Shown in pieces: positions 1 through 64,000 of a stretch of DNA of 64,000 nucleotides. The notes under the pieces are model-generated. The model was not told the DNA's origin. It searched no databases and saw only the letters and a program-made list of their open reading frames with translations. This DNA is from Aldrovandia affinis (taxonomy: Eukaryota; Chordata; Actinopteri; Notacanthiformes; Halosauridae), in NCBI GenBank assembly GCA_029706075.1, contig JAINUG010000394.1, positions 124,001 to 188,000 on the forward strand. The letters are read 5' to 3'. Numbering within the stretch: the first letter of the stretch is position 1; the number at the start of each line of letters is the position of its first letter. The position numbers and the translations under genes are program-made.

Positions 1-403
1 ATAACAGCCAGATCATGCTTTTTGTATACTCTTTTCCATGTGGGCAGCACAAGGTCCATAAGGTCAGTTACAAACCTGCAACCAGTGCTAAATGTTGGTA
101 ATGGTAATCTAGTTAGCCTTATTAGCGTGCAGTTACAAATGTCCTTGTAACATTTTAAAATCAATGAACAGTGTAAAATGGCCCACAGTATATTAGCTAA
201 GGTTCTAGGAAAAAACTATTTTATCAAATATCTTAGTATTGTTATTGTAAAACATTGGTATAGGACAAAATACAAAAGCAAAATACTACCTTCAGGTAGG
301 TAACTTGTCACCTACTTGAAGAGTGCGGACTACAGTACACCATGCTCAGAATTTGTTAGCAAATTGCAAATCCCCCTCTCCAGAAGAGGACAGGTATACT
401 CAC
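1..403. other. lrrk2 intron 47, partial
   Basis: AT-rich sequence between exon 47 and the left edge. I see no exon or clear repeat in it. Confidence 0.6.
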
Positions 404-3400
404 GGGTACAGGTAGTTTGTTGTGGTGTCGATGGTCTTCCAGACATTGTAGTCGGCAGTGAAGGACAAGACCCGGGTCCCACAGCCAGCCCAGATGGTAG
501 TCCGGTCCAGTGAGTGACCCGATGAGCCCAGACACATCAGCGGAGTGTTGATGTTCCCAATCTGGACCGTCTTCATGGGCTGACCGTTCTCACACTGCAA
601 TTGAAAACCCAAACCATGGGGGTCCACCAATAAGTAGCTGCCTAAACTAACAATTAGTTCAAAATCTGAAACAGGCACACCAAACCATCTGTCCATTAGG
701 TGTCATTGCTTTATTATCATTTTGTTCTTCTTGGTTGGAAAAATTTGAAGAGTTACAAAATCTCTGGTGTTATTAAAAAAAAAAAAAACTGCATGATAGC
801 TTTGCTAATGTTCTCATGCTGAATAAAACAATGAAATGATAGTACAACCATATTTTCATATGGGAGAAATCTGAGAAGATTATATTTCACAAGGAAAAAT
901 GAACAAAATAAAAATACATAAAATAAATTATGATCATTGAAATGATCAATGCAGCACGATCATTTTTACTAGAAAACTGGGTGTGTATCAAGGGTGTTGT
1001 TTTCATTTGTAGGTCTTGTAGGAGGTAAAAACCCCTCTGCATGATAGTTTTGCTTATGTTCTCACATCGAACAAAACAATGGGAGAAATCTCAGATGCAA
1101 GATTATATTTCATGGAAAAAAACGAACTGAATAAAAATATCGATACTCAATAGAAAAGTTACGGCATTACGATACAAACTCAACCTCAGTGTAGCTGTGG
1201 AAGAAGAAACACAAAAATGGACACAACTTCAAATCTATGTCTACATTAAAGGAATTGTTTGTGTATGTATGGGGGTAGGTCGGCTGTGGGATTCGAAACA
1301 CAGTCCACCCGGCCGGACTGCACAAGAAATATGGTTAGCTTGCCGAGGGAACATTAGGTCCCCAGCCAATGGAACAAATCACACTCTTATTTAAACTACA
1401 GGGGGTAACATTGCTTTCAGTAGTGGATGTTCCTGTGCTCACTGAAACCTCTGAACTGCAACACGATCATTTTTGCTGGAAAACTGGGTGTGTATCAAGT
1501 GCGTTGGTTTCATTTGGGTTTTAATACAGACTGTTGAAGTGGAAATCTTATGCTGATGTTTGCTATGCTATGTTTCAGACTTTTGTAAAAATTACACTCT
1601 GTCTGCAACTCTACTTACACTGATCACACTTGAAATTATTGTAATTAAAATAATAAGGACACCCGTGCAACCTGACAGCATCCTTAAATGACCTTGAATT
1701 TTATACCACAGGAGGGAAAACACTGCAATTCCTTTCAGTTAGGCTAACATGCGCATAATTCCTATTATCTGTGAGTTTACACTGGAGTGTGTTTCAGGAG
1801 TTGGGGTTGGGGCAAGAGTATGTACTTTGTAGATTCTGCTAAAGCACAGACTCATTGTAACCATGCACCCCGCGATCCTGATGCTGAGTTCGGACCATGC
1901 CAGTGCGGTCTGTGGCCGCCAATCCTGCAGGGCAGCGAACAATTGCTTGTACCAGTACGAGGGAGGGTTCCACTCGGTGGGATTTTCCTCCTTTCATCAC
2001 ACATCAGTGACTCCTCATATCAATTGGGCACCTGGGGTATACATATGCCAACTGCACAGGGAGTGCACTCCTCTGAAGCCATTACTGCGCAGCCGTGCGT
2101 ATGGACTGCAGAGGGAAAATAAGCAGTGGCTGGTGGAACGCGATTCAGAGGAGAGAGATAGATCTACAAATACAAAAAATTGGGCACTCCTAAATGGATG
2201 AAAAACAGGATTCAAAGGAAAAATAGGATAATATACAATTAAACTGCAACATGAACAAGGGGCTAGTTCAAGGAGGGGGTAATGAATTTAAGGAGAACAA
2301 TGTAAACATGACAGTACCTGAACCACTGAATCTTCATAAACAGCCAGCGCTCCATCAGCAGTCCCCACTAACAGATAATTCTTCTTTTTGCTTTTCAAAA
2401 ATAACAGAGAATATCATGGGCTCAATTCACATTCACATAGACTTATTAAATACCTTCAGCTTAACATAAGAGTGCACCTGCATTCTTACCAGTTATCAGG
2501 CTCATAGTTGTGGACCTGTATTTTCTACCAGTACTGAGGTTAAAAGATACTGCCTCACCTGTGTTGTCTACCAGTACTTAGGTTAGATACTGACTTACAT
2601 TTACATTTTTACATTTTAGGCATTTAGCAGACGCTCTTACCCAGAGCGACTTACACAGTTTATATTTCTTTACATACAATCCATTTATACAGCTGGATAT
2701 TTTACTAAAGCAATTCAGGTTAAGTACCTTGCTCAAGGGTACAACAGCAGTGCCCCACCTGGGAATCGAACCAGCAACCTCTCAGTCACAAGCCCAGCTC
2801 CCTAACCATTACACTACACTGCCAGACTTAGTTGTGTGTTTAACCTGTATTGAGGCTGATGTTTTCATGCCTGTGCTCTTTACCTGTATTGAGGCTCATA
2901 TGTACTCACCTGTGTTGAGGGTGTGAGTGGTAGAAGAGTGATGTCACTGCATCAGTGACACTCTGCAGACAGTGTCGTCTTGATGTGTCCAATGTATTGA
3001 TTACTATCAGAGCACCAGACTGTGTTCCTGCCACCATCCAATCAAATGACTCTCCTGGGACTCGCATTGTCACCAGGCATAGGACAGGACTGCTGTCAAT
3101 TTCCTGTAGGGAGTGGGGGGGGCAAAGCTTAAATAATTTACTGTATCATCAATGTACCTGCACACAGTGACTTTCTAAGGATCACTTGAATGTACACCAC
3201 AGTGTGTTTAAAGTTACCAACATAGATGCTCTCAAGTAGCCAATCCATTTGAACGATTTGTTAGTACAGTTATGCACCTTGCAGCCCAAATCAATCCTGA
3301 CTATGCCAGTGTCAACTCTGGCTGGAAATCCCACTGTGCAAGTATGTCACCCAGGAAGGGAAGGCTTCAGTTAGCAGGATATCCCTTACATTGAGTGTGG

Positions 3401-6400
3401 GTGTGGGCTTCCAAGCAGCTCCATCAGTAAAGGGGCTCACCACGAGTACAGATTAGCCTCTATAACCTAGATATTGCAGGGTTGTATCAGGACTGTGCAA
3501 TAGAGATGAATGTATGTACATCCAGGTCCCCCCAAAAAACGAATTTGTTCATTAAAACACTTTTTTGGGAGCAGACAGTGTGTGGATATTTTCTGGAGTC
3601 TGGAGTCTGGAGTGTGTCATTGCCAACGGTTACCAGGAAACATAACTGGTTTTGTCCTGCCAGGAACAGAGTGGATTTAAGTTTTCTGGGGCTCCTCTGG
3701 CTACCGCTGCATTAGTTCCTTCAAAGAATGCTCCAGATGCTTACAGGCTATCAGTTGTCATCAGTGAGAGATAAGCCTCTCCTTTGATTGGCCCTGGCTC
3801 TCCTGTAGTTCTGTGTAGCCTATAGTATGGAAAATAGTCACTGATTTGTGGGTGAGTGCATTGGAGGAGTGCATGGGTTGCTGCCACAGTGCTCTTTGTG
3901 TGGGGTGTGTTAGGGAGTAGTTCTAGGCACAACTGGCAATTCAAAAATCGGTCCCAAAAAAACGCAAAACTGGGAGAGTGCAGTTTCAGTGCATACCTGA
4001 GAGTTGAGTTCCCCAGATCCCAGCTCCACGGAGGTGATATATCCCTGTCTCTGGCTGCTGCTCCCGCTGCCGACCCAAACATGCGGTCTGTCTCTCCCAC
4101 AGGACACAGCAAAACACTCAGCGCTGGACACCCCTCTCCGGAGTTCAGCCTGTCAAACACCTGGAGACATGCCCACCCGTGAGCTTACCTGCCACATAAA
4201 GCTGCCTGTGAATATATATCCACATACAGTGCCCCTTTAAAGTACACCCAGTCTCAAAAATGAAGTCTCAAATTTTTTTCGAACATTAATTACAATTAGA
4301 AATAATTTAGATTGACAAGTCTACCCTGCTTATCATGCAAATTGTAAACTAGCTCAGGGATAACCAATCACCTTCCAGATCACACACCAAGCTAATTGGC
4401 CTCCAGCTGTGTTCAATTGTAGTGATTCTGATTACTTCAGAATAAAATCAGCTGTTCCTAGAGGATTCCACTGCTGGGTAGTGCATTTCTCATCAACCAT
4501 GAGCAACAAGGAGCTTTCAAAAGACTTTAACTTTAAAGGATAAAGTTGTGGAAAGGCACATATTAGGAAATGGGTATAGAAAGATTTCAAAGGCCTTAAA
4601 TATCCCTTGGAGCACGGTCAAGACCATAATTAAGTAGTGGAAGGTGCATGGCACCACCAGAACCATGCCTAGATCAGGCCGTCTGTCCAAGCTGGATGTC
4701 CGAGGAAGAAGAAGACTGATCAGAGATCAGAGACTTTAAAGGAGCACTATATATATAGTATATGCATGCATGCATGTGAGCGGAGCAGAGCACGAGCATG
4801 AGCAAACATGATATGTGCAGAGCGTGGAGCAGGTTTTCAGTTTGTTGACGAACAGCCTCTCTGACCTGCTCCAGTTCCCTCACAAAGCCTATTAGCTATG
4901 CGCCTAGTTCAAACTTCCCATGACCAGAAAAGCCGGGAAACGCACCCCACAATCCTCGTCTCCTCCCCTCTCTTCACACTTGATACTAGTGATGGGAAGT
5001 TCAGAGCCAGGTTAACCGTTCGCAAACAATGACTCGAAAATGTTGTGATTCTCGTTCAGAGCCGGGTTAACAGTTCGCGAACGATTAGTTCAGACACGTC
5101 TCGTTCGTTCAATGGAGTGGAGATAGCTGTTCTTTGGCGTGATAGATTAGCTTGGCCCATGAGTGCTAAACCATTGCAATGCATCGTTCTGATAGCAAAC
5201 ACAACTAGATAATGTATCCGATTAGAAAAACTGAATAGTTGTTATTGTCGTTCATTTCATCAGTAGCCTAGGGTAATGCCCATTCGTTCACTCATAAAAC
5301 AAGAGTTTAGGCAGTCAGCAGCTAATGGGTTTACTTTTGGTTTTACAATGTTATGTCCTGTAACATTGCATCATTTACATGCTTTTGCACAATGCGATCA
5401 TTGTAACGGTGAGCACAGGGTGGGCAATACGTCCAGCATTATTTTCAAGCGCTCTGTCCTCCGTCCGGCACATTCCTCTGCCGGACGCCCATTTGCCCTC
5501 CTTTTGAAATCTAGGCTAGAAAAACACTCAGTTCTTCATTCAATCACGTTTGAAGATTCGAATGTGCTTCTTATTGGTTTATGTATTTGTCAAATAACAA
5601 ATCGCCTGTGTCATTGGTCTAATAAACGTCAACAAATTCCACGCTTTAATGACAAAATTGCCGAAACTGAAGACTTCATACAACCCAGTGGTCAAAAGAG
5701 CACAGATTTATTTCTAAAAGCAGAAAAGACGATTATCATGCCTTCTGTACAATGTGTCGGTATGAGGTAGACGTGGAAGCTGACAGTGTCAAAGCAGAAC
5801 GCCAGATCTGCATCAACTTTACTGAGGGGTGCACAGAAAGTTACCAAAGGTTCCAGGCCAACAGAAGGCTTCTGGAAAATGCCAGGAAGGGACAGAAGCA
5901 ACAAAAGCAGACCATCCAGTGTGAGTACACATTTTCAATCTCAGGTTATGGTTTTAAATTGGTCATATAATTACATGTTACATGCTGCCTGAAGTGTCCT
6001 CCATTCTGGGGTGTTGGAAATGGCCACCCTAGGAGCAGCTAGCTTAGCCACAGGAATGCTAGCTGCCCTCCATTTAGTTTGTGTGAAGCATACTAGGTGG
6101 CTACATATTTGTAGGCCACAGGCTCCGAGGTCATCACGTCCCAGGGGCCCTTGCAGCCAGCTAAACTTAGTGTTCGGCTAGTTATGTCCATAAATGTTAA
6201 AGTATGAAAACCAAGATGTTGTTTGAGTGAAAGCCCCTTTTTCCCTCATACGAATGATGTGTGTTTGAGTGTATGTGATGTTATCACCGTCACTGGGTGT
6301 GTATGTGTTGAGAATGACCCCCGTGTTATTCCGATGCATATGTTGTACCACTGTACATGCTTTATTTTAAATAAAGAAGCAGTACTGAAATTTCTAGACT

Positions 6401-9400
6401 CTTGAGTCCCCCACCGCTGCATGATGTTTAAAAACATGTTGGTTGGAAGCTGAGTGCGATGTAGGCGGAGCCGCTCGGTCAATCGAACGAGTAAAATGAA
6501 TGAGAGCCGAGGAAACTAATCATTACTCGCGAGTCAGTAAAAAGAGTCGTTCAATTCGAACGAATCGTTCGCAAACTGCACATCACTACTTAACTAATAG
6601 CAGGCGTCGTGGAATATGCTAAATACTTCATCAAACAAAATGATAGAAAATACAAATGCAGCATTCAAATGACAGAGGACTGGTAAATCAAAGAATGCGG
6701 CGACTGTGTCAGCACTGTGGAGTCCCTGTGGAATTTAAAAGACACATTGCAAGAAAGCATGATGCAGACATGCAGATAGCACAGCAAAAGGTAGGCGGTG
6801 GTAGATAGCTAGGCTACGTAGCTCCACTCCCAACCAAGCCATTCATCTACACAAGGTGATTTTGAGGGGAAAGTCCCCACCGTGACAAAATAAAGAGAAG
6901 AAGAAAAAAATTATGCATGGATTATGAACCTCTTACAAAAGGAGAGCGTGAAGGGATGCGCTACTTTGCATATGTAGCTCACCCCGGTTATACACCGTCT
7001 TGAGGCTACTGTACGAGACACCCTCATACCCCATGCGCTACATGATGGAATATAAGATGCGAGCAAGGTGATGACATTGCTGTCAATTGACATTTGGACA
7101 AATGGGGGGAAATGAACGCACTGCATATCAGACTTTTATTGACGTGAATTTGAATAATAGGAATTGAGAAAATGATCAAATAAAACAGGCCCTCTGACCT
7201 CAGTATACGGAACACCGTGAGCTCCTCGGTAACTCACGGTGTTCCGTAAAGCCCTTCATCCTTAGCAAATACAGATTTAACGTTACTGACCATTCTCGGA
7301 CTATGTAGGCTACTTGTATGTAGAAACGAATGACGTTATTACTTTGCATTATTTTTAAATCGAGTGTTAGTTTTTTAAATCGATGATAACCCTCACAACT
7401 GTAAGGCACATCGTGTATTTATTTAGTGACTCATGCCATTTACTGCTAGTGTTAGTGTCATATTGTCATTATTAAAGTTCTGGTTCGTTACTTGCTAGCT
7501 AGGCAATTACGTTAACTGACAGCTCAATGCATGCATATTTAACTGGCCATCCAAAAACTAACTAAATTAAGCAAAGCGACGCAACATGAAATGAGCACAT
7601 TTTCTAACGTTTATTGCGTGTTTTTAACATGTGGTGAAAAGGTGGGTTTTTGCATTTTTGCAAGGTCATTTTTGCATTTTTCAGCCATTTGCTCGGACAC
7701 CAGGACATGCTGTTCGAAACTGTGGCGTAGGCTATATATGTATATGTTCTAACGTTATACAAGTAAACTTTATCATATTTTAATGAAATACATGTTTTCC
7801 TGAACCGCTCCCCGACCAGCGTGCTCTAATGGCAGTAGCCGGAGCGCTACTTAAGTTCGTTCTTAAATGTTATATTCAAAATTATTTTAGATTTTTCATT
7901 ACAATCAGATGAATATAGGAGGAAACAGCCTTATTGTAATGAAAGTAATGGGTTAAAAATCGAATTATCTCTGCCGGTCTCATATAGCCGACTTACCTGG
8001 ATGATGGGATAGAAATGCTAGTTATTAGCCAAATTTAGCTTGAGTGATGCGATTTTCTCCTCAGAAAGCCTGACATCAACAACTGAAGATGACATTCGGT
8101 CTTTGTGTACAGGTGACGATGATAATATAAAATTATTAAATATGTACAATGAAATTATAACTCAAGATAGGTATGTTTTACATGGAAATGTATATTTGAG
8201 CTATACATCCCACTGTGTCCAGGTGTTTTGTCGTAGAATGCACCCCGACCATGAATTGCACGACCTGAGCGCGAGCGCAATACGTGATCACTCCCCAGCT
8301 AAATTGACCAAATTAACTGGAATTCTTATAGCAGGTTAAATGTATTTCTAATATTTTTATACGCTTAATCAACCTTCGTTTTTATTACAGACTCAAACTA
8401 CTTAGCTACATTTTAGAATACGCGGTTGTACAGGGGTAATACTCATATCGGTGGTAAAGCAATAGCTTTCCTATATAGGAGATCAGAGGACAATTTTAAG
8501 GGAAAATATAGCCTGGAACCGTTATAGAATTACTCATTCATATTCCTACTTTATCCGATCCAAGTATAGACATATAACCAACTATAGGCTACCTCTAAGA
8601 GATGACTTTAATATCTTCCTGCTACTTACTAAAAATAGCCTACTGTATAACGCATTTGATGCTGGGGTGAACAGGACGAAAATTCCCGGCAGGGCTGGTT
8701 TTTACGCTTGCACTGAAATGCACCCTACCTAACTTTGACTAGGAACCTCTCACACCCATCAAACTCACTCAGGTGACATATACTCAGTGCTGTCAGTGGC
8801 CAGAATTCACTGGAGGAACCCACCTAGGTGAGTCCTAGATTTTTTTGGGTGAATATGGAAAAAATGAACGAAAAGATATCGCTATGAAACTCTGCCAGTT
8901 AATTACTTACACAATTATGAAACTTTTTTGTATTACAAGTTTTCTAGAATATGCTAATTAGGCAATATCTCATTAAATATGCATACATTTGCATATATTT
9001 TAAAACCAAACATCTAGATATTGGATAAAGCTAGACTTAGTTTTCTAGGTCCATGCTCTCAACACAGCCTTGCATTTTGCAAAACAGCCCAATCCCATCA
9101 CTGTAAAATTGAGTATTGCTTTCATTTCAGATAATATCTTGTCATAAAAACTATACATACATGTCATCTATTGATTAGATAATATATTCAGCTATATCCA
9201 CACAGGAGTACTAATGGTAAAATGTTTATCAGAAAGTTCAGCAATCCTTTATTTAAATGTTTTATCATAATTTGTTGATGAAATGTTTTCCTTTATGCAA
9301 AACATGTTGATCACAATTTTGGAAATACTGTAGTATGTGATATTTCACATTTTTACACATGGTAAGTGTCAATTTTGGTAATGTCATATCTGACATTTTT

Positions 9401-12400
9401 GCATGTTTGTCTATTTATGACACTAAGAAGGTAGAGGTATTGATGATTTGCACATTAAATCATAAGCTCTGCCACTCTCAGGGAAAGAACATGATTGATG
9501 AAGTCAATAGAGTTTGAGACCCTTCTTCTCACTTTCCCTCTACCTCTTCCTCTCCATCTCCCTCTACCTCCCCCATCTCCTCTTCCTCCACCATTCCCCT
9601 TCCTCGCCCATCTCCCCTTCCTTTTCTTATGTCCCCTTCCTCCCCTATCTCCCTTTCCTCCCTATCCCCTCTTCCTCCGCAATGTCTCCTTCCTCCCCCA
9701 TCCCCTCTTCCGCCGCCATGTCCCCTTCCCCCTATCTCCCGTTCCTCCCCCATCCCCTCATCCTCCGCTATGTCCCCTTCCTCTCCCATCTTCCCTTCCT
9801 CCCCCATCCCATCTTCCTCCTCCACCACTCACTCTTACTCACTCTCTCATCACCCTGCTCCATTCTTTGGCCAGGCTCCATAGCATTCACAATTCTTTTT
9901 TACATCAGGTGACTCCTTTTATACATAATGAAGTGGTGACTATTGAGTGAACAATTTAGCAATTACCACTTTCTGTGTTGTGTGCTTTACTAACCCACCT
10001 GACTAAATATGGTGGAAATTGAGCACATGTCATGTTATTGTGACATCATGACGAATTGAAATGAAATTTGAACTTTAAATAAGAGTTTTGTTTGTAATGT
10101 TTGGCAAAATGGTCTATGCAGTTTTATAATGTGTGTGAAAACAATGAAAACATACTATTAGTTTTGAAAAGTGATCAAGTGTTTAGATGGCTGCGTTAAC
10201 TGTTTTGAGAGCATGGACCTTAGTTTGGAGAAATGTGCCAAATCCATGCCACATTGAGAGAAACTAACATTTTTATTCCATTTTAACAACATATTAGGAG
10301 ACAAAAGTATTTACAGAACAGATTTTGGATACAACCTTTTTTCACTTTATAAATCATAAAATACTATGTAAAGGTATTAAAAATGCGTTTTGGGCATGTT
10401 TTTAAGAACAGAATGTATTAAAAATCAGGAAATTAGCTGTTTGCATTCACTATATTCTAACAGACAACTACAAAACCAAGGGTTTTGGGGTTTCTATATT
10501 TATATGTAGACCAATTCCCATGCAATTTGGACACAGCAATCCATCCAGCAGCTCATTCAAATGCAAATTATTTTATTGGGGGAGTGAAGTTGAGTTGATA
10601 GATAGCAAGCAAACAATAACGTTAGTTGCATTTTGGTATTTATTAAAGAATCATGAAATTAATTGGCATCAGCTCTCAAGTAACGTTACCTACATTGTTT
10701 GGCAGTGAGTAGTTTCCTACACCATCAAAACGCACTTGGAAACTGAAGGAAACTCTGACAGGAGGAGGTCTGGCAGACCCAAAGCCACAACAAAATCAGA
10801 AGACAGTTTCTAAGAGTCAACAGCTTGCGTGATAAGCAGCTCACAGGAAACAGCTTCAAGCACAGCTTAACACTGGTCGTAAGGAAGGAAGTTATTTTCA
10901 ACTGTGAAGAGAAGACTTCGAGCTGCATGTTTGACAAGTCGAGTGGCAGTAAGAAAGCCATTGCTAAGATGGCAAAATAAGAAAAAGAGGCTTGCCTGGG
11001 CCATGAAGCACCACCAGTGGAAATTCTGAAAACTCTGAAATGTACATTATTTTTCAGTTTTTGGTAACCAAAACTTTTTTTTTTAAACCTCTGGCAGTTT
11101 ACCGCTTACCTTTGTACCATTTCAGGTTATTCACTGGACTTGAACTGCTTAAATTTCAGTAAAAATTGGAAAATGGGGGTGTTCTAAAACTTTTGACCAG
11201 TAGTGGTCATTGTCTTGTTGGAAGGTCCACCTACGGCCAGGTCTCAGCTTCCTGGCAGTGGCAACCAGATTTTTGACAAAAATTATCCTGGTACTTGGTG
11301 ATATTCATTATGCCATTGATCTTAACAAGAGCCCCTGGACTACTGGAAGCAAAACAGCCAAAGCATCAATGATCCACCACCATATTTGACAGTAGGTATG
11401 AGGTGCTTTGAGGTTCCTTGTATGCAACCCTTTTTTATGCCAAACATGCTTATAGTGTACATGCTAAAAAGCTCAATTTTGGTCTCATCTGACCATAGCC
11501 CCCGGTTCTAGTCATTATTCCAATGGCGTTTGCCAAACTCTAGATGCTTGCATTTGTTGGCTGTTCTCAGTAAGGGCTTTGTTCATGCAACGCTTCCAGA
11601 GAGCCTGTTGGTGGTGTCTAATGCTTAATTTTGAGACTTAGTGGCCCCCCTCCTCCCCCTCCTCTGACCAAAGATCAAGCCGCACTACACCTACCTGTGC
11701 AGACGAGGGTCTGTCCTGGGGGTTCTCCCTCAAGCACTCCCTCATCAGGCCTTGCAACCTTGGCCATGGAGTGCAGCCATAGTGCTTCACTGGATCTGTC
11801 AATCAAGTAATCAATCAATCTTTATTTTGTATAACATTATTTACAAGTAGGTTGCCATAACACTTCACAATGACATTTTCCAAAAGGGAATCAAAAATTT
11901 GAGCCAAGGTGGAAAAAAATTGGAAAATTATTCCCTGACCTCTAAAAAGGTGACCAACTACTGGAATAACTCACAAAATTGAAATATTGCTCATAAAATA
12001 GAAAAATAAAAAATAGAATAGAAATATAATAGGCAAGCACTGTTTAAAAAAGAAAAGAAAAAAAGTTTAGTTTTTCCCCGGTTTTATCCCAATTTAGTAG
12101 CCAATTACACCCTCTATTTATTTTGATTTACCCTCCCCACACGGGTCCGCCGCTCGTCACTACGAGGCAAGCTAATTCTCTGAGGGCAGCGAACTCCGCT
12201 TCCTTCAAGACGGAATTCGCCCACCCACGTTCTGGAGAATCCTCACGTGCTTCACGGTGGACCCGAGCCATCTCACCCTCCCCCCTCCCCTTGGGGCTGA
12301 CAACCAGGGCTTGTCTGGTAGAGATGGGTGGAAAATGTAGTCTATTCATGGATCTTATGGGATTCTTGAATATACCAACAGCAGATTCAACCCCATTCAC

Positions 12401-15400
12401 AGAAATAAAATTTTCCCTCAGTTAAGTTCAGCATTTGATTGAAAGTTTTTCACTCTGAGATAATACCCGGCAGCTTCCCCTGAACGGTGATCTCATCAAA
12501 CTTGCTGGGGAACTTCATCCCATCGGATATGTGCTCCCACAGGTCAGGAGGTCATAGAGCAGCAGGCCAAAGGAGAACACGTCCGCCTGCTGGTTATAGA
12601 TCACGTTGCCACGTGCAACCTCAGGTGCTCTGAACCCTGAGGGGCACAGAGGCATTCAAATTGCTAGAGCGACCAGTAAGGTTTTAAAAAATTGTTCACT
12701 GTTGTACAGCTGGCAGGAAAAGTACTGTGGTAGCCATTTTAAATTTTTGTATTCCAAAAACTTTTTGATCTAATGATTTCCCTAATTTCACTGCTCAGTG
12801 TGTACCTCAATGTTAGGTCACAGTTTGATACGTATCTTGATTTTAGGTTACAGCATTTTGTTAAACAATGTTCTGGAAAAACGTGGAAGAAATTACACAA
12901 TCTGGAAAAACTATAACAAGGGTATATTAAAACAACAATAAAGTGCCTTATTCCAAAGTCTAGATAAATATTATTTATCTTAACTAAACTAAACTAATCA
13001 AGTATAATTTGAGGCATCTCAGATAGGTAATGCATACTGAACCATTACTTCATACTTAGAGTTCAAGTTGAATATCGTGTGCATTGTAAATAAACTGCAT
13101 TTTCAGTCTTCCTCCTGGTTTAAGAGGTCCTGCTGAATCCACTGTGATGGTTAAATATGTTTAATGACTGTGTGTTTTGCCAGTGAGTATCGATATCAGT
13201 ACCACAGCAGGTGCTGCATATCATTTTGGAGAATAATGTGAGTATCTGCGCGCTCTACTGGACAGTACCGGGAGTGCCCTCTGAAGTCCTCCCATGCTGC
13301 AGCAGTACTGGGCGATGCCGTAGTCCGTGATCTTGGCGATGACCTCCGAGTCCGTCTTCAGGTTGAAGATCAGGATGTTGTGAGGCTTCAGGTCTCGGTA
13401 AATGATCATGGAGGCATGAAGATACCTGTCACATATAACAACAACATTACAGCGCTTGCAGAAAGGAATGATCCTCAAAGAAAATGCCTAACTCAGTTAA
13501 GCATTTTCTTGCATCCATTTATTATGCCGTAATTTCTGATTATGATTTAAGGTGAGTGCCTCCTGCAGAGAGATGATCCATCTTTATTAACAGATGATTA
13601 ACAGGTGTTTGGGTGAGAGAGGTAACCCGGGTCAGTCTCCCACTTTCTGCGCTGACTGACAGGCGTTCAGGTGAGAGAGGTTACCTGAGTCCGTCCACCA
13701 CGTGCAGGGCAATCCTGTGCTGCAGCTTGCGGTGGAGGCTGCTGTTTTCATGTTCAAACAGAGAGTCCAGGGACCCACGTGGGGCGAGCTCCATGACCAG
13801 CAGGTGAGGGGACATCCAGCCATGACACCAGGCTGGGGTGATGCAGGCGTCCCAGCACTGTCAGCTCCTAGGATGCAAATATAAGAGGGCCCATTAAAAC
13901 TATCAGTCACAGTCCCAAAATCTTTGATCAACGATTGGGTAGGGGTGTACATTAGTGGCATTGTTTGGCTGGGGAAAATATAAATCAATATGCACAAGAT
14001 TGCTTTGATGTTTTTTAACTTGTTTCAAAATATTTCAGCATATTTTTCACCACATCTTTTCTTCACAAATAAAACTACACAATTAATTGAAATTCTGGTG
14101 TCCATAATTGTGTCCATTTTTTCCAGGCAGTGCTTAGCTCATGCAGCCTAACCTCACAAGTATTGAGTATTGAGTATCACAACTGCACAGACAGATAATT
14201 CGGTTTGTTGGACTGCATCAAAAAGCAAATTTCATGGTGTCCCTCCATATGTGCTGTCACCTAATCTAATTTAAATCTATGAACTTAAATAGAATTCTAT
14301 AATTGCAATTCTCAAAAAATCGAACAGATGGTGCACTTGTGGCACACTTTGATCTTACATTTTTTGACAGTTTACATAGTTGAGTGGTGTTGATCTTGAC
14401 ATCTTAATGTGTATTATCATGGGGAGGGTTTTACATCTTCCAGTGAGGCATTTTCTCAGTGGTTAAAGGAACACCCCACAGAGGAAATTCCAAATAAAAT
14501 ATGAGATTTCAGAAATATGCAGGACTCTTCTCTGTCCTGACCCCTCGGTGGTGGAATGATCTTCCGCACTCGGTCAGGACCGCGGAATCACTTGCGATAT
14601 TCCGCAAGAGACTCAAAACCCATCTTTTCAGACTCCACTACCACTGAATTCTGTACATTTAACCAACTGTCATCACCACTGCCTACATGTTTAATACCTT
14701 TTGTATATGTATACTTGTTTACTTCTTTAAAACCCCCCCAAAAAAAACGTTTCCTTCCCAGTGTTACAGGTATGGTATGCAGCTGCCAACAATGATGTCT
14801 ATCGCTGTATTACTGCACTGATCTCTTGCGCGAACAATGATTGTTCTTACCACGTACTAATGCACATCATGTAAGTTGCTCTGGATAAGAGCGTCTGCTA
14901 AATGCTTAAAATGTAAAATGCAATGTAATAAGATGATGGTAAAAAACATATTCTCTATCTCCATCTGCTGGAAGACTATGGCAGTAACATGGAAGAGGAA
15001 GGTATTTTTACTGTTTTAAATCAGTAAGATACTCAATGAAGAGTGCAATGGATGTAAGTGCAATTGAGGTTACCTGTCTTAGGAGTCTGTGGATGTAGAT
15101 ATCTGATGCATGTTTGTTGAAGATTTTCACAGCAACGTCTTCATTTTTATACACTGCCCGATAGACCGAGCTAAAGCCTCCATCGCCTTCATTCAAACAG
15201 TAATATGTGTTATTCACAAGTTCTCTGGTTTTACTCTTCAATTAAACTTTTCATGGCTGAATTATCCACAAAATGTAATCCTTACTGCAAATTATATGAA
15301 ACATCTGAATCACACTTCTAAGGTTTGTGTAGTGTGCATTTGTAATTTATTCACTATTCAATATTCACTTATTGACTGTACAATGCACATTTCTACAACT

Positions 15401-18400
15401 GGTGATGAAACAGGCAATGCAAGTACCTTGCTCAAGGACATAGCGTCACTGTGTTCCACTCAGGATTCAAACTGGCAACATCCACATCATAAACCAAGTC
15501 ACCTAGTCAGTACTCCATATTGCTGGATTTTAAATTAATTCACACAATCCAACCAGGTCTTAGGTCTGAATACCCCATCAACACTTCATCAGAACATTTA
15601 AGTTTCAGGGCTCACCCAGTAAGTACTCCTTAGAGAGATCCATCTCCAGTTCTTCATTGTTCAGAATCACACTGGCAGGTTGATCGCTCAGCATCAGGTC
15701 CGGGGAGATCTGGGAGATTGGAATTGTGGACCGTGGATCCTGTGGATTCACCAAGAGACAGTCTGGGGAAGAAAAGCAGACAGCACAAAAATTACTCAAA
15801 AAGGTTTAAAAATATTCTGAAGATGCCTGGACACAGAATCCATGAAAAAGATACTATTTTACTGGATTTGAATCAAACCAAGAATGGGTAAACAAGCTAG
15901 CAACAGAGGCACTAATAGCAGGCAAGGACCTCAGGTGTTGAAATGCCTTAAGAAACACAGCTCGATTTACGACCATGCTCAGACTAGGTCAAAATTATTT
16001 GTTGCCAGCGACCTTTATCCATGTGTGAGAAGAGTTCCTCCAGCAGCATCTTCCTCCACTCCTGTCCATCCTCAAAGCTGTACAACGCCCACTTCTTCAG
16101 TAGCGTCTCCCCGTCGCCATGGATATCAGTGGTGAGGAGTCCGGGGAACCACTCTTCCAGGAGGGAGTCAATGTGGTCAACCACCTGACCCAGAAGGACA
16201 CGACCTGAGGAACACATCATCATCAGCAAAATCACTAGCATCATTAGTCTTACCGTTACCACCATCAACATCATCATGACCACTATCATCACCACAATCA
16301 TCATCCTAGCCACAACCATGAACACGATCATCATCTTCATCATCACCGCCAGCATTGTACACAAGATCACAATCCTCATCAACATTGTCATCATCATCCC
16401 CATTGCAAACATTGTTTGAAAACACCAGCCTTCCAGTGTCTTTTTGTGGGGTACATTTGCTGGAGCCTGGCACAGTGGGAGCATGATATGTTTGTAGGGC
16501 ACCATTGTGGGTGAAGGGCATGGTGCAAGGGGCACAATCTGTTTGTGGGGTACATTTGTGGGCACAGGACACAGACTGGAGGTATAATCTTTTTATGGGA
16601 ATCCTTTGTGGGCCAGGGCATGGTGTGGGGGCATGATCTGTTTGTGGGGTACCTTTGCAGGAGCAGGGCACGGTGATCCTGACAAAGCTCTCTGTGACAT
16701 TCTCCAGGGATGCTGACTCCACTAGACAGTAGGCCTCAGGAGACCAGCTGAGGTAGATCCCCCTCCTCCAGTAAATCCTGTTTGGTCTAAGGGATTTTTC
16801 TGCTCACACAGAGAGACATCCACATTAAACCATACCTCAAAAACGTAGTCTAATATACCTGATGATATATATATTTTTTAAGTGTCAAAAGTTCATTAGA
16901 CTTTAATTACAAAAACAAGCTATTTCTGTATGTTGAGAAAAGTATCTGAAGGGGGGGGGATTCTTTCTGCCTTTACTGGAAAGGTGAGAATTTAAACAAG
17001 CTCAAACTGAATCACTGACATGCGATGTTTTCTGAATGCTTTACATTCATTTCCTTATCTCCACTTATCCTGGGGGGGTCAAACAGCGGCATTATGAATT
17101 TGGTTATGATGAGATGTGGGTGATGGGCATGAGCATGATGCACCTTGTCCACAGAGAAGAGTGGAGGACACCTCCAGCAGCCGGTTGATCTGCCGGGGCC
17201 AGAAGCCCATGGGGAAGTAGGGCATCTCGTACAGACGGACGATCACCTCCGACTTCTCACAGTGAGGGAGCTCGATCACCGGCCTGTGGTCTGACAAGCT
17301 GCAGAGACAGCAGCGTCAATCGAGCCCTTGCCTGAGAAAAACATCCTCCCCTTCCCCACCACAAGCCATTGCCATCAAATGCATCGCGCCCCTAAGCTTC
17401 TTGCATTACCTGCTGGGGATGAGGAGCTGGCCCTCTCCAAACGGCAGGGCGATCAGGAACTTCTCCAGGAGCTTGAAGTACTGGGTGATGTGCGTTTTGG
17501 GGAAGCACTTGCTCTCAAACAGGAACTTTTCCACCTCAGAGCGCTGCAAAATGCCTTTGGGCTGCCCCGAAATGGTCGGGCCCTTCAGCGTTAATATCTA
17601 TAAAAAATAAAAATAAAGATACTAAACTGACAGGCCAGAATTACAGTTAATATTTGAACCAGTCTGTGAAATTTGTTTGAAATACCCAAATATAACAGTT
17701 CATAGCTCAGGAACTGTGATGGGCACATGCCTAGATTAAGTATCATTTGAAAGGAAATACCCAAATATAACAGTTCATAGCTCAGGAAACATACAATAAA
17801 GTATAATCTCATGTTTGAAAAGCAATAAATAAGTCACATTTCATGATATACTTTTGGATTTTTGTGCATGCTGTGTCCAATATGTCAACTAAGTCACAGA
17901 CTTCTAGACCCAAGGACTCATGAACAACCTTTATTGATTGGTGTCACCGGTGGTGTCCAAGTGTCCCAAAACCTATCCAAGGTGTCCAAATTGGCCCAAT
18001 GATTTTTATTCACTCACTTCTGTGACACTGGGAAACATGCTAAAACATTTTGATGACTATAAAACCTGTTTCTATCACCCAAACCATTATGGATTGTTAT
18101 TTTGCTCACAAAACAGACACTAATGTGATAGCTCAAAGTGTCTCTCCAAGTGTCTACCAAGTCGAATCAAAAGAATTAGATAGCAACAACAGAATTTCTG
18201 TTTCCAATGGTAAAAAAACAACAGGCACCAATATAATTATATACATATAATTATAATCATACATAAATAATATAACAAATTTGTTTAGCCAAGACAAAAT
18301 TGCACTTCTGGCAACTGTCTGCCCACATTGCACGAAACTATTTACAGTGTCAGCTAGTGTTCTTTATTCAGGCAACACAACAAAGCTATAGGTTTGTGCC

Positions 18401-21400
18401 AGTCATTGAAGCAGTCTCTGTCATAATATGTGACTTCTGGTGGCAGAAATGGCACTTCTGCCTACTAGCTAACCGGGCCATCTAGGATCCTGGCCATCGA
18501 AACATGTCTTCTTTGGGGCATTTGGTATTGTAAAGCCAAATAATATATCCAAATAAATTAAGAAAAATGTATAAAGAGTTTTCCAAACCTCTGAAGTCCA
18601 TGCTCAGTTAGTAAATTAAATTGTTCCACATCTGATTTGTATTTAATCAGCCTTAGCATGACCCAGGTGTGTATGGAAGATCGGGGGTCTTCTTTTGTTT
18701 AATGATTGGTAACTTCCTCTTCGTATCCTTAGTGACAATTTATGCCATTTTTATGACATCTGCTCTTAAACTTAAGCCTGTAAATACTGTATACATATTT
18801 GTGATACTCCATGTCTCAGAAAGTTTTTCATGTGTAAAGTGTAAGACGGCTTCATCACAGTGATGCTGTGACATTCTGTTCAGTACCCATACGAGTATTC
18901 TCCATTAAGTTCAGTTGTGTTACCTGTGAGAGTATTCTCCATTCTGTTCAGTAATTTTACCTGGGAGAATATTCTCCATTTTGTTAAGTAGTGCTACCTG
19001 GGAGATCATGCTGCAAAGCCACTGTGGATCAATGAAGTAGAGGTCTCTAAGCTGGAGGGCGGGGTCATCAAAGTGCAGGAGGATGCCTGTACACACAGAA
19101 ACAGTACATTATGCTATTTAACTGCCTGACAGACAACCTTAACCATGGCAATTTACCAGATTAAATAGCCTCTAAAATGGTACACCTGCACTGCCCAAAA
19201 TGGAATTCAAACCTATAACATTCTGAATAGAAGCCCTGTTTCTGAAACTACACTGCTGCCCACCTGTCGAAAATGACCTACATAGGGGTCTTTGGTTTCA
19301 CATTAGATTATTCAGATTAATTGTGGCATGTTGATAAATAATGATGAGTAAAAAAAAAATCCCTTTTCACCTTTTCCACACTGATTTCCTTATTTTTCAG
19401 CAGTTTGAGTAACTGGGGTGAAAAGGTACTATCTTTTGTGGAGAGAGAGGAAGAGAGAGAGAAGTAACAGCACAGTGGTCTCTGGGCTCCACCTGTGCCA
19501 CAATTCCACTGTGCTCCAGTTCTGGGAGTCCTACCGGCTTCGCTGAGGAAGTGGACCGCATGTGGCAGCTCACTCTCGTCCAGCTGCAGCTGGTTGTCCT
19601 GGATGATCTCCAGCAGGTGGCGCTGGTGGAGGACGGGGAACTCCGGGAGTGCCCTCGACCTCTCCCTCAGGACCCTCCTCTCAAGCTCCAGATAACTCTC
19701 CGGGATGAGCTGACCCATCACTGGCTGACCCTGGATCTGTGGGATGACCACTCTATGTCAGAATTCATTTTTCACAAAGCTGTTCCTGAATCTGTGGGAG
19801 GATGCCTGCGTGACACAATGCCTGCCCCAGAATATAGCAAGCACAAATGGCCAGGAACCACAGCCCTGTAGAGTTATAATTGCTGCTCAACATTGCCACA
19901 ATTTTCACATTGAAAAGCTGAAACAGGACACCAGTAGTAGTAGTAGTAGTAGTAGTAGTGTGGTGGTTCAGTTAGAATGGGTTTTGTGAACATATCAGGT
20001 TCACATATGTGCTATGGCACTGCACTGTATTGTGCTGGTGAACTTGTACGGTGCATGTAGATAGTATGTAAAATATAAGCTATGTAATTCACCTGGAATA
20101 AGGGTGTTTCCAATTTAAATGAATAAAACAACCTTTTAAAAAAATCTTTTTTTTAAGAATTTGTTTCTGATTTTATCCCATTTTCTCCCAATTTAGTAGC
20201 CAATTAGTGGCACACTATTTTTTCATGTCAATCCCCCCCTCGTATTGCGAGTTCACTGCCGTAGCTGTGACCGGCAGTGACACGGGCAAAGTATCGTCTC
20301 CTCCGAGACGGCACTAGCCAAACTGTCGACCGTAACTCTACCGTAACCCGGGAGGCCCTAAAACATTAATTCTACCATGATATACACGACCAGTCAAAGG
20401 TCATTTTCCAGTTTTTACAGAAATTTAAGCAGTTCAAGTCCAGTGAATAACCTGAAATGGTACAAAGGTAAGCGGTAAACTGCCAGAGGTTTATAAAAAA
20501 AAAAAAAAAAAAAAGGTTTAGGTTACCAAAAACTTTAAAATAATGTACATTTTTTGGCAGTGAGTATTTTCCTACAACATCAAAAACTGGAGGAAACTCT
20601 GACAGGAAGAGGTCTGGCAGACCCAAAGCCACAACAAAATCAGAAGACAAGTTTCTGAGAGTCAACAGCTTGCGTGATAGGCCAGCTCACAGGACAACAG
20701 CTTCAAGCACTGCTTAATACTGGTCGAAGTAAGGAAGTCTCAGTTTCAACTGTGAAGAGGAGACTTCAAGCTGCAGGTTCGACAGGTCGAGTAGCAGTAA
20801 GAAAGCCATTGCTAAGATGGCAAAATAAGAAAAAGAGGCTTGAATCAAAATGTGAAATCTTGAAATTTTGAAAGGTTTTTGCAGGTCGTCAAGTAGGCAA
20901 AAGGACAGTTCCTCAGTGTGTGACACCAACACCAACTGGGGCTCTTTTGCTGGATCCAGACTCGGTGACTTGCACAGAGTGACTGTTAACCCACGTTAAC
21001 CCATTATTTGTTTCCTGAAAAGGGCCTTTTTTTAATAACTTTTAGTTTTAACCTCTGGCAGTTTACCGCTTACCTTTGTACCATTTCAGGTTATTCACTG
21101 GACTTGAACTGCTTAAATTTCAGCAAAAACTGGAAAATGGGGGTGTTCTAAAACTTTTGACCGGTAGTGTATAACATAGCTTTTTTCCCCAAATACCTTG
21201 TTACCTTAAAGCTGGCAGTCTCTCTGACGATGGTCTTGCGCAGTTTGCTCAGGGAGTCCGAGTCTTCGCTGGCGGTCACCATGTAGTGGTCTCTGATCAC
21301 AGGGAAGCCCTGCTGGTTCAGGAGCTCCCCGCGGATCTTTGCCACACATGCCTGCACGTGGTGCTCCTCGCTCACATCTGCGTGTGTGCCCACCAGGATA

Positions 21401-24400
21401 ACAGGGGAGAGAGGAGCTGCAGCCTTCAGGCAGGACAGGACAGCAACAGAAAATGCACCACCAGAGAGGAAATAAAGAGGAAATGCATCACCAAAGAATG
21501 GAACAGGAAGTACATCAGCAGAGAGTGAAAACAATAGGATGTACACTACCAAAGGGTAAGAACAATAGGAAGTATATCACCAGAGACTAAAACTAACAGG
21601 AAGTACATCAGGAGAGGACCAGGACAACAGGAAGTGAATGAGAACAACAATCTCAGTGACTATCATGTTTGGGCTGTCTCCGCTAGCTCCTGTGACGTTG
21701 TCACTGGTGTCCGCTTATTCTCTCACCCAGGAGAGAACATCCATGATGATTTTTGCCATTTTGTTGCTTGTTGCTGCTGACACACACCTGCTCAGCACTG
21801 TCCTGAAACTCACCTTGATGTTAAAGAGCCATGGCTTCATAGCGTCCACCTCGGTCGCACCCTGACTCAGGTCATACACAACCAGGTACAGTGCCCTGGA
21901 GGTCATGAAGTGGGGGTGCGAGCCATTATACTCCTCCCCTCCTTTTGAATCAATGGAAAAATACAACCTGATTAATATCACACACATACACACCTCAACC
22001 CACCACTCACATGATTCCGATTCCCTTGAGCAATCTCCTTGGTGGATCGAGTCCGTGTCTTCTTTTTCACCCACCTGAAAAGTCCCACACGTTCAGCACC
22101 ATGTTCCTTCTGTCTCGGTCCCGGACGGTCCAGTCTCTGACATCGATGCCCACAGAGGGCTGGTCTGTGCGTGACTGCGACCGCTTCACCTTCATCAGCT
22201 GGTGGACAAGTGTGGTCTTCCCGCTCCCGGAATTCCCCACGACAATCAGCTTCATCCTGTGATATGGCACGGCTTTCTTCAGGCGCTGCTGTAGGTACCT
22301 AGTGGGACAGGAGGTGAATGGGGAGAGGAAGTGAAGCGGGACAGGAAGCAAACCAAGTACAGGATGACTGCAATATGGTGGACAGAGTTTTGGCCTTCCT
22401 CAGCACATCACGCTCACCTAATGATGTCCTTGGTCTTGCTACCTATGAGCTTCAGGTCCAGGTCGAGCCGCAGCTCGTCCAGCGGCAGGTCCCACAGTCG
22501 CCCCAGTTTCCCCATCTCATCTGGAAACGAGCGCAGGCTGGTGTTCCGGCTGACATCCAGAGAGGTCAGGTCCTCGAGCAGGCCGATCTGAGGGGGGATC
22601 TGAGACAGACACCCCAACATTCACCCCAGTTCACAGATGGACATTGAACATTCGGCATGCTTTCATCTTTCTGTGCTTCACGGTTTCAATGAAATCATCT
22701 TAATAGCCTGTTTGTCATCGCTTAACCTAACCCCCAAACGGCTGTAGGCTCCTTTGTATAGGAAGCACATTGTACTTACATATCTTTCCTGCTGTCATTT
22801 ATCTACGTAATTGAGAATGTTCTGTAGATTGACCTGGTAATGGCAAATAAATACATAAATAAAATAAATACTAATAATCCTATCTGCCCATGTCTGTTTG
22901 GGGCCTTGGATCATCGATCGATTGGTGATGTCTGCTACCTCGGCCAGCTTGTTGTTGGCGAGGTGCAGTTTCTCCAGCCTGGCCCACTTGATGATGTGCC
23001 CGCTGAGGTCCAGAGCACTGATCCGATTGTTGCTGAAGATGAGCTCTCTGAGATTGGCTGACGCCCATGCAGAGGGTCCTGGGAGGACTGTGATGTCATT
23101 GTTTCTCATGTCCACAGATCGCAAACTGAAGTAGGGGACACAGGCAGTCAGCAGAACAGTGAAACAGCATTCACATGTATCAGATTATATTACTTTATTG
23201 CCCTCCCATGATGGTGCGGTTTCCAGAGCTTGTACAGTAAGACAGTAAAATTAAACAAATACTTCAGTCATTTGCCAGGGTGCAATGACATCATTTTAAA
23301 TTTCACAATGACATTTTTTTACATTTAAACCAATCCTACTCACCTTGGAAGCTGTAAAATTACTTCTGGAATGCTGGTGAAGTTATTTTGAGACAATTTC
23401 AACGTTGTGATCTTTGATGGCAAATCTGACAAAGTACCTGTAATCAGGAAAAAAACAAGGAAAATTCCTGCCATTTCACATCATCCCATTACCACCTAAC
23501 AGCAAAAGATAATGACTGTACTTAAACTGAAAATAAACTGGATCAAGCAATCACTAAAAGCACTTCAAAGAACAAATAATCCTTTCTGTCTATGTAAACT
23601 ACTTACATAGTTTGTTCATTGAGGCATTGAACATCTCTAGCTTGACACAGCCATACAGGAAGTCATGGGAAATCTTCTCAATGTGGTTTTTACTGACATC
23701 CAGGAGCTTCATTTCCGGCAGGCAGAGAGGGGAGTAGAGTTCTGCAATTTGATTCCTGATGGGACAAAATGTATTCCACTTTATTACACTAAGCTCCTGT
23801 TCATCTATTTCCTCATTCTGTATCTTAACACAGAGGAAAGAGACACTTCTGTGATCTAGGCACACTATTTATTGTAGTAGCTTAGCTTGTTAACTCTTCT
23901 GCCTGGGCAGACATTGTATCAATTCTAATACCTGTATTCAAACAACTATATGCCATATTGAAATGGGACTACATTTCCCAGCATACCCTTCAAACGAAAG
24001 CTCCTCCAGTTTGTTGAGGGCCTGCCCCAGCTGGTCTGGGAACACAGTGATGTGGTTAAAGGCCAGGTTGAGCTGTCTCAGGGAGGGGCACCTGGCAGCA
24101 GGATCCAGAGACAGCAGCGGCCCCACACAGTTCCTGGATATATTGAGCACACTCAGTGCGGGCATGCCCAAGATTCCAGCCGGCAGAGACTGCAGACGGT
24201 TACCATGGAGATCCAGACGTGTCACGCTCCTTAGATTCTGAATAATACAGCCACAAAAATTCAAATAAATAAATTATTAACATTAACAACTTTACTTAAA
24301 TTCTGAAAAATGAAAAATCGTCCCATGTATGAAAAATACCTTTCCTGTGATCATATCATATTTATATTTATATAAAAGGCTGTCTGGTTTTAAATGCAGA

Positions 24401-27400
24401 ATTTTAAAGAAGAATTCCACAAAAGTGCATGTACAGTATGTGTCAATACTGGAAAATGGTAGGAAGGAAATCCAGCATCAAAAAACTATCTTTCGGGGCC
24501 TCGGATAGCGTAGCGGTCTAACGCACTCGCCTTGACTGGTGCTTTACAAATGTGAACTGCCTATTGGGGGCAGCGCTGTCCGCCCCGCAGGGTTCGACAA
24601 ACCCGAAGTAGGTGCCAGACTGGCAAATAGAAGGCCTAATTTGGGAGAAAAACTGGAAAAATATTTTAAACAAATGAATTTTTTTTTTTAATAATAATTA
24701 GACCCCGATTAATTAATTACAGGGGGCATTTTAAGCATTTTGCTCCAGTCCGCTCAATGCTAAACATGTTGCAGGGAGGGGCAGAGGGTGAGCCGACATG
24801 AACTCGCCAAGAGAGCGGGGCAGAAAGGGTGTCTCTAACAAAGTAACCAACTCAGGCTGGGCAAGTTCCGTGGGAAGACAGGCAGTGAGTTTGTGACACA
24901 ATTTATGGGGAAAGGGCAAAGGTCCTTTGCACTATCATATTCTAAAAATAAATAGAAGGCTAAAATAATTTTGCTGCTACTATTAATTTGGGAGAAAAAC
25001 TGGAAAAAATATTTTAAACAAATGAATTTTTTTATTTTTATAATAATAATTAATAAGCCAGGGAATACAGACAGATTGTTCAAATGAATAGCACCTCACA
25101 TTACAGAGGGGAAATCAAGTGGTTCTAATGAATAGTACCTCGCACAGTGCAGAGGGGAATTCCAACAGGCTATTCTGGCTCAGCTCAAGCCGGACCAGGT
25201 GCTCCAGATGCTGCTGGTCCATCAGGCAGCTCAAAGAGTCCAGTTCGTTCCCTGATAGGTCCAGCAACCTGATGCGCTCTTTGTCTCCCCCCAGGGAGCC
25301 TGACAGCAAGGGGCTGTCCACTGACCCCAGAACAGGGGAATAATTGCCTGACAAAGGAATGTTGCAGAAGTTGACCTTAAATACTCCACCTCCACTCCAT
25401 TATCTCTGATTATGACTACAAATGATATTCAACCATATTCAACTTTTAAGGTAATTATTTAACCTGCATATCCAATTATAGACTGGAATGCACTTTTAAG
25501 TTGTGTGCAAAAAGTTAAGAACCCCAAGGAAAGTGTTTAGTTTGACATACCAGGTACTCTGTCGGGGCTGACGTAAGGATGTAAATGCTTTGCATGTCCA
25601 ACCACACACTTTCCATTTTATCACCTCATAAATCTTTCCCTTTACAAAATGACATTTTACAGAGTATTTAGAAAATGACATTTTACAGAGTATTATCTGT
25701 GGCCTCACTGACCTCTTTGGTTTGGAGATATCCTCAAGCATCTCCGCTGGCGAAACTCATTTGGTTCTGAATCTGCGTTTCCTCCCTGTAGAGTCAGAAT
25801 ATAGGACCTGATCAGCTTTATAACAAAAGAATGAATGTAAGGAAACAGTACCAGGTTAAAGCTCACCTCTGCGCTCACATGTCTGCGACGCCCTTGCTGT
25901 TGGCTCACTAACAGCCCGCTCAACTCTTCAGACGAGTAACAATGGGGGCTCTTCAAGCGAGGGAGTCCATCACTTCCTGTTCAAATCAAAGCACTTCCTG
26001 TCAGGTCACTCAAATCAAAGTATTAACTATCAGGCAACTTACATTAAAGGGGGCATCGCAGTGGGGGGGAAACTATGTCACCATAGCATGACAGCACACT
26101 GCAATCAATCAATCAATCAATCAATTTCTAAGAAATATTTTAAAAAAATGTAAAGCCAATGTGAGACAAATCTGTAACATTATTCCCTGACCCCTTCATT
26201 GGTTGTGGTATTCACACTTGTGCACACTTACCGTCGCTCTCAAATTCCTCACTCAGGAAGACCAAGCTGTCGTCCGGGGAGAAGAGGCTGCTATCGTCAC
26301 TGTCGTCAGAGATGTACCCAGAGGAGCAGGCGTCTGCCATCTTCCTTTGAGAATGAACCCTCCTTCTCTGATAGGACGACACCTGCTTGGCCAGCAACAC
26401 ACCTTTACCTGCACATAGGACAAAGGATTTATTCTGAAACCTGTATTTGATGCGTTTATTTGAATCAAATTCTTGATTTTTAGCAGGGTGTTGATTATAC
26501 AGTAGGTTGTGTTAGGAACCTGTCCTCTTTATATACATTGTATTGTACTATATGTAGTAGTTTTCTGTACCTGTTTTAATAATGCCTAAATATTTTATCT
26601 CTGCTGCTTCAGGCAAGCTAATTTCCCTCTCAAATTATACACATTTTCTTCTAGGCTAAAAGACCTAGACTAGTTGTGTGAACTGTCAAAAAATAAGCTT
26701 CTGAATGAACTGCATGAGTGCATAACCACAGGAAGGGGAGGCACTACAAACAGCACTCACTGGTCATTCTCCTAAGGCTGGAAGACCTGCGCTCGGTGAA
26801 CAGGGGTTTCAGCCAGGAGGCCTCGATGTTCCCCAGGCGAAAGCCCCCAGGCAGAGGGCGCTGTTGTTCAGGTCCAGCCCCAGCTTCCCCAGCAGCAGAC
26901 TGACCACAGGACCGTCCCGCCTGCGGACGCTGATGCTCAGGGCGCTGCGCAGGTGCTGCTCATGGGTCCCGCTGGCCAGCAGGAGGTCCACCAGCTCCAG
27001 TGGACCTCCCTTTTCACACACCTGAAACATACAGTTAATATCACACACCTGAGTCACACATCTGAGTTACACAGGTAATGCCACACACCTGAGTCACACA
27101 GGTAATATCACACTCTCACACACCTGAGACACAGGCAATATCACTCTCTTCCATACCCAAGATATACAAGCAACATCATACATTTCACACAAACTAATAG
27201 CATTACAAGATTCCCTGCTAGGGCTGGGTATCGAATTTCGATACTGTTTAGGTATTGATTGAATCAGGTCGATACCATCGACCATCAAAACATGTGAAAA
27301 TGTTAGATGGCAGGTTCTGACACTTTTCTCTAACAATTTTATTTTTTATTTAAACCTACGTTAAAAAAAAAACTCCTTTTCTAAACCTCTTCTCACAGCC

Positions 27401-30400
27401 AATCTCTATTAGGGAAGGCTATGTACCTGTGAGTAAACAACGGACAGCACCTAACCGCGCTTGAGCAATGTCACAAAAGCGATCTAAGGTCTGGCTTCAC
27501 TTTACAAAGGTTGATAAAAAACAAAGTGACATGCAATAATTGCAAAAAGATTATAATCGTGAAGGATGGTAATACTAGCAATATGATGAAGCACCTTATA
27601 GTACACGGAACGAACATGAGGCGGGAGAACTGCATCGTATTTGACTGCAAAATAAAAACATTGTCCTCCTCAGCCTCAATCACAACACAATGACAAACGA
27701 TGATGATGGTGACGTCGAGGGGATATCACGTAATGAATCGCCTGATTCAATTGGATACTTATTTTTTTTTTTCCCAAGCCACGCGGAGCCGCAACATAAG
27801 GCTGAAAGAGCCGCATGCGGCTCCGGAGCCGCAGGTTGCCGACCCCTGCTATAGGCGGTCATCTGACATTAGCCAGTCTAACGTTATTTGCTGGTTAATG
27901 GTAGCTAGCTAGCTTGCTAAGTTACTTATTGAGAAGTACAACTAAAATTGACAAATGTTTCCAAGCTAACGTTAGTTAAATCAATCATGATGAATGTTTC
28001 ATAACTAGTTCTTTACATTGAATCATACATTTTTCTTAGCTAATTAACTGTAGTCATTAGCTTGATAGCTAGCTAAGTCAATGTTACTATTTCATGTAAA
28101 GGTCCCCCTACCACCCCCGCTGAAAGCATCTCCCGCCCTCGTGTGGTAGTTATGCCAGCAAAACATACACCATTTGAGTTGGCAGCTAGGACAAAAATGT
28201 CTAAAGAGAAAAAAGAAGAGTGCCACAGAGCTGTGACCAACTTTATAGTAAAGGAGTTGTAGCCTCCTCCTCTATTGTGGAGGCTGTAAACCAAATGTTG
28301 CAGTTGCACTTTATTTGTTTTATTTTGTGTTGTCCTATTCAAAGGTTAGGTTACACATTGTTGCCTTTTTTGTCATCTCATTAGAGAGATCGTTCTTCAA
28401 ATTTATAATATTTGACATTTATAAGAATTATTTAATTGTATTAATTTGTAAAAACAAATGGTATACAATGGGAGGGAAAATGTGTAGGCTATTGGATAAA
28501 TAAATGTGCTTTCATTCACACACTACAGGTATCGAAAAAAGTATCATTCTGGTATAAGTATCGAATTCAAAGTATTGGTATCAGTATAGAAAATTTAAAA
28601 ACAATACCCAGCCCTATTCCCAGCACCCTCACCTGGTAAATGAGAGACTCTGTCTTTGTTTTCCTGTTGATGTCAGCTCCCAGGTGTATCAGACACTCTG
28701 CCATGTTGATATCACCATCTGAACACGCCTTTTCCAACATAGTGTATCTGATGTCACTGTCGGCAGCCATCTTGGAGAGGCACAGACAGCTCACCTTGTG
28801 GAGCTGAAATATGCCAAGAAAAACACACTGGACAGTGTAATGAAGGTTCCTCCATATTATCGCCAGACGATAATAATGGGCGACTTCAATTACCCCTCTA
28901 TCAATTGGGAGATAGTGACAGGTCAGGGCAAATGTGAAGAGGAGTTTTTAGATATGGTCAATGACTGCTTATTGGTACAGTCTGTTACTCAGCCTACGAG
29001 AGGGAAATCAATACTGGATCTGGTTTTGTGTAACAATCCTGATCGAATTTGCAGCACAGAGGTAGGAGAACCAATAGGGGCAAGTGACCACAGTGCAGTT
29101 ATTTTTGATATTTTTTGGCAAGTTAAGACAGCCTCCTCTAACTCTCGAATTTTTCATTTCAGATGAGCTGACTTTAACAAAATGAGAGAGAATTTAAGTA
29201 ATATAGATTGGGTAAAACTTCTAGATTGCAGAACTGTGAATGAAAAATTGACTATATTTAAAAGGGTTATTGTAGATGTACAGTGTAAATTCATCCCCAA
29301 AGTAAGGAAAAATAGGATGAAAAAACAGTCTCCGCAGTGGATGACTAAATCTTTACGGGTGATTTTGAGGCAAAAGAAACGACTGTATAGAGTATATAAA
29401 AAGGATAACTCAGAGAGAAACAAGTTAGATTATTGTAATATGTGGGCTAAGGCTAAAAAGGAAATAAGAGCAGCTAAAAGGCGGTTTGAAATTAAAATTT
29501 CCCAAGATGCAAAAAGTAACCCTAAGAAGTTTTTTCAATATTGTAGTAAAAAAAGGAAAATTAAGGATGAGGTTAAGTGCATTAAGAATAAGGAAGGAAC
29601 TTTGGTTTATAATAATAAGGACATTGCAAACACACTAAACAGTTACTTTGTGGAGAGCTTTACTAGAGAAGAGGTTATAAATATGCCTAAATGTATAGAC
29701 AAGTTACGGAATGTTTTGGAGGACTTTGAGATAAGGGATGTAGAAGTACTACAAAAACTACAAAAACTTAAGACAAATAAGGCAGCAGGCCCGGATGGCA
29801 TATATCCCAGAGTACTCAAAGAACTTGGGGAAATTATATATAAACCATTGACAGATATTTTCAGTCAATCCATAATCACTGGAGAAATACCAGATGACTG
29901 GAAGCAGGGTAGTATAATTCCAATATATAAGAAGGGGGACCGTACTGACCCAGGGAACTATAGGCCTGTCAGTTTAACTTGCATCACATGTAAAATGCTG
30001 GAATGTATTATTAGGGATAAGTTGGAATCATTCTTGAAAAATAATAGTAGTTTAAGGGAGAGCCAGCATGGATTTCTCAAAGGGAGGTCATGCCTAACAA
30101 ACCTCCTGGACTTTTTCGAAGAGGCTACAAAGTGTGTTGACCTGAACCAGGCTTATGATGTTATATATTTGGACTTTCAGAAAGCATTTGACCAGGTACC
30201 ACATGAGAGGCTCATTGCTAAAATGAAATCAGTAGGAATTGTAGGAGTAGTTTCACAGTGGGTTAAAAATTGGCTGCAAGGCCGAATACAAAGAGTAACA
30301 GTAGGTGGGGCCGAATCTGACCTCGGTGCTGTGGGCAGTGATGTCCCGCAGGGATCGGTGCTGGGACCTCTGCTCTTCCTTATTTACATAAATGATCTGG

Positions 30401-33400
30401 ATATGGACATTAGTAGCAAAATAGTTAAATTTGCAGATGATACTAAACTTGGGGGTTTGGCAAACAGTTTGGAATTGACTAAAGTAATCCAAGATGATTT
30501 AAACAAAATCCAAAAATGGGCAGATACATGGCAGATGACGTTCAATATTGCTAAATGTAAAGTTATGCATGTGGGAAATAAAAACATTAGACAGGAGTAT
30601 TTTATGGGAGGAGAAAAGTTAGTAGGTGTTCAATTTGAAAAGGATTTAGGAGTTGTAGTTGATCAAAGCCTATCTGCATCAAAGCAGTGTGCTACAGCAG
30701 TGAAAAAAGCCAACAGGATGCTGGGATACATAGCAAAAAGTATTGAGTATAAATCAAAGGAGGTTATATTAATGTTATATAATGCCTTTGTCAGACCGCA
30801 CTTAGAATACTGTGTGCAGTTCTGGGCACCGCACTACAAGAAAGATATTGAAGCTCTTGAAAAAGTCCAAAGAAGGGCAACTAAACTGATACCTGGTATG
30901 AAAGGTAAAAGTTATGATGATAGACTTAAGGCACTCAATCTATTTAAACTTAGCAAACGCAGACTTAGGGGGGATTTGATTGAGGTTTTTAAATTCCTAA
31001 AAGGGATTAACAAAGTAAAATACCAAAGATTTTTAAAGATAAGTGGGGTCAGCAGAACAAGAGGCCACAGGTGGAAATTAGTTAAAGGCAAATTCCGCAC
31101 AGATATTAGGAAGTTTTTCTTTACACAGAGAGTTGTCAATGCCTGGAACAGCTTGCCAGGTCAGGTAGTAGAGGCAGAAACGCTCGGGCTATTCAAGGCC
31201 AGGCTAGATGTAGTACTAGATGTTCTTTAGATTAGGACATGATGAGCCAAGATGGGCCGAACGGCCCGTTCTCATCATTATGTATTCTTATGTTCTTATG
31301 TTCTTATAATAAGTGTTCCCTGGCATTCACTCACTCACTCACCGGGTCAGTGCGCTGTTCAGCTCGGCCTGATTTCAGCTGGAGGAAGAGCTCACTGTCA
31401 AACGCCTCCCTCTCCAGTTCCAAGGCTGCAGCTGAACAGGTGTCCAGCAGCTTCCATGCCACTTGGAAACCCTGTGGAGTGGAGCACATTCTCAGATTTA
31501 TGCCCAAATTCCCAATGTGGCCATTATTGACACGTATTCAAAAAAACTTACCTTTGGAATCTTTTAAAACCTTTTTTTAAGGCTATCATTGTAAAGAAAT
31601 AAAAGTAAGAAAAGCAAACCATCACAGAATCAGTAGTAAAACAGTGTCCTCACACACCCACCTTCAGTTGTATCTCTGCATCCTCTCTGTATTCCCTCAG
31701 AGTGTGCACAACAACAGAGGCCAAAACGGGGACAATCATTCTGGATAAATTCTTCTTGGCGATGAGGTAGTGAAGCAGACTCAGACCCCAGTAGTGTATT
31801 TCTGAATGTTTAAAATGGTTCAAAGGTTAAAAAACAGAACTGGTCTGACGAGCTACATTCAATCCCGATGGTTCAGAAAAAAATCCTTTGCCGTTTACCT
31901 CTCTCTCCAGGGAACATCTGGAGCGTGTGCAGAACTGTGTCTATTGCCCCCTGCTGGCACATAAGGTCCACAGCACCAGAGCAGTCAGCCAGTGCAGTGA
32001 GAACTCTCAACCCACAATCTTGGATATCCAGGCTGCTGATAAACTGGATGGGAAAAGTGCGGGAATACCACTTAAACACGTTGAGGAGTAGAGAGGAAAT
32101 ATAGAACATGGTTGCAGGTTAAAGATATAGAAATGAATCAGGGGAACACGTTCCTACCCGGTTGAGGGCCTCCAAGAACACAGCGTGAGCGCCCTCCACC
32201 ACACACTGGTTCTTCAGCACCTTGAGGGAGATGTCCGCCGTGTCAGGGTCGGCCACCGAGACGCCGTGCTCCCTCAGTCTCCTATCTACGTCCCAGCCAA
32301 GCCAATAAATCAATCAATCAAATGCATACTCAGTCACACTACTGGAGAGTGTTCAAATGCAGTGAAATGTTTTGTGGAGGTGAAGATCAAACATGTTACA
32401 AAACCTGTATCAACTTTTAGTGAGCATTTATGTGGATAAATGAGGATACACTTGCACACAAGGCAAGGCAAAGAAGGAAGAACCCTACCCCACACTACGC
32501 TGCAACCACTTCGGAAGCAACCACACGCTCAGAGGACAGTACATAAAGCTGACAAACATCCCAGGCAACAGTTCGGATAGTCATTATATAATGAATGCAT
32601 CAACATTGTGTTTTATTAAACTCAACAGGTTAACTAGTTAGCTGTTTAAACGAACATAACGTTATTCACCAAAACGCTGCGAATCCATTGCGCAAACTCG
32701 CTATTCATGTGTACACACACATAGTACCCTTTGCCCTTTTCGGAGTATCATTACAATAGATTGTGTGTCTTTCCGTGTCACTTCGATGTCCCTTTGTTAA
32801 AGAGACAAAGCACGCAAACGGTGGTTACTCCACGTGGTCAGTTTCAGTGCTTTGCGTCTCATACATTTAACCAGCAAACATTCCTCAACCATATACACCC
32901 CTTTTCCTCATTTATTTATTTTCATCAATCCAATGTTAGCTTCCCTTTTCATTTCTTGGTTTCTGTTGATTTTGTTATGTTTAATAAATATTATTTGTTA
33001 AACATTGAGTCTCTTTTGATGTTATAGAAACATGGGAATATAGGCAAAATAGTCCATTTCCAACTCCAAAATTATTCACACTTGTGTATTGTCAATAGTT
33101 GTAGCTTTGATTTAAAGTTTGAAGCATACATATATTCATAATCCATAAGTGAATAATCAAATGAGACTGATTATAATTATTCAATTTTATGAGACTGATT
33201 AAATATAACCTGGTGTGATAAAACTACACCTGGCCCCTACAACACTATTCCACCCTCTATACTACTGTATTCTCCTAGTGCAGACACACTCTTCTCTAGT
33301 CCAGAGATGAACATTGTCATTGTGAACAACAGGAAGTGAGTCCTAACTCTTCCTTGGGTCTGACAGGAAGTGACCTCGGACTCTTGTCAGGGTTCACCAG

Positions 33401-36400
33401 GAAGTCAACCCTGGCTCTTACCAGGGTTGAGGAAGGTCAGGCTGGCCCTAAGAGCCTCCAGCTGGACCTCAGGCAGGAAGTTGTGGGTTTTCATTGCCCT
33501 CAGGATCTCATTCATGGCCATGGTGACCTCATCCAGACTCGCCGTTCTGAAAATAGCCATGTGACATGCATTTTTTGCATTTTAGACATATAGCAGATGC
33601 TCTTACAATAGGTGCATTTAAAATGGCAAGAATATATAACTTTACTGATCTCACAGCTAGAGCTAGAGATCAGTAAAGTTACATGCAGCATGCTTCCACA
33701 CAGAACACTGCAAAAGAGCACTGGATCATAGAGAACAGTACTATGTTATGGAGTACATTTACATAGAGCACTTTACCACAGAATGCACTTAGCACAGAGT
33801 GCAGTTATATAGAGAACCTAACCATAAAGGGCACATGGATAGAGCCCTTTACTATGGAGTACACTTATGTATGGTATAGAACACTTCCATAAACTTCACT
33901 TACAAGCAGAACACTACCATAGAGAACCCTAACACACTAACACAGAGATCATTCAGAAAGAATAGCCAATAACAGGTTGACACAAGATCTGAGGTAATCA
34001 GAGTTTCTTATCCCGTTTTGCATTAACATACAACCACAATCATACACCATGTCTAAATGCGTGGCAGCACCTACAAGACAGCTTGAAATATTGACAAATC
34101 AAATGCTGAAATACGTAAGTAAGTATGAGACATACCGTCTCTGGAAGAGTTTATGAAGCAGCTTGCAGGCACTTTCTGCAATTTCAGGGGAGGAGCTGTG
34201 CTTCCTCATCATTTCCAAAATGTTGATATGGATCCCATTGGACAACAACAGAGAAGGCATTTTACCTGGGGAACAGAGTCAGTAAGAATGTTAAGAACAG
34301 TTAGAAGAAGAAGTAAGAAGTAGGAAGAGGAAGCAGGAAGAAATCAACTCCAGACATAATTTTTTAAAAACAGGAACAGGGTTGTTTGCTAATGTTGTGA
34401 TACATTATGTGATGTTATGGATAACAAGTACATTCAATAACCTGATACTATACAAGTTCTATACTATACAATGACATAACCTGCATATATAATTTCATGG
34501 TCTTACTGTATAAGAGCTGTGGCAAGCATATCCTCTGGGGATGATATTAGGAATGTAGTGTGACAGCGAAAACAATGACAGGTCCTGACAGACAAACTGA
34601 CAGACAGATAAGGGGACTACAGCTAAGACTGTCAACCCTGACTCTGAAAGGCCTTACTGCCCCTCTGCTTAAGAGGTGGATTGTGTAGTCTACTGTGTGG
34701 CTCATCCTGTGGGTGGGTCAAATCAAACCCCTGCTGGTCAATTGGACACCCAAAGTCCGGTGGTATAGAGCTGCACATGAAGCGTCTTCCTCCGATTCAT
34801 GTCTGTGCAAGCTTAACTTGTGAACTTGTAACTTGCGGTGTGACAAGAAGCAGTGGCTGACATCAGTGTGTGCTTGTCTATGCTCTCCCGAATTAACAGT
34901 GGAGGTTGCATCGAGTGTGACTTAAGAAACGATTGGGCCTTCCAAATTGGGAGAAAAAAGAGAAAAAGCATTTCAACATTTTAAAAATAAAAAAGAGATG
35001 GATTGTGGGTAATGACTTAGTCATAGACTGCTGTCCTGTGCAGCCAACACTTTAAAGCCCAGAGATCAAGATAAACCCTGACTCTATGACCTGGCTCTGC
35101 TATGGAGATCTGGGCACCCTTGCAGAGGCCTCTGGAGGCCTGTGTGCGATTGGACTCACTGTTGTGGTTTCGATGAGTGTTCCCAGAGCCCTGGCGGCGG
35201 CCTGAAACACGCCCCATGAGCTGGAGTGCAGCAGCATGGCAGCCATCACCTGCCTGTGAACAGGTGTCCTGCAGGGGACAGAGAAGTGTCGACTTCAGAC
35301 ACGGGCGAGGCCCCAACTCTTCCTATTCCCACACAGCAATGAGCACACATTCATCAAATGCCGACCATGCCTCTACGTGGTCCTGACACGTGTGATGTTA
35401 GCATGGTCTCATTAAAAATAACAGTCTCTGCTGGAAACATTTTGCTGTTTCTGCAAAATAGTCCTCCCAGCAATGCAAATGCCTGTATAAAACTAATGAT
35501 GAATTGCATTAATAATGTACACAGCACCTTTCATGGATGTTAGATTTCTTTAGAATGTTGAGCATGGCAGCAACTTTGCACCAGAACACATCTTCTGAGG
35601 TGGAGAGGGGGGGATTTATTTTAAAATCTTCCCAATCACCCACAAAGGAATAAAATACTGACCTCCCATCTTGATCCCCAAAACTCTGGTGGAGCCGAGG
35701 GTCCTGCACCAGAAGGCTGTTTAAAGCCAAGCATGCAGCCTCCTGGTCACAAAGGGACAGCGACAGACAGTGAGATATCTATTCTGTGTAAAGTGTAAGA
35801 TGGCAGAACAGTGAGATATCAAGTCAGCATGTAAGACGACAGACTTTTGAAACATACGTGATTTTGGGTTTGATCAGTCCATCACTGGTACGTTAATGAA
35901 CTTAGTTAACCGGACAGATTATTGTTTGAGGAAGGGGTTAGCGTTTGAGGACATACTGTATATGTTGTGTGAATGACTGAAACATGGTCTGTGAGAGCTG
36001 GGTATACTGCACAGATACGCCATGTGGGGGCGCTGTGGACTTGCCTGAACCAGAGCGTCAGCTGTGTGGAACTCCAGTGCTGCACAGCAAGCATCTACCC
36101 AGGATAACTCCACCACCTCCTCCTCCCTCTCCTGCTCCCTCTCCTCCTCCTCTTCTGCAAGTCCCTTATTCTGCACTATTGTTTCAGCTGAAAGGGTCAA
36201 TTCAACAATATATTTGAACAAATGTGATATTTCTGTAATAGTGGTTATAATATATTGTTTTATTGAAATGCGTAAATATATTTATACACAGCCGACTGGT
36301 TTTGATCAAATATGATCATTCAAATTGGCTTTTTGCATCAGGTATCCAGTTTGAATAATGTGCACTTGTATGTGTGAGCAACAGTAAATGTTCCTGTGTA

Positions 36401-39400
36401 TGTCTGTAAAGTAGTGCAAATGTGAATGTGCCTGCATGTGAAAAAGAGAGATGTGTGTGTGTGACAGTGTGAGAGCGTGTGTGTATGTGTGTGTGTACGT
36501 GTGTGAGAGAGAATGTGTGTGTGTATGAGAGAGAGAAAGGAAGCAAGTGTGTGTTGTGTGTGTTGTGTGTGTTTGTGTGTTGTGCCTATGTGTGTGTGTG
36601 CCTATGTGTGTGTGTGTGTGCCTGTGTGTGTGTGTCTGTGTGTGTGTGTGTGTGCGCATGTCTGTGTGTGCGCTCACTGAGGGCAGCCAGACAGGACAGA
36701 GCAGCAACTTGCAGTCGGGCGTTCTCTGGGTACATGAGGCACGCTGTCACAGTCATCTTGTGTACTCCATTCAGAACCAAGATATTGTAGTAACTCTCTG
36801 TGGAAACAAGCCATCAACCACTATCCAACATCCACATCTAACCAACAATGGAGCCAATTATCAGCCACCATCCAATGGTCCCTGAAGGGTCTCTTTCAGT
36901 GATGAGGCACCCACACAATATTAAGAACAAAAAAACATCAACATTGCAAACAAAACAATCGTTTTGATTGTCAGTAATATTAATTAATATTAACAGTAAT
37001 GTTCCTAATACCTACAGTACTGTGCAAAAGTCTTAGGCCATTTATCTGAGCAGTGTAAGTGTTTATTTGGTCGAAAAAACACAATAGAACATTGATGAAA
37101 AGTAACAAAAACGAATTGTGTTTTTAAAACAAGGCCTCCCTTAGAATGCATAACTGAAGCAATTCGCTTTGGTAGACTGTTGTGTAATTTTTGTTAAATA
37201 GTCCTGTGGTAAATTCTTCCAAGCTTCTTACAGGATTTGCCATAAGTCTTCTTTTGACTGCTTTTTGTTCTTTTCCCTGTCCAAGTAATCCCATACAGCT
37301 TCAATTATGTTGAGGTCGGGGCTCTGAGGTGGCCAATTTAATACTGTGTGTTCCTCAAGGAGGATTTCACAAGATCTCAATAACTTTTTGGAAAATGCAA
37401 TAAAATCATATTTTTTATTGTATTAAATGTTTATTTGTATTTATTCTAATGTTATATTGTGTTTTAAATAGCTTTAAACATAGCTTCAAACATTTTCTTG
37501 GGTGGCCAAGACAGTACTGTATTTCCTCATGAAATTGAAACATCTATAGTCAGCAGGGAGATAAACTGCTTGACCTTTAAGATGCCCACACACCTGATGA
37601 GAATTTCTGGAACAGACAGCAGCCAACCTCTTGCAGTGGCTGATTGTGTGGGAAAGCCTGCAAGGCCTGGTTTATCATGCTGTAGCATCGCTCGTTTCCT
37701 GACATCAGGACCTCCACATTACTGGCTGCAATACAGGCAAATAAAACATGTTTTTAAATTGTGTTTTGTGAATTGTATTTCCCACTTGTGAATGGACTCT
37801 TAATATTTAATTCCACTAATAAATGGTTGTGAATTAATAACCATTTGAATAAATACAGAAATGCTTGCATAAATAATAAACCTCTGGCCAACTGCCAATT
37901 CTTCTGGAGTACAGAAGGGATTCAAATTTCAAGAGTTGGTAAATTACTTTTTTTGGTCACAGCTGCAAGCAATGAATTGCAAATATACCCAGAGCACCTG
38001 CTTTTTGTCAAAGCATTAGCTGTTTCATCTAACACATGACCTGGGTCTAGAATTGTGAGGGATACATTTTGCCTTTATGCCAGTCTTGTTGTAAAATAAC
38101 TTTTCTACATTTACTTCACAGCTTTAAAGGTTTAGACCAGAACATCCTTTTCATTAACTTGTTTTAATAAATGATTTGCTTTTTCTTTTTAACTTGAGTA
38201 CCGTACCTTAGTCCAAGGTACAAGAGCTATGTCCCACTCAGGATTCGAACTAGCAACTTTTTGGTTAGAACCCCACTTCCCTAACAGTTGACCCATGTGG
38301 CACCGTAAGGCTTTGGATGTGAGAATAGGAGTCACCTGGGCCTGCTAAGGGTAGCAGAACTTTCAGCGCCTGTAGAACCATGTCCTCATTGTCCTGGAAT
38401 GTTCGGGCCACACTCAGAACCACACTGTGGTCCCCTCTCTCCACAAATTCCACTAGGTGCTCATCTGGGACTGAAAACAAAGGAACAATTAGACAAACAA
38501 ACAGGCACACACAAGTGTGCGCACAGAGTCAATCAGGTTCTCCAACCACATAATGCAGCACAGACAGGTCAATACCACGTTGCCCAAACCAAGGTTCAAC
38601 CGTGACAATTATTTTATGATAAGAAGCAATTGGTGCATGGTGTGTTGTGTCCATACCAGAATCACGTAGCACCTGTAACTTTGGGGTGGGTGTGTGGGTT
38701 GGAAAGGCTTCTGATGGATTCATAGAAATTACCAAGTGTCGTGACAAAGAAATATAATCAATCTGGCCAATCCCCGCAGAAGGGATAAAGTTGCATTGAA
38801 ACCGAGCAGAGTGGGGTGGGTAGCAGTGCATAACAACAGTAACTTCAATAGGGTACAACTTTATTTAAACCCAGTGAAACAGGCCAATTGGCCTGGAAGG
38901 CTGCAACCATGAGGATGTGAATTGACACTCAAGCTGAAAGTACCCTGCTCTAGAAGCAGCTGCAGACATCTGCAACCATGGCTCTGAATCTCCTCGTTGG
39001 GGCTGAAGCATGTCATTGCGTTGAGAATCAAGTCAAAGATGTCTGTGTCATCCTCCAAGACCATCAACGTGATCACATCTTTGAAAAAAAAGAAATGAAA
39101 ATCTCAATTTTGTGACAGCAATACATCTCAAAACAAGCAGTTGAAATTACTATTGCAGCAATTTAATATGCAGAAGATAAACATTCAAAAGCACAGAGAA
39201 TAATGATTTTTATATCTGTGCTTTTTTTAAATGAAAAAGGCCATTTTTTCAATTTTATATAGTGGGCCATGGGCTTATATGTATTCACCAAAAGTTATTT
39301 TGAGCACAAGGTTACTTTTTCCTTGATGAAGAACATTAACCCATTCCCTGGTTCAAGGGCAGACTTAATAAATCTGGGCATAAACCAACAAGGGACCCAA

Positions 39401-41629
39401 TAAAAAAAAAAAATAAAAAATAAAAAAATACAAATACAATGATTATGATATATAGATCACATAATTGGTTTGTATACACAGCACATCAACCACAGCGCAA
39501 CAATTTCAGTACAAATGTATCTAATAACCCAAAATACCAACAGAACACTCAAATAATGCAACACACTCGCTGTCAACCACAACATGATCACTGAGCCTAA
39601 ACCAAACAGTGTCACCCAAAAGTAATAACTCTAACAGTGCACTCATTTATATGTCTTTGTCATACTTGTACTGTATGGTTTGTCTGGATGTTTGTTTCAT
39701 TATGTCCCTTTGTCATTGTGTTCATATCAGTGTATATGTGTCAAATCGTGTATATGTAGAGGTGTATGTGTTGGAGGGGGGTGGTCACCTGGTGGGACAC
39801 TGTAATTAATTTCCTTTATTGTACTGTACATTTCTCCATAGGTCTCCACTGTTGTTGGTTTACTCTTGTTTTTGTTTTGTTTTTTGTCTGTTTGTTCGTT
39901 GGTTTGGTTGTTTTAACCCCCCTCAAAGAGACTTCACAATGTTTTTCTCCTCTTTTTTGCCAAAAAATTTTAATATTAAAAAATAAACAAAAATAAAGTT
40001 GACCTCCCAAGAGGGGGGGATGGTGGCGGGAAAAAAAAAAAAAAAAAAAAAACAGTGCACTCATATGAAACTAATGAGGTACTACTGCAGCTCAGTTGTA
40101 TCACTGAATATCAGCAGTAGTGAAGCCAATAACAAGGTGTTATCTCACTTGTATATTGTATAGTTTTATAGCTCGTATTTATATCTAGGTTAATTATGCC
40201 TGAGCTCGATAATAAAACCATTTATCACCCAAGCTGATTTCACCAGATCAACATAGTAGTATACATTGGTTTTTCACATTGTCTATCTTTTAAACCACGG
40301 CATTCCTCCTAGATTTCCTCCTGGCGAAATCCATTGCAATGTTGTCTCAATGTCCATTTTTTGCAACAGTTCAGATTCGATGCCCATTAATGACAGGACA
40401 AAGAGCTTATTGCTCTTCTGGCTCATTGTAGATCTACCAAAAGTTAATTTTACTGCCATTAGTGAAAAATGGCACAAGTGGAATCTTAATAAACAGTTAA
40501 TAAAGTGTTAAACAAAATGTTTTTTACTGTTTGCGAGTGTTTAAGTGGATAAAATTGGCAGCCAATCGCCAGTGGACAAATGTGGCGGCCAAAATTGGCA
40601 GCCAACTGCCGCCCCTGAAAGGGGCTTCTGACCGGGCTGATGCAGCCAGGAATCGAACCCCGGTCACAGTGGTCAACCTGCACTCCAAGTGAGTGCCTTT
40701 TACCGGTTGTGCCACCCGGGGCCCCTGGGAGAACTACTTGGTAATAAAGTCACTTCTGTGAAATGAATATATATATATTATTAATCAATGGATATGTTTC
40801 GATTTTTTTTCATTCCTAGTTAAAAAACATTTAATATAAAAGTATTGACTTGTAAAGTATTTGAATGTTGATTAACAGCTTACTTACTACTTTGCTAAAA
40901 TAAAGTTAAGAAATTTGAAAAAGTGTAACTTGCTCTGGCTGCCTGAAGAAGTCACTGCCTCCCAAGTCTGTAAAACCAGCTGCTTTGGACAGCAGGCCCC
41001 TCTGGGAATAGGGTGGTCTCTACTGCAGAAACATAAAGGAGTGAGCCCCACCTGATTTTAAAAGGAGAGCCAGGGCACGGAGTTCCACCATTATGAGCTT
41101 GCACTGTTGACTGTGTACTGACAACGCCTTGAGGATCTGCCTGTTAACACATACACACAGAAACAAACTTTATAGATAACATAAGACAACATACTTTCAC
41201 TTGTCCTATTCCCAAATCAGTGTCTGGTGATCTCCAAGCGCTCACAAATGGGCACCATTACTGGTGTGTTGTTCCCCCACCTGTTTAATAATGTATATTT
41301 GTTCTGGTGTCTATAAGTTGTAAAAGATATAATCAATTCAGTGCACATTTTAAGCTTTTACAGGTAAAATTTTATTTCCAGTCTTCTGATATGTATCCCC
41401 TCCCAACTGATATTAAAATGCCAACAGATCACAGCAATTTGGCAATAAAGATTGACTGATTGATTGATTGATTGGTTATGTTTATGATTTGCCATTGTGC
41501 AGTCAACCCTTCCTGAGTTTGTTTGAGAAACCTAATAATAAAGAAGTTCTTGTTCCTCCATTTCATCCCAAGTGCTATTGAATTTTCTCTAACGCACACA
41601 AACACAGATATGCATTTGAACACGCATGT

Positions 41630-41661
<32 letters not shown>

Positions 41662-43445
41662 ACGAGTTTAGGGGAAAATGTTTCCCTAGTGCACAATCAC
41701 TGATAAGGCTATGTCTCACAAGTCACTGCTGTGCCACCTATACCTACTGTATGCAAGGAACACTGCAGCCGAAGAACAGACATCTTTCCAGTGGACTTGC
41801 CCATGATCCACAAACTATTTTACATTCTATAGGCCACTGATCAGATGAGAGGTGTATCTCTCACTGTTGACAACAGGTAGCCTGTGGGCACCTGGTGCAT
41901 CGTTGGGAGGAGCCAATGCAGGTTTAAGGAACCCTGGTCGACTTAAACCCACTCTGTCCTTAGAGGTGGCATTGTGGACTCCCAGTGACAGCTAGCTAAT
42001 GACACAGCCTATGCTTGCGACAAGCACCTTTACTAACAAAGTCACAGTTACAGGGAGCATTCAATTATGATCAAAACAATCAAAACTATCTGGTACATAG
42101 CTAAATACTTCAAAAATAATATTTTCAAACATCCAATACAGTTGAAGTAAGATGATGGATTCTGTAACCCAAATTCACCTGAAGGCTCAAAAATGAGTGA
42201 TAATAGAAGTTTTAGCACTCTTTTACTCTCAACTCATCCTGTCTGACCTGTGTCTGAACACTTCTGCTGCTCTGTTATCAATCCCTTCCTGCAAATTCAG
42301 GCCTAACAGTCTTGAGCAAGGCTATGTTTTGATTATTCTTTGTTACAAAGCACCATGCTATCTTCCAGTGGGCGGATAGTTTTGGATTCAAGTGACAACC
42401 TTCACATTCCTATGGCAATCTTATTGGGTCATATTTGGCTGTAGTGTCCACTTACATGAGTGTGTACTATATCCACCTAAACAATAAACCTACACTTAAA
42501 CAAGTTTATATCCACCTAGACCTACACCCACCTTCACAAGTGTGTATAAACCTACAGTACAAACACCTATGCACTTCTACCCATACACAAGTGCATATCC
42601 ACTTATGCACACCTACACAAGCACATGTGCACAGCTGTATACTTACTGGTGTATTCCTAGTACCTCCCAGTCCATGCCAGCGCTCAGTGGCCTGGAGAGC
42701 TTGTCCAGGGTTCTGGGGCAGATTTCCATCAGCCGACAGAGGAGTGACCATCCCACCTGCGGACCAGAGGCAGAGGCTATGACAGTAGAAAACCTGTATT
42801 CCACCGGTCTCAGAGAACAGCACAGCTGTCTGCAGTCTGCAACTGACCTGGTTTCATAGATGAACATACCTGAGCGTGTGAGAACACCATATTCGGCTTA
42901 TTCTCACACACCAACACACCTGCATTCGGTGACTCACTGCTCCAGTTACTAACCTGCTGCACATCAGGACTGCTGATGTAGGCTGACAGCACCACCAAGA
43001 GGGGACAGTGGACGTCCTCGTCTTCAAACAGCTCTGTGGCTGTAGACAGAGATAGAGGGAGCAAAGAGCCTCTAAACATAATTTCTGAATTTCTAGTTTT
43101 TACGTTACTTGATTTGGGACATTTTTAAACCACGGTTTTCTCTTTCCTTTTCAGAGTGGCAATTTTACTTTTGATTGTACAAATGCATACAGATTTTACC
43201 CAATAGTTAGCTTATATCACTACAAAAACAAAACAAACAAAAAACAGAAAAATCCCCACAAATTAGCCACGTAAAAAAATAACTGACAACAGGGACTTCC
43301 ACCTACCCCACTCATCGGAGTGTGCAAGGTACAGAAGATCCTCAATGATCTGCACCAAAGTGCCCAGCTGCTTCCGTTCTTGTACATTTTTTAATCTCAC
43401 AACAAGTTTTTTCAGTCTCTCTTCCAATTCCTCTTTGTTACCCAT
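1..43445 (-). CDS. lrrk2: LRRK2 ortholog (leucine-rich repeat kinase 2), spliced gene, exons 1-47 present, 3' end outside window
   Basis: Whole-gene entry; the exons are listed separately. The joined exons give about 6.96 kb of coding sequence, roughly 2,320 codons, colinear with human LRRK2 from the N-terminus into the WD40 domain. The product is a cytosolic, membrane-associated Roc-COR GTPase and Ser/Thr kinase that in other vertebrates phosphorylates Rab GTPases. Domain order seen: armadillo, ankyrin, LRR, Roc (P-loop GNSGSGKTT), COR, kinase (AVK lysine, YRD, DYG), start of WD40. All introns are GT-AG except intron 9, which is GC-AG. The reading frame is interrupted relative to homology in exons 12, 19, 40, 41, 42 and 44, so either the assembly has indels or this copy is decaying. 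Exons 48-51 are not in the window. The identification rests on my recall of the human protein and on conserved exon phases; no search was run. Confidence 0.95.
404..594 (-). CDS. lrrk2: lrrk2 exon 47 (WD40), last exon in the window
   Basis: It encodes [20 protein letters not shown], then [20 protein letters not shown], matching human APLKILNIGNVSTPLMCLSE and VMWGGCGTKIFSFSNDFTIQ. Acceptor ATTGCAG, donor CC/GTGAGT in phase 2. The remaining exons lie to the left of the window. Confidence 0.94.
595..2317. other. lrrk2 intron 46
   Basis: About 1.7 kb without coding signal. A segment near 855-1,120 and a related one near 1,450-1,510 share phrases (AAAACTGGGTGTGTATCAAG occurs at about 974 and 1,482), an internal partial duplication. 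The part about 1,860-2,190 looks like a decayed SINE related to those near 34,660 and 49,380. Confidence 0.45.
2318..2390 (-). CDS. lrrk2: lrrk2 exon 46 (WD40)
   Basis: A 73-base exon encoding [20 protein letters not shown] and SVVQ, matching human [20 protein letters not shown]. Acceptor TGAAAAG, donor GTACTG. It joins exon 45 in phase 2. Confidence 0.94.
2466..2930. repeat. Tandem array of exon 45 splice-donor copies, interrupted by a SINE
   Basis: Read on the minus strand, the exon end ACACAG/GTGAG is followed by copies near 2,882 (ATACAG/GTAAAG), 2,842 (ATACAG/GTTAAA), 2,560 (ACACAG/GTGAGG), 2,516 (ATACAG/GTCCAC) and 2,477 (TGCAG/GTGCAC), each inside a longer similar unit of about 40-45 bases. 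The SINE at 2,598-2,824 splits the array. Confidence 0.8.
2598..2824 (-). mobile_element. tRNA-derived SINE with L2-like 3' end
   Basis: On the minus strand it starts GGCAGTGTAGTGTAATGGTT (A box region), has a B box GGTTCGATTCC, and ends with a GTCGCTCTGGGTAAGAGCG-type tail. This composite is widespread in teleosts. The tail also forms the 3' end of the L2-like fragments near 14,880 and 57,930. Confidence 0.85.
2910..3103 (-). CDS. lrrk2: lrrk2 exon 45 (WD40)
   Basis: It encodes [20 protein letters not shown], then [20 protein letters not shown] and [11 protein letters not shown], matching human SRILCLALVHLPVEKESWIV and SGTQSGTLLVINTEDGKK. Acceptor CCTACAG, donor ACACAG/GTGAGT, which is echoed five times downstream. 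Confidence 0.94.
3997..4160 (-). CDS. lrrk2: lrrk2 exon 44 (kinase-WD40 junction), frame broken near its start
   Basis: It begins VFDRLNS (human VFDILNS), then the homology moves to another frame with [20 protein letters not shown] and [20 protein letters not shown], aligned with human VIVECMVATHHNSRNASIWL. The break lies around 4,131-4,146, and the fish segment is also shorter than the human one there. The initial frame happens to stay open through the exon. Acceptor TCTCCAG, donor GTATGC. Confidence 0.85.
4234..4740 (+). mobile_element. Tc1/mariner-like element remnant
   Basis: After a terminal region (AGTACACCCAGTCTCAAAAA) comes a broken transposase N-terminus readable as [18 protein letters not shown] and later [11 protein letters not shown], the usual Tc1 helix-turn-helix. 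Its terminal sequence recurs inverted near 50,725-50,930. Only the 5' part is present. Confidence 0.75.
4985..6597. mobile_element. hAT-like element, non-autonomous
   Basis: Ends are inverted: TAGTGATGGGAAGTTC at the left and the complement of TAGTGATGTGCAGTTTGCG at the right, with GTTCG-rich subterminal repeats. No clear target duplication was found. It contains two exon-like open stretches (5,276-5,770 and 5,752-5,970) with no recognised domain. Confidence 0.6.
7207..7247. repeat. Perfect 15-bp inverted repeat (hairpin)
   Basis: The arms ACGGAACACCGTGAG and CTCACGGTGTTCCGT are exactly complementary, with an 11-base loop. Confidence 0.9.
9518..9880. repeat. Pyrimidine-rich minisatellite
   Basis: About 360 bases almost purely C and T on the plus strand, built from variants of a unit of about 45-50 bases containing CCCCTTCCTCCCC and CCATCCCCTCTTCC. 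Open frames across it (proline/serine-rich on plus, glutamate/glycine-rich on minus) follow from composition and are not genes. Confidence 0.9.
10700..11205 (+). mobile_element. Tc1-like non-autonomous element, 5'-truncated copy
   Basis: Same family as 20,385-21,169: shared core (GAAACTCTGACAGGAGGAGG and following) and shared right end with the terminal TTTTGACCAGTAGTG. The left inverted repeat is absent. Confidence 0.75.
11206..11640 (-). mobile_element. Tc1/mariner-like fragment, second family
   Basis: On the minus strand this is a Tc1 transposase segment; on the plus strand the phrase TTGTTGGAAGGTCCACCTAC is its hallmark. It is much degraded and abuts the preceding element. Confidence 0.65.
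11695..11795 (-). CDS. lrrk2: lrrk2 exon 43 (end of kinase)
   Basis: It encodes [20 protein letters not shown] and [13 protein letters not shown], matching human PVKEYGCAPWPMVEKLIKQC and LKENPQERPTSAQ. Acceptor TTGACAG, donor GTAGGT. A 7.5 kb repeat-filled intron follows. Confidence 0.95.
12045..12330 (-). mobile_element. SINE with TACTAAATTGGGA tail
   Basis: On the minus strand it reads from CAAGCCCTGGTTGTCAGCCC to a tail with GGCTACTAAATTGGGATAAA. The body resembles the SINE at 55,378-55,705 (CCTGGTCGTCAGCCC). Confidence 0.7.
12467..12636 (-). CDS. lrrk2: lrrk2 exon 42 (kinase C-lobe), apparent 1-base loss in a G run
   Basis: It encodes [20 protein letters not shown] and [13 protein letters not shown], then in the next frame [20 protein letters not shown] and KLP, as in human [15 protein letters not shown] and EGLKFPNEFDELEIQGKLP. 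Three C at 12,536-12,538 on the plus strand in place of four would explain the shift. Unshifted, a TGA follows after about 8 codons. Acceptor CCCTCAG, donor GTATTA. Confidence 0.92.
13269..13425 (-). CDS. lrrk2: lrrk2 exon 41 (catalytic and activation loops), apparent 1-base loss
   Basis: It encodes [20 protein letters not shown], then [19 protein letters not shown]. Catalytic YRD and the DYG metal-binding motif are intact, and Gly2019 and Ile2020 equivalents are present. Human Ala2016 is Thr here. After the Met-Gly the conserved TSEGTPG is one frame off (13,286-13,293). Acceptor GTGACAG, donor GTACTG. Confidence 0.93.
13685..13867 (-). CDS. lrrk2: lrrk2 exon 40 (kinase), frame broken inside the exon
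   Basis: The first part encodes [15 protein letters not shown] (human ELVVLCHLHHPSLIS). After about position 13,825 the homology moves to another frame, with [20 protein letters not shown] and [17 protein letters not shown] (human MLVMELASKGSLDRLLQ). The exon is 183 bases where 191 are expected, so the frames do not join. The initial frame meets TGA within the exon. Acceptor CATCCTAG, donor GTAACC, both good. Confidence 0.9.
14521..14935 (+). mobile_element. L2-like LINE 3' fragment
   Basis: It contains the end of a reverse transcriptase frame readable as [20 protein letters not shown], then [16 protein letters not shown] and a stop, followed by a 3' tail with TTGCTCTGGATAAGAGCGTC. The same structure occurs inverted at 57,906-58,545. 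Confidence 0.75.
15074..15186 (-). CDS. lrrk2: lrrk2 exon 39 (kinase glycine loop and catalytic lysine)
   Basis: It encodes [20 protein letters not shown], then [18 protein letters not shown]. The glycine-rich loop and the VAVK lysine (human Lys1906) are intact. Relative to human KHTSLRLLRQ there are about four or five extra residues (DIYIH) just before the alpha-C helix. Acceptor AATGAAG, donor GTAACC. Confidence 0.93.
15616..15762 (-). CDS. lrrk2: lrrk2 exon 38 (COR to kinase)
   Basis: It encodes [20 protein letters not shown], then [20 protein letters not shown] and SKEYLLG, matching human LLVNPDQPRLTIPISQIAPD. Acceptor CCCCAG, donor GTGAGC. Confidence 0.95.
16013..16204 (-). CDS. lrrk2: lrrk2 exon 37 (COR)
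   Basis: It encodes [20 protein letters not shown], then [20 protein letters not shown], near identical to human [20 protein letters not shown] and [20 protein letters not shown]. Acceptor CCTCAG, donor GTCGCT. Confidence 0.96.
16208..16400. repeat. Imperfect ATC/GAT trinucleotide repeat
   Basis: Runs of ATCATC and ACCATCATC variants in lrrk2 intron 36, just upstream of exon 37 on the minus strand. The minus-strand Met/Val-rich open frame across it is compositional. Confidence 0.8.
16430..16672. repeat. About 50-base tandem array built on the exon 36 donor
   Basis: Four intronic units repeat the motif around the exon 36 end (minus strand GCAAAG/GTACCCCACAAA): CACAAAG/GATTCCC, CACAAAT/GTACCCCACAAA, CACAATG/GTGCCCTACAAA and GCAAAT/GTACCCCACAAA. 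Confidence 0.85.
16653..16799 (-). CDS. lrrk2: lrrk2 exon 36 (COR)
   Basis: It encodes [20 protein letters not shown], then [20 protein letters not shown] and VPCSCK, matching human LRPNRMYWRQGIYLNWSPEA. Acceptor GTGAGCAG, donor GTACCC. The last bases and donor are echoed in a 50-base repeat array downstream. Confidence 0.95.
17144..17298 (-). CDS. lrrk2: lrrk2 exon 35 (COR)
   Basis: It encodes [20 protein letters not shown], then [20 protein letters not shown], near identical to human. The tyrosine of RLYEMPYF, equivalent to human Tyr1699, is kept. Acceptor CTGCAG, donor GTGCAT. Confidence 0.96.
17410..17597 (-). CDS. lrrk2: lrrk2 exon 34 (COR)
   Basis: It encodes [20 protein letters not shown], then [20 protein letters not shown], matching human ILTVKVEGCPKHPKGIISRR and [20 protein letters not shown]. 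Acceptor TTATAG, donor GTAATG. Confidence 0.95.
18865..19012. repeat. About 45-base tandem array built on the exon 33 donor
   Basis: On the minus strand the exon end TCTCCCAG/GTAGCACTACTTAAC is followed by TCTCCCAG/GTAAAATTACTGAAC, CTCTCACAG/GTAACACAACTGAAC and a shorter fourth copy, each preceded by GGAGAATA. Confidence 0.9.
18998..19086 (-). CDS. lrrk2: lrrk2 exon 33 (COR)
   Basis: It encodes [20 protein letters not shown] and QWLCSMISQ, matching human VLLHFQDPALQLSDLYFVEP. Acceptor TGTACAG, donor GTAGCA. Three degraded copies of the exon end plus donor follow in the intron. Confidence 0.95.
19535..19736 (-). CDS. lrrk2: lrrk2 exon 32 (COR)
   Basis: It encodes [20 protein letters not shown], then [20 protein letters not shown], near identical to human GQLIPDCYVELEKIILSERK and [20 protein letters not shown]. 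Acceptor CCCACAG, donor GTAGGA. Confidence 0.96.
19930..19960. repeat. AGT trinucleotide microsatellite
   Basis: About ten AGT units in lrrk2 intron 31. Confidence 0.95.
20150..20360 (-). mobile_element. SINE with GGCTACTAAATTGGGAG tail
   Basis: On the minus strand the body (GGGTTACGGTAGAGTTACGG onward) ends in a tail TTGGCTACTAAATTGGGAGA followed by AAATGGGATAAAA. The tail matches the SINE at 12,045-12,330. Confidence 0.7.
20385..21169 (+). mobile_element. Tc1-like non-autonomous element with about 100-bp inverted repeats
   Basis: The 785-bp element is flanked by TA. Inverted ends CACGACCAGTCAAAGG and CTTTTGACCGGTAGTG extend about 100 bases (AACCTCTGGCAGTTTACCGC at the inner edge on the right). 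The core is a remnant transposase with stops. Confidence 0.85.
21205..21423 (-). CDS. lrrk2: lrrk2 exon 31 (Roc C-terminal half)
   Basis: It encodes [20 protein letters not shown], then [20 protein letters not shown] and [15 protein letters not shown], matching human [20 protein letters not shown]. The guanine-specificity THxD motif is present. The position of human Arg1441 is Ala. Acceptor CCTGAAG, donor GTAACA. Confidence 0.95.
21424..21640. repeat. About 38-base minisatellite upstream of exon 31
   Basis: Repeated variants of CACCAGAGA and GAACAACAGGAAGTACATCA in intron 30 directly against the exon 31 acceptor. Confidence 0.75.
21814..21941 (-). CDS. lrrk2: lrrk2 exon 30 (Roc, switch II)
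   Basis: It encodes [20 protein letters not shown], then [20 protein letters not shown] and IK, matching human REEFYSTHPHFMTQRALYLA. The residue aligned with human Arg1398 is Gly. Acceptor CAAAAG, donor GTGAGT. Confidence 0.95.
22075..22298 (-). CDS. lrrk2: lrrk2 exon 29 (Roc GTPase, P-loop)
   Basis: It encodes [20 protein letters not shown], then [16 protein letters not shown] and [11 protein letters not shown]. The P-loop GxxxxGKT is intact, and switch II begins DFSG where human has DFAG. Acceptor CCACTAG, donor GTGGGT. Confidence 0.97.
22418..22599 (-). CDS. lrrk2: lrrk2 exon 28 (last LRR, lead into Roc)
   Basis: It encodes [20 protein letters not shown], then [20 protein letters not shown] and [11 protein letters not shown], near identical to human IPPEIGCLENLTSLDVSYNL and KAKDIIR. 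Acceptor GTCTCAG, donor GTGAGC. Confidence 0.96.
22939..23125 (-). CDS. lrrk2: lrrk2 exon 27 (LRRs)
   Basis: It encodes [20 protein letters not shown], then [20 protein letters not shown] and [13 protein letters not shown], matching human LRSLDMSSNDIQYLPGPAHW and NLRELLFSHNQISILDLSEK. Acceptor CTTCAG, donor GTAGCA. Confidence 0.95.
23344..23437 (-). CDS. lrrk2: lrrk2 exon 26 (LRR)
   Basis: It encodes [20 protein letters not shown], then [10 protein letters not shown], matching human FLPPSMTILKLSQNKFSCIP and EAILNLP. Acceptor GATTACAG, donor GTGAGT. Confidence 0.94.
23607..23755 (-). CDS. lrrk2: lrrk2 exon 25 (LRRs)
   Basis: It encodes [20 protein letters not shown], then [20 protein letters not shown], matching human NKISGICSPLRLKELKILNL and SKNHISSLSENFLEACPKVE. 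Acceptor CCATCAG, donor GTAAGT. Confidence 0.94.
23987..24237 (-). CDS. lrrk2: lrrk2 exon 24 (LRRs)
   Basis: It encodes [20 protein letters not shown], then [20 protein letters not shown] and [11 protein letters not shown], matching human LDLHSNKFTSFP, LDVSRNDIGPSVVLDPTVKC and VEKLEQLILEG. Acceptor ATTCAG, donor GTATGC. Confidence 0.95.
24497..24700 (+). mobile_element. tRNA-derived SINE
   Basis: A box GATAGCGTAGCGGTCTAACG and B box GGGTTCGACAAAC are followed by a tail TTTGGGAGAAAAACTGGAAA. A second copy of the tail is at 24,987-25,040, so the region carries a partial duplication. Confidence 0.7.
25084..25160. repeat. Duplicated exon 23 donor region
   Basis: On the minus strand, ATTCCCCTCTGCACTGTGCG-AG/GTACTATTCATT (true junction) is followed about 55 bases on by TTTCCCCTCTGTAATGTGAG/GTGCTATTCATT. 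Confidence 0.9.
25139..25347 (-). CDS. lrrk2: lrrk2 exon 23 (first LRRs)
   Basis: It encodes [20 protein letters not shown], then [20 protein letters not shown] and ALCE, matching human YITSLDLSANELRDI and HLEHLEKLELHQNALTSFPQ. Acceptor TTTGTCAG, donor GTACTA. A degraded copy of the exon end plus donor lies about 55 bases downstream. Confidence 0.94.
25713..25785 (-). CDS. lrrk2: lrrk2 exon 22 (linker)
   Basis: A 73-base exon encoding [20 protein letters not shown] and PNQR. It was placed by splice sites (CTCTACAG and GTCAGT) and phase continuity; human similarity is weak. It precedes the LRR exons. Confidence 0.72.
25867..25976 (-). CDS. lrrk2: lrrk2 exon 21 (linker)
   Basis: It encodes [20 protein letters not shown] and ends GRRRHVSAE. 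Phases fit exons 20 and 22. The human 14-3-3 docking serines 910 and 935 lie in this part of the protein, but their contexts (KKSNSIS and RHSNSLG) are not recognisable here. The acceptor with the exon start (ACAG/GAAGTG) is duplicated upstream. Confidence 0.78.
25960..26035. repeat. Duplicated exon 21 acceptor region
   Basis: On the minus strand TTTGATTTGAGTGACCTGACAG/GAAGTG lies just upstream of TTTGATTTGAACAG/GAAGTG, the true exon 21 acceptor and start. Confidence 0.85.
26103..26126. repeat. AATC tetranucleotide microsatellite
   Basis: About six AATC units in lrrk2 intron 20. Confidence 0.9.
26232..26408 (-). CDS. lrrk2: lrrk2 exon 20 (linker)
   Basis: It encodes [20 protein letters not shown] and an acidic Ser/Asp stretch ([20 protein letters not shown]). 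The position and phases equal the human linker exon, but the sequence is poorly conserved. Acceptor TGTGCAG, donor GTAAGT. Confidence 0.82.
26761..27021 (-). CDS. lrrk2: lrrk2 exon 19 (ankyrin), apparent 1-base loss in a G run
   Basis: It encodes [20 protein letters not shown], then [11 protein letters not shown], matching human VCEKESSPKLVELLLNSGSR. The homologous continuation [16 protein letters not shown] (human GGFCIGKVEPSWLGPLF) is in the next frame. A run of five C on the plus strand (26,844-26,848) in place of six accounts for the shift. The exon 20 phase fits only the shifted frame. In the unshifted frame a stop follows soon. Confidence 0.9.
27013..27180. repeat. Array of exon 19 acceptor copies
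   Basis: On the minus strand the true acceptor TTTCAG/GTGTGTGAA is preceded by CTCAG/GTGTGTGAT, CTCAG/ATGTGTGAC, CTCAG/GTGTGTGGC and CTCAG/GTGTGTGAG, spaced about 20-40 bases. Confidence 0.85.
27219..28616 (+). mobile_element. hAT element with BED zinc finger remnant
   Basis: Ends TAGGGCTGGGTATCGAA and the complement of TAGGGCTGGGTATTGTT are inverted. The 8-bp flanks TTCCCTGC (27,211-27,218) and TTCCCAGC (28,617-28,624) differ at one base and fit a hAT target duplication. At 27,511-27,693 an open stretch reads [20 protein letters not shown] then MKHLIVHG, a BED finger (CxxC, HxxxxH). The rest of the transposase is missing. A second hAT-like end (CAGGGGTCGGCAACCT, minus strand) is nested near 27,770-27,850. 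Confidence 0.88.
28633..28803 (-). CDS. lrrk2: lrrk2 exon 18 (start of ankyrin), flanked by transposons on both sides
   Basis: It encodes 57 codons, including [20 protein letters not shown], then [20 protein letters not shown], matching human FLNLCCKCFAKVAMDDYLKN and MLERACDQNN. Acceptor CATATTTCAG, donor GTGAGG. A CR1-like LINE begins just upstream of the acceptor and a hAT element ends a few bases past the donor. Confidence 0.92.
28845..31309 (+). mobile_element. CR1-like non-LTR retrotransposon, 5'-truncated, antisense in lrrk2 intron 17
   Basis: It carries the end of the endonuclease ([20 protein letters not shown]), a complete reverse transcriptase, and a 3' end with GATGGGCCGAACGGCC followed by tandem TTATGTTC repeats. 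No target duplication was identified. The 5' break lies within about 50 bases of the exon 18 acceptor. It is oriented opposite to lrrk2. Confidence 0.92.
29182..31230 (+). CDS. CR1-like LINE ORF2: reverse transcriptase region
   Basis: 682 open codons containing [40 protein letters not shown]-type motifs and the catalytic FADD (around residues 417-420). The same frame runs upstream through the endonuclease end but is cut by TGA at 29,164-29,166. The conserved context (FHFR, stop, ADFNK) suggests a CGA to TGA change at a CpG. The protein would prime reverse transcription of LINE RNA at a nicked target. This is a transposon gene, not a host gene. Confidence 0.9.
   Translation: MRENLSNIDWVKLLDCRTVNEKLTIFKRVIVDVQCKFIPKVRKNRMKKQSPQWMTKSLRVILRQKKRLYRVYKKDNSERNKLDYCNMWAKAKKEIRAAKRRFEIKISQDAKSNPKKFFQYCSKKRKIKDEVKCIKNKEGTLVYNNKDIANTLNSYFVESFTREEVINMPKCIDKLRNVLEDFEIRDVEVLQKLQKLKTNKAAGPDGIYPRVLKELGEIIYKPLTDIFSQSIITGEIPDDWKQGSIIPIYKKGDRTDPGNYRPVSLTCITCKMLECIIRDKLESFLKNNSSLRESQHGFLKGRSCLTNLLDFFEEATKCVDLNQAYDVIYLDFQKAFDQVPHERLIAKMKSVGIVGVVSQWVKNWLQGRIQRVTVGGAESDLGAVGSDVPQGSVLGPLLFLIYINDLDMDISSKIVKFADDTKLGGLANSLELTKVIQDDLNKIQKWADTWQMTFNIAKCKVMHVGNKNIRQEYFMGGEKLVGVQFEKDLGVVVDQSLSASKQCATAVKKANRMLGYIAKSIEYKSKEVILMLYNAFVRPHLEYCVQFWAPHYKKDIEALEKVQRRATKLIPGMKGKSYDDRLKALNLFKLSKRRLRGDLIEVFKFLKGINKVKYQRFLKISGVSRTRGHRWKLVKGKFRTDIRKFFFTQRVVNAWNSLPGQVVEAETLGLFKARLDVVLDVL
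31343..31471 (-). CDS. lrrk2: lrrk2 exon 17 (armadillo end)
   Basis: It encodes [20 protein letters not shown] and ends in RAEQRTDP, aligned without gaps to the human exon starting GFQTILAILKLSA. The donor is a GTGA repeat (GTGAGTGAGTGAGTGA), giving overlapping alternative GT sites. Confidence 0.9.
31662..31801 (-). CDS. lrrk2: lrrk2 exon 16 (armadillo)
   Basis: It encodes [20 protein letters not shown] and later DAEIQLK, matching human EIQCLGLSLIGYLITKKNVF and VAEIQTK. Acceptor CATTCAG, donor GTGGGT, phase 0 out. Confidence 0.94.
31899..32043 (-). CDS. lrrk2: lrrk2 exon 15 (armadillo)
   Basis: It encodes [20 protein letters not shown] and [19 protein letters not shown], matching human FIGNPGIQKCGLKVISSIVH and EGAMDSVLHTLQMYPDD. 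Acceptor CATCCAG, donor GTAAAC. Confidence 0.94.
32158..32285 (-). CDS. lrrk2: lrrk2 exon 14 (armadillo)
   Basis: It encodes [20 protein letters not shown], then [20 protein letters not shown], matching human MVKKQCFKNDIHKLVLAALN. Acceptor GACGTAG, donor GTAGGA, phase 0 out. Confidence 0.9.
33306..33430. repeat. About 43-base tandem array built on the exon 13 donor
   Basis: On the minus strand CTCAACCCTG/GTAAGAGCC is followed by GTGAACCCTG/ACAAGAGTCC and a third decayed unit, each with an ACTTCCTG segment. Confidence 0.8.
33422..33546 (-). CDS. lrrk2: lrrk2 exon 13 (armadillo)
   Basis: It encodes [20 protein letters not shown], then [17 protein letters not shown], matching human TSLDIMAAVVPKILTVMK and [16 protein letters not shown]. 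Acceptor TTTTCAG, donor GTAAGA. The donor region is tandemly repeated into the intron. Confidence 0.92.
34136..34265 (-). CDS. lrrk2: lrrk2 exon 12 (armadillo), apparent 1-base loss at its start
   Basis: It encodes [20 protein letters not shown] and then [18 protein letters not shown], matching human LLSKGIHLNVLELMQK and SPEVAESGCKMLNHLFEG. Exon 11 ends in phase 0, but this exon begins GTAAAATG, one base short of GTA-AAA-ATG. An A run of 4 in place of 5 would explain it. Donor GTATGT. Confidence 0.88.
34660..34985 (+). mobile_element. SINE, family also at 49,375
   Basis: It shares CTGGTCAATTGGACACC, CTTCCTCCGATTC and TTGCGGTGTGA segments with 49,375-49,665, and ends TTCCAAATTGGGAGAAAA. Confidence 0.65.
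35160..35253 (-). CDS. lrrk2: lrrk2 exon 11 (armadillo)
   Basis: It encodes [20 protein letters not shown] and [11 protein letters not shown], matching human EVMLSMLMHSSSKEVFQASA. Acceptor TTCACAG, donor ACA/GTGAGT, phase 0 out. Confidence 0.9.
35663..35742 (-). CDS. lrrk2: lrrk2 exon 10 (armadillo)
   Basis: It encodes [20 protein letters not shown] and FGDQDG, matching human EAACWALNNLLMYQNSLHEK and IGDEDG. Acceptor TGACCAG, donor GTCAGT, phase 2. The frame stays open for another 44 codons to a second same-phase donor near 35,532, so a longer form of this exon is possible. Confidence 0.88.
36045..36187 (-). CDS. lrrk2: lrrk2 exon 9 (acidic linker and armadillo), GC donor
   Basis: It begins with the split codon of TETI, as in human, continues with a Glu-rich run ([14 protein letters not shown]) and ends [22 protein letters not shown], aligned with human KLFWLEACYKALTWHRKN. 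The donor is CAG/GCAAGT, a consensus GC donor; exon 10 continues in phase 0. Confidence 0.9.
36466..36672. repeat. TG/CA microsatellite touching the exon 8 donor
   Basis: Interrupted TG runs about 200 bases long start just downstream of the exon 8 donor. Cys/Val and His/Thr repeat frames across it are not genes. Confidence 0.95.
36678..36797 (-). CDS. lrrk2: lrrk2 exon 8 (armadillo)
   Basis: It encodes [20 protein letters not shown], then [18 protein letters not shown], matching human NILVLNEVHEFVVKAVQQ and YPENAALQISALSCLALL. Acceptor TTCCACAG. The donor GTGAGC runs directly into a CA/TG microsatellite. Confidence 0.94.
37010..37395 (-). mobile_element. Tc1/mariner-like fragment
   Basis: It begins ACAGTACTGTGCAAAAGTCT, a common Tc1 terminus, and carries the phrase TTGAGGTCGGGGCTCTGAGG typical of these elements read in reverse. 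Only part of the transposon remains. Confidence 0.75.
37594..37725 (-). CDS. lrrk2: lrrk2 exon 7 (armadillo)
   Basis: It encodes [20 protein letters not shown] and later [12 protein letters not shown]. Human [20 protein letters not shown] and IQEVSCCLLHRL align without gaps. Acceptor TATTGCAG, donor GTGTGT. Confidence 0.94.
38190..38310 (-). mobile_element. tRNA-derived SINE fragment
   Basis: On the minus strand it has a B box within AGTTGCTAGTTCGAATCCTG and the following GTGGGAC segment, as in the SINE at 2,598. Confidence 0.6.
38336..38470 (-). CDS. lrrk2: lrrk2 exon 6 (armadillo)
   Basis: It encodes [20 protein letters not shown] and then [14 protein letters not shown], matching human EEQLTEFVENKDYMILLSAL. 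Acceptor TTTTCAG, donor GTGACT. Confidence 0.92.
38944..39078 (-). CDS. lrrk2: lrrk2 exon 5 (armadillo)
   Basis: It encodes [20 protein letters not shown], then [17 protein letters not shown], matching human ITLLILDEESDIFMLIFDAM and the next segment. Acceptor TTCAAAG, donor GTACTT; phase 1 at both ends. Confidence 0.92.
40545..40730 (-). mobile_element. tRNA-derived SINE
   Basis: On the minus strand it starts GGGTGGCACAACCGGTAAAA (A box) and has a B box GGGGTTCGATTCCTGG. Two inner TGGCAGCCAA-type repeats follow. Confidence 0.75.
41052..41140 (-). CDS. lrrk2: lrrk2 exon 4 (armadillo)
   Basis: It encodes [20 protein letters not shown], then RALALLLKS, aligned with human LILKMLTVHNASVNLSVIGL. 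Acceptor TTAACAG, donor GTGGGG. It follows exon 3 in frame. Confidence 0.9.
41630..41657. repeat. CA microsatellite
   Basis: About 13 CA units in lrrk2 intron 3. Confidence 0.95.
42647..42756 (-). CDS. lrrk2: lrrk2 exon 3 (armadillo)
   Basis: It encodes [20 protein letters not shown] and ends in DWEVLGIHQ, close to human VGWSLLCKLIEVCPGTM and DWEVLGVHQ. Acceptor CCGCAG, donor GTAAGT; phase 0 in, phase 2 out. Confidence 0.95.
42954..43039 (-). CDS. lrrk2: lrrk2 exon 2 (armadillo)
   Basis: The acceptor follows TGTCTACAG and the donor is GTTAGT. It encodes [16 protein letters not shown] and ends in DVQQ, matching human IHVPLLIVL and SVQQ. Phase 1 in, phase 0 out. Confidence 0.92.
43307..43445 (-). 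CDS. lrrk2: lrrk2 exon 1 (start codon, N-terminal armadillo)
   Basis: ATG at 43445-43443. It encodes 46 codons plus one base. The stretch [12 protein letters not shown] and the following [10 protein letters not shown] match human LKKLIVRLNNVQ and TLVQILEDLL. The donor is GTAGGT. An in-frame upstream ATG (43532) would add 29 residues with no human counterpart, so the inner ATG is preferred. Confidence 0.92.
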
Positions 43446-46400
43446 GCTCTCTGGTACACTGTTCTCTTGACAAAAAGTGCAAAAACATTTACGAACCTTT
43501 CGAGTTAAAACTACATGGTGCGAAGTTGTCACACTGTTGCCCCAGTACGCATTTTATAGATATCGTAACTTGCGAAATTATTGCACTGTCGCTGCATATA
43601 CAAGTCGGTTAAATGTTACGGAATAAAGCAGAACATTTCAGTTTTCCCAAAGTATTAGGTCGGAAGTCGTCACACTGATGTACAACTTTTAAACGAGCTG
43701 GTTCCTGCTATTGTTTCTCCAGAGCGCACAGATTTGTTTCAATTTAAGGAGTAACTCCGCAAGGACGTCTCTCCTCCCCTTATCTTGAGAATCATATGAC
43801 TTCTGTAGAATTTCAACCGCGGGTCATGTGAAACCGGCGTATTCACTTCTGTTCTGCAACTGTCCAGCGGTGAGAATGAAATTAACTATATATCGTTTAT
43901 TGTATGGTGACAATTTATGACGTTAGCGGAGATAACTATTTTTGCTCACCGTTGGTTTGTTGGTATGTTCCTAATTATAGGTGAATTGGTTTGGCTAGCT
44001 AGTTCGCCTATTTAGTTCGCTAACTAGGCTACATGTTTTGAAATATGAAACTCGGAAGGAAGTACCGATTTCGAATCGCTTTACGGCAGACGGAGTTAGA
44101 GAACTGTAAAGCAGACAAAAATCTAGAGAAAATAAACCCGATCATATCATATCATTCACACCATTATAATCATTGTATTCATAATCGTGTCATTACTACG
44201 TGTTCAAAACAAACGACTGAAGAAACGTTATGTCAATCTTCATTGACACAGATTAGGTAACCTTGGCACACCTACATGCAATCATTTATGGGCTAAGACT
44301 CTGGACACCAGGCAGACACTACCATAGGCACTTGGCATAATTTACATTAACCTACTTGTGGTCGCGCAAGATTTAAGTGCACTATCGGGTTTCATCGGTA
44401 GGGGGCACAGGAATATTGGATTTGCATGTTCTAAAGTGAATTGTCACATGCCACGTATGAATTGCGAATTAATTCTGTGTGGGGAAAGTTTGCAACTAAA
44501 AATTAGGAACTAAGCCACTTAACCAAACGCTAGCCTATATTTATCTATTATGGGTTTCGCTAAAAAATATATAAATATTTATACAGAATCGTTCCAGTAT
44601 CACTTCCCTTATTTAATGCATCTTAGTATTTGGGTGACGATATGATATCGGAGTGTGGAAGGTAACGCACAGAAATGCAATAGTACCGTGGATTTGAGCC
44701 GTGAACTCAAGAGTGCTGTATAGTCCTATCTGTTAAAAGACAGGCTGATTCATACTAGCTGATTCTAAATATTCTACTGTCATTCAGTGATTTTATTCGG
44801 TGGATTTTTGAAATATATAAACCTTTCGCCAACAGTACTGCTAAACAAATAGCTGGATTGTCCTTTATAGGAAAGTGAAGAGGCGAAAACATCAGCCCAC
44901 TAAATTGCGAGAACGTGAGTTTTGCGAGAAGTCACGACAGTCAGGGCATAGCCGAAATATGCCAACCATATTGAATTTGAAACACGCCCATAAAGCAATC
45001 TGACGTCTGGCAAACGTTGGCAAAGTCGCAAGCGGAATTCCAACCTCTAGCCAACGTGGTTCGTTGCCAGCCGTTCAGTGGCATAAATACAGAAGGTTAG
45101 CGGAGGTCGAGTGGTCAGAGTGAGAATTCCACAGTTGAGCCAACGTTAGACCGACGTTGGCTAAATCGGGCAACATTACCGTTTATGATTATGCAACAAA
45201 TTGTCATTAACCTGCCATTTATCTAATCTGATTTGCGTTATTGTTTTATTGTTTGATCAAATGTATGTCAGATCAGCGGCAAAATAAATCACGACGATAT
45301 TGGTTGAAGCAGGTGTGTGTACTGTATTTTAGTAGCCTACTGGGCGAAAAAGAACGAACGAATCATTCTCTTGCTCGAATCATACCGAGTCTGTGGTAGG
45401 CTACTGGTCCCTCCCACTCGAGTTTCCCTCGCCAACAGCTCTTCCAATGTCGGGCTAGTTGCTCTCCCCTCCCCGCCGCCCGTCTAGCCTACTCTTTCAA
45501 CCTTATGTGCACCGAGACAAATGGCTTCTGTAAATGATCAATGTACAGGCTACAGTGAGCCACAGAACCACTGTCAGTGATCGCCATATAAGTATTGCAA
45601 TAGGCTTAGACAATTTGTTACAGTATACCTTCTCATGCAAACGTTTTATGGTCGTTTACCCGACCTGAATACTGATACAGCAAACGAGCTCGACTCGACT
45701 CGACATGGCGGTGGTACTGATACAGCAAACTCGAGCACGACTCGATTCGACTCGACATGGCAGTGGTACTGAACGCTGTAGACGCTGCTCGTCTAGGACC
45801 GGACAGCCTGCAGCTGAGCCTGCGGTATTTGGCAAGGTTCGCTGCTGCTGTTTTCTGCTTGGTTGGTAGTACTTGCTGAGCCTGTTGATGACGTAGCGTT
45901 AACTCTATATACTCAAGCCACATTACAAACAAGTTTAAATAAAAGTGCACTTTGTAAATTATTTTCTTAACAAATAACAGTTGACCCCTATGAAGCCCAT
46001 TTACGCCAATGTGATGGGGAAAAAAAGATCCTGTAAGTCATTATAATGAGTTACTATCTCAATATTTCGACTTACTATCTCAAAATAATGACAAACGTTC
46101 TCGAAATTTGCATAGGACTATGCGTTGTTTCCTCATATGCGCCAAAGCAACAGAAGCAAGTGGGTGAGACAAAGCTTAGCAGACCCAAATGGATACCGTC
46201 ATTGAAGACTTGTGATGAGGATGTGTTTCATTTATGTATGGAACTTATGACTGAGCACAACCTGGCAATGTCTGATGATGTGTATGAAATTACTGACCTT
46301 TATCTAAGACTTCGTCAAATGATTCTTGATGGGCTGGGGGAATAAAATATGTACTTTGAGAAAAAGCGTCAGCTAAATAGGCCTATCATTGTATACAAAT

Positions 46401-47009
46401 ATGCCCTTAACTGTCTATTGTACATCCCATCTGAAATACAGACACGCAGAGTTGATACATTAGTGACAATCTTTAAATTAAATGAAAAACACATAGGCGA
46501 AAGTGACACTATGAAAACCGCCGAAAACGGCCACAGGCTGCATTAGTTGCCCGGAAGTTATGAAGGCCAGATAGCTCAATCTTAGAAAAAATCAGAAAAC
46601 CCGAAAAACTCGAAAAGTTAAGATTCATTTAGAGGCACTGACTCGAATTGAACGATTCATCTAAAATAATCGAACTGCTCAGTACTACTGTATTTTACGT
46701 CACACACGTTCGCTTGGTGACGAACAGACTCCTCCTTAGTCTTACCTTTGCTTCTATTTGTGTGTTCGTCCTCATCGGTGCGCAACTCACTCGCCCTGGC
46801 TACTACGATGACACGAGCGTGAACACAGTTTATTCGTAACTTTTAGTCCAGCTAAACTGGACTGACTGCACCTCAGACCTGTGGAAAACGCCTTAATTTC
46901 TCAATTCAAAAACTTGCTGTCGACACTTTTTACAGACTAGCCTACTGCAAAATACGCTTCTGTCTTGACTGAACTCGGTTGTGACCATATTTGTGTTGTT
47001 GTTTTCCCT
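43446..47009. promoter_or_regulatory. Head-to-head intergenic region between lrrk2 and slc2a13
   Basis: Both genes read outward from this 3.6 kb gap, so both promoters should be inside it. The 43,450-43,900 part is less AT-rich than its surroundings and holds a TCATGTGA E-box-like site (about 43,823). No TATA box was convincing. The right half holds GAACGAACGAATCATT and its inverse, probable hAT debris (about 45,330-46,700). No 5' UTR exon can be placed from sequence alone. Confidence 0.4.
45330..46700. mobile_element. Probable hAT-like relic upstream of slc2a13
   Basis: GAACGAACGAATCATTCTCT on the left and TTGAACGATTCATCTAAAAT on the right are inverted relatives, resembling the ends of the element at 4,985-6,597. 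The inside includes an unassigned 99-codon open frame (46,046-46,345). Confidence 0.4.
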
Positions 47010-47541
47010 ATGTCCCGAAAATCTGGCGATAATGATTATAATCTTCGAAGTATGAGCAACCTGATGGGTGAAAGGAGGAAGAAAGTGAGCGAGGATGGAG
47101 AGCGGAGCCTCATCAAGGCTCCCTCCAACGCGAGCATCAACAGCCAGGGACCCTCCGCCGCCTCCACCGGGGACATGGAGCGAGCCGCCCGCAAGCAGTT
47201 CCAGCAGGAGGTTACACCTGCGTTTGTATACGTCCTGGCTGTATTCTCCGCACTGGGGGGATTTTTGTTCGGCTATGATACGGGAGTGGTGTCGGGAGCC
47301 ATGCTCCTGCTGAAGAAAGAGATGAATTTGAGTGCTCTTTGGCAAGAAGTGCTTGTCTCAAGTACTGTCGGCGCTGCGGCGTTGTCTGCCCTGGCCGGCG
47401 GCTCTCTGAACGGAATTTTCGGGCGGAGGGTGTGCATCTTGTTGGCTAGCTTTATTTTTTCAGTCGGGGGAGTGGTGTTAAGTGCTGCCCCAAATAAGGA
47501 GGTTCTGCTGGTCGGACGAGTTATAGTCGGACTTGGATTAG
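47010..47541 (+). CDS. slc2a13: slc2a13 exon 1 (proton myo-inositol cotransporter, HMIT)
   Basis: It encodes 177 codons plus one base, starting [20 protein letters not shown]. Human SLC2A13 starts MSRKASENVEYTLRSLSSLM. A cytosolic N-tail (to about residue 70) is followed by TM1 ([20 protein letters not shown], about 73-95), TM2 (about 116-136) with the family loop FGRR (137-140), TM3 (about 141-160) and the start of TM4. The protein is a member of the major facilitator sugar transporter family that couples inositol uptake to protons. The donor is GTAAGT in phase 1. An upstream in-frame ATG at 46,965 would add 15 residues not found in human, so 47,010 is preferred. Later exons are outside the window. 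Confidence 0.95.
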
Positions 47542-49374
47542 GTAAGTTTTCTTTGTGTTGTTAAAAAGTTTTTTCTCAAATGTTTTTAATGTCTCAAATG
47601 TAGCCAGACAATGTGTTAAGTGGTATGTGTATTACGACGAGTAGGCTATGCTATGGTTGGAAGTTCAAGTCCGATTGACCGAGTGCCTCTATATATGGAT
47701 CGATATATGGACCGAGTGGATCTATATATCCACGATATATCCACTCGTTCGTATGGCCTTTCTCCGCACACCCAAAGTGAGTCTGCCTGTTATTGGTACA
47801 GTAGAATATTGTATGTTCTCCAACTGCAGTAGCCCACAGTCCACGGAGAGAAAAGCCTGAACTTCCGCAGATGACGCAAACCCAAAGGACTCATTTAATT
47901 TGGCAGGTAGTTTGCACATCTTGGCATAGGCTAGATATATATTACATCAAACCATTGAGAGTACACAATGCTTTTAACCCTTAACATCACGTTATAACAG
48001 TTCAAACACCAGATACAAAATGGCACAGACATACACGAACTGACATTGACATTATTCACCCATATGCCCAAATGCATGACATGTGTATTATCATAACAGA
48101 GCTATCCTAGGTGGCTAACATTATTGGCTCATTGTTTACTCACCTTGACCACATCACATCCAGTTAATCCACATCCTTGCAGAATCTCCTTTAATTAAGA
48201 GATAAACATATTTCATAGATGCCATAGATCTGTCCTAAATTGTGAAAAATATGAAGGCTTTTGAACCTTTTGTCAGTTGTTAACACAAGTCTTGTTCAAT
48301 GCCCTGCTTAATTGTTTTATATATTTAGCATCTGTGATTTTGAATGTGGGGTGCTGTTAAAATGCAATGCCCCAAATTTAGAAAACCAAATGAAACCCAT
48401 GGAAAACCATATTTCTGGTGCTTAACTTCAGGCAAAATAATGCCCATGGGCTAAATGCATTCAGCAAGTGTCTCTTTTCTTCAGTACAGAATGATGATGA
48501 AGAGAAAGGGGGCATTTCCTTTTGGTTGACCCCTGTACTACAGGTATCATGGGGTGGACATCCTCCCTAACCTGATTATTACAGGTTCTGGATTATATGA
48601 AACAACAGTTTAATCTGTTTAATTGTATGCCTGTTCTTGTTCCACAGATCTCAGGGCTCCCTCACTCTTTTCACTCACCCACTCTGCTCAGTCAGAGATA
48701 GCCCACTGCTTTGTTTTTTCTGTAAACCAAGTTTTCCAGATATTCTTCTTTTTGATTTTGGCATAGCTTGTTGTATATGTTGTCAGTGATCTGCTAAATC
48801 TGCTAGTTTCATTGCTTGGCTAAAAGTCATTGTCATGTAGGCTAACATGTCTTACAAACCCTGAATCTAAGGAATGGTTCAGTCGATACTGTTAGTGCTG
48901 TCAGTTTGAGTTCTAGTCTGATTGCTTATTTGCACACATTATTAAGAGCAGATAAGGGAAAGGCATGAACATGATTGTTCATGAAAGTCTGATTTGCATT
49001 TTAAAATGTTAATTTCAGTAATGAGATATTAATCACTCTGAATTTGTCTTGGGATTGGTATTGTCTTCGTATTGTCTCCTCCCAGCATGTGAGACTGCAA
49101 CACTAATCATTATTACAAAAGAAAATCACATTTTAAAGGATGTCTGTAATAAGAGATGATTCCTTTTTGTCCAAAATGCCCTCGGTTGACCACCATTGAT
49201 ATTGTGCAGAATTGCATCAGACTCCATCAGGAAGTTGAGATAAAAGCAGATAATGCAATGAGAAATGTAGGTCATGCACAGCTATGGCAGAGGCACAAAA
49301 GAATGAGGCACAAAACAGGTGGTGTTCCAACATCATTGTAGTCCACTGTAAAAATGGACCTTGACTCATCTAGT

Positions 49375-49665
49375 TGCACTGTTCTAGTGTGTAGATGAGC
49401 CCCATGGTCTGGTATCGAATCCAGACCGTGCCAATGCTGACTTTGGTCAGCGGCTCCACAGGGTGACCCATAATTGGCAGTAGCGTTGCCCAGGTGGGGA
49501 GAGATTCACTCATCCGGGTTGTCTGTGTCTTCTCACACACCAGCAACCCACGCTGGTCAATCGGACACCAATGGTCTGCCGGTAAAAAGCTGTGCACCAT
49601 TTGTCTTCCTCCAACTCCTATCTGTACAAATTGAATGTGTAGACTGCGGTGTGAAAATAATTGGC
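49375..49665 (+). mobile_element. SINE, family also at 34,660
   Basis: It shares CTGGTCAATCGGACACC, CTTCCTCCAACTCCTATCTG and CTGCGGTGTGA with the copy at 34,660-34,985. Confidence 0.65.
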
Positions 49666-50719
49666 GGAATCATATTATGTTCTGTAGGACTTGTTTCCTG
49701 GTTTTTAAAACAGATTAAAAAAATATATAGTTCTCTAGGACTTACAAATATCTTTGTAGAACCCCTGTAAAGAAACTACAGCATATTCACATTACATTTT
49801 TTTGCGGCTTGGTGCTAGATTTCTCTGTGGCATTAATTTAAAGGGGGACAGGCATCATTGCACATTTTAATTTGTTGTTTGATTATACTGCCCATGTCAA
49901 ACTTAGCTGTGACAGATATAAAAATTGGGCAAACAGGGCAAACCAGAGGCACCTACTCAATTTGACCCATTTAGTTTCAGCTTCATCCAGTATTGTAGCC
50001 CACTGGCATCACTGGAAAACTACACGACTGTTGTGAATGATCAACAGCAGGGAACAGCTCATAAAGGCTTCTCTCTGTTCAAGCTTACCCTCAGCTCATA
50101 AAGGCTTTTCCCGGTTTAAGCAGTCATGCATGTTGAAGTCATTATTAATGAGCATGAGGATAATGCTATTCAACCCTATCAGATTTTAACAGTATGGTTG
50201 CTTCCATATTATGCATGGCCACAGGACTTTAATCTTCACCTGGGCATTTTGGAAAGCAACATGACATACAGTGGTGATTCACTGCCAGAGTATCCTTGTG
50301 GAGACTGTGGGCGTTAAGAGTTCATTGTGTGTTGCGATTTTGAAGTTCGCAAGCAAGAATATTTTTACCGTGAACCTACCTTTTTTGGCCCAAAAATGGC
50401 AAATTTATTATTTCTGTTGAAGAGAACCTGAACTGAAGAGGGTGCTATTGTGCCAGGGATAATAAGAGGAGAGATGAGACAATGAGCGTATTGTATAATT
50501 TATTAACTCTTTGTTCAAAGGAAAATCTGTTGGAATGTCATGTTTTTACATCATCTGGTCATGGTCCTCTTCCTTCTGCATTTTTAAGACACTGTTGACT
50601 TTTTTGTTAACTAGCTTGCTAGTTTTGTTTAATTTCTTAATGTAAATTAGCTTGCTATAGCTACTTTATTGTGATAAGTGGTTCTGTGTGGCTCAGTAAG
50701 TAGAGCATTATGCTGTTCT

Positions 50720-50935
50720 TCTAGGAACAGATGATTTTGCTCTGAAGTAATCCGAATCACTACAATTGATCACAAATGGAGGCCAATTAGCTTGGTGTGT
50801 GATCTGGAAAGTGATTGGTTACACCTGAGCTAGTTCACCATTGGTATAATAAGCAGGATGTAGACTTATCAATCCAAGTTATTCTATTTTTTAAATTTTT
50901 TAAATTAATGTTCAGAAATGTTGAGATTTTTTTCT
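50720..50935 (-). mobile_element. Tc1/mariner-like terminal fragment
   Basis: Inverted relative of 4,260-4,470, including GAAGTAATCCGAATCACTAC and CCAATTAGCTTGGTGTGTGA. It interrupts a tRNA-derived SINE whose A-box part (GTGGCTCAGTAAGTAGAGC) is at 50,690. Confidence 0.7.
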
Positions 50936-53124
50936 CACTTGGAAGTTGTAGGGTAAAATGTGCAAATACAAATCTGATTTAATGTTTTAATTTAATGGAC
51001 TTTTTGAGATGAGATGTAGACTTTAAAGGGGAACTTTATATGTGTACACACACACATTCACTCTCACCAGGCTAGACACTTATGTGTGCATGGTCCGATG
51101 GCATTCCCAGTGATGATACCTACAGTGGGTCCTTTTCGTTTCAGCATGGGGAAAAAGTTATTCTGTGGTTGCCTTGTTTTGCGAGGGTGTGCAGGCAATT
51201 CGACGAAATCGTCATGGAATTGCTGCTGCGAAGATTGCATGCAGCTGCATTCTTGTCCTCCAGTACTTTCTTATGAAGCATGGTTGTTCTTTGCCGAAGA
51301 TAGAAGGCCTTTCTCTTCAAGTAAATTGTGTGTTGCTTAACAACACACAAAAATACTAGCTAGTTGCTGTGAGGCAGACTAGTGCAGCCTCTAGCTGCTT
51401 GGTTACAGGAAGAAGGTGTAAAGCAGCAAGCAGCTCCTGTGTCTACACTGATTCCGTCAGGGTCTCATCAAGGCTTGGTTTAAGGCTCTGTGTTCCAATA
51501 GCCCTAGCAGTATGCAGTGAGAAAGCGTAGAGAATTTCACTTTTGTAGATGATTGTTAAGTGATTACTTTGTGAAAGACCCTTTTCCCTAGTTAGTTAGT
51601 TGGATAATATTCTGTTATTGTGGGAAAGTTTATGCTCATTTAACTCATGTAAAACACATTTTATTGTTGCTAGTTCCTCAAGCTATACATCATGATCTCG
51701 TCCATCCTTCTCACATTTAATTATCCTGCACAGTGGTTATGCATCATTGATTTCCCCCCTCCCTGTCCCTTTGTATCCTTTAGCTTGCTAGCTAGCAAAC
51801 GACCTAGCTAGCCGTATGCCCACCACAAAAAAGGCACTAATAAGGGCACAAGTGTAACATCAAGACCCAAGTTTCAAAACCTTATGAAATATGCGAGAAT
51901 ATATTCATGGTATACACTTAAAGTACATGAAAATGTACACAAATTGTCAATTGTTTGATACTGTACTTGCTGTACTTTTCATTATGACAAATGATACGTC
52001 AGCCAGGGGTAAATTATTTGATACAGTTCATCCCCAACAAGTATACCACATGTGCAGCAAATTTGGTGCAGATATATTAAAGCATTCAAATTCTATGAGG
52101 CTTGTAATGCTTCCTGTGTGTTTTCCACAAATTCACGGCTGTTTCTTGAAGAGTGCCAGTAAGGCTTGTATATCGTCTTCGCAGTTCAGCTGTGCTGCCT
52201 CTAATGGTCCCTTATTCCATATAAGGCAAAACCACCTGAGAGAATGTAACCTTGCCAGACAGGTTTTCGTGATGTGACCGCATTCTGCAAGTGAGTGTGA
52301 CTGTGCTTGCTGAACTAAGGCAAACCAAACAGAGGCAATTGAGTTACCATTTCAAAAGATTACGCCTCAGGGGTTTGCTTAACCACCTGAATTGACATGT
52401 AATTGAACCTATCGTTGCACAGAATACACACCCTTCTTTCTGGATCTGTGTAACGCAATTGGTACATGATATGTTGCAAGGAAAGCTACAGGTTAGGCTG
52501 TCAGACAAAAACGCATTAGCAACAACTCCAGTGGATTTCTGTGCTTCGTTTTACAGCGGTTTCATGTGGATGATATTCATATTTGTAAACACTATATCCT
52601 TATGAAGTTTGGTGTTTTGGACCAAATTGTGAGTGCATTGAAGAACATTATTATACAATACTTGTATTAATAAATATCGAACACTCTGAAGTATCTGAAT
52701 GCGCTGTCCTGAAAGCTAAAAGGCTAATCGATTTGTGCCCGCAAAATTTTATAGAATGCAGTGACTGTATAGATGGGGGTGGCACTGCAGGGGAGTCACA
52801 TTTTATATTGTCCTGGGGTTGTAGTGAATTTGATAGAACTCAAATCGGTTTTCGCTGCCAAAAACTGTAGTGCAGGTTTTGACTGCAAGATGACACTCAT
52901 AGACTACTATATGAATGTATGCATTATGGATTTTTGCCCGGTCCTGGTCAAAACGCTAAAGGGCGTTATGACGTTATTACATCAGGAGGCTTTGTTTTTA
53001 AGCTGTCAACTGTCAAAGGGAGATCTCGATGTTTCTTCCAACTTCGTAATTTGATCTGTCTATTTTAAAATCTATAATCATCACCCAAACCGCTCCAGAA
53101 AATCATATGCGAAGCGCAATTTCC

Positions 53125-53615
53125 GGTAACCCTTCCTTTTACAATCCCCTAAGTACTAGGTATTTACCAGGTAAATACATGGTAAGAATATCACATGATT
53201 AGGTAATTAACACTGGAACAAAGTAGGTAAATATTAAGAAACTAGAGGAGTGGTCCTACAGAACTTAGTTACCAGGTAAGTACTGATATAGTTTTACAGC
53301 TTAATTAGAAACTTTTATAATTTCTATGTAAGTTTATTAAACCCCTAAAAATGGATTGTAACCATAAACAAGTACTATGAAAGAAAAGCCCCTTTCTAGG
53401 AAAGTACTACCTAAATTCCCACAAAATACACAATTAAGCTTGGGCTATTACCAACCTAAAACAGTCATAACTAGAAGGTAGTTAATTTGAGTAATATTGA
53501 AGGTGTTTCTGAGTAATTCAGCTGTAATTTCTTAGTATTTACCTACTTTGTAACAGTGTTAAGTACCTAATAATTATATATTCTTGCCATGTATTTATCT
53601 GGTAAAAGGTTTTTT
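53125..53615. mobile_element. MITE-like element with long inverted repeats
   Basis: A left arm (about 53,160-53,245) and a right arm (about 53,530-53,612) are inverted copies about 80 bases long at roughly 80 percent identity. Both include ACAAAGTAGGTAAATA and AAATACATGG. There is no coding capacity between them. Confidence 0.8.
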
Positions 53616-55084
53616 TTCAAGGTTTGAATTTTATGTTTATTTTTTGCAATACAATACAAAAACGAAATACTTAGCTGCTGTATTTTTAGTGGCTTCTTAA
53701 ATATCTGCTGTTGATATTCTCCACAAGTGCAGGTGGTATCTAGGGACACACGCAGTAATCTAACGATACAATATAAGTCAAATCATGTGTACCAAGCATT
53801 TGAGTCAATTTATGTCTGTAAACACTTTTGCATTTTGTTGCGCAGCAAGCAGCAAATATAGAACAGACGCGAAAGACAATGCTGTGCTGCTCCAGTAATG
53901 TACCTGGTACATGCTGCGTTTGCTTCGACAGTAGATTACCCCACCCATTGCTGTTTTAATTTGCATGGTTTGCTGCACTGCTTTGCAACGCTGCTGTGAC
54001 GTGTGCAGTGTAGATTGGCCAAGAGCAGTGTATTATTTGGTGTCTCCCCACTGTTCTAAAGGAATCATTTACCATACAGCACATTACAGAAAATGAAAGC
54101 ATAAGTTGATCGGACTGATTAAGTCCTGGGATGTGAATATGGGACATTTATTCTTCATGGCATGCATAGCTATTTCTGACATAATGTGGCCATACGAAGG
54201 TAAACCATCCTTCAATGTATATTAAACATGTACGAATAAGTACCATTAGCAACTTGTTACAATTAGGGGGTTGCAACTGCGGTTGTAAAAAAAAACAGCA
54301 TACATAGGGGTTGCCAAGGACCAAGAGGAACCACTATTATATGATATTAGCCTTATGGGGAAGTGTTGTAAATGGCAAGAATTATTTCATGCCTTTAACA
54401 ATAATTTAAATTGGTTGGTGATATTCAATAGGCTACTTACTGTGCATTTGTTCAAGATTTTTCATGAACACACCTCAACTTCTGCTAAGATGTGGTTGCC
54501 AAGTAACAAAATTCTAAAGTAAAGTATAGGTTGTGATTCCTTCCGGTGTATTAGTCGCATCAGTGTACAAGACACACCTCTATTTTTTAATAAAGAACTG
54601 TATATAAAACCTGTGTTTTATCCACCGGTAAATTATTGTGACCAGTTTTAGTTGCCAATGTTTGTTGTCTTGATTGGACAAGCAAAATTATATTGTAATT
54701 TAAGGTATCTGTGCCTGGCGCCAGTTGCTGGTTTGGTGTAGATCTTTTGGGCCGTGATGGAAGTTTTCTTTTATTGGTGGCTTTACTAGCAGAAATCAAT
54801 GACATGTACAATCTTGCTGTGTAAATCATCATGTGGTGGGTGGTTAATTTCGTTATTGTAAGAGGAAATGTTTCTTGCTTATAATTGACTTCATAGATCT
54901 GCTTTCTTTATCTCGCTTTGCAGTTACCACTATCGACCAATGTCATCACATATATCAAAAAGGCAGGAACCGTTTTGTCTCTGTAAATTCAGCATCCCAC
55001 ACTGCTCTGGGTCTCCGGCAAGCTCATCTATAATATGTAATATTTCAAAAAATGTCTGGTGTCAAAGCAGAAATCCCACATCAA

Positions 55085-55375
55085 AGTATACATAATATAC
55101 AGCAGGCTCCGTTTTTATTCACACCCTTGATAAAGATGAACAAAAGAGACCGTATAAAATAACCTATATAAGTAAGGAGGTATATTTTATGCAAAAAAAA
55201 TCGGAAAATTATATTCTTTAATAATAATGCATTGGCACGAACCACAATCGAACGGTTCACAAAAGCGGTTTGTGGACTGCTTTTTTGAGTTCAAACTACA
55301 AATGTTCAATTGGATTCAGGTCTGGAGACTGAGGTGGCCACATCAGGACATTGATCTTGTGCTCTGTCAAAAAAT
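55085..55375 (-). mobile_element. Tc1-like fragment, sister of 60,930-61,875
   Basis: It starts CAGGCTCCGTTTTTATTCAC and includes GCACGAACCACAATCGAACG. Both are found inverted near 61,720-61,870, so this is the same family on the opposite strand. Confidence 0.8.
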
Positions 55376-55377
55376 GG

Positions 55378-55705
55378 GCGGGCTGGCGGATGGCGTAGCG
55401 GTCTAACGCACCACGCTCCGGAGTGGTGTGCGCTGCCCGTCAGGGACGCGGATTGAAACCCGCGTCTCTACCAGACCGGCCCTGGTCGTCAGCCCGATCG
55501 GAGGCGGCATTTGGCTGTCCGCCTCCGGGGAAGGGGGGAGGGAGAGCCGGCACGTGTCCGTCGAGGAGAAGGTTAAGGCGTCCGTGGAAGAAATCCCTTC
55601 TCGAAAGAGGCGGGAACAATCGGCCAGGAATGTGTGTCTCGCTCCCGGAGGAAGGGCGACGGACTCGTGGGGGTGGGGAATTGAATCAGAAATAAATTGA
55701 TGAAG
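55378..55705 (+). mobile_element. tRNA-derived SINE
   Basis: A box GATGGCGTAGCGGTCTAACG and B box GCGGATTGAAACCCGC, a GC-rich body with CCTGGTCGTCAGCCC, and an A-rich end. The tRNA-like head matches the SINE at 24,497 and the body matches 12,045-12,330. Its open frames are not genes. Confidence 0.8.
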
Positions 55706-55726
55706 AAAAAAAAAGAAAATGGAGCC

Positions 55727-55727
<1 letters not shown>

Positions 55728-55768
<41 letters not shown>
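55728..55768. repeat. GT microsatellite
   Basis: About 20 GT units next to the SINE. Confidence 0.95.
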
Positions 55769-55775
<7 letters not shown>

Positions 55776-55789
55776 CGATGCTTGAAAAT

Positions 55790-57190
55790 GTGTGAACCCT
55801 GCAGGGGGTGGTCATTATTTCCATATATTATAGAAAAATAACCCTATAATAAATAACCTCAATTCTTAACAAAGATATCCCAAATAAAGAACACACACAA
55901 AGAAATATGATATACTTTTAATTGTTTATTTAACAAAAACCCAGATATACTTGTGTGCAAAAATATGTGAACCCCTTCAATCAATAACTTGTGGCACCTC
56001 CTTTACCAGCGATGACTTGAAGCAAACATCTCCTATAGCCACTGATCAGAATCTGGCATCTTCTTTGAGGGATTCTCACTCTTCCTTACAGAACCCACCA
56101 ACTCAGTGATGTTTGAGGGCTGTCTGGCATGAACTTCAGGTCCTGCCACAGCATCTCGATTGGATTTAGGTCAGGACTTTGACTTAGCCAATCTGAAACA
56201 CAAAACTCTGTTCTCCTGAGCTATTCTTTGGTAGATTTGCTGGAATGCTTTGGATCATGGTCTTGTTGGAACACCTACAGTACTTTTGGCCAAGTTTTAG
56301 CTCTTGGACTGATGGCCTGACATTCTGTTTCAGAATTTTGTGATATCTCTCAGAACTCATGGTTCCCTTAATGATGTCAAATCATCCAGGCCCGGAGGAA
56401 GAAAAGCAGCACCAGATCATGACTCCTGCCACCATGCTTGACCGTGGGGATAAGGTTATTTTGGTGGTGGGTAGTATTGGGTTTTTGCCAGACATGGCAT
56501 TTTTGATTGTGACCAAAAGGTTGATTTTGGACTTATCCGTCCAGAGAACAGACTTCAAGAAACCTTCAGGTTTGTCCAGGTGGTCTTTGGCAAACTTAAG
56601 ACAGGCAGCTTGGTTCTTTTTAGACAGCAGAGGCTTCTTCCTGGCTACCCTTGCATGGCAGTTCTATTCAGCATTCTTCTTATTGTTGATGGATGCGCAG
56701 TGACATCAGGTGTAGCGAGCGAGGCTTGTAAATTATTCTTGGGTTGCTTTTTACCTGATTTATTATTTTTCTTGTGGCTCTTGGTGATATTTTAGAAGGA
56801 CGCCCACTTCTAGGCAGAGTCGCTGTGGTGTTAAACGCTCTCCATTTGTATATTATTTGTCTCACAGTGGACTGATGGAGCCCCAAGTCTTTTTGATATG
56901 ATTTTATATCCTTCTCCAGGCTGATGTGTACTCACTACTCTCTTCCTGAGGTCCTCTGAGGCCTCCTTAGATCTTGGCATGGTGTGTTTTGCATTCACCC
57001 GTATGGGTAACACCGAACTGACCAAGTTTCTTACCTGTATTTATGAGAGCCACCCAAACTCTTTCCTAAAGATCTGACCTTTCATTGGTTAACTTGGTAC
57101 CCAATTATATACCCACCTGATTCTGACAACAGGAGGCTCACTTATTTTTGCACCTTCACTAATTATTTTTTACATGTTTTTACTCTACTA
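55790..57190 (-). mobile_element. Tc1-like transposon, decayed, nearly full length
   Basis: On the minus strand a broken transposase starts MPRSKEASEDLRKRVVSTHQ, then QVKSNPRIIYKPRS-like remnants. The body has frameshifts and stops. The ends carry AAAAATATGTGAACCCC-type termini. Confidence 0.85.
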
Positions 57191-57905
57191 TATGAAAGAT
57201 TGTAGGGCTCGTCAAGCTTCAGCTGAGAATGCGAACCAGCTCCTACTTATGGCACACATTTATGCTCTCACTCAAATGTGAATTTACTCTTCTGCGATAC
57301 TCAGGCTTTACTTTCATTTAATGCGTGGGGCCTGTCACAGCGCCATGGGGGGGACGCATGCAGTGCATTTCCAGGATTTTCAGTCAAAGAAAATAGTAGT
57401 TAGCTATGTTAATCTGTGTTTAGTGTTGGGTCCTCTTCTGAACATATAGCTTAATTGCACCCTGTCACATACCCTTTATACTCTCACAAAAAGGTCCTTC
57501 TTCTGATTCACTCTAACTGTCAACTGGTTGATGAACAAGTCTGATTTGTTATGCTTTTATTTGGCTGACCACGAGTGGCAGCTCGAAATCCACCTCTATT
57601 TACATAATAGCTCAGAAAATACATTTAAGACCGTTTATGGAAAAATGTAAAGGTCATTATTGTTGTACGTCAACAACGCAAATGTTTTATGTCTCTGTGA
57701 TCACTTATCGTAAGTTTCTAGTTTGTGTTTTTGTCCAATTATTTGTGAAGTGACCTTTATCCATGCATGCGGTGACTGGACAGATGTGAACTGTGGGGAC
57801 TACTGTTTTATGTTAGGGAAATGGAGGAATGCCTGGACTTGTTTTTGCAGAGCTAGTAGAACACACTGTGAACACTTATTTATTACCAATTTAGTAACCT
57901 TGTAA

Positions 57906-58545
57906 GACATTTTACATTGACATTTTAAGCATTTAGCAGATGCTCTTATCTAGAGCGACTTACAAGATGTGCATTAATACATGGTAGGAACAATCATAGA
58001 TCGCGCAAGAGATCAGTGCAGTAATACAGCGATAGACATCATTGCAGGCAGCTGCGTACCATACCTGTAACACTGGGAAGGAAAATGTTAGTAATTTTTT
58101 TAAATTTCTTTTTTAAATTTTATTTTTTAAATGAGGAGTAAGCAGGGATACATAGTGTTGAGCAAGTAGGCATTGGTGATGACAATTAGCTATATGTACA
58201 GAATTCAGTGGTAGTGGAGTCTGAAAATGTGGGTTTTGAGTCTCTTGCGGAAGATTGCAAGTGATTCAGTGGTCCTGACCGATTGCAGAAGGTTGTCCCA
58301 CCACTGGGGGGTCAGGACAGAGAAGAGGCGAGACCGTGAGGAGCGGCTGCCAGGCGCCCGGAGGGATGGGACAGTCAATTTGCCAGAGGAGGCAGAGCGG
58401 AGGGGTCTGGCTGGGGTGTAGGGTGTGATGAGACCCGGTACTACGAGGTTATATATTTTACAACAACCAATTTCTTTAAAATTGCATGTCCCATTGCTGC
58501 AGCATCCTCCATCAATTTGGAGGGCCAAATCTCCTCCGAAATGCA
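57906..58545 (-). mobile_element. L2-like LINE 3' fragment
   Basis: On the minus strand the reverse transcriptase tail reads LFSVLTPQWWDNLLQSVRTT, then [15 protein letters not shown] and a stop, followed by a 3' tail with AAGTCGCTCTAGATAAGAGC. Inverted relative to the copy at 14,521-14,935. Confidence 0.8.
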
Positions 58546-59249
58546 TTGTGCCAGCTGTAGCTTCTTTTCATTCTGCAGGCCACCAGCTGAGCTGTACAGC
58601 CATTATTCTGGAGGACTGCACTGAAGGCAGGCTGTAGGCAACCGAATGACCAGAGGAGTTGGTTGTAAAATTAGGCAGGGAATACCTGCTGACTGAAACA
58701 CTCTCTCCTTGGCCATTCAGGAGCCAAGATTTAATTTGAAATCATTTGACCTATGGCAATCAGTCAATTCAATGTCTTATCCAGGTTTAAATGTAGTGTT
58801 TGTGAAAAAAAATGAGGGTATCCATTCACCTGCACTTGAACCCATAACTGCCATGGAGTTCTGGTAAGTTGAGTTAGTAACAACATTCACTTTATTAACA
58901 TAGTTGTGTTAATGACAGATTTGGTTTGGCATTAGTGTTGGATTGTTCAGGGTTTTTATCCGATTAGTGTGCAACACACATGAATTGTCAGGCCTAATGT
59001 GTGTGAATCTTCAGTTTGGGACGTCATGAGGGCCCATTTGAAATTTTTTTTTTTTTGTGTTGATGCAGTTGGAAGCTAAGTATGAGGCCTCTGAACATAA
59101 TTTGCAGGATCTGAGCGTTGTTTTACCTTAACTGTTTCGTATAATCCCTATTTTACGGTCTGTTTCACAAAATCCCTGTGCTGTTTTCCTTTCTGTTTTG
59201 CTTTCTGGAGCTAGTCTTTTTAGAAAATGACTGAGTTTATATTTCTAAA

Positions 59250-59395
59250 CGTGGTTCTGTGTCACTCAGTAGGTAGAGCATTCTGCTGACAGTGCTTAGG
59301 TTGTGAGTTTGATTCCCATTTTGTATGATTAACTACTATAAGTCGCTTTGGATAAAATTGTCTGTTAAATGGCATGTGTTATGTAAATGTGTAAC
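59250..59395 (+). mobile_element. tRNA-derived SINE
   Basis: A box CACTCAGTAGGTAGAGC, B box GAGTTTGATTCCC, tail AAGTCGCTTTGGATAAAAT. Confidence 0.8.
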
Positions 59396-60511
59396 TGAAA
59401 TGTCTAGGTCAAGTCTATGATGCACAAGCAAAAATGGCATTTGAAACTTTAAGTTGTGTGTTTTGTTCATTTGTATAGTATTAATAAATGCACTGTTACT
59501 TTGCTAAACAGGGTCCCACAATTAGTTTTAAAAACCTTTGAGTAATTACTAGCATTAATTAATTGACAGGCTGCCCAATGTTAATGGGTTGATGGTATCA
59601 CACCTGTTAGTAATGCTAAGTAATATGATTAAATCAGAGGAGAACATTGCGCTGGGATATGGGAGAAGTATTGTGAGAGGCACATAAGTAATAATTTAAA
59701 AAATACAAATCATATGCAAATCATATTTGCACAGCATACATCCTTATCTGGGACGACTTGCATATCTCCTTAAATTCATCCATTAGTACCTACAACAGTA
59801 CTGCCCAACTTGGGATTTGAACCTGTAGCGTTCAGATTTCATAAATTCCCAAACAGGATCTTAACACTGCAGCATCACACAGTTTTTAATTTTAGTTTCT
59901 GGCCACGACTGGAGGAAGCAGACCTTGTTCTGTAGATCCCTAAATCACTCACTGATTTGCTCACTACATTTTTACTTAGTGAGCAAATTAGTAATTATTA
60001 TAATTACTAAGTAATTATGTTTTACCGCTAGAAGGAAAAGAAGTGCCTTGTTGACGAGTGCCTGTTCCCTCATTATAAATAGCACCCAGGCTATTATGCA
60101 AATCTTTGGAAGCCTGATTTAACCTTCATCCTTTTTTAAATGGTTTAATGAATACGTTGGCACCTTGTGCTTCACTAAAGGGTTTTTAAACCTTTTTAAT
60201 GTGAGAAATCAAATGAGACCACTGTACAGTAGCTGCCATTTAATTGAATGCCAAACACTGACTACAGAATATAAGCAATAAATCTGAGCTTCAGACTGCT
60301 CTTGTTCTCTTCATGCTTTGACCTCTCTCCACTCAGCGCACTGTCTCTCCTAGAAGGCTGCGTTGCTGAGGATACTGTATTTCCTTACTGTTCATCCTCC
60401 TCTCCTCTCCTACTTCCCACACAGGAAAACATCTTGATGGTCGCCAAAGCACCAGCAGACTTAAGTCATCGTGTAGCCTTCTCTCGTAGTTTCAAATATA
60501 TTTTATCATAC

Positions 60512-60930
60512 AGGTAATTGCCAAAATAAAAGAAACACTTGAGTAAATGAAGGGTTCTGGTGGCTCTGTTATGGTGTGGGTTGCATTTTCCTGACATGAT
60601 TTAGGTCCACTCAACCTCTTAGAAGGCAAGGTAAATGCCAATAAATACAAAGCCATTCTGAATGATCATCTTCATCCTATGGTGAACCATTTCTATCCTG
60701 ATGGGGTGGTCTCTTCCAAGATGACGATTATCTCAACCCAATTGAACACTTATGGGAGATTATTGAGCAGCGAGACAGCGTTTTCCACCAGCATTAACAT
60801 GGCGTTGCACCTCTGTAACAGAGTTCCAGACACTTGTAGAAACTATACCAAGTTGCATTGAAGCTGTTCTGGTGGCTTGTGGTGGTCTACACCCTATAAA
60901 GATACTTCATGTTTGTGTTTCCTTTATTTA
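60512..60930 (+). mobile_element. Tc1-like fragment
   Basis: Left end ACAGGTAATTGCCAAAATAA and right end ATGTTTGTGTTTCCTTTATT are typical of one fish Tc1 family. Only a short, broken C-terminal part of the transposase lies between. Confidence 0.8.
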
Positions 60931-61875
60931 CAGTGGCCTACAATGGTTTCCTGTTTCTCTTGGGTATAAAAAGGAGGGAACACATATTTGAAATACTGTG
61001 GTCAGCCATCATCATGGTGAAAGGCAAAGCACTTAACATCAGACAAAATGTTATTGACCTCTACAGATCAGGAGATCAGGCTACAAAATACTAAAAAGTT
61101 AAAAGATACCGCTTTCCACTGTTGTGTCAATTATTAGGATGTTTAAGGTCATTGGAACAGTGGCTAACCTGGCAGGTAGAGGACGCAAATCTATCTTTCC
61201 CCCATGGGTAGTGAGGCGGATGGTTTGAGAGGCAAAAAGAAGTCCAAAGGGCGCAGTTCAAGATCTCCAAAACAACCGGGCATCTTGGGGTTACAAGATG
61301 TCTAAAGCTACCATTCGACGATGCCTACATGACAATGGCCTTATGGCAGAGTTGAACTAAAAAAAGCAGTCCACAAATGTCAACCCAAGAATCTGAAGGA
61401 ACTATAACAATTCTGCATGGAGGAATGGTTAATATAATATAGTATAATGTATGCCATTTAGCAGACGCTTTTATCCAAAGCGACTTACAGTAGTGAATGC
61501 ATACATTTTTCAGTATACGTATGTGTTCCCAATAGGAATCAAACCCCCCAGGGTTGAGGATCCCCCCCAAGAAGTTCCATAACCTCGTAGGGCACTACAG
61601 AAAGTGACTAACTTGCTGTTATAAAGGCCAAGGGAGAAACCACAAAGTACTGATAACAGGGGTGTGAATATTTGTGATTCTTGATTTTTCTGGGGGAAAA
61701 ATGATCATTTGTGAACCGTTCGATTGTGGTTCGTGCCATTGCATTATTATTTAATAATATCATTTTCAGATTTTTTTAGCATAAATATACCTCATTACTT
61801 ATATAGTTTATTTTATATAATCTCTTTTGTTCATCTTTATCAAGGGTGTGAATAAAAACGGAGCCTACTGTACCA
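60930..61875 (+). mobile_element. Tc1-like element with an inserted SINE piece
   Basis: A transposase start (MVKGKALNIRQNVIDLYRSG) is followed by frame breaks. A segment with the GCGACTTACAGTAG-type tail inserted at about 61,432-61,570. The right end AACGGAGCCTACTGTA is shared inverted with 55,085. Confidence 0.8.
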
Positions 61876-64000
61876 TATATCCATTAGCTCTGTTCTGTTG
61901 CTTGTAGTCATCCTTCTTATTTGCTCTTGGTTTTGTTTGCTGTAATGGCCTTGTATGACTTTGGACAAAGCATCTGCTAAATTAATAATTGTAAATGAAA
62001 TATTACAAATGTGTTTAGCCCAGATCCTCTTTCAAACCATGGCAAGCAGTGACGTATTGGGCCGCCAACTTTATAGAGGTAGTCTCTTAAACAAGAAATG
62101 TTCTCTCTCTCACTCTTATCCTCAATCGTGTTGATAGACTTAATGATTGGCAGTCATCCAAAATTAATTTGATATTCACCTTCCTTGTACTTTCAACAGT
62201 GTCAGTCCTATAATACTTTACCAGGAAGGTCAAATGTATACTGATTTGTTTTGTAGAGTGATGACATGTAAATAAAAAAGGATAGGGAAGTGAGTAGCCA
62301 ATAAATTGAAGGTAGCTGATAATGTTGCCAGATTGAGATAGCAGGATTAAGAATTAAGACAAATTAAGCCATAATTAAGCCAGTAAGAATAGCACTTGTC
62401 TTTATGGTAGGCACCACAAGATTGTTAATTGTGACCACTGAGAGTAAGGACATCGGTTAATGATTCTGCCAGAAGAACAATACATCCCATAACTGCTTAA
62501 CTGGCAGCAGCATATCTGTACTTTAATACTGTTTCAAGCACCTAGGGGCTTCTTTCCAATGAGCTCTTTGTTTTAGAGCAGCATAACCACCACCATGGGA
62601 TCCATTGGAGGATCTTTATGGATTGCCAGAGACTCTGACGATGCCATAAACACCCAAGGCCTGGCCTGGGGGAAGCAGAGAAGCATCCCCCCACCTTGGC
62701 CCAGGAGTCACTTAGTGCCCATGATAATTCAGGGCAAGCTGGGACCAGCACATCGCACTGGACTGTATCCTCTGGCTTGATACTAAGCTTAAGAGGAGGG
62801 CAGTAATCTCCTCTGAGGCCACTGGGCAACATTCCCATGAGATGGCCCTGTGCCATAGCATGCCATAGACATGCTATCTCCCGGACCCAGGTCATCTTTG
62901 GTGAACAGTGAGAAGCAGTCCTCCCTGTTGTCACAGGGGGCTGTGGTCTGTAGCTCCATGTCGTGAAGCTGAGCCTCAACCCCTGTAGGAGGCACTACTG
63001 TGTATTTGGTTGTCTCTCTGTGGCTTCAGAAGGCACAAGATAGCACCCAGCGCTGCCAGTCACACACAGCGTGCGCACACACACGTGAGACGGAGAAGAG
63101 TGAGGTAAGCGAGGATAGCGAGTTTAGGACGTAAATGTACCTAACTGTCACTCACAGCATTGGACGTGTAAGTGTGTGGAAACACCGTATGCCACTCGGT
63201 AGAAACTTTTGCACATCATTGCTCATTATAGCTAGCATACCAGTTTCAATCCTACTCTGGGAAAACTTTATTAAACTTATTATGATGAGCACAGTAGCTT
63301 TCCAATCTATCGGGGTTGTGTGGGGCACTCCGTTTCCGCAAGAAATCACTGCAATGACACCGAAGGCTAAAAGACAAACGGGAGTTATAGTAGGTAGACA
63401 GACACAACCAGGCTGGAATGGCCCCACGTCCCGACACCAGTCGGCCACACCATGTGTCATAAGTTATATTTTCACAGATTTTCAACTACTAACAGGTTTA
63501 ACAACACAAAAAAAGGTACAAACTAAGTCGAGGGAGGGAGGGACCGCAAGGCACAAGCTTCTCTTAACTAGCAATGCTAGTGAGTTTACCTTGCATGTTA
63601 AACATGGAGGCTCTTGCCAATCTACTCCCAGGAGTAGGAAGAGGAAATGGAGCTGCTTATGGGGGATATTATAGGTGGGTAGCCAGCCCTCACGGGACAA
63701 ATCTTTCTCTTACCTCCATCCTTACGCTGTGTGGAAGAATATTCCAAGCTGTAGTGATCCAAGCAGGTGAAATATAACCAGTCTCTCCTTCTCATGGTTT
63801 CTGAGAAAAGATTTACTTGATCAAATATCCCAGGATGGATTGTCCTTATTTACAGATCATTTTAATGATCTAGAATTGATGTCTATAATACACAACTGTA
63901 CATGTTGTCATTTTTGTGCTAGAAGCTTTTGGAAATCGGTTGTGTACATGGAGTAATCAATAGGGAACAGCCGGTTCAGGGGGTTCAGTGTCAATGTCAC

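What the first reader, a model, noticed from the sequence alone, without database searches (positions are those of the whole stretch)
2466..33430. Minisatellites seeded by the host exon's own splice junctions, in at least seven exons of one gene
In exons 13, 23, 33, 36 and 45 the donor, and in exons 19 and 21 the acceptor, is the first or last unit of a tandem array in the adjoining intron. Each unit repeats a few to about 20 exonic bases plus the splice signal. Seven of 47 exons is more than I would expect by chance. The arrays plant consensus-like decoy splice sites close to real ones. It is established in principle that tandem duplication of an AGGT-bearing segment can make or move splice sites. 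A junction-centred expansion recurring through one gene looks undescribed to me, and may reflect a genome-wide mechanism in this fish.
Basis: partly seen in the sequence, partly recalled or inferred. Interest (0 to 1): 0.78.

Follow-up and report, generated by a model that had tools for sequence, protein, structure and literature searches.

The report
Splice-junction "mirage" minisatellites in fish LRRK2
Several introns of a fish LRRK2 gene carry short tandem repeats whose first or last copy includes the exon edge and its splice site, a pattern already described in lancelets as "mirages"; here it looks like ordinary repeat growth beside exons rather than a new mechanism.

Summary
The gene is LRRK2, minus strand. 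Of the seven reported junction repeats, five (my exons 14, 20, 24, 34, 37) pass my systematic threshold; two (exon 22 acceptor, exon 46 donor) fall below it and rest partly on reading. Two more turned up: exon 41 donor, exon 33 acceptor. Copies in the strict set are 72-84% alike, so assembly duplication is unlikely.

Against naive placement the count is high (7 of 95 junctions; circular-shift mean 1.7; 1 of 1000 as high). Introns under 1 kb show no excess (3 against 2.4), and with transposon-like DNA removed it is 7 against 3.8 (P 0.035). Mock junctions peak 20-25 bp inside the intron, not at the junction. Firmer: arrays hug exon edges (13 of 16 within 20 bp or across; 6.0 expected; P 4e-5, and 4e-5 to 5e-4 over six thresholds).

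The pattern is in print as lancelet "mirages" (PMC3087553, PMC3902484). I file this as a vertebrate example of a known kind, probably neutral. Genome-wide extent and decoy use are untested.

The parts
403..43445 (-). LRRK2 gene, 48 exons annotated in the window (human-like 3' remainder would lie beyond the left edge; inferred)
   Evidence: ORFs and splice-site scoring; 689-aa LRR-Roc-COR stretch matches solved human LRRK2 at E 9e-288, kinase pieces at E 5e-94
33329..33428 (-).
27014..27178 (-).
25971..26049 (-).
25078..25162 (-).
19724..19802 (-). Exon 33 acceptor duplication (not in the finding): 55-bp period, 13 exonic bases, 83% identity, score 28
18893..19005 (-).
16211..16671 (-).
13595..13701 (-). 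Exon 41 donor duplication (not in the finding): 58-bp period, 17 exonic bases, 78% identity
2833..2923 (-).
2465..2598 (-). Related-looking array in the same intron (period 40), apparently split off by a SINE-like insertion at about 2596-2826
   Evidence: sequence; relation and SINE judged by eye
42468..42631 (-). Intron 3 array, period about 36, starting 15 bp past the exon 3 donor; not spanning as detected
25641..25694 (-). Intron 23 duplication (26 bp, 2 copies) starting 18 bp past the exon 23 donor; not spanning
22304..22348 (-). Intron 29 array (17 bp) ending about 5 bp before the exon 30 acceptor; not spanning
21434..21635 (-). Intron 31 array (31 bp) ending about 10 bp before the exon 32 acceptor; not spanning

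Best explanation
These are 'mirage'-type minisatellites: short tandem duplications (periods about 20-100 bp) that arose repeatedly in the intron DNA flanking exons, some of which happened to take in the exon edge. A duplication across a junction leaves the protein unchanged as long as the exon-proximal splice site stays in use, because the extra exon tail and splice signal then lie inside the intron; so it survives like any intronic repeat, while duplications wholly inside exons are purged. Compact introns (median 339 bp after removing transposon-like DNA) make contact with a junction common. Later copies grow by slippage or unequal exchange and decay. Shown: the arrays, their exonic part, their exon-edge clustering. 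Inferred: independent origin (units differ in sequence), neutrality, exon-proximal splicing, purging in exons, the copying process.
For: Non-junction arrays of the same kind sit beside other exons (one search list: introns 3, 23, 29, 31). Mock-junction counts peak inside the intron, not at the junction. Exons beyond about 20 bp from their ends are almost free of duplications (15 of 1880 positions covered at 21-40 bp in, against 282 of 1868 at 20-39 bp into introns). No excess of spanning arrays in introns under 1 kb. The protein read with exon-proximal sites aligns to human LRRK2 with no insertion at the exon 33 acceptor and exon 34 donor. Lancelet mirages are reported not to disturb splicing (PMC3087553, PMC3902484; passages). 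Identities of 72-84% for the seven strict cases suggest that the copies are not new.
Against: With transposon-like DNA removed there is still a mild excess of spanning arrays (7 against 3.8, P 0.035) and a strong excess of arrays within 20 bp of an exon (13 of 16 against 6.0, P 4e-5; 4e-5 to 5e-4 over six thresholds; 10 of 12 against 5.7 in trimmed introns under 600 bp, P 0.005). Uniform placement plus selection does not predict that clustering. No RNA evidence exists here that decoys are unused, and some copies score above the real site.
Confidence: 0.72

Rival explanations
1. The splice motif itself seeds the duplication: a donor or acceptor sequence and a nearby chance copy act as short direct repeats, slippage between them starts the array, and so arrays begin at junctions.
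For: Units carry CAG|GT-like or CAG|G motifs; 15 of 18 homologous copies keep GT or AG (my reading). Array edges cluster at exon ends. Exonic overlap is 6-24 bases.
Against: The mock-junction profile peaks at +20 to +25 and not at 0. Arrays at introns 23, 29 and 31 hug exons without including the splice motif. Exons 1-13 have no spanning array at score 24 or more (0 of 25 junctions).
Confidence: 0.13
2. The arrays work in splicing: spare donors and acceptors act as back-ups or decoys that tune isoform choice.
For: On a crude matrix with recalled values, copies score above the real site at exon 34 donor (3.2 and 2.9 against 0.4), exon 20 acceptor (2.5 against 1.5) and exon 33 acceptor (0.0 against -1.3), and about equal at exons 22 (0.4 against 0.5) and 24 (-1.4 against -1.2, with a non-homologous GT beside it at 3.7).
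Against: Both exon 14 copies lost GT; copies at exons 37, 41 and 46 are weaker than the real site. Extensions such as +37 at exon 34 and +26 at exon 46 are not multiples of three. Lancelet mirages are reported not to interfere with splicing.
Confidence: 0.07
3. Pure chance plus ascertainment: the arrays are randomly placed and the reader looked hardest at junctions. This overlaps with the best explanation, so the odds do not add to one.
For: In introns under 1 kb spanning arrays are 3 against 2.4 expected; in trimmed introns under 600 bp 5 against 3.6. The window was chosen because of this pattern, so every P value is post hoc.
Confidence: 0.15
4. Assembly artefact.
For: Conserved exons carry apparent frame breaks (exons 20, 41, 42, 43, 45), so the assembly may be noisy.
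Against: Copies differ by 16-28% in the seven strict cases; misassembly would give near-identical copies.
Confidence: 0.03

Closest known systems
[quoted passage not shown] PMC3087553 and PMC3902484, passages seen
   Same: Tandem units that include an exon edge and its splice site; donor and acceptor sides both occur; Adh3 units are given as 10-72 bp; many but not all units keep AG/GT
   Different: Lancelet, not vertebrate; the globin units are longer (150-160 bp) and those of BflGb6 are 81-100% identical; copy-number difference between haplotypes was seen there and cannot be tested here; here at least seven junctions of one gene are involved
Human 6-16 (IFI6/G1P3) minisatellite with multiple splice donor sites (Turri et al. 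1995; title seen in a reference list, gene details recalled)
   Same: A vertebrate minisatellite that supplies several splice donor sites
   Different: One locus; by its title several donors are provided in the transcript, whereas use is unknown here
Intron gain by tandem duplication of an AGGT segment (Rogers 1989; ATP2A1, Hellsten et al. 2011; both as cited in PMC4974935, which reports a potato RdRp case; passages)
   Same: Tandem duplication that carries splice signals
   Different: There a new intron or exon is made from the duplication; here introns only carry extra copies
Human introns from tandem arrays (Zhuo et al. 2007; title seen in the reference list of PMC3087553, content recalled)
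   Same: Introns associated with tandem arrays
   Different: Concerns the origin of introns, not repeats at existing junctions

Membership tests
Mirage minisatellites (as described in PMC3087553) | Tandem repeat unit spans an exon-intron boundary, with exonic bases and the splice site in the unit | tested here: met
   7 of 95 junctions at score 28 or more (exons 14, 24, 34, 37, 41 donors; 20, 33 acceptors); two more by weaker matches
Mirage minisatellites (as described in PMC3087553) | Both 5' and 3' boundaries can be affected | tested here: met
   5 donors and 2 acceptors in the strict set
Mirage minisatellites (as described in PMC3087553) | Many but not all copies keep AG/GT signals | tested here: met
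   15 of 18 copies by my reading of the sequences printed (donors 9 of 12, acceptors 6 of 6); a partial third copy at exon 34 and the copies beyond the SINE-like insertion at exon 46 were left out
Mirage minisatellites (as described in PMC3087553) | Normal mRNA splicing is undisturbed | not testable with these tools
   No RNA data; only the uninterrupted protein alignment is consistent
Mirage minisatellites (as described in PMC3087553) | Copy number varies between haplotypes | not testable with these tools
   One assembly only, and the genome tools did not complete
Intron gain by tandem duplication | Duplication creates a new intron or exon | tested here: inconclusive
   Protein from exons 25-36 aligns to human LRRK2 without insertions at the array-bearing junctions there, which suggests old exons; intron positions of other species were not compared
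Minisatellite with several used splice donors (6-16 type) | Several repeat copies are used as donors in transcripts | not testable with these tools
   No transcripts

The most novel reading that the evidence does not exclude
In this fish, tandem-duplication birth is focused on the first tens of bases of intron beside exons throughout the genome, so that a sizeable share of splice sites gain mirage copies and the genome carries a standing reservoir of near-consensus spare splice sites.
Probability: 0.2. Interest if true: 0.6.

Novelty: new member of a known kind. Interest (0 to 1): 0.32.

Why it matters
It extends the lancelet mirage pattern to a vertebrate gene with at least seven affected junctions, and it gives a quantitative lead: arrays hug exon edges more than intron length explains. 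If genome-wide, that would link repeat birth to exon-intron architecture and to the supply of cryptic splice sites. If not, it is ordinary repeat turnover in compact introns.

Tried and rejected
First statistic: short-core fitting of 20-32 bases around each junction against adjacent intron gave only mild excess (12+12 core, score 9 or more: donors 6 of 48 against 2.4, acceptors 4 of 47 against 2.3; at 15 or more none against about 0.5 each). I kept it as a warning and moved to banded self-alignment, which allows longer matches with indels. A first version with a trinucleotide complexity filter did not list the exon 41 duplication, probably because of that filter; I replaced it with a microsatellite mask. 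Thresholds of 24-34 and 22-34 and several intron-length limits were run; the text quotes threshold 28 and gives ranges.

Rows dropped: one search left out arrays that overlap my transposon-like intervals. Compared with the 21 arrays at threshold 28, four went this way (intron 4; two in intron 44; 2514-2598 in intron 46, which overlaps the interval by three bases) and two in intron 37 were merged, leaving 16. None of the four dropped spans a junction or lies within 20 bp of one. The intervals were judged by eye from the sequence, not by a repeat library, and the trimmed P values depend on them.

CAGGAAGT/ACTTCCTG recurs in three arrays (exon 14 donor, exon 22 acceptor, intron 31) and is the most frequent of 1120 permutations of its letters (11 occurrences), but 8 of the 11 lie in those arrays, so it may only be a consequence of copying and is no proof of a shared seed.

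Comparative genomics was not possible: no vertebrate collection is held, and the window's own genome did not answer.

Papers: PMC3087553, PMC3902484, PMC4974935, PMC3618361 and PMC4039745 were read as found passages; PMC2812944 as outline only. Turri 1995, Zhuo 2007, Hellsten 2011 and Canestro 2002 are not held; I saw only citations or what citing papers say. My searches listed no paper that I recognised from title and abstract start as reporting mirages in a vertebrate; apart from the papers named I opened none of those listed, so this is weak evidence of absence.
Full report
What the gene is. The window carries LRRK2 on the minus strand. I chose coding seeds from ORFs, scored splice sites around them and listed 48 exons between 43445 and 403 (the exon 45 acceptor was moved to 4160 from then on). 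A 689-residue LRR-Roc-COR stretch from exons 25-36 matches solved human LRRK2 at E 9e-288 over residues 1034-1722, and kinase pieces match at E 5e-94. Some exon borders are less sure: exons 10-11 and 12-13 do not chain in phase as annotated.

Is the observation there? Yes. A banded self-alignment of the gene with microsatellites masked finds tandem duplications whose exon-proximal copy crosses the junction at score 28 or more for seven of 95 junctions: donors of exons 14, 24, 34, 37 and 41, and acceptors of exons 20 and 33. Three copies of the gene with bases shuffled in 200-bp blocks gave 0, 1 and 1 matches at that score anywhere. Identity between copies in the strict set is 72-84%, so these are unlikely to be assembly duplicates. 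TRF reports two of the nine.

Is it more than chance? That depends on the null. Shifting the exon map around the gene gives a mean of 1.7 spanned junctions against 7 seen, with 1 of 1000 shifts as high; at score 24, 2.3 against 9 with 0 of 1000. Sliding each array within its own intron gives 2.75 against 7 (P 0.009), but restricted to introns under 1 kb it gives 2.4 against 3 (P 0.44) and under 600 bp 2.3 against 2 (P 0.71). The excess therefore comes from four introns over 1 kb (14, 19, 32, 34), two of which (19, 32) hold long transposon-like stretches. After excising stretches that I judged by eye to be transposon-like (intron total 36.0 to 19.9 kb, median 429 to 339 bp), 7 are seen against 3.8 (P 0.035); over thresholds 22-34 P ranges from 0.019 to 0.069. 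A first, cruder statistic also gave only a mild excess. All P values are post hoc, because the gene was selected for this pattern.

Is it centred on junctions? No. At score 24 or more the number of positions inside an exon-proximal first unit is 0 of 95 at 30 bp inside the exon, 5 at 10 bp inside, 9 at the junction, 9 at +10, 13 at +25, 5 at +40, 3 at +50 and 2 of 89 at +100. The junction is on the shoulder of a cluster that lies just inside the intron. The more robust pattern is that arrays hug exons: 13 of 16 arrays at score 28 start within 20 bp of a junction or cross it, against 6.0 expected (P 4e-5; 4e-5 to 5e-4 over six thresholds), and 10 of 12 against 5.7 in trimmed introns under 600 bp (P 0.005). 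The 16 are fewer than the 21 because four arrays overlap transposon-like intervals and were dropped and two were merged into one; with the four put back as misses it would be 13 of 20. Four of the 13 (introns 3, 23, 29, 31) do not include the splice motif as detected, which argues against the motif as the seed.

Do the copies look like usable splice sites? By my reading of the sequences, 15 of 18 homologous copies keep GT or AG (donors 9 of 12, acceptors 6 of 6; partial copies left out). On a crude weight matrix whose values are recalled, copies beat the real site at exon 34 donor, exon 20 acceptor and exon 33 acceptor, are about equal at exons 22 and 24, and are weaker or dead at exons 14, 37, 41 and 46. 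So the decoy claim is true of some arrays and not of others. Whether any is used cannot be told without RNA. The protein read with exon-proximal sites aligns without insertion to human LRRK2 at the exon 33 acceptor and the exon 34 donor.

How it most likely works. Short tandem duplications arise in intron DNA next to exons. One that takes in the junction is harmless if the exon-proximal site stays in use, since the duplicated exon tail becomes intron. One wholly inside an exon alters the protein and is lost. The copies then grow, shrink and decay. The arrays, their exonic content and their exon-edge bias are shown; neutrality, independent origin and the copying process are inferred. Why arrays hug exons more than trimmed intron length predicts is open: insertion of transposons away from splice sites, undetected old insertions and a real mutational bias all remain possible.

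Is it known? Yes, as a kind. [quoted passage not shown] PMC3902484 (passage) adds PGBD5 and cites Adh and troponin C. A human minisatellite that provides several donors in an interferon-induced transcript is cited in PMC3618361. Intron gain from AGGT duplications is discussed in PMC4974935 (passages). I recognised no listed paper as reporting mirages in a vertebrate gene, but most listed papers were not opened. I file the finding as a new member of a known kind, with the number of affected junctions in one vertebrate gene and the exon-edge clustering as its additions.

Noticed in passing
26761-27021, 13685-13867, 13269-13425, 12467-12636, 3997-4160: Conserved LRRK2 exons 20, 41, 42, 43 and 45 each change reading frame internally although their splice sites look intact, and exons 10-11 and 12-13 do not chain in phase as annotated; a noisy assembly seems likelier than a pseudogene, but neither was proven.
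   Followed up: partly
28845-31315: Non-LTR-retrotransposon-like sequence fills most of intron 18, ending in short tandem repeats near 31290 (judged by eye, not tested).
   Followed up: no
27218-28620: DNA-transposon-like element fills most of intron 19; its ends look like inverted repeats (GGGCTGGGTATCGAA ... ACCCAGCCC, judged by eye).
   Followed up: no
2596-2826: SINE-like insertion appears to split the exon 46 donor array into two halves, so the array would be older than the insertion (judged by eye).
   Followed up: partly
47010-47541: First exon of an SLC2A13-like sugar transporter on the plus strand, head to head with LRRK2 (name recalled, not searched); no junction-spanning repeat seen at its donor (best local score 14, below the 18 used as floor).
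   Followed up: partly
21459-21635, 25971-26000, 33330-33405: The 8-mer CAGGAAGT/ACTTCCTG recurs in three otherwise different arrays; 11 copies in the window, the most frequent of 1120 letter permutations, 8 of them inside these arrays.
   Followed up: partly
36357-36673: A long GT/GA-rich microsatellite begins about 4 bp past the exon 8 donor.
   Followed up: no
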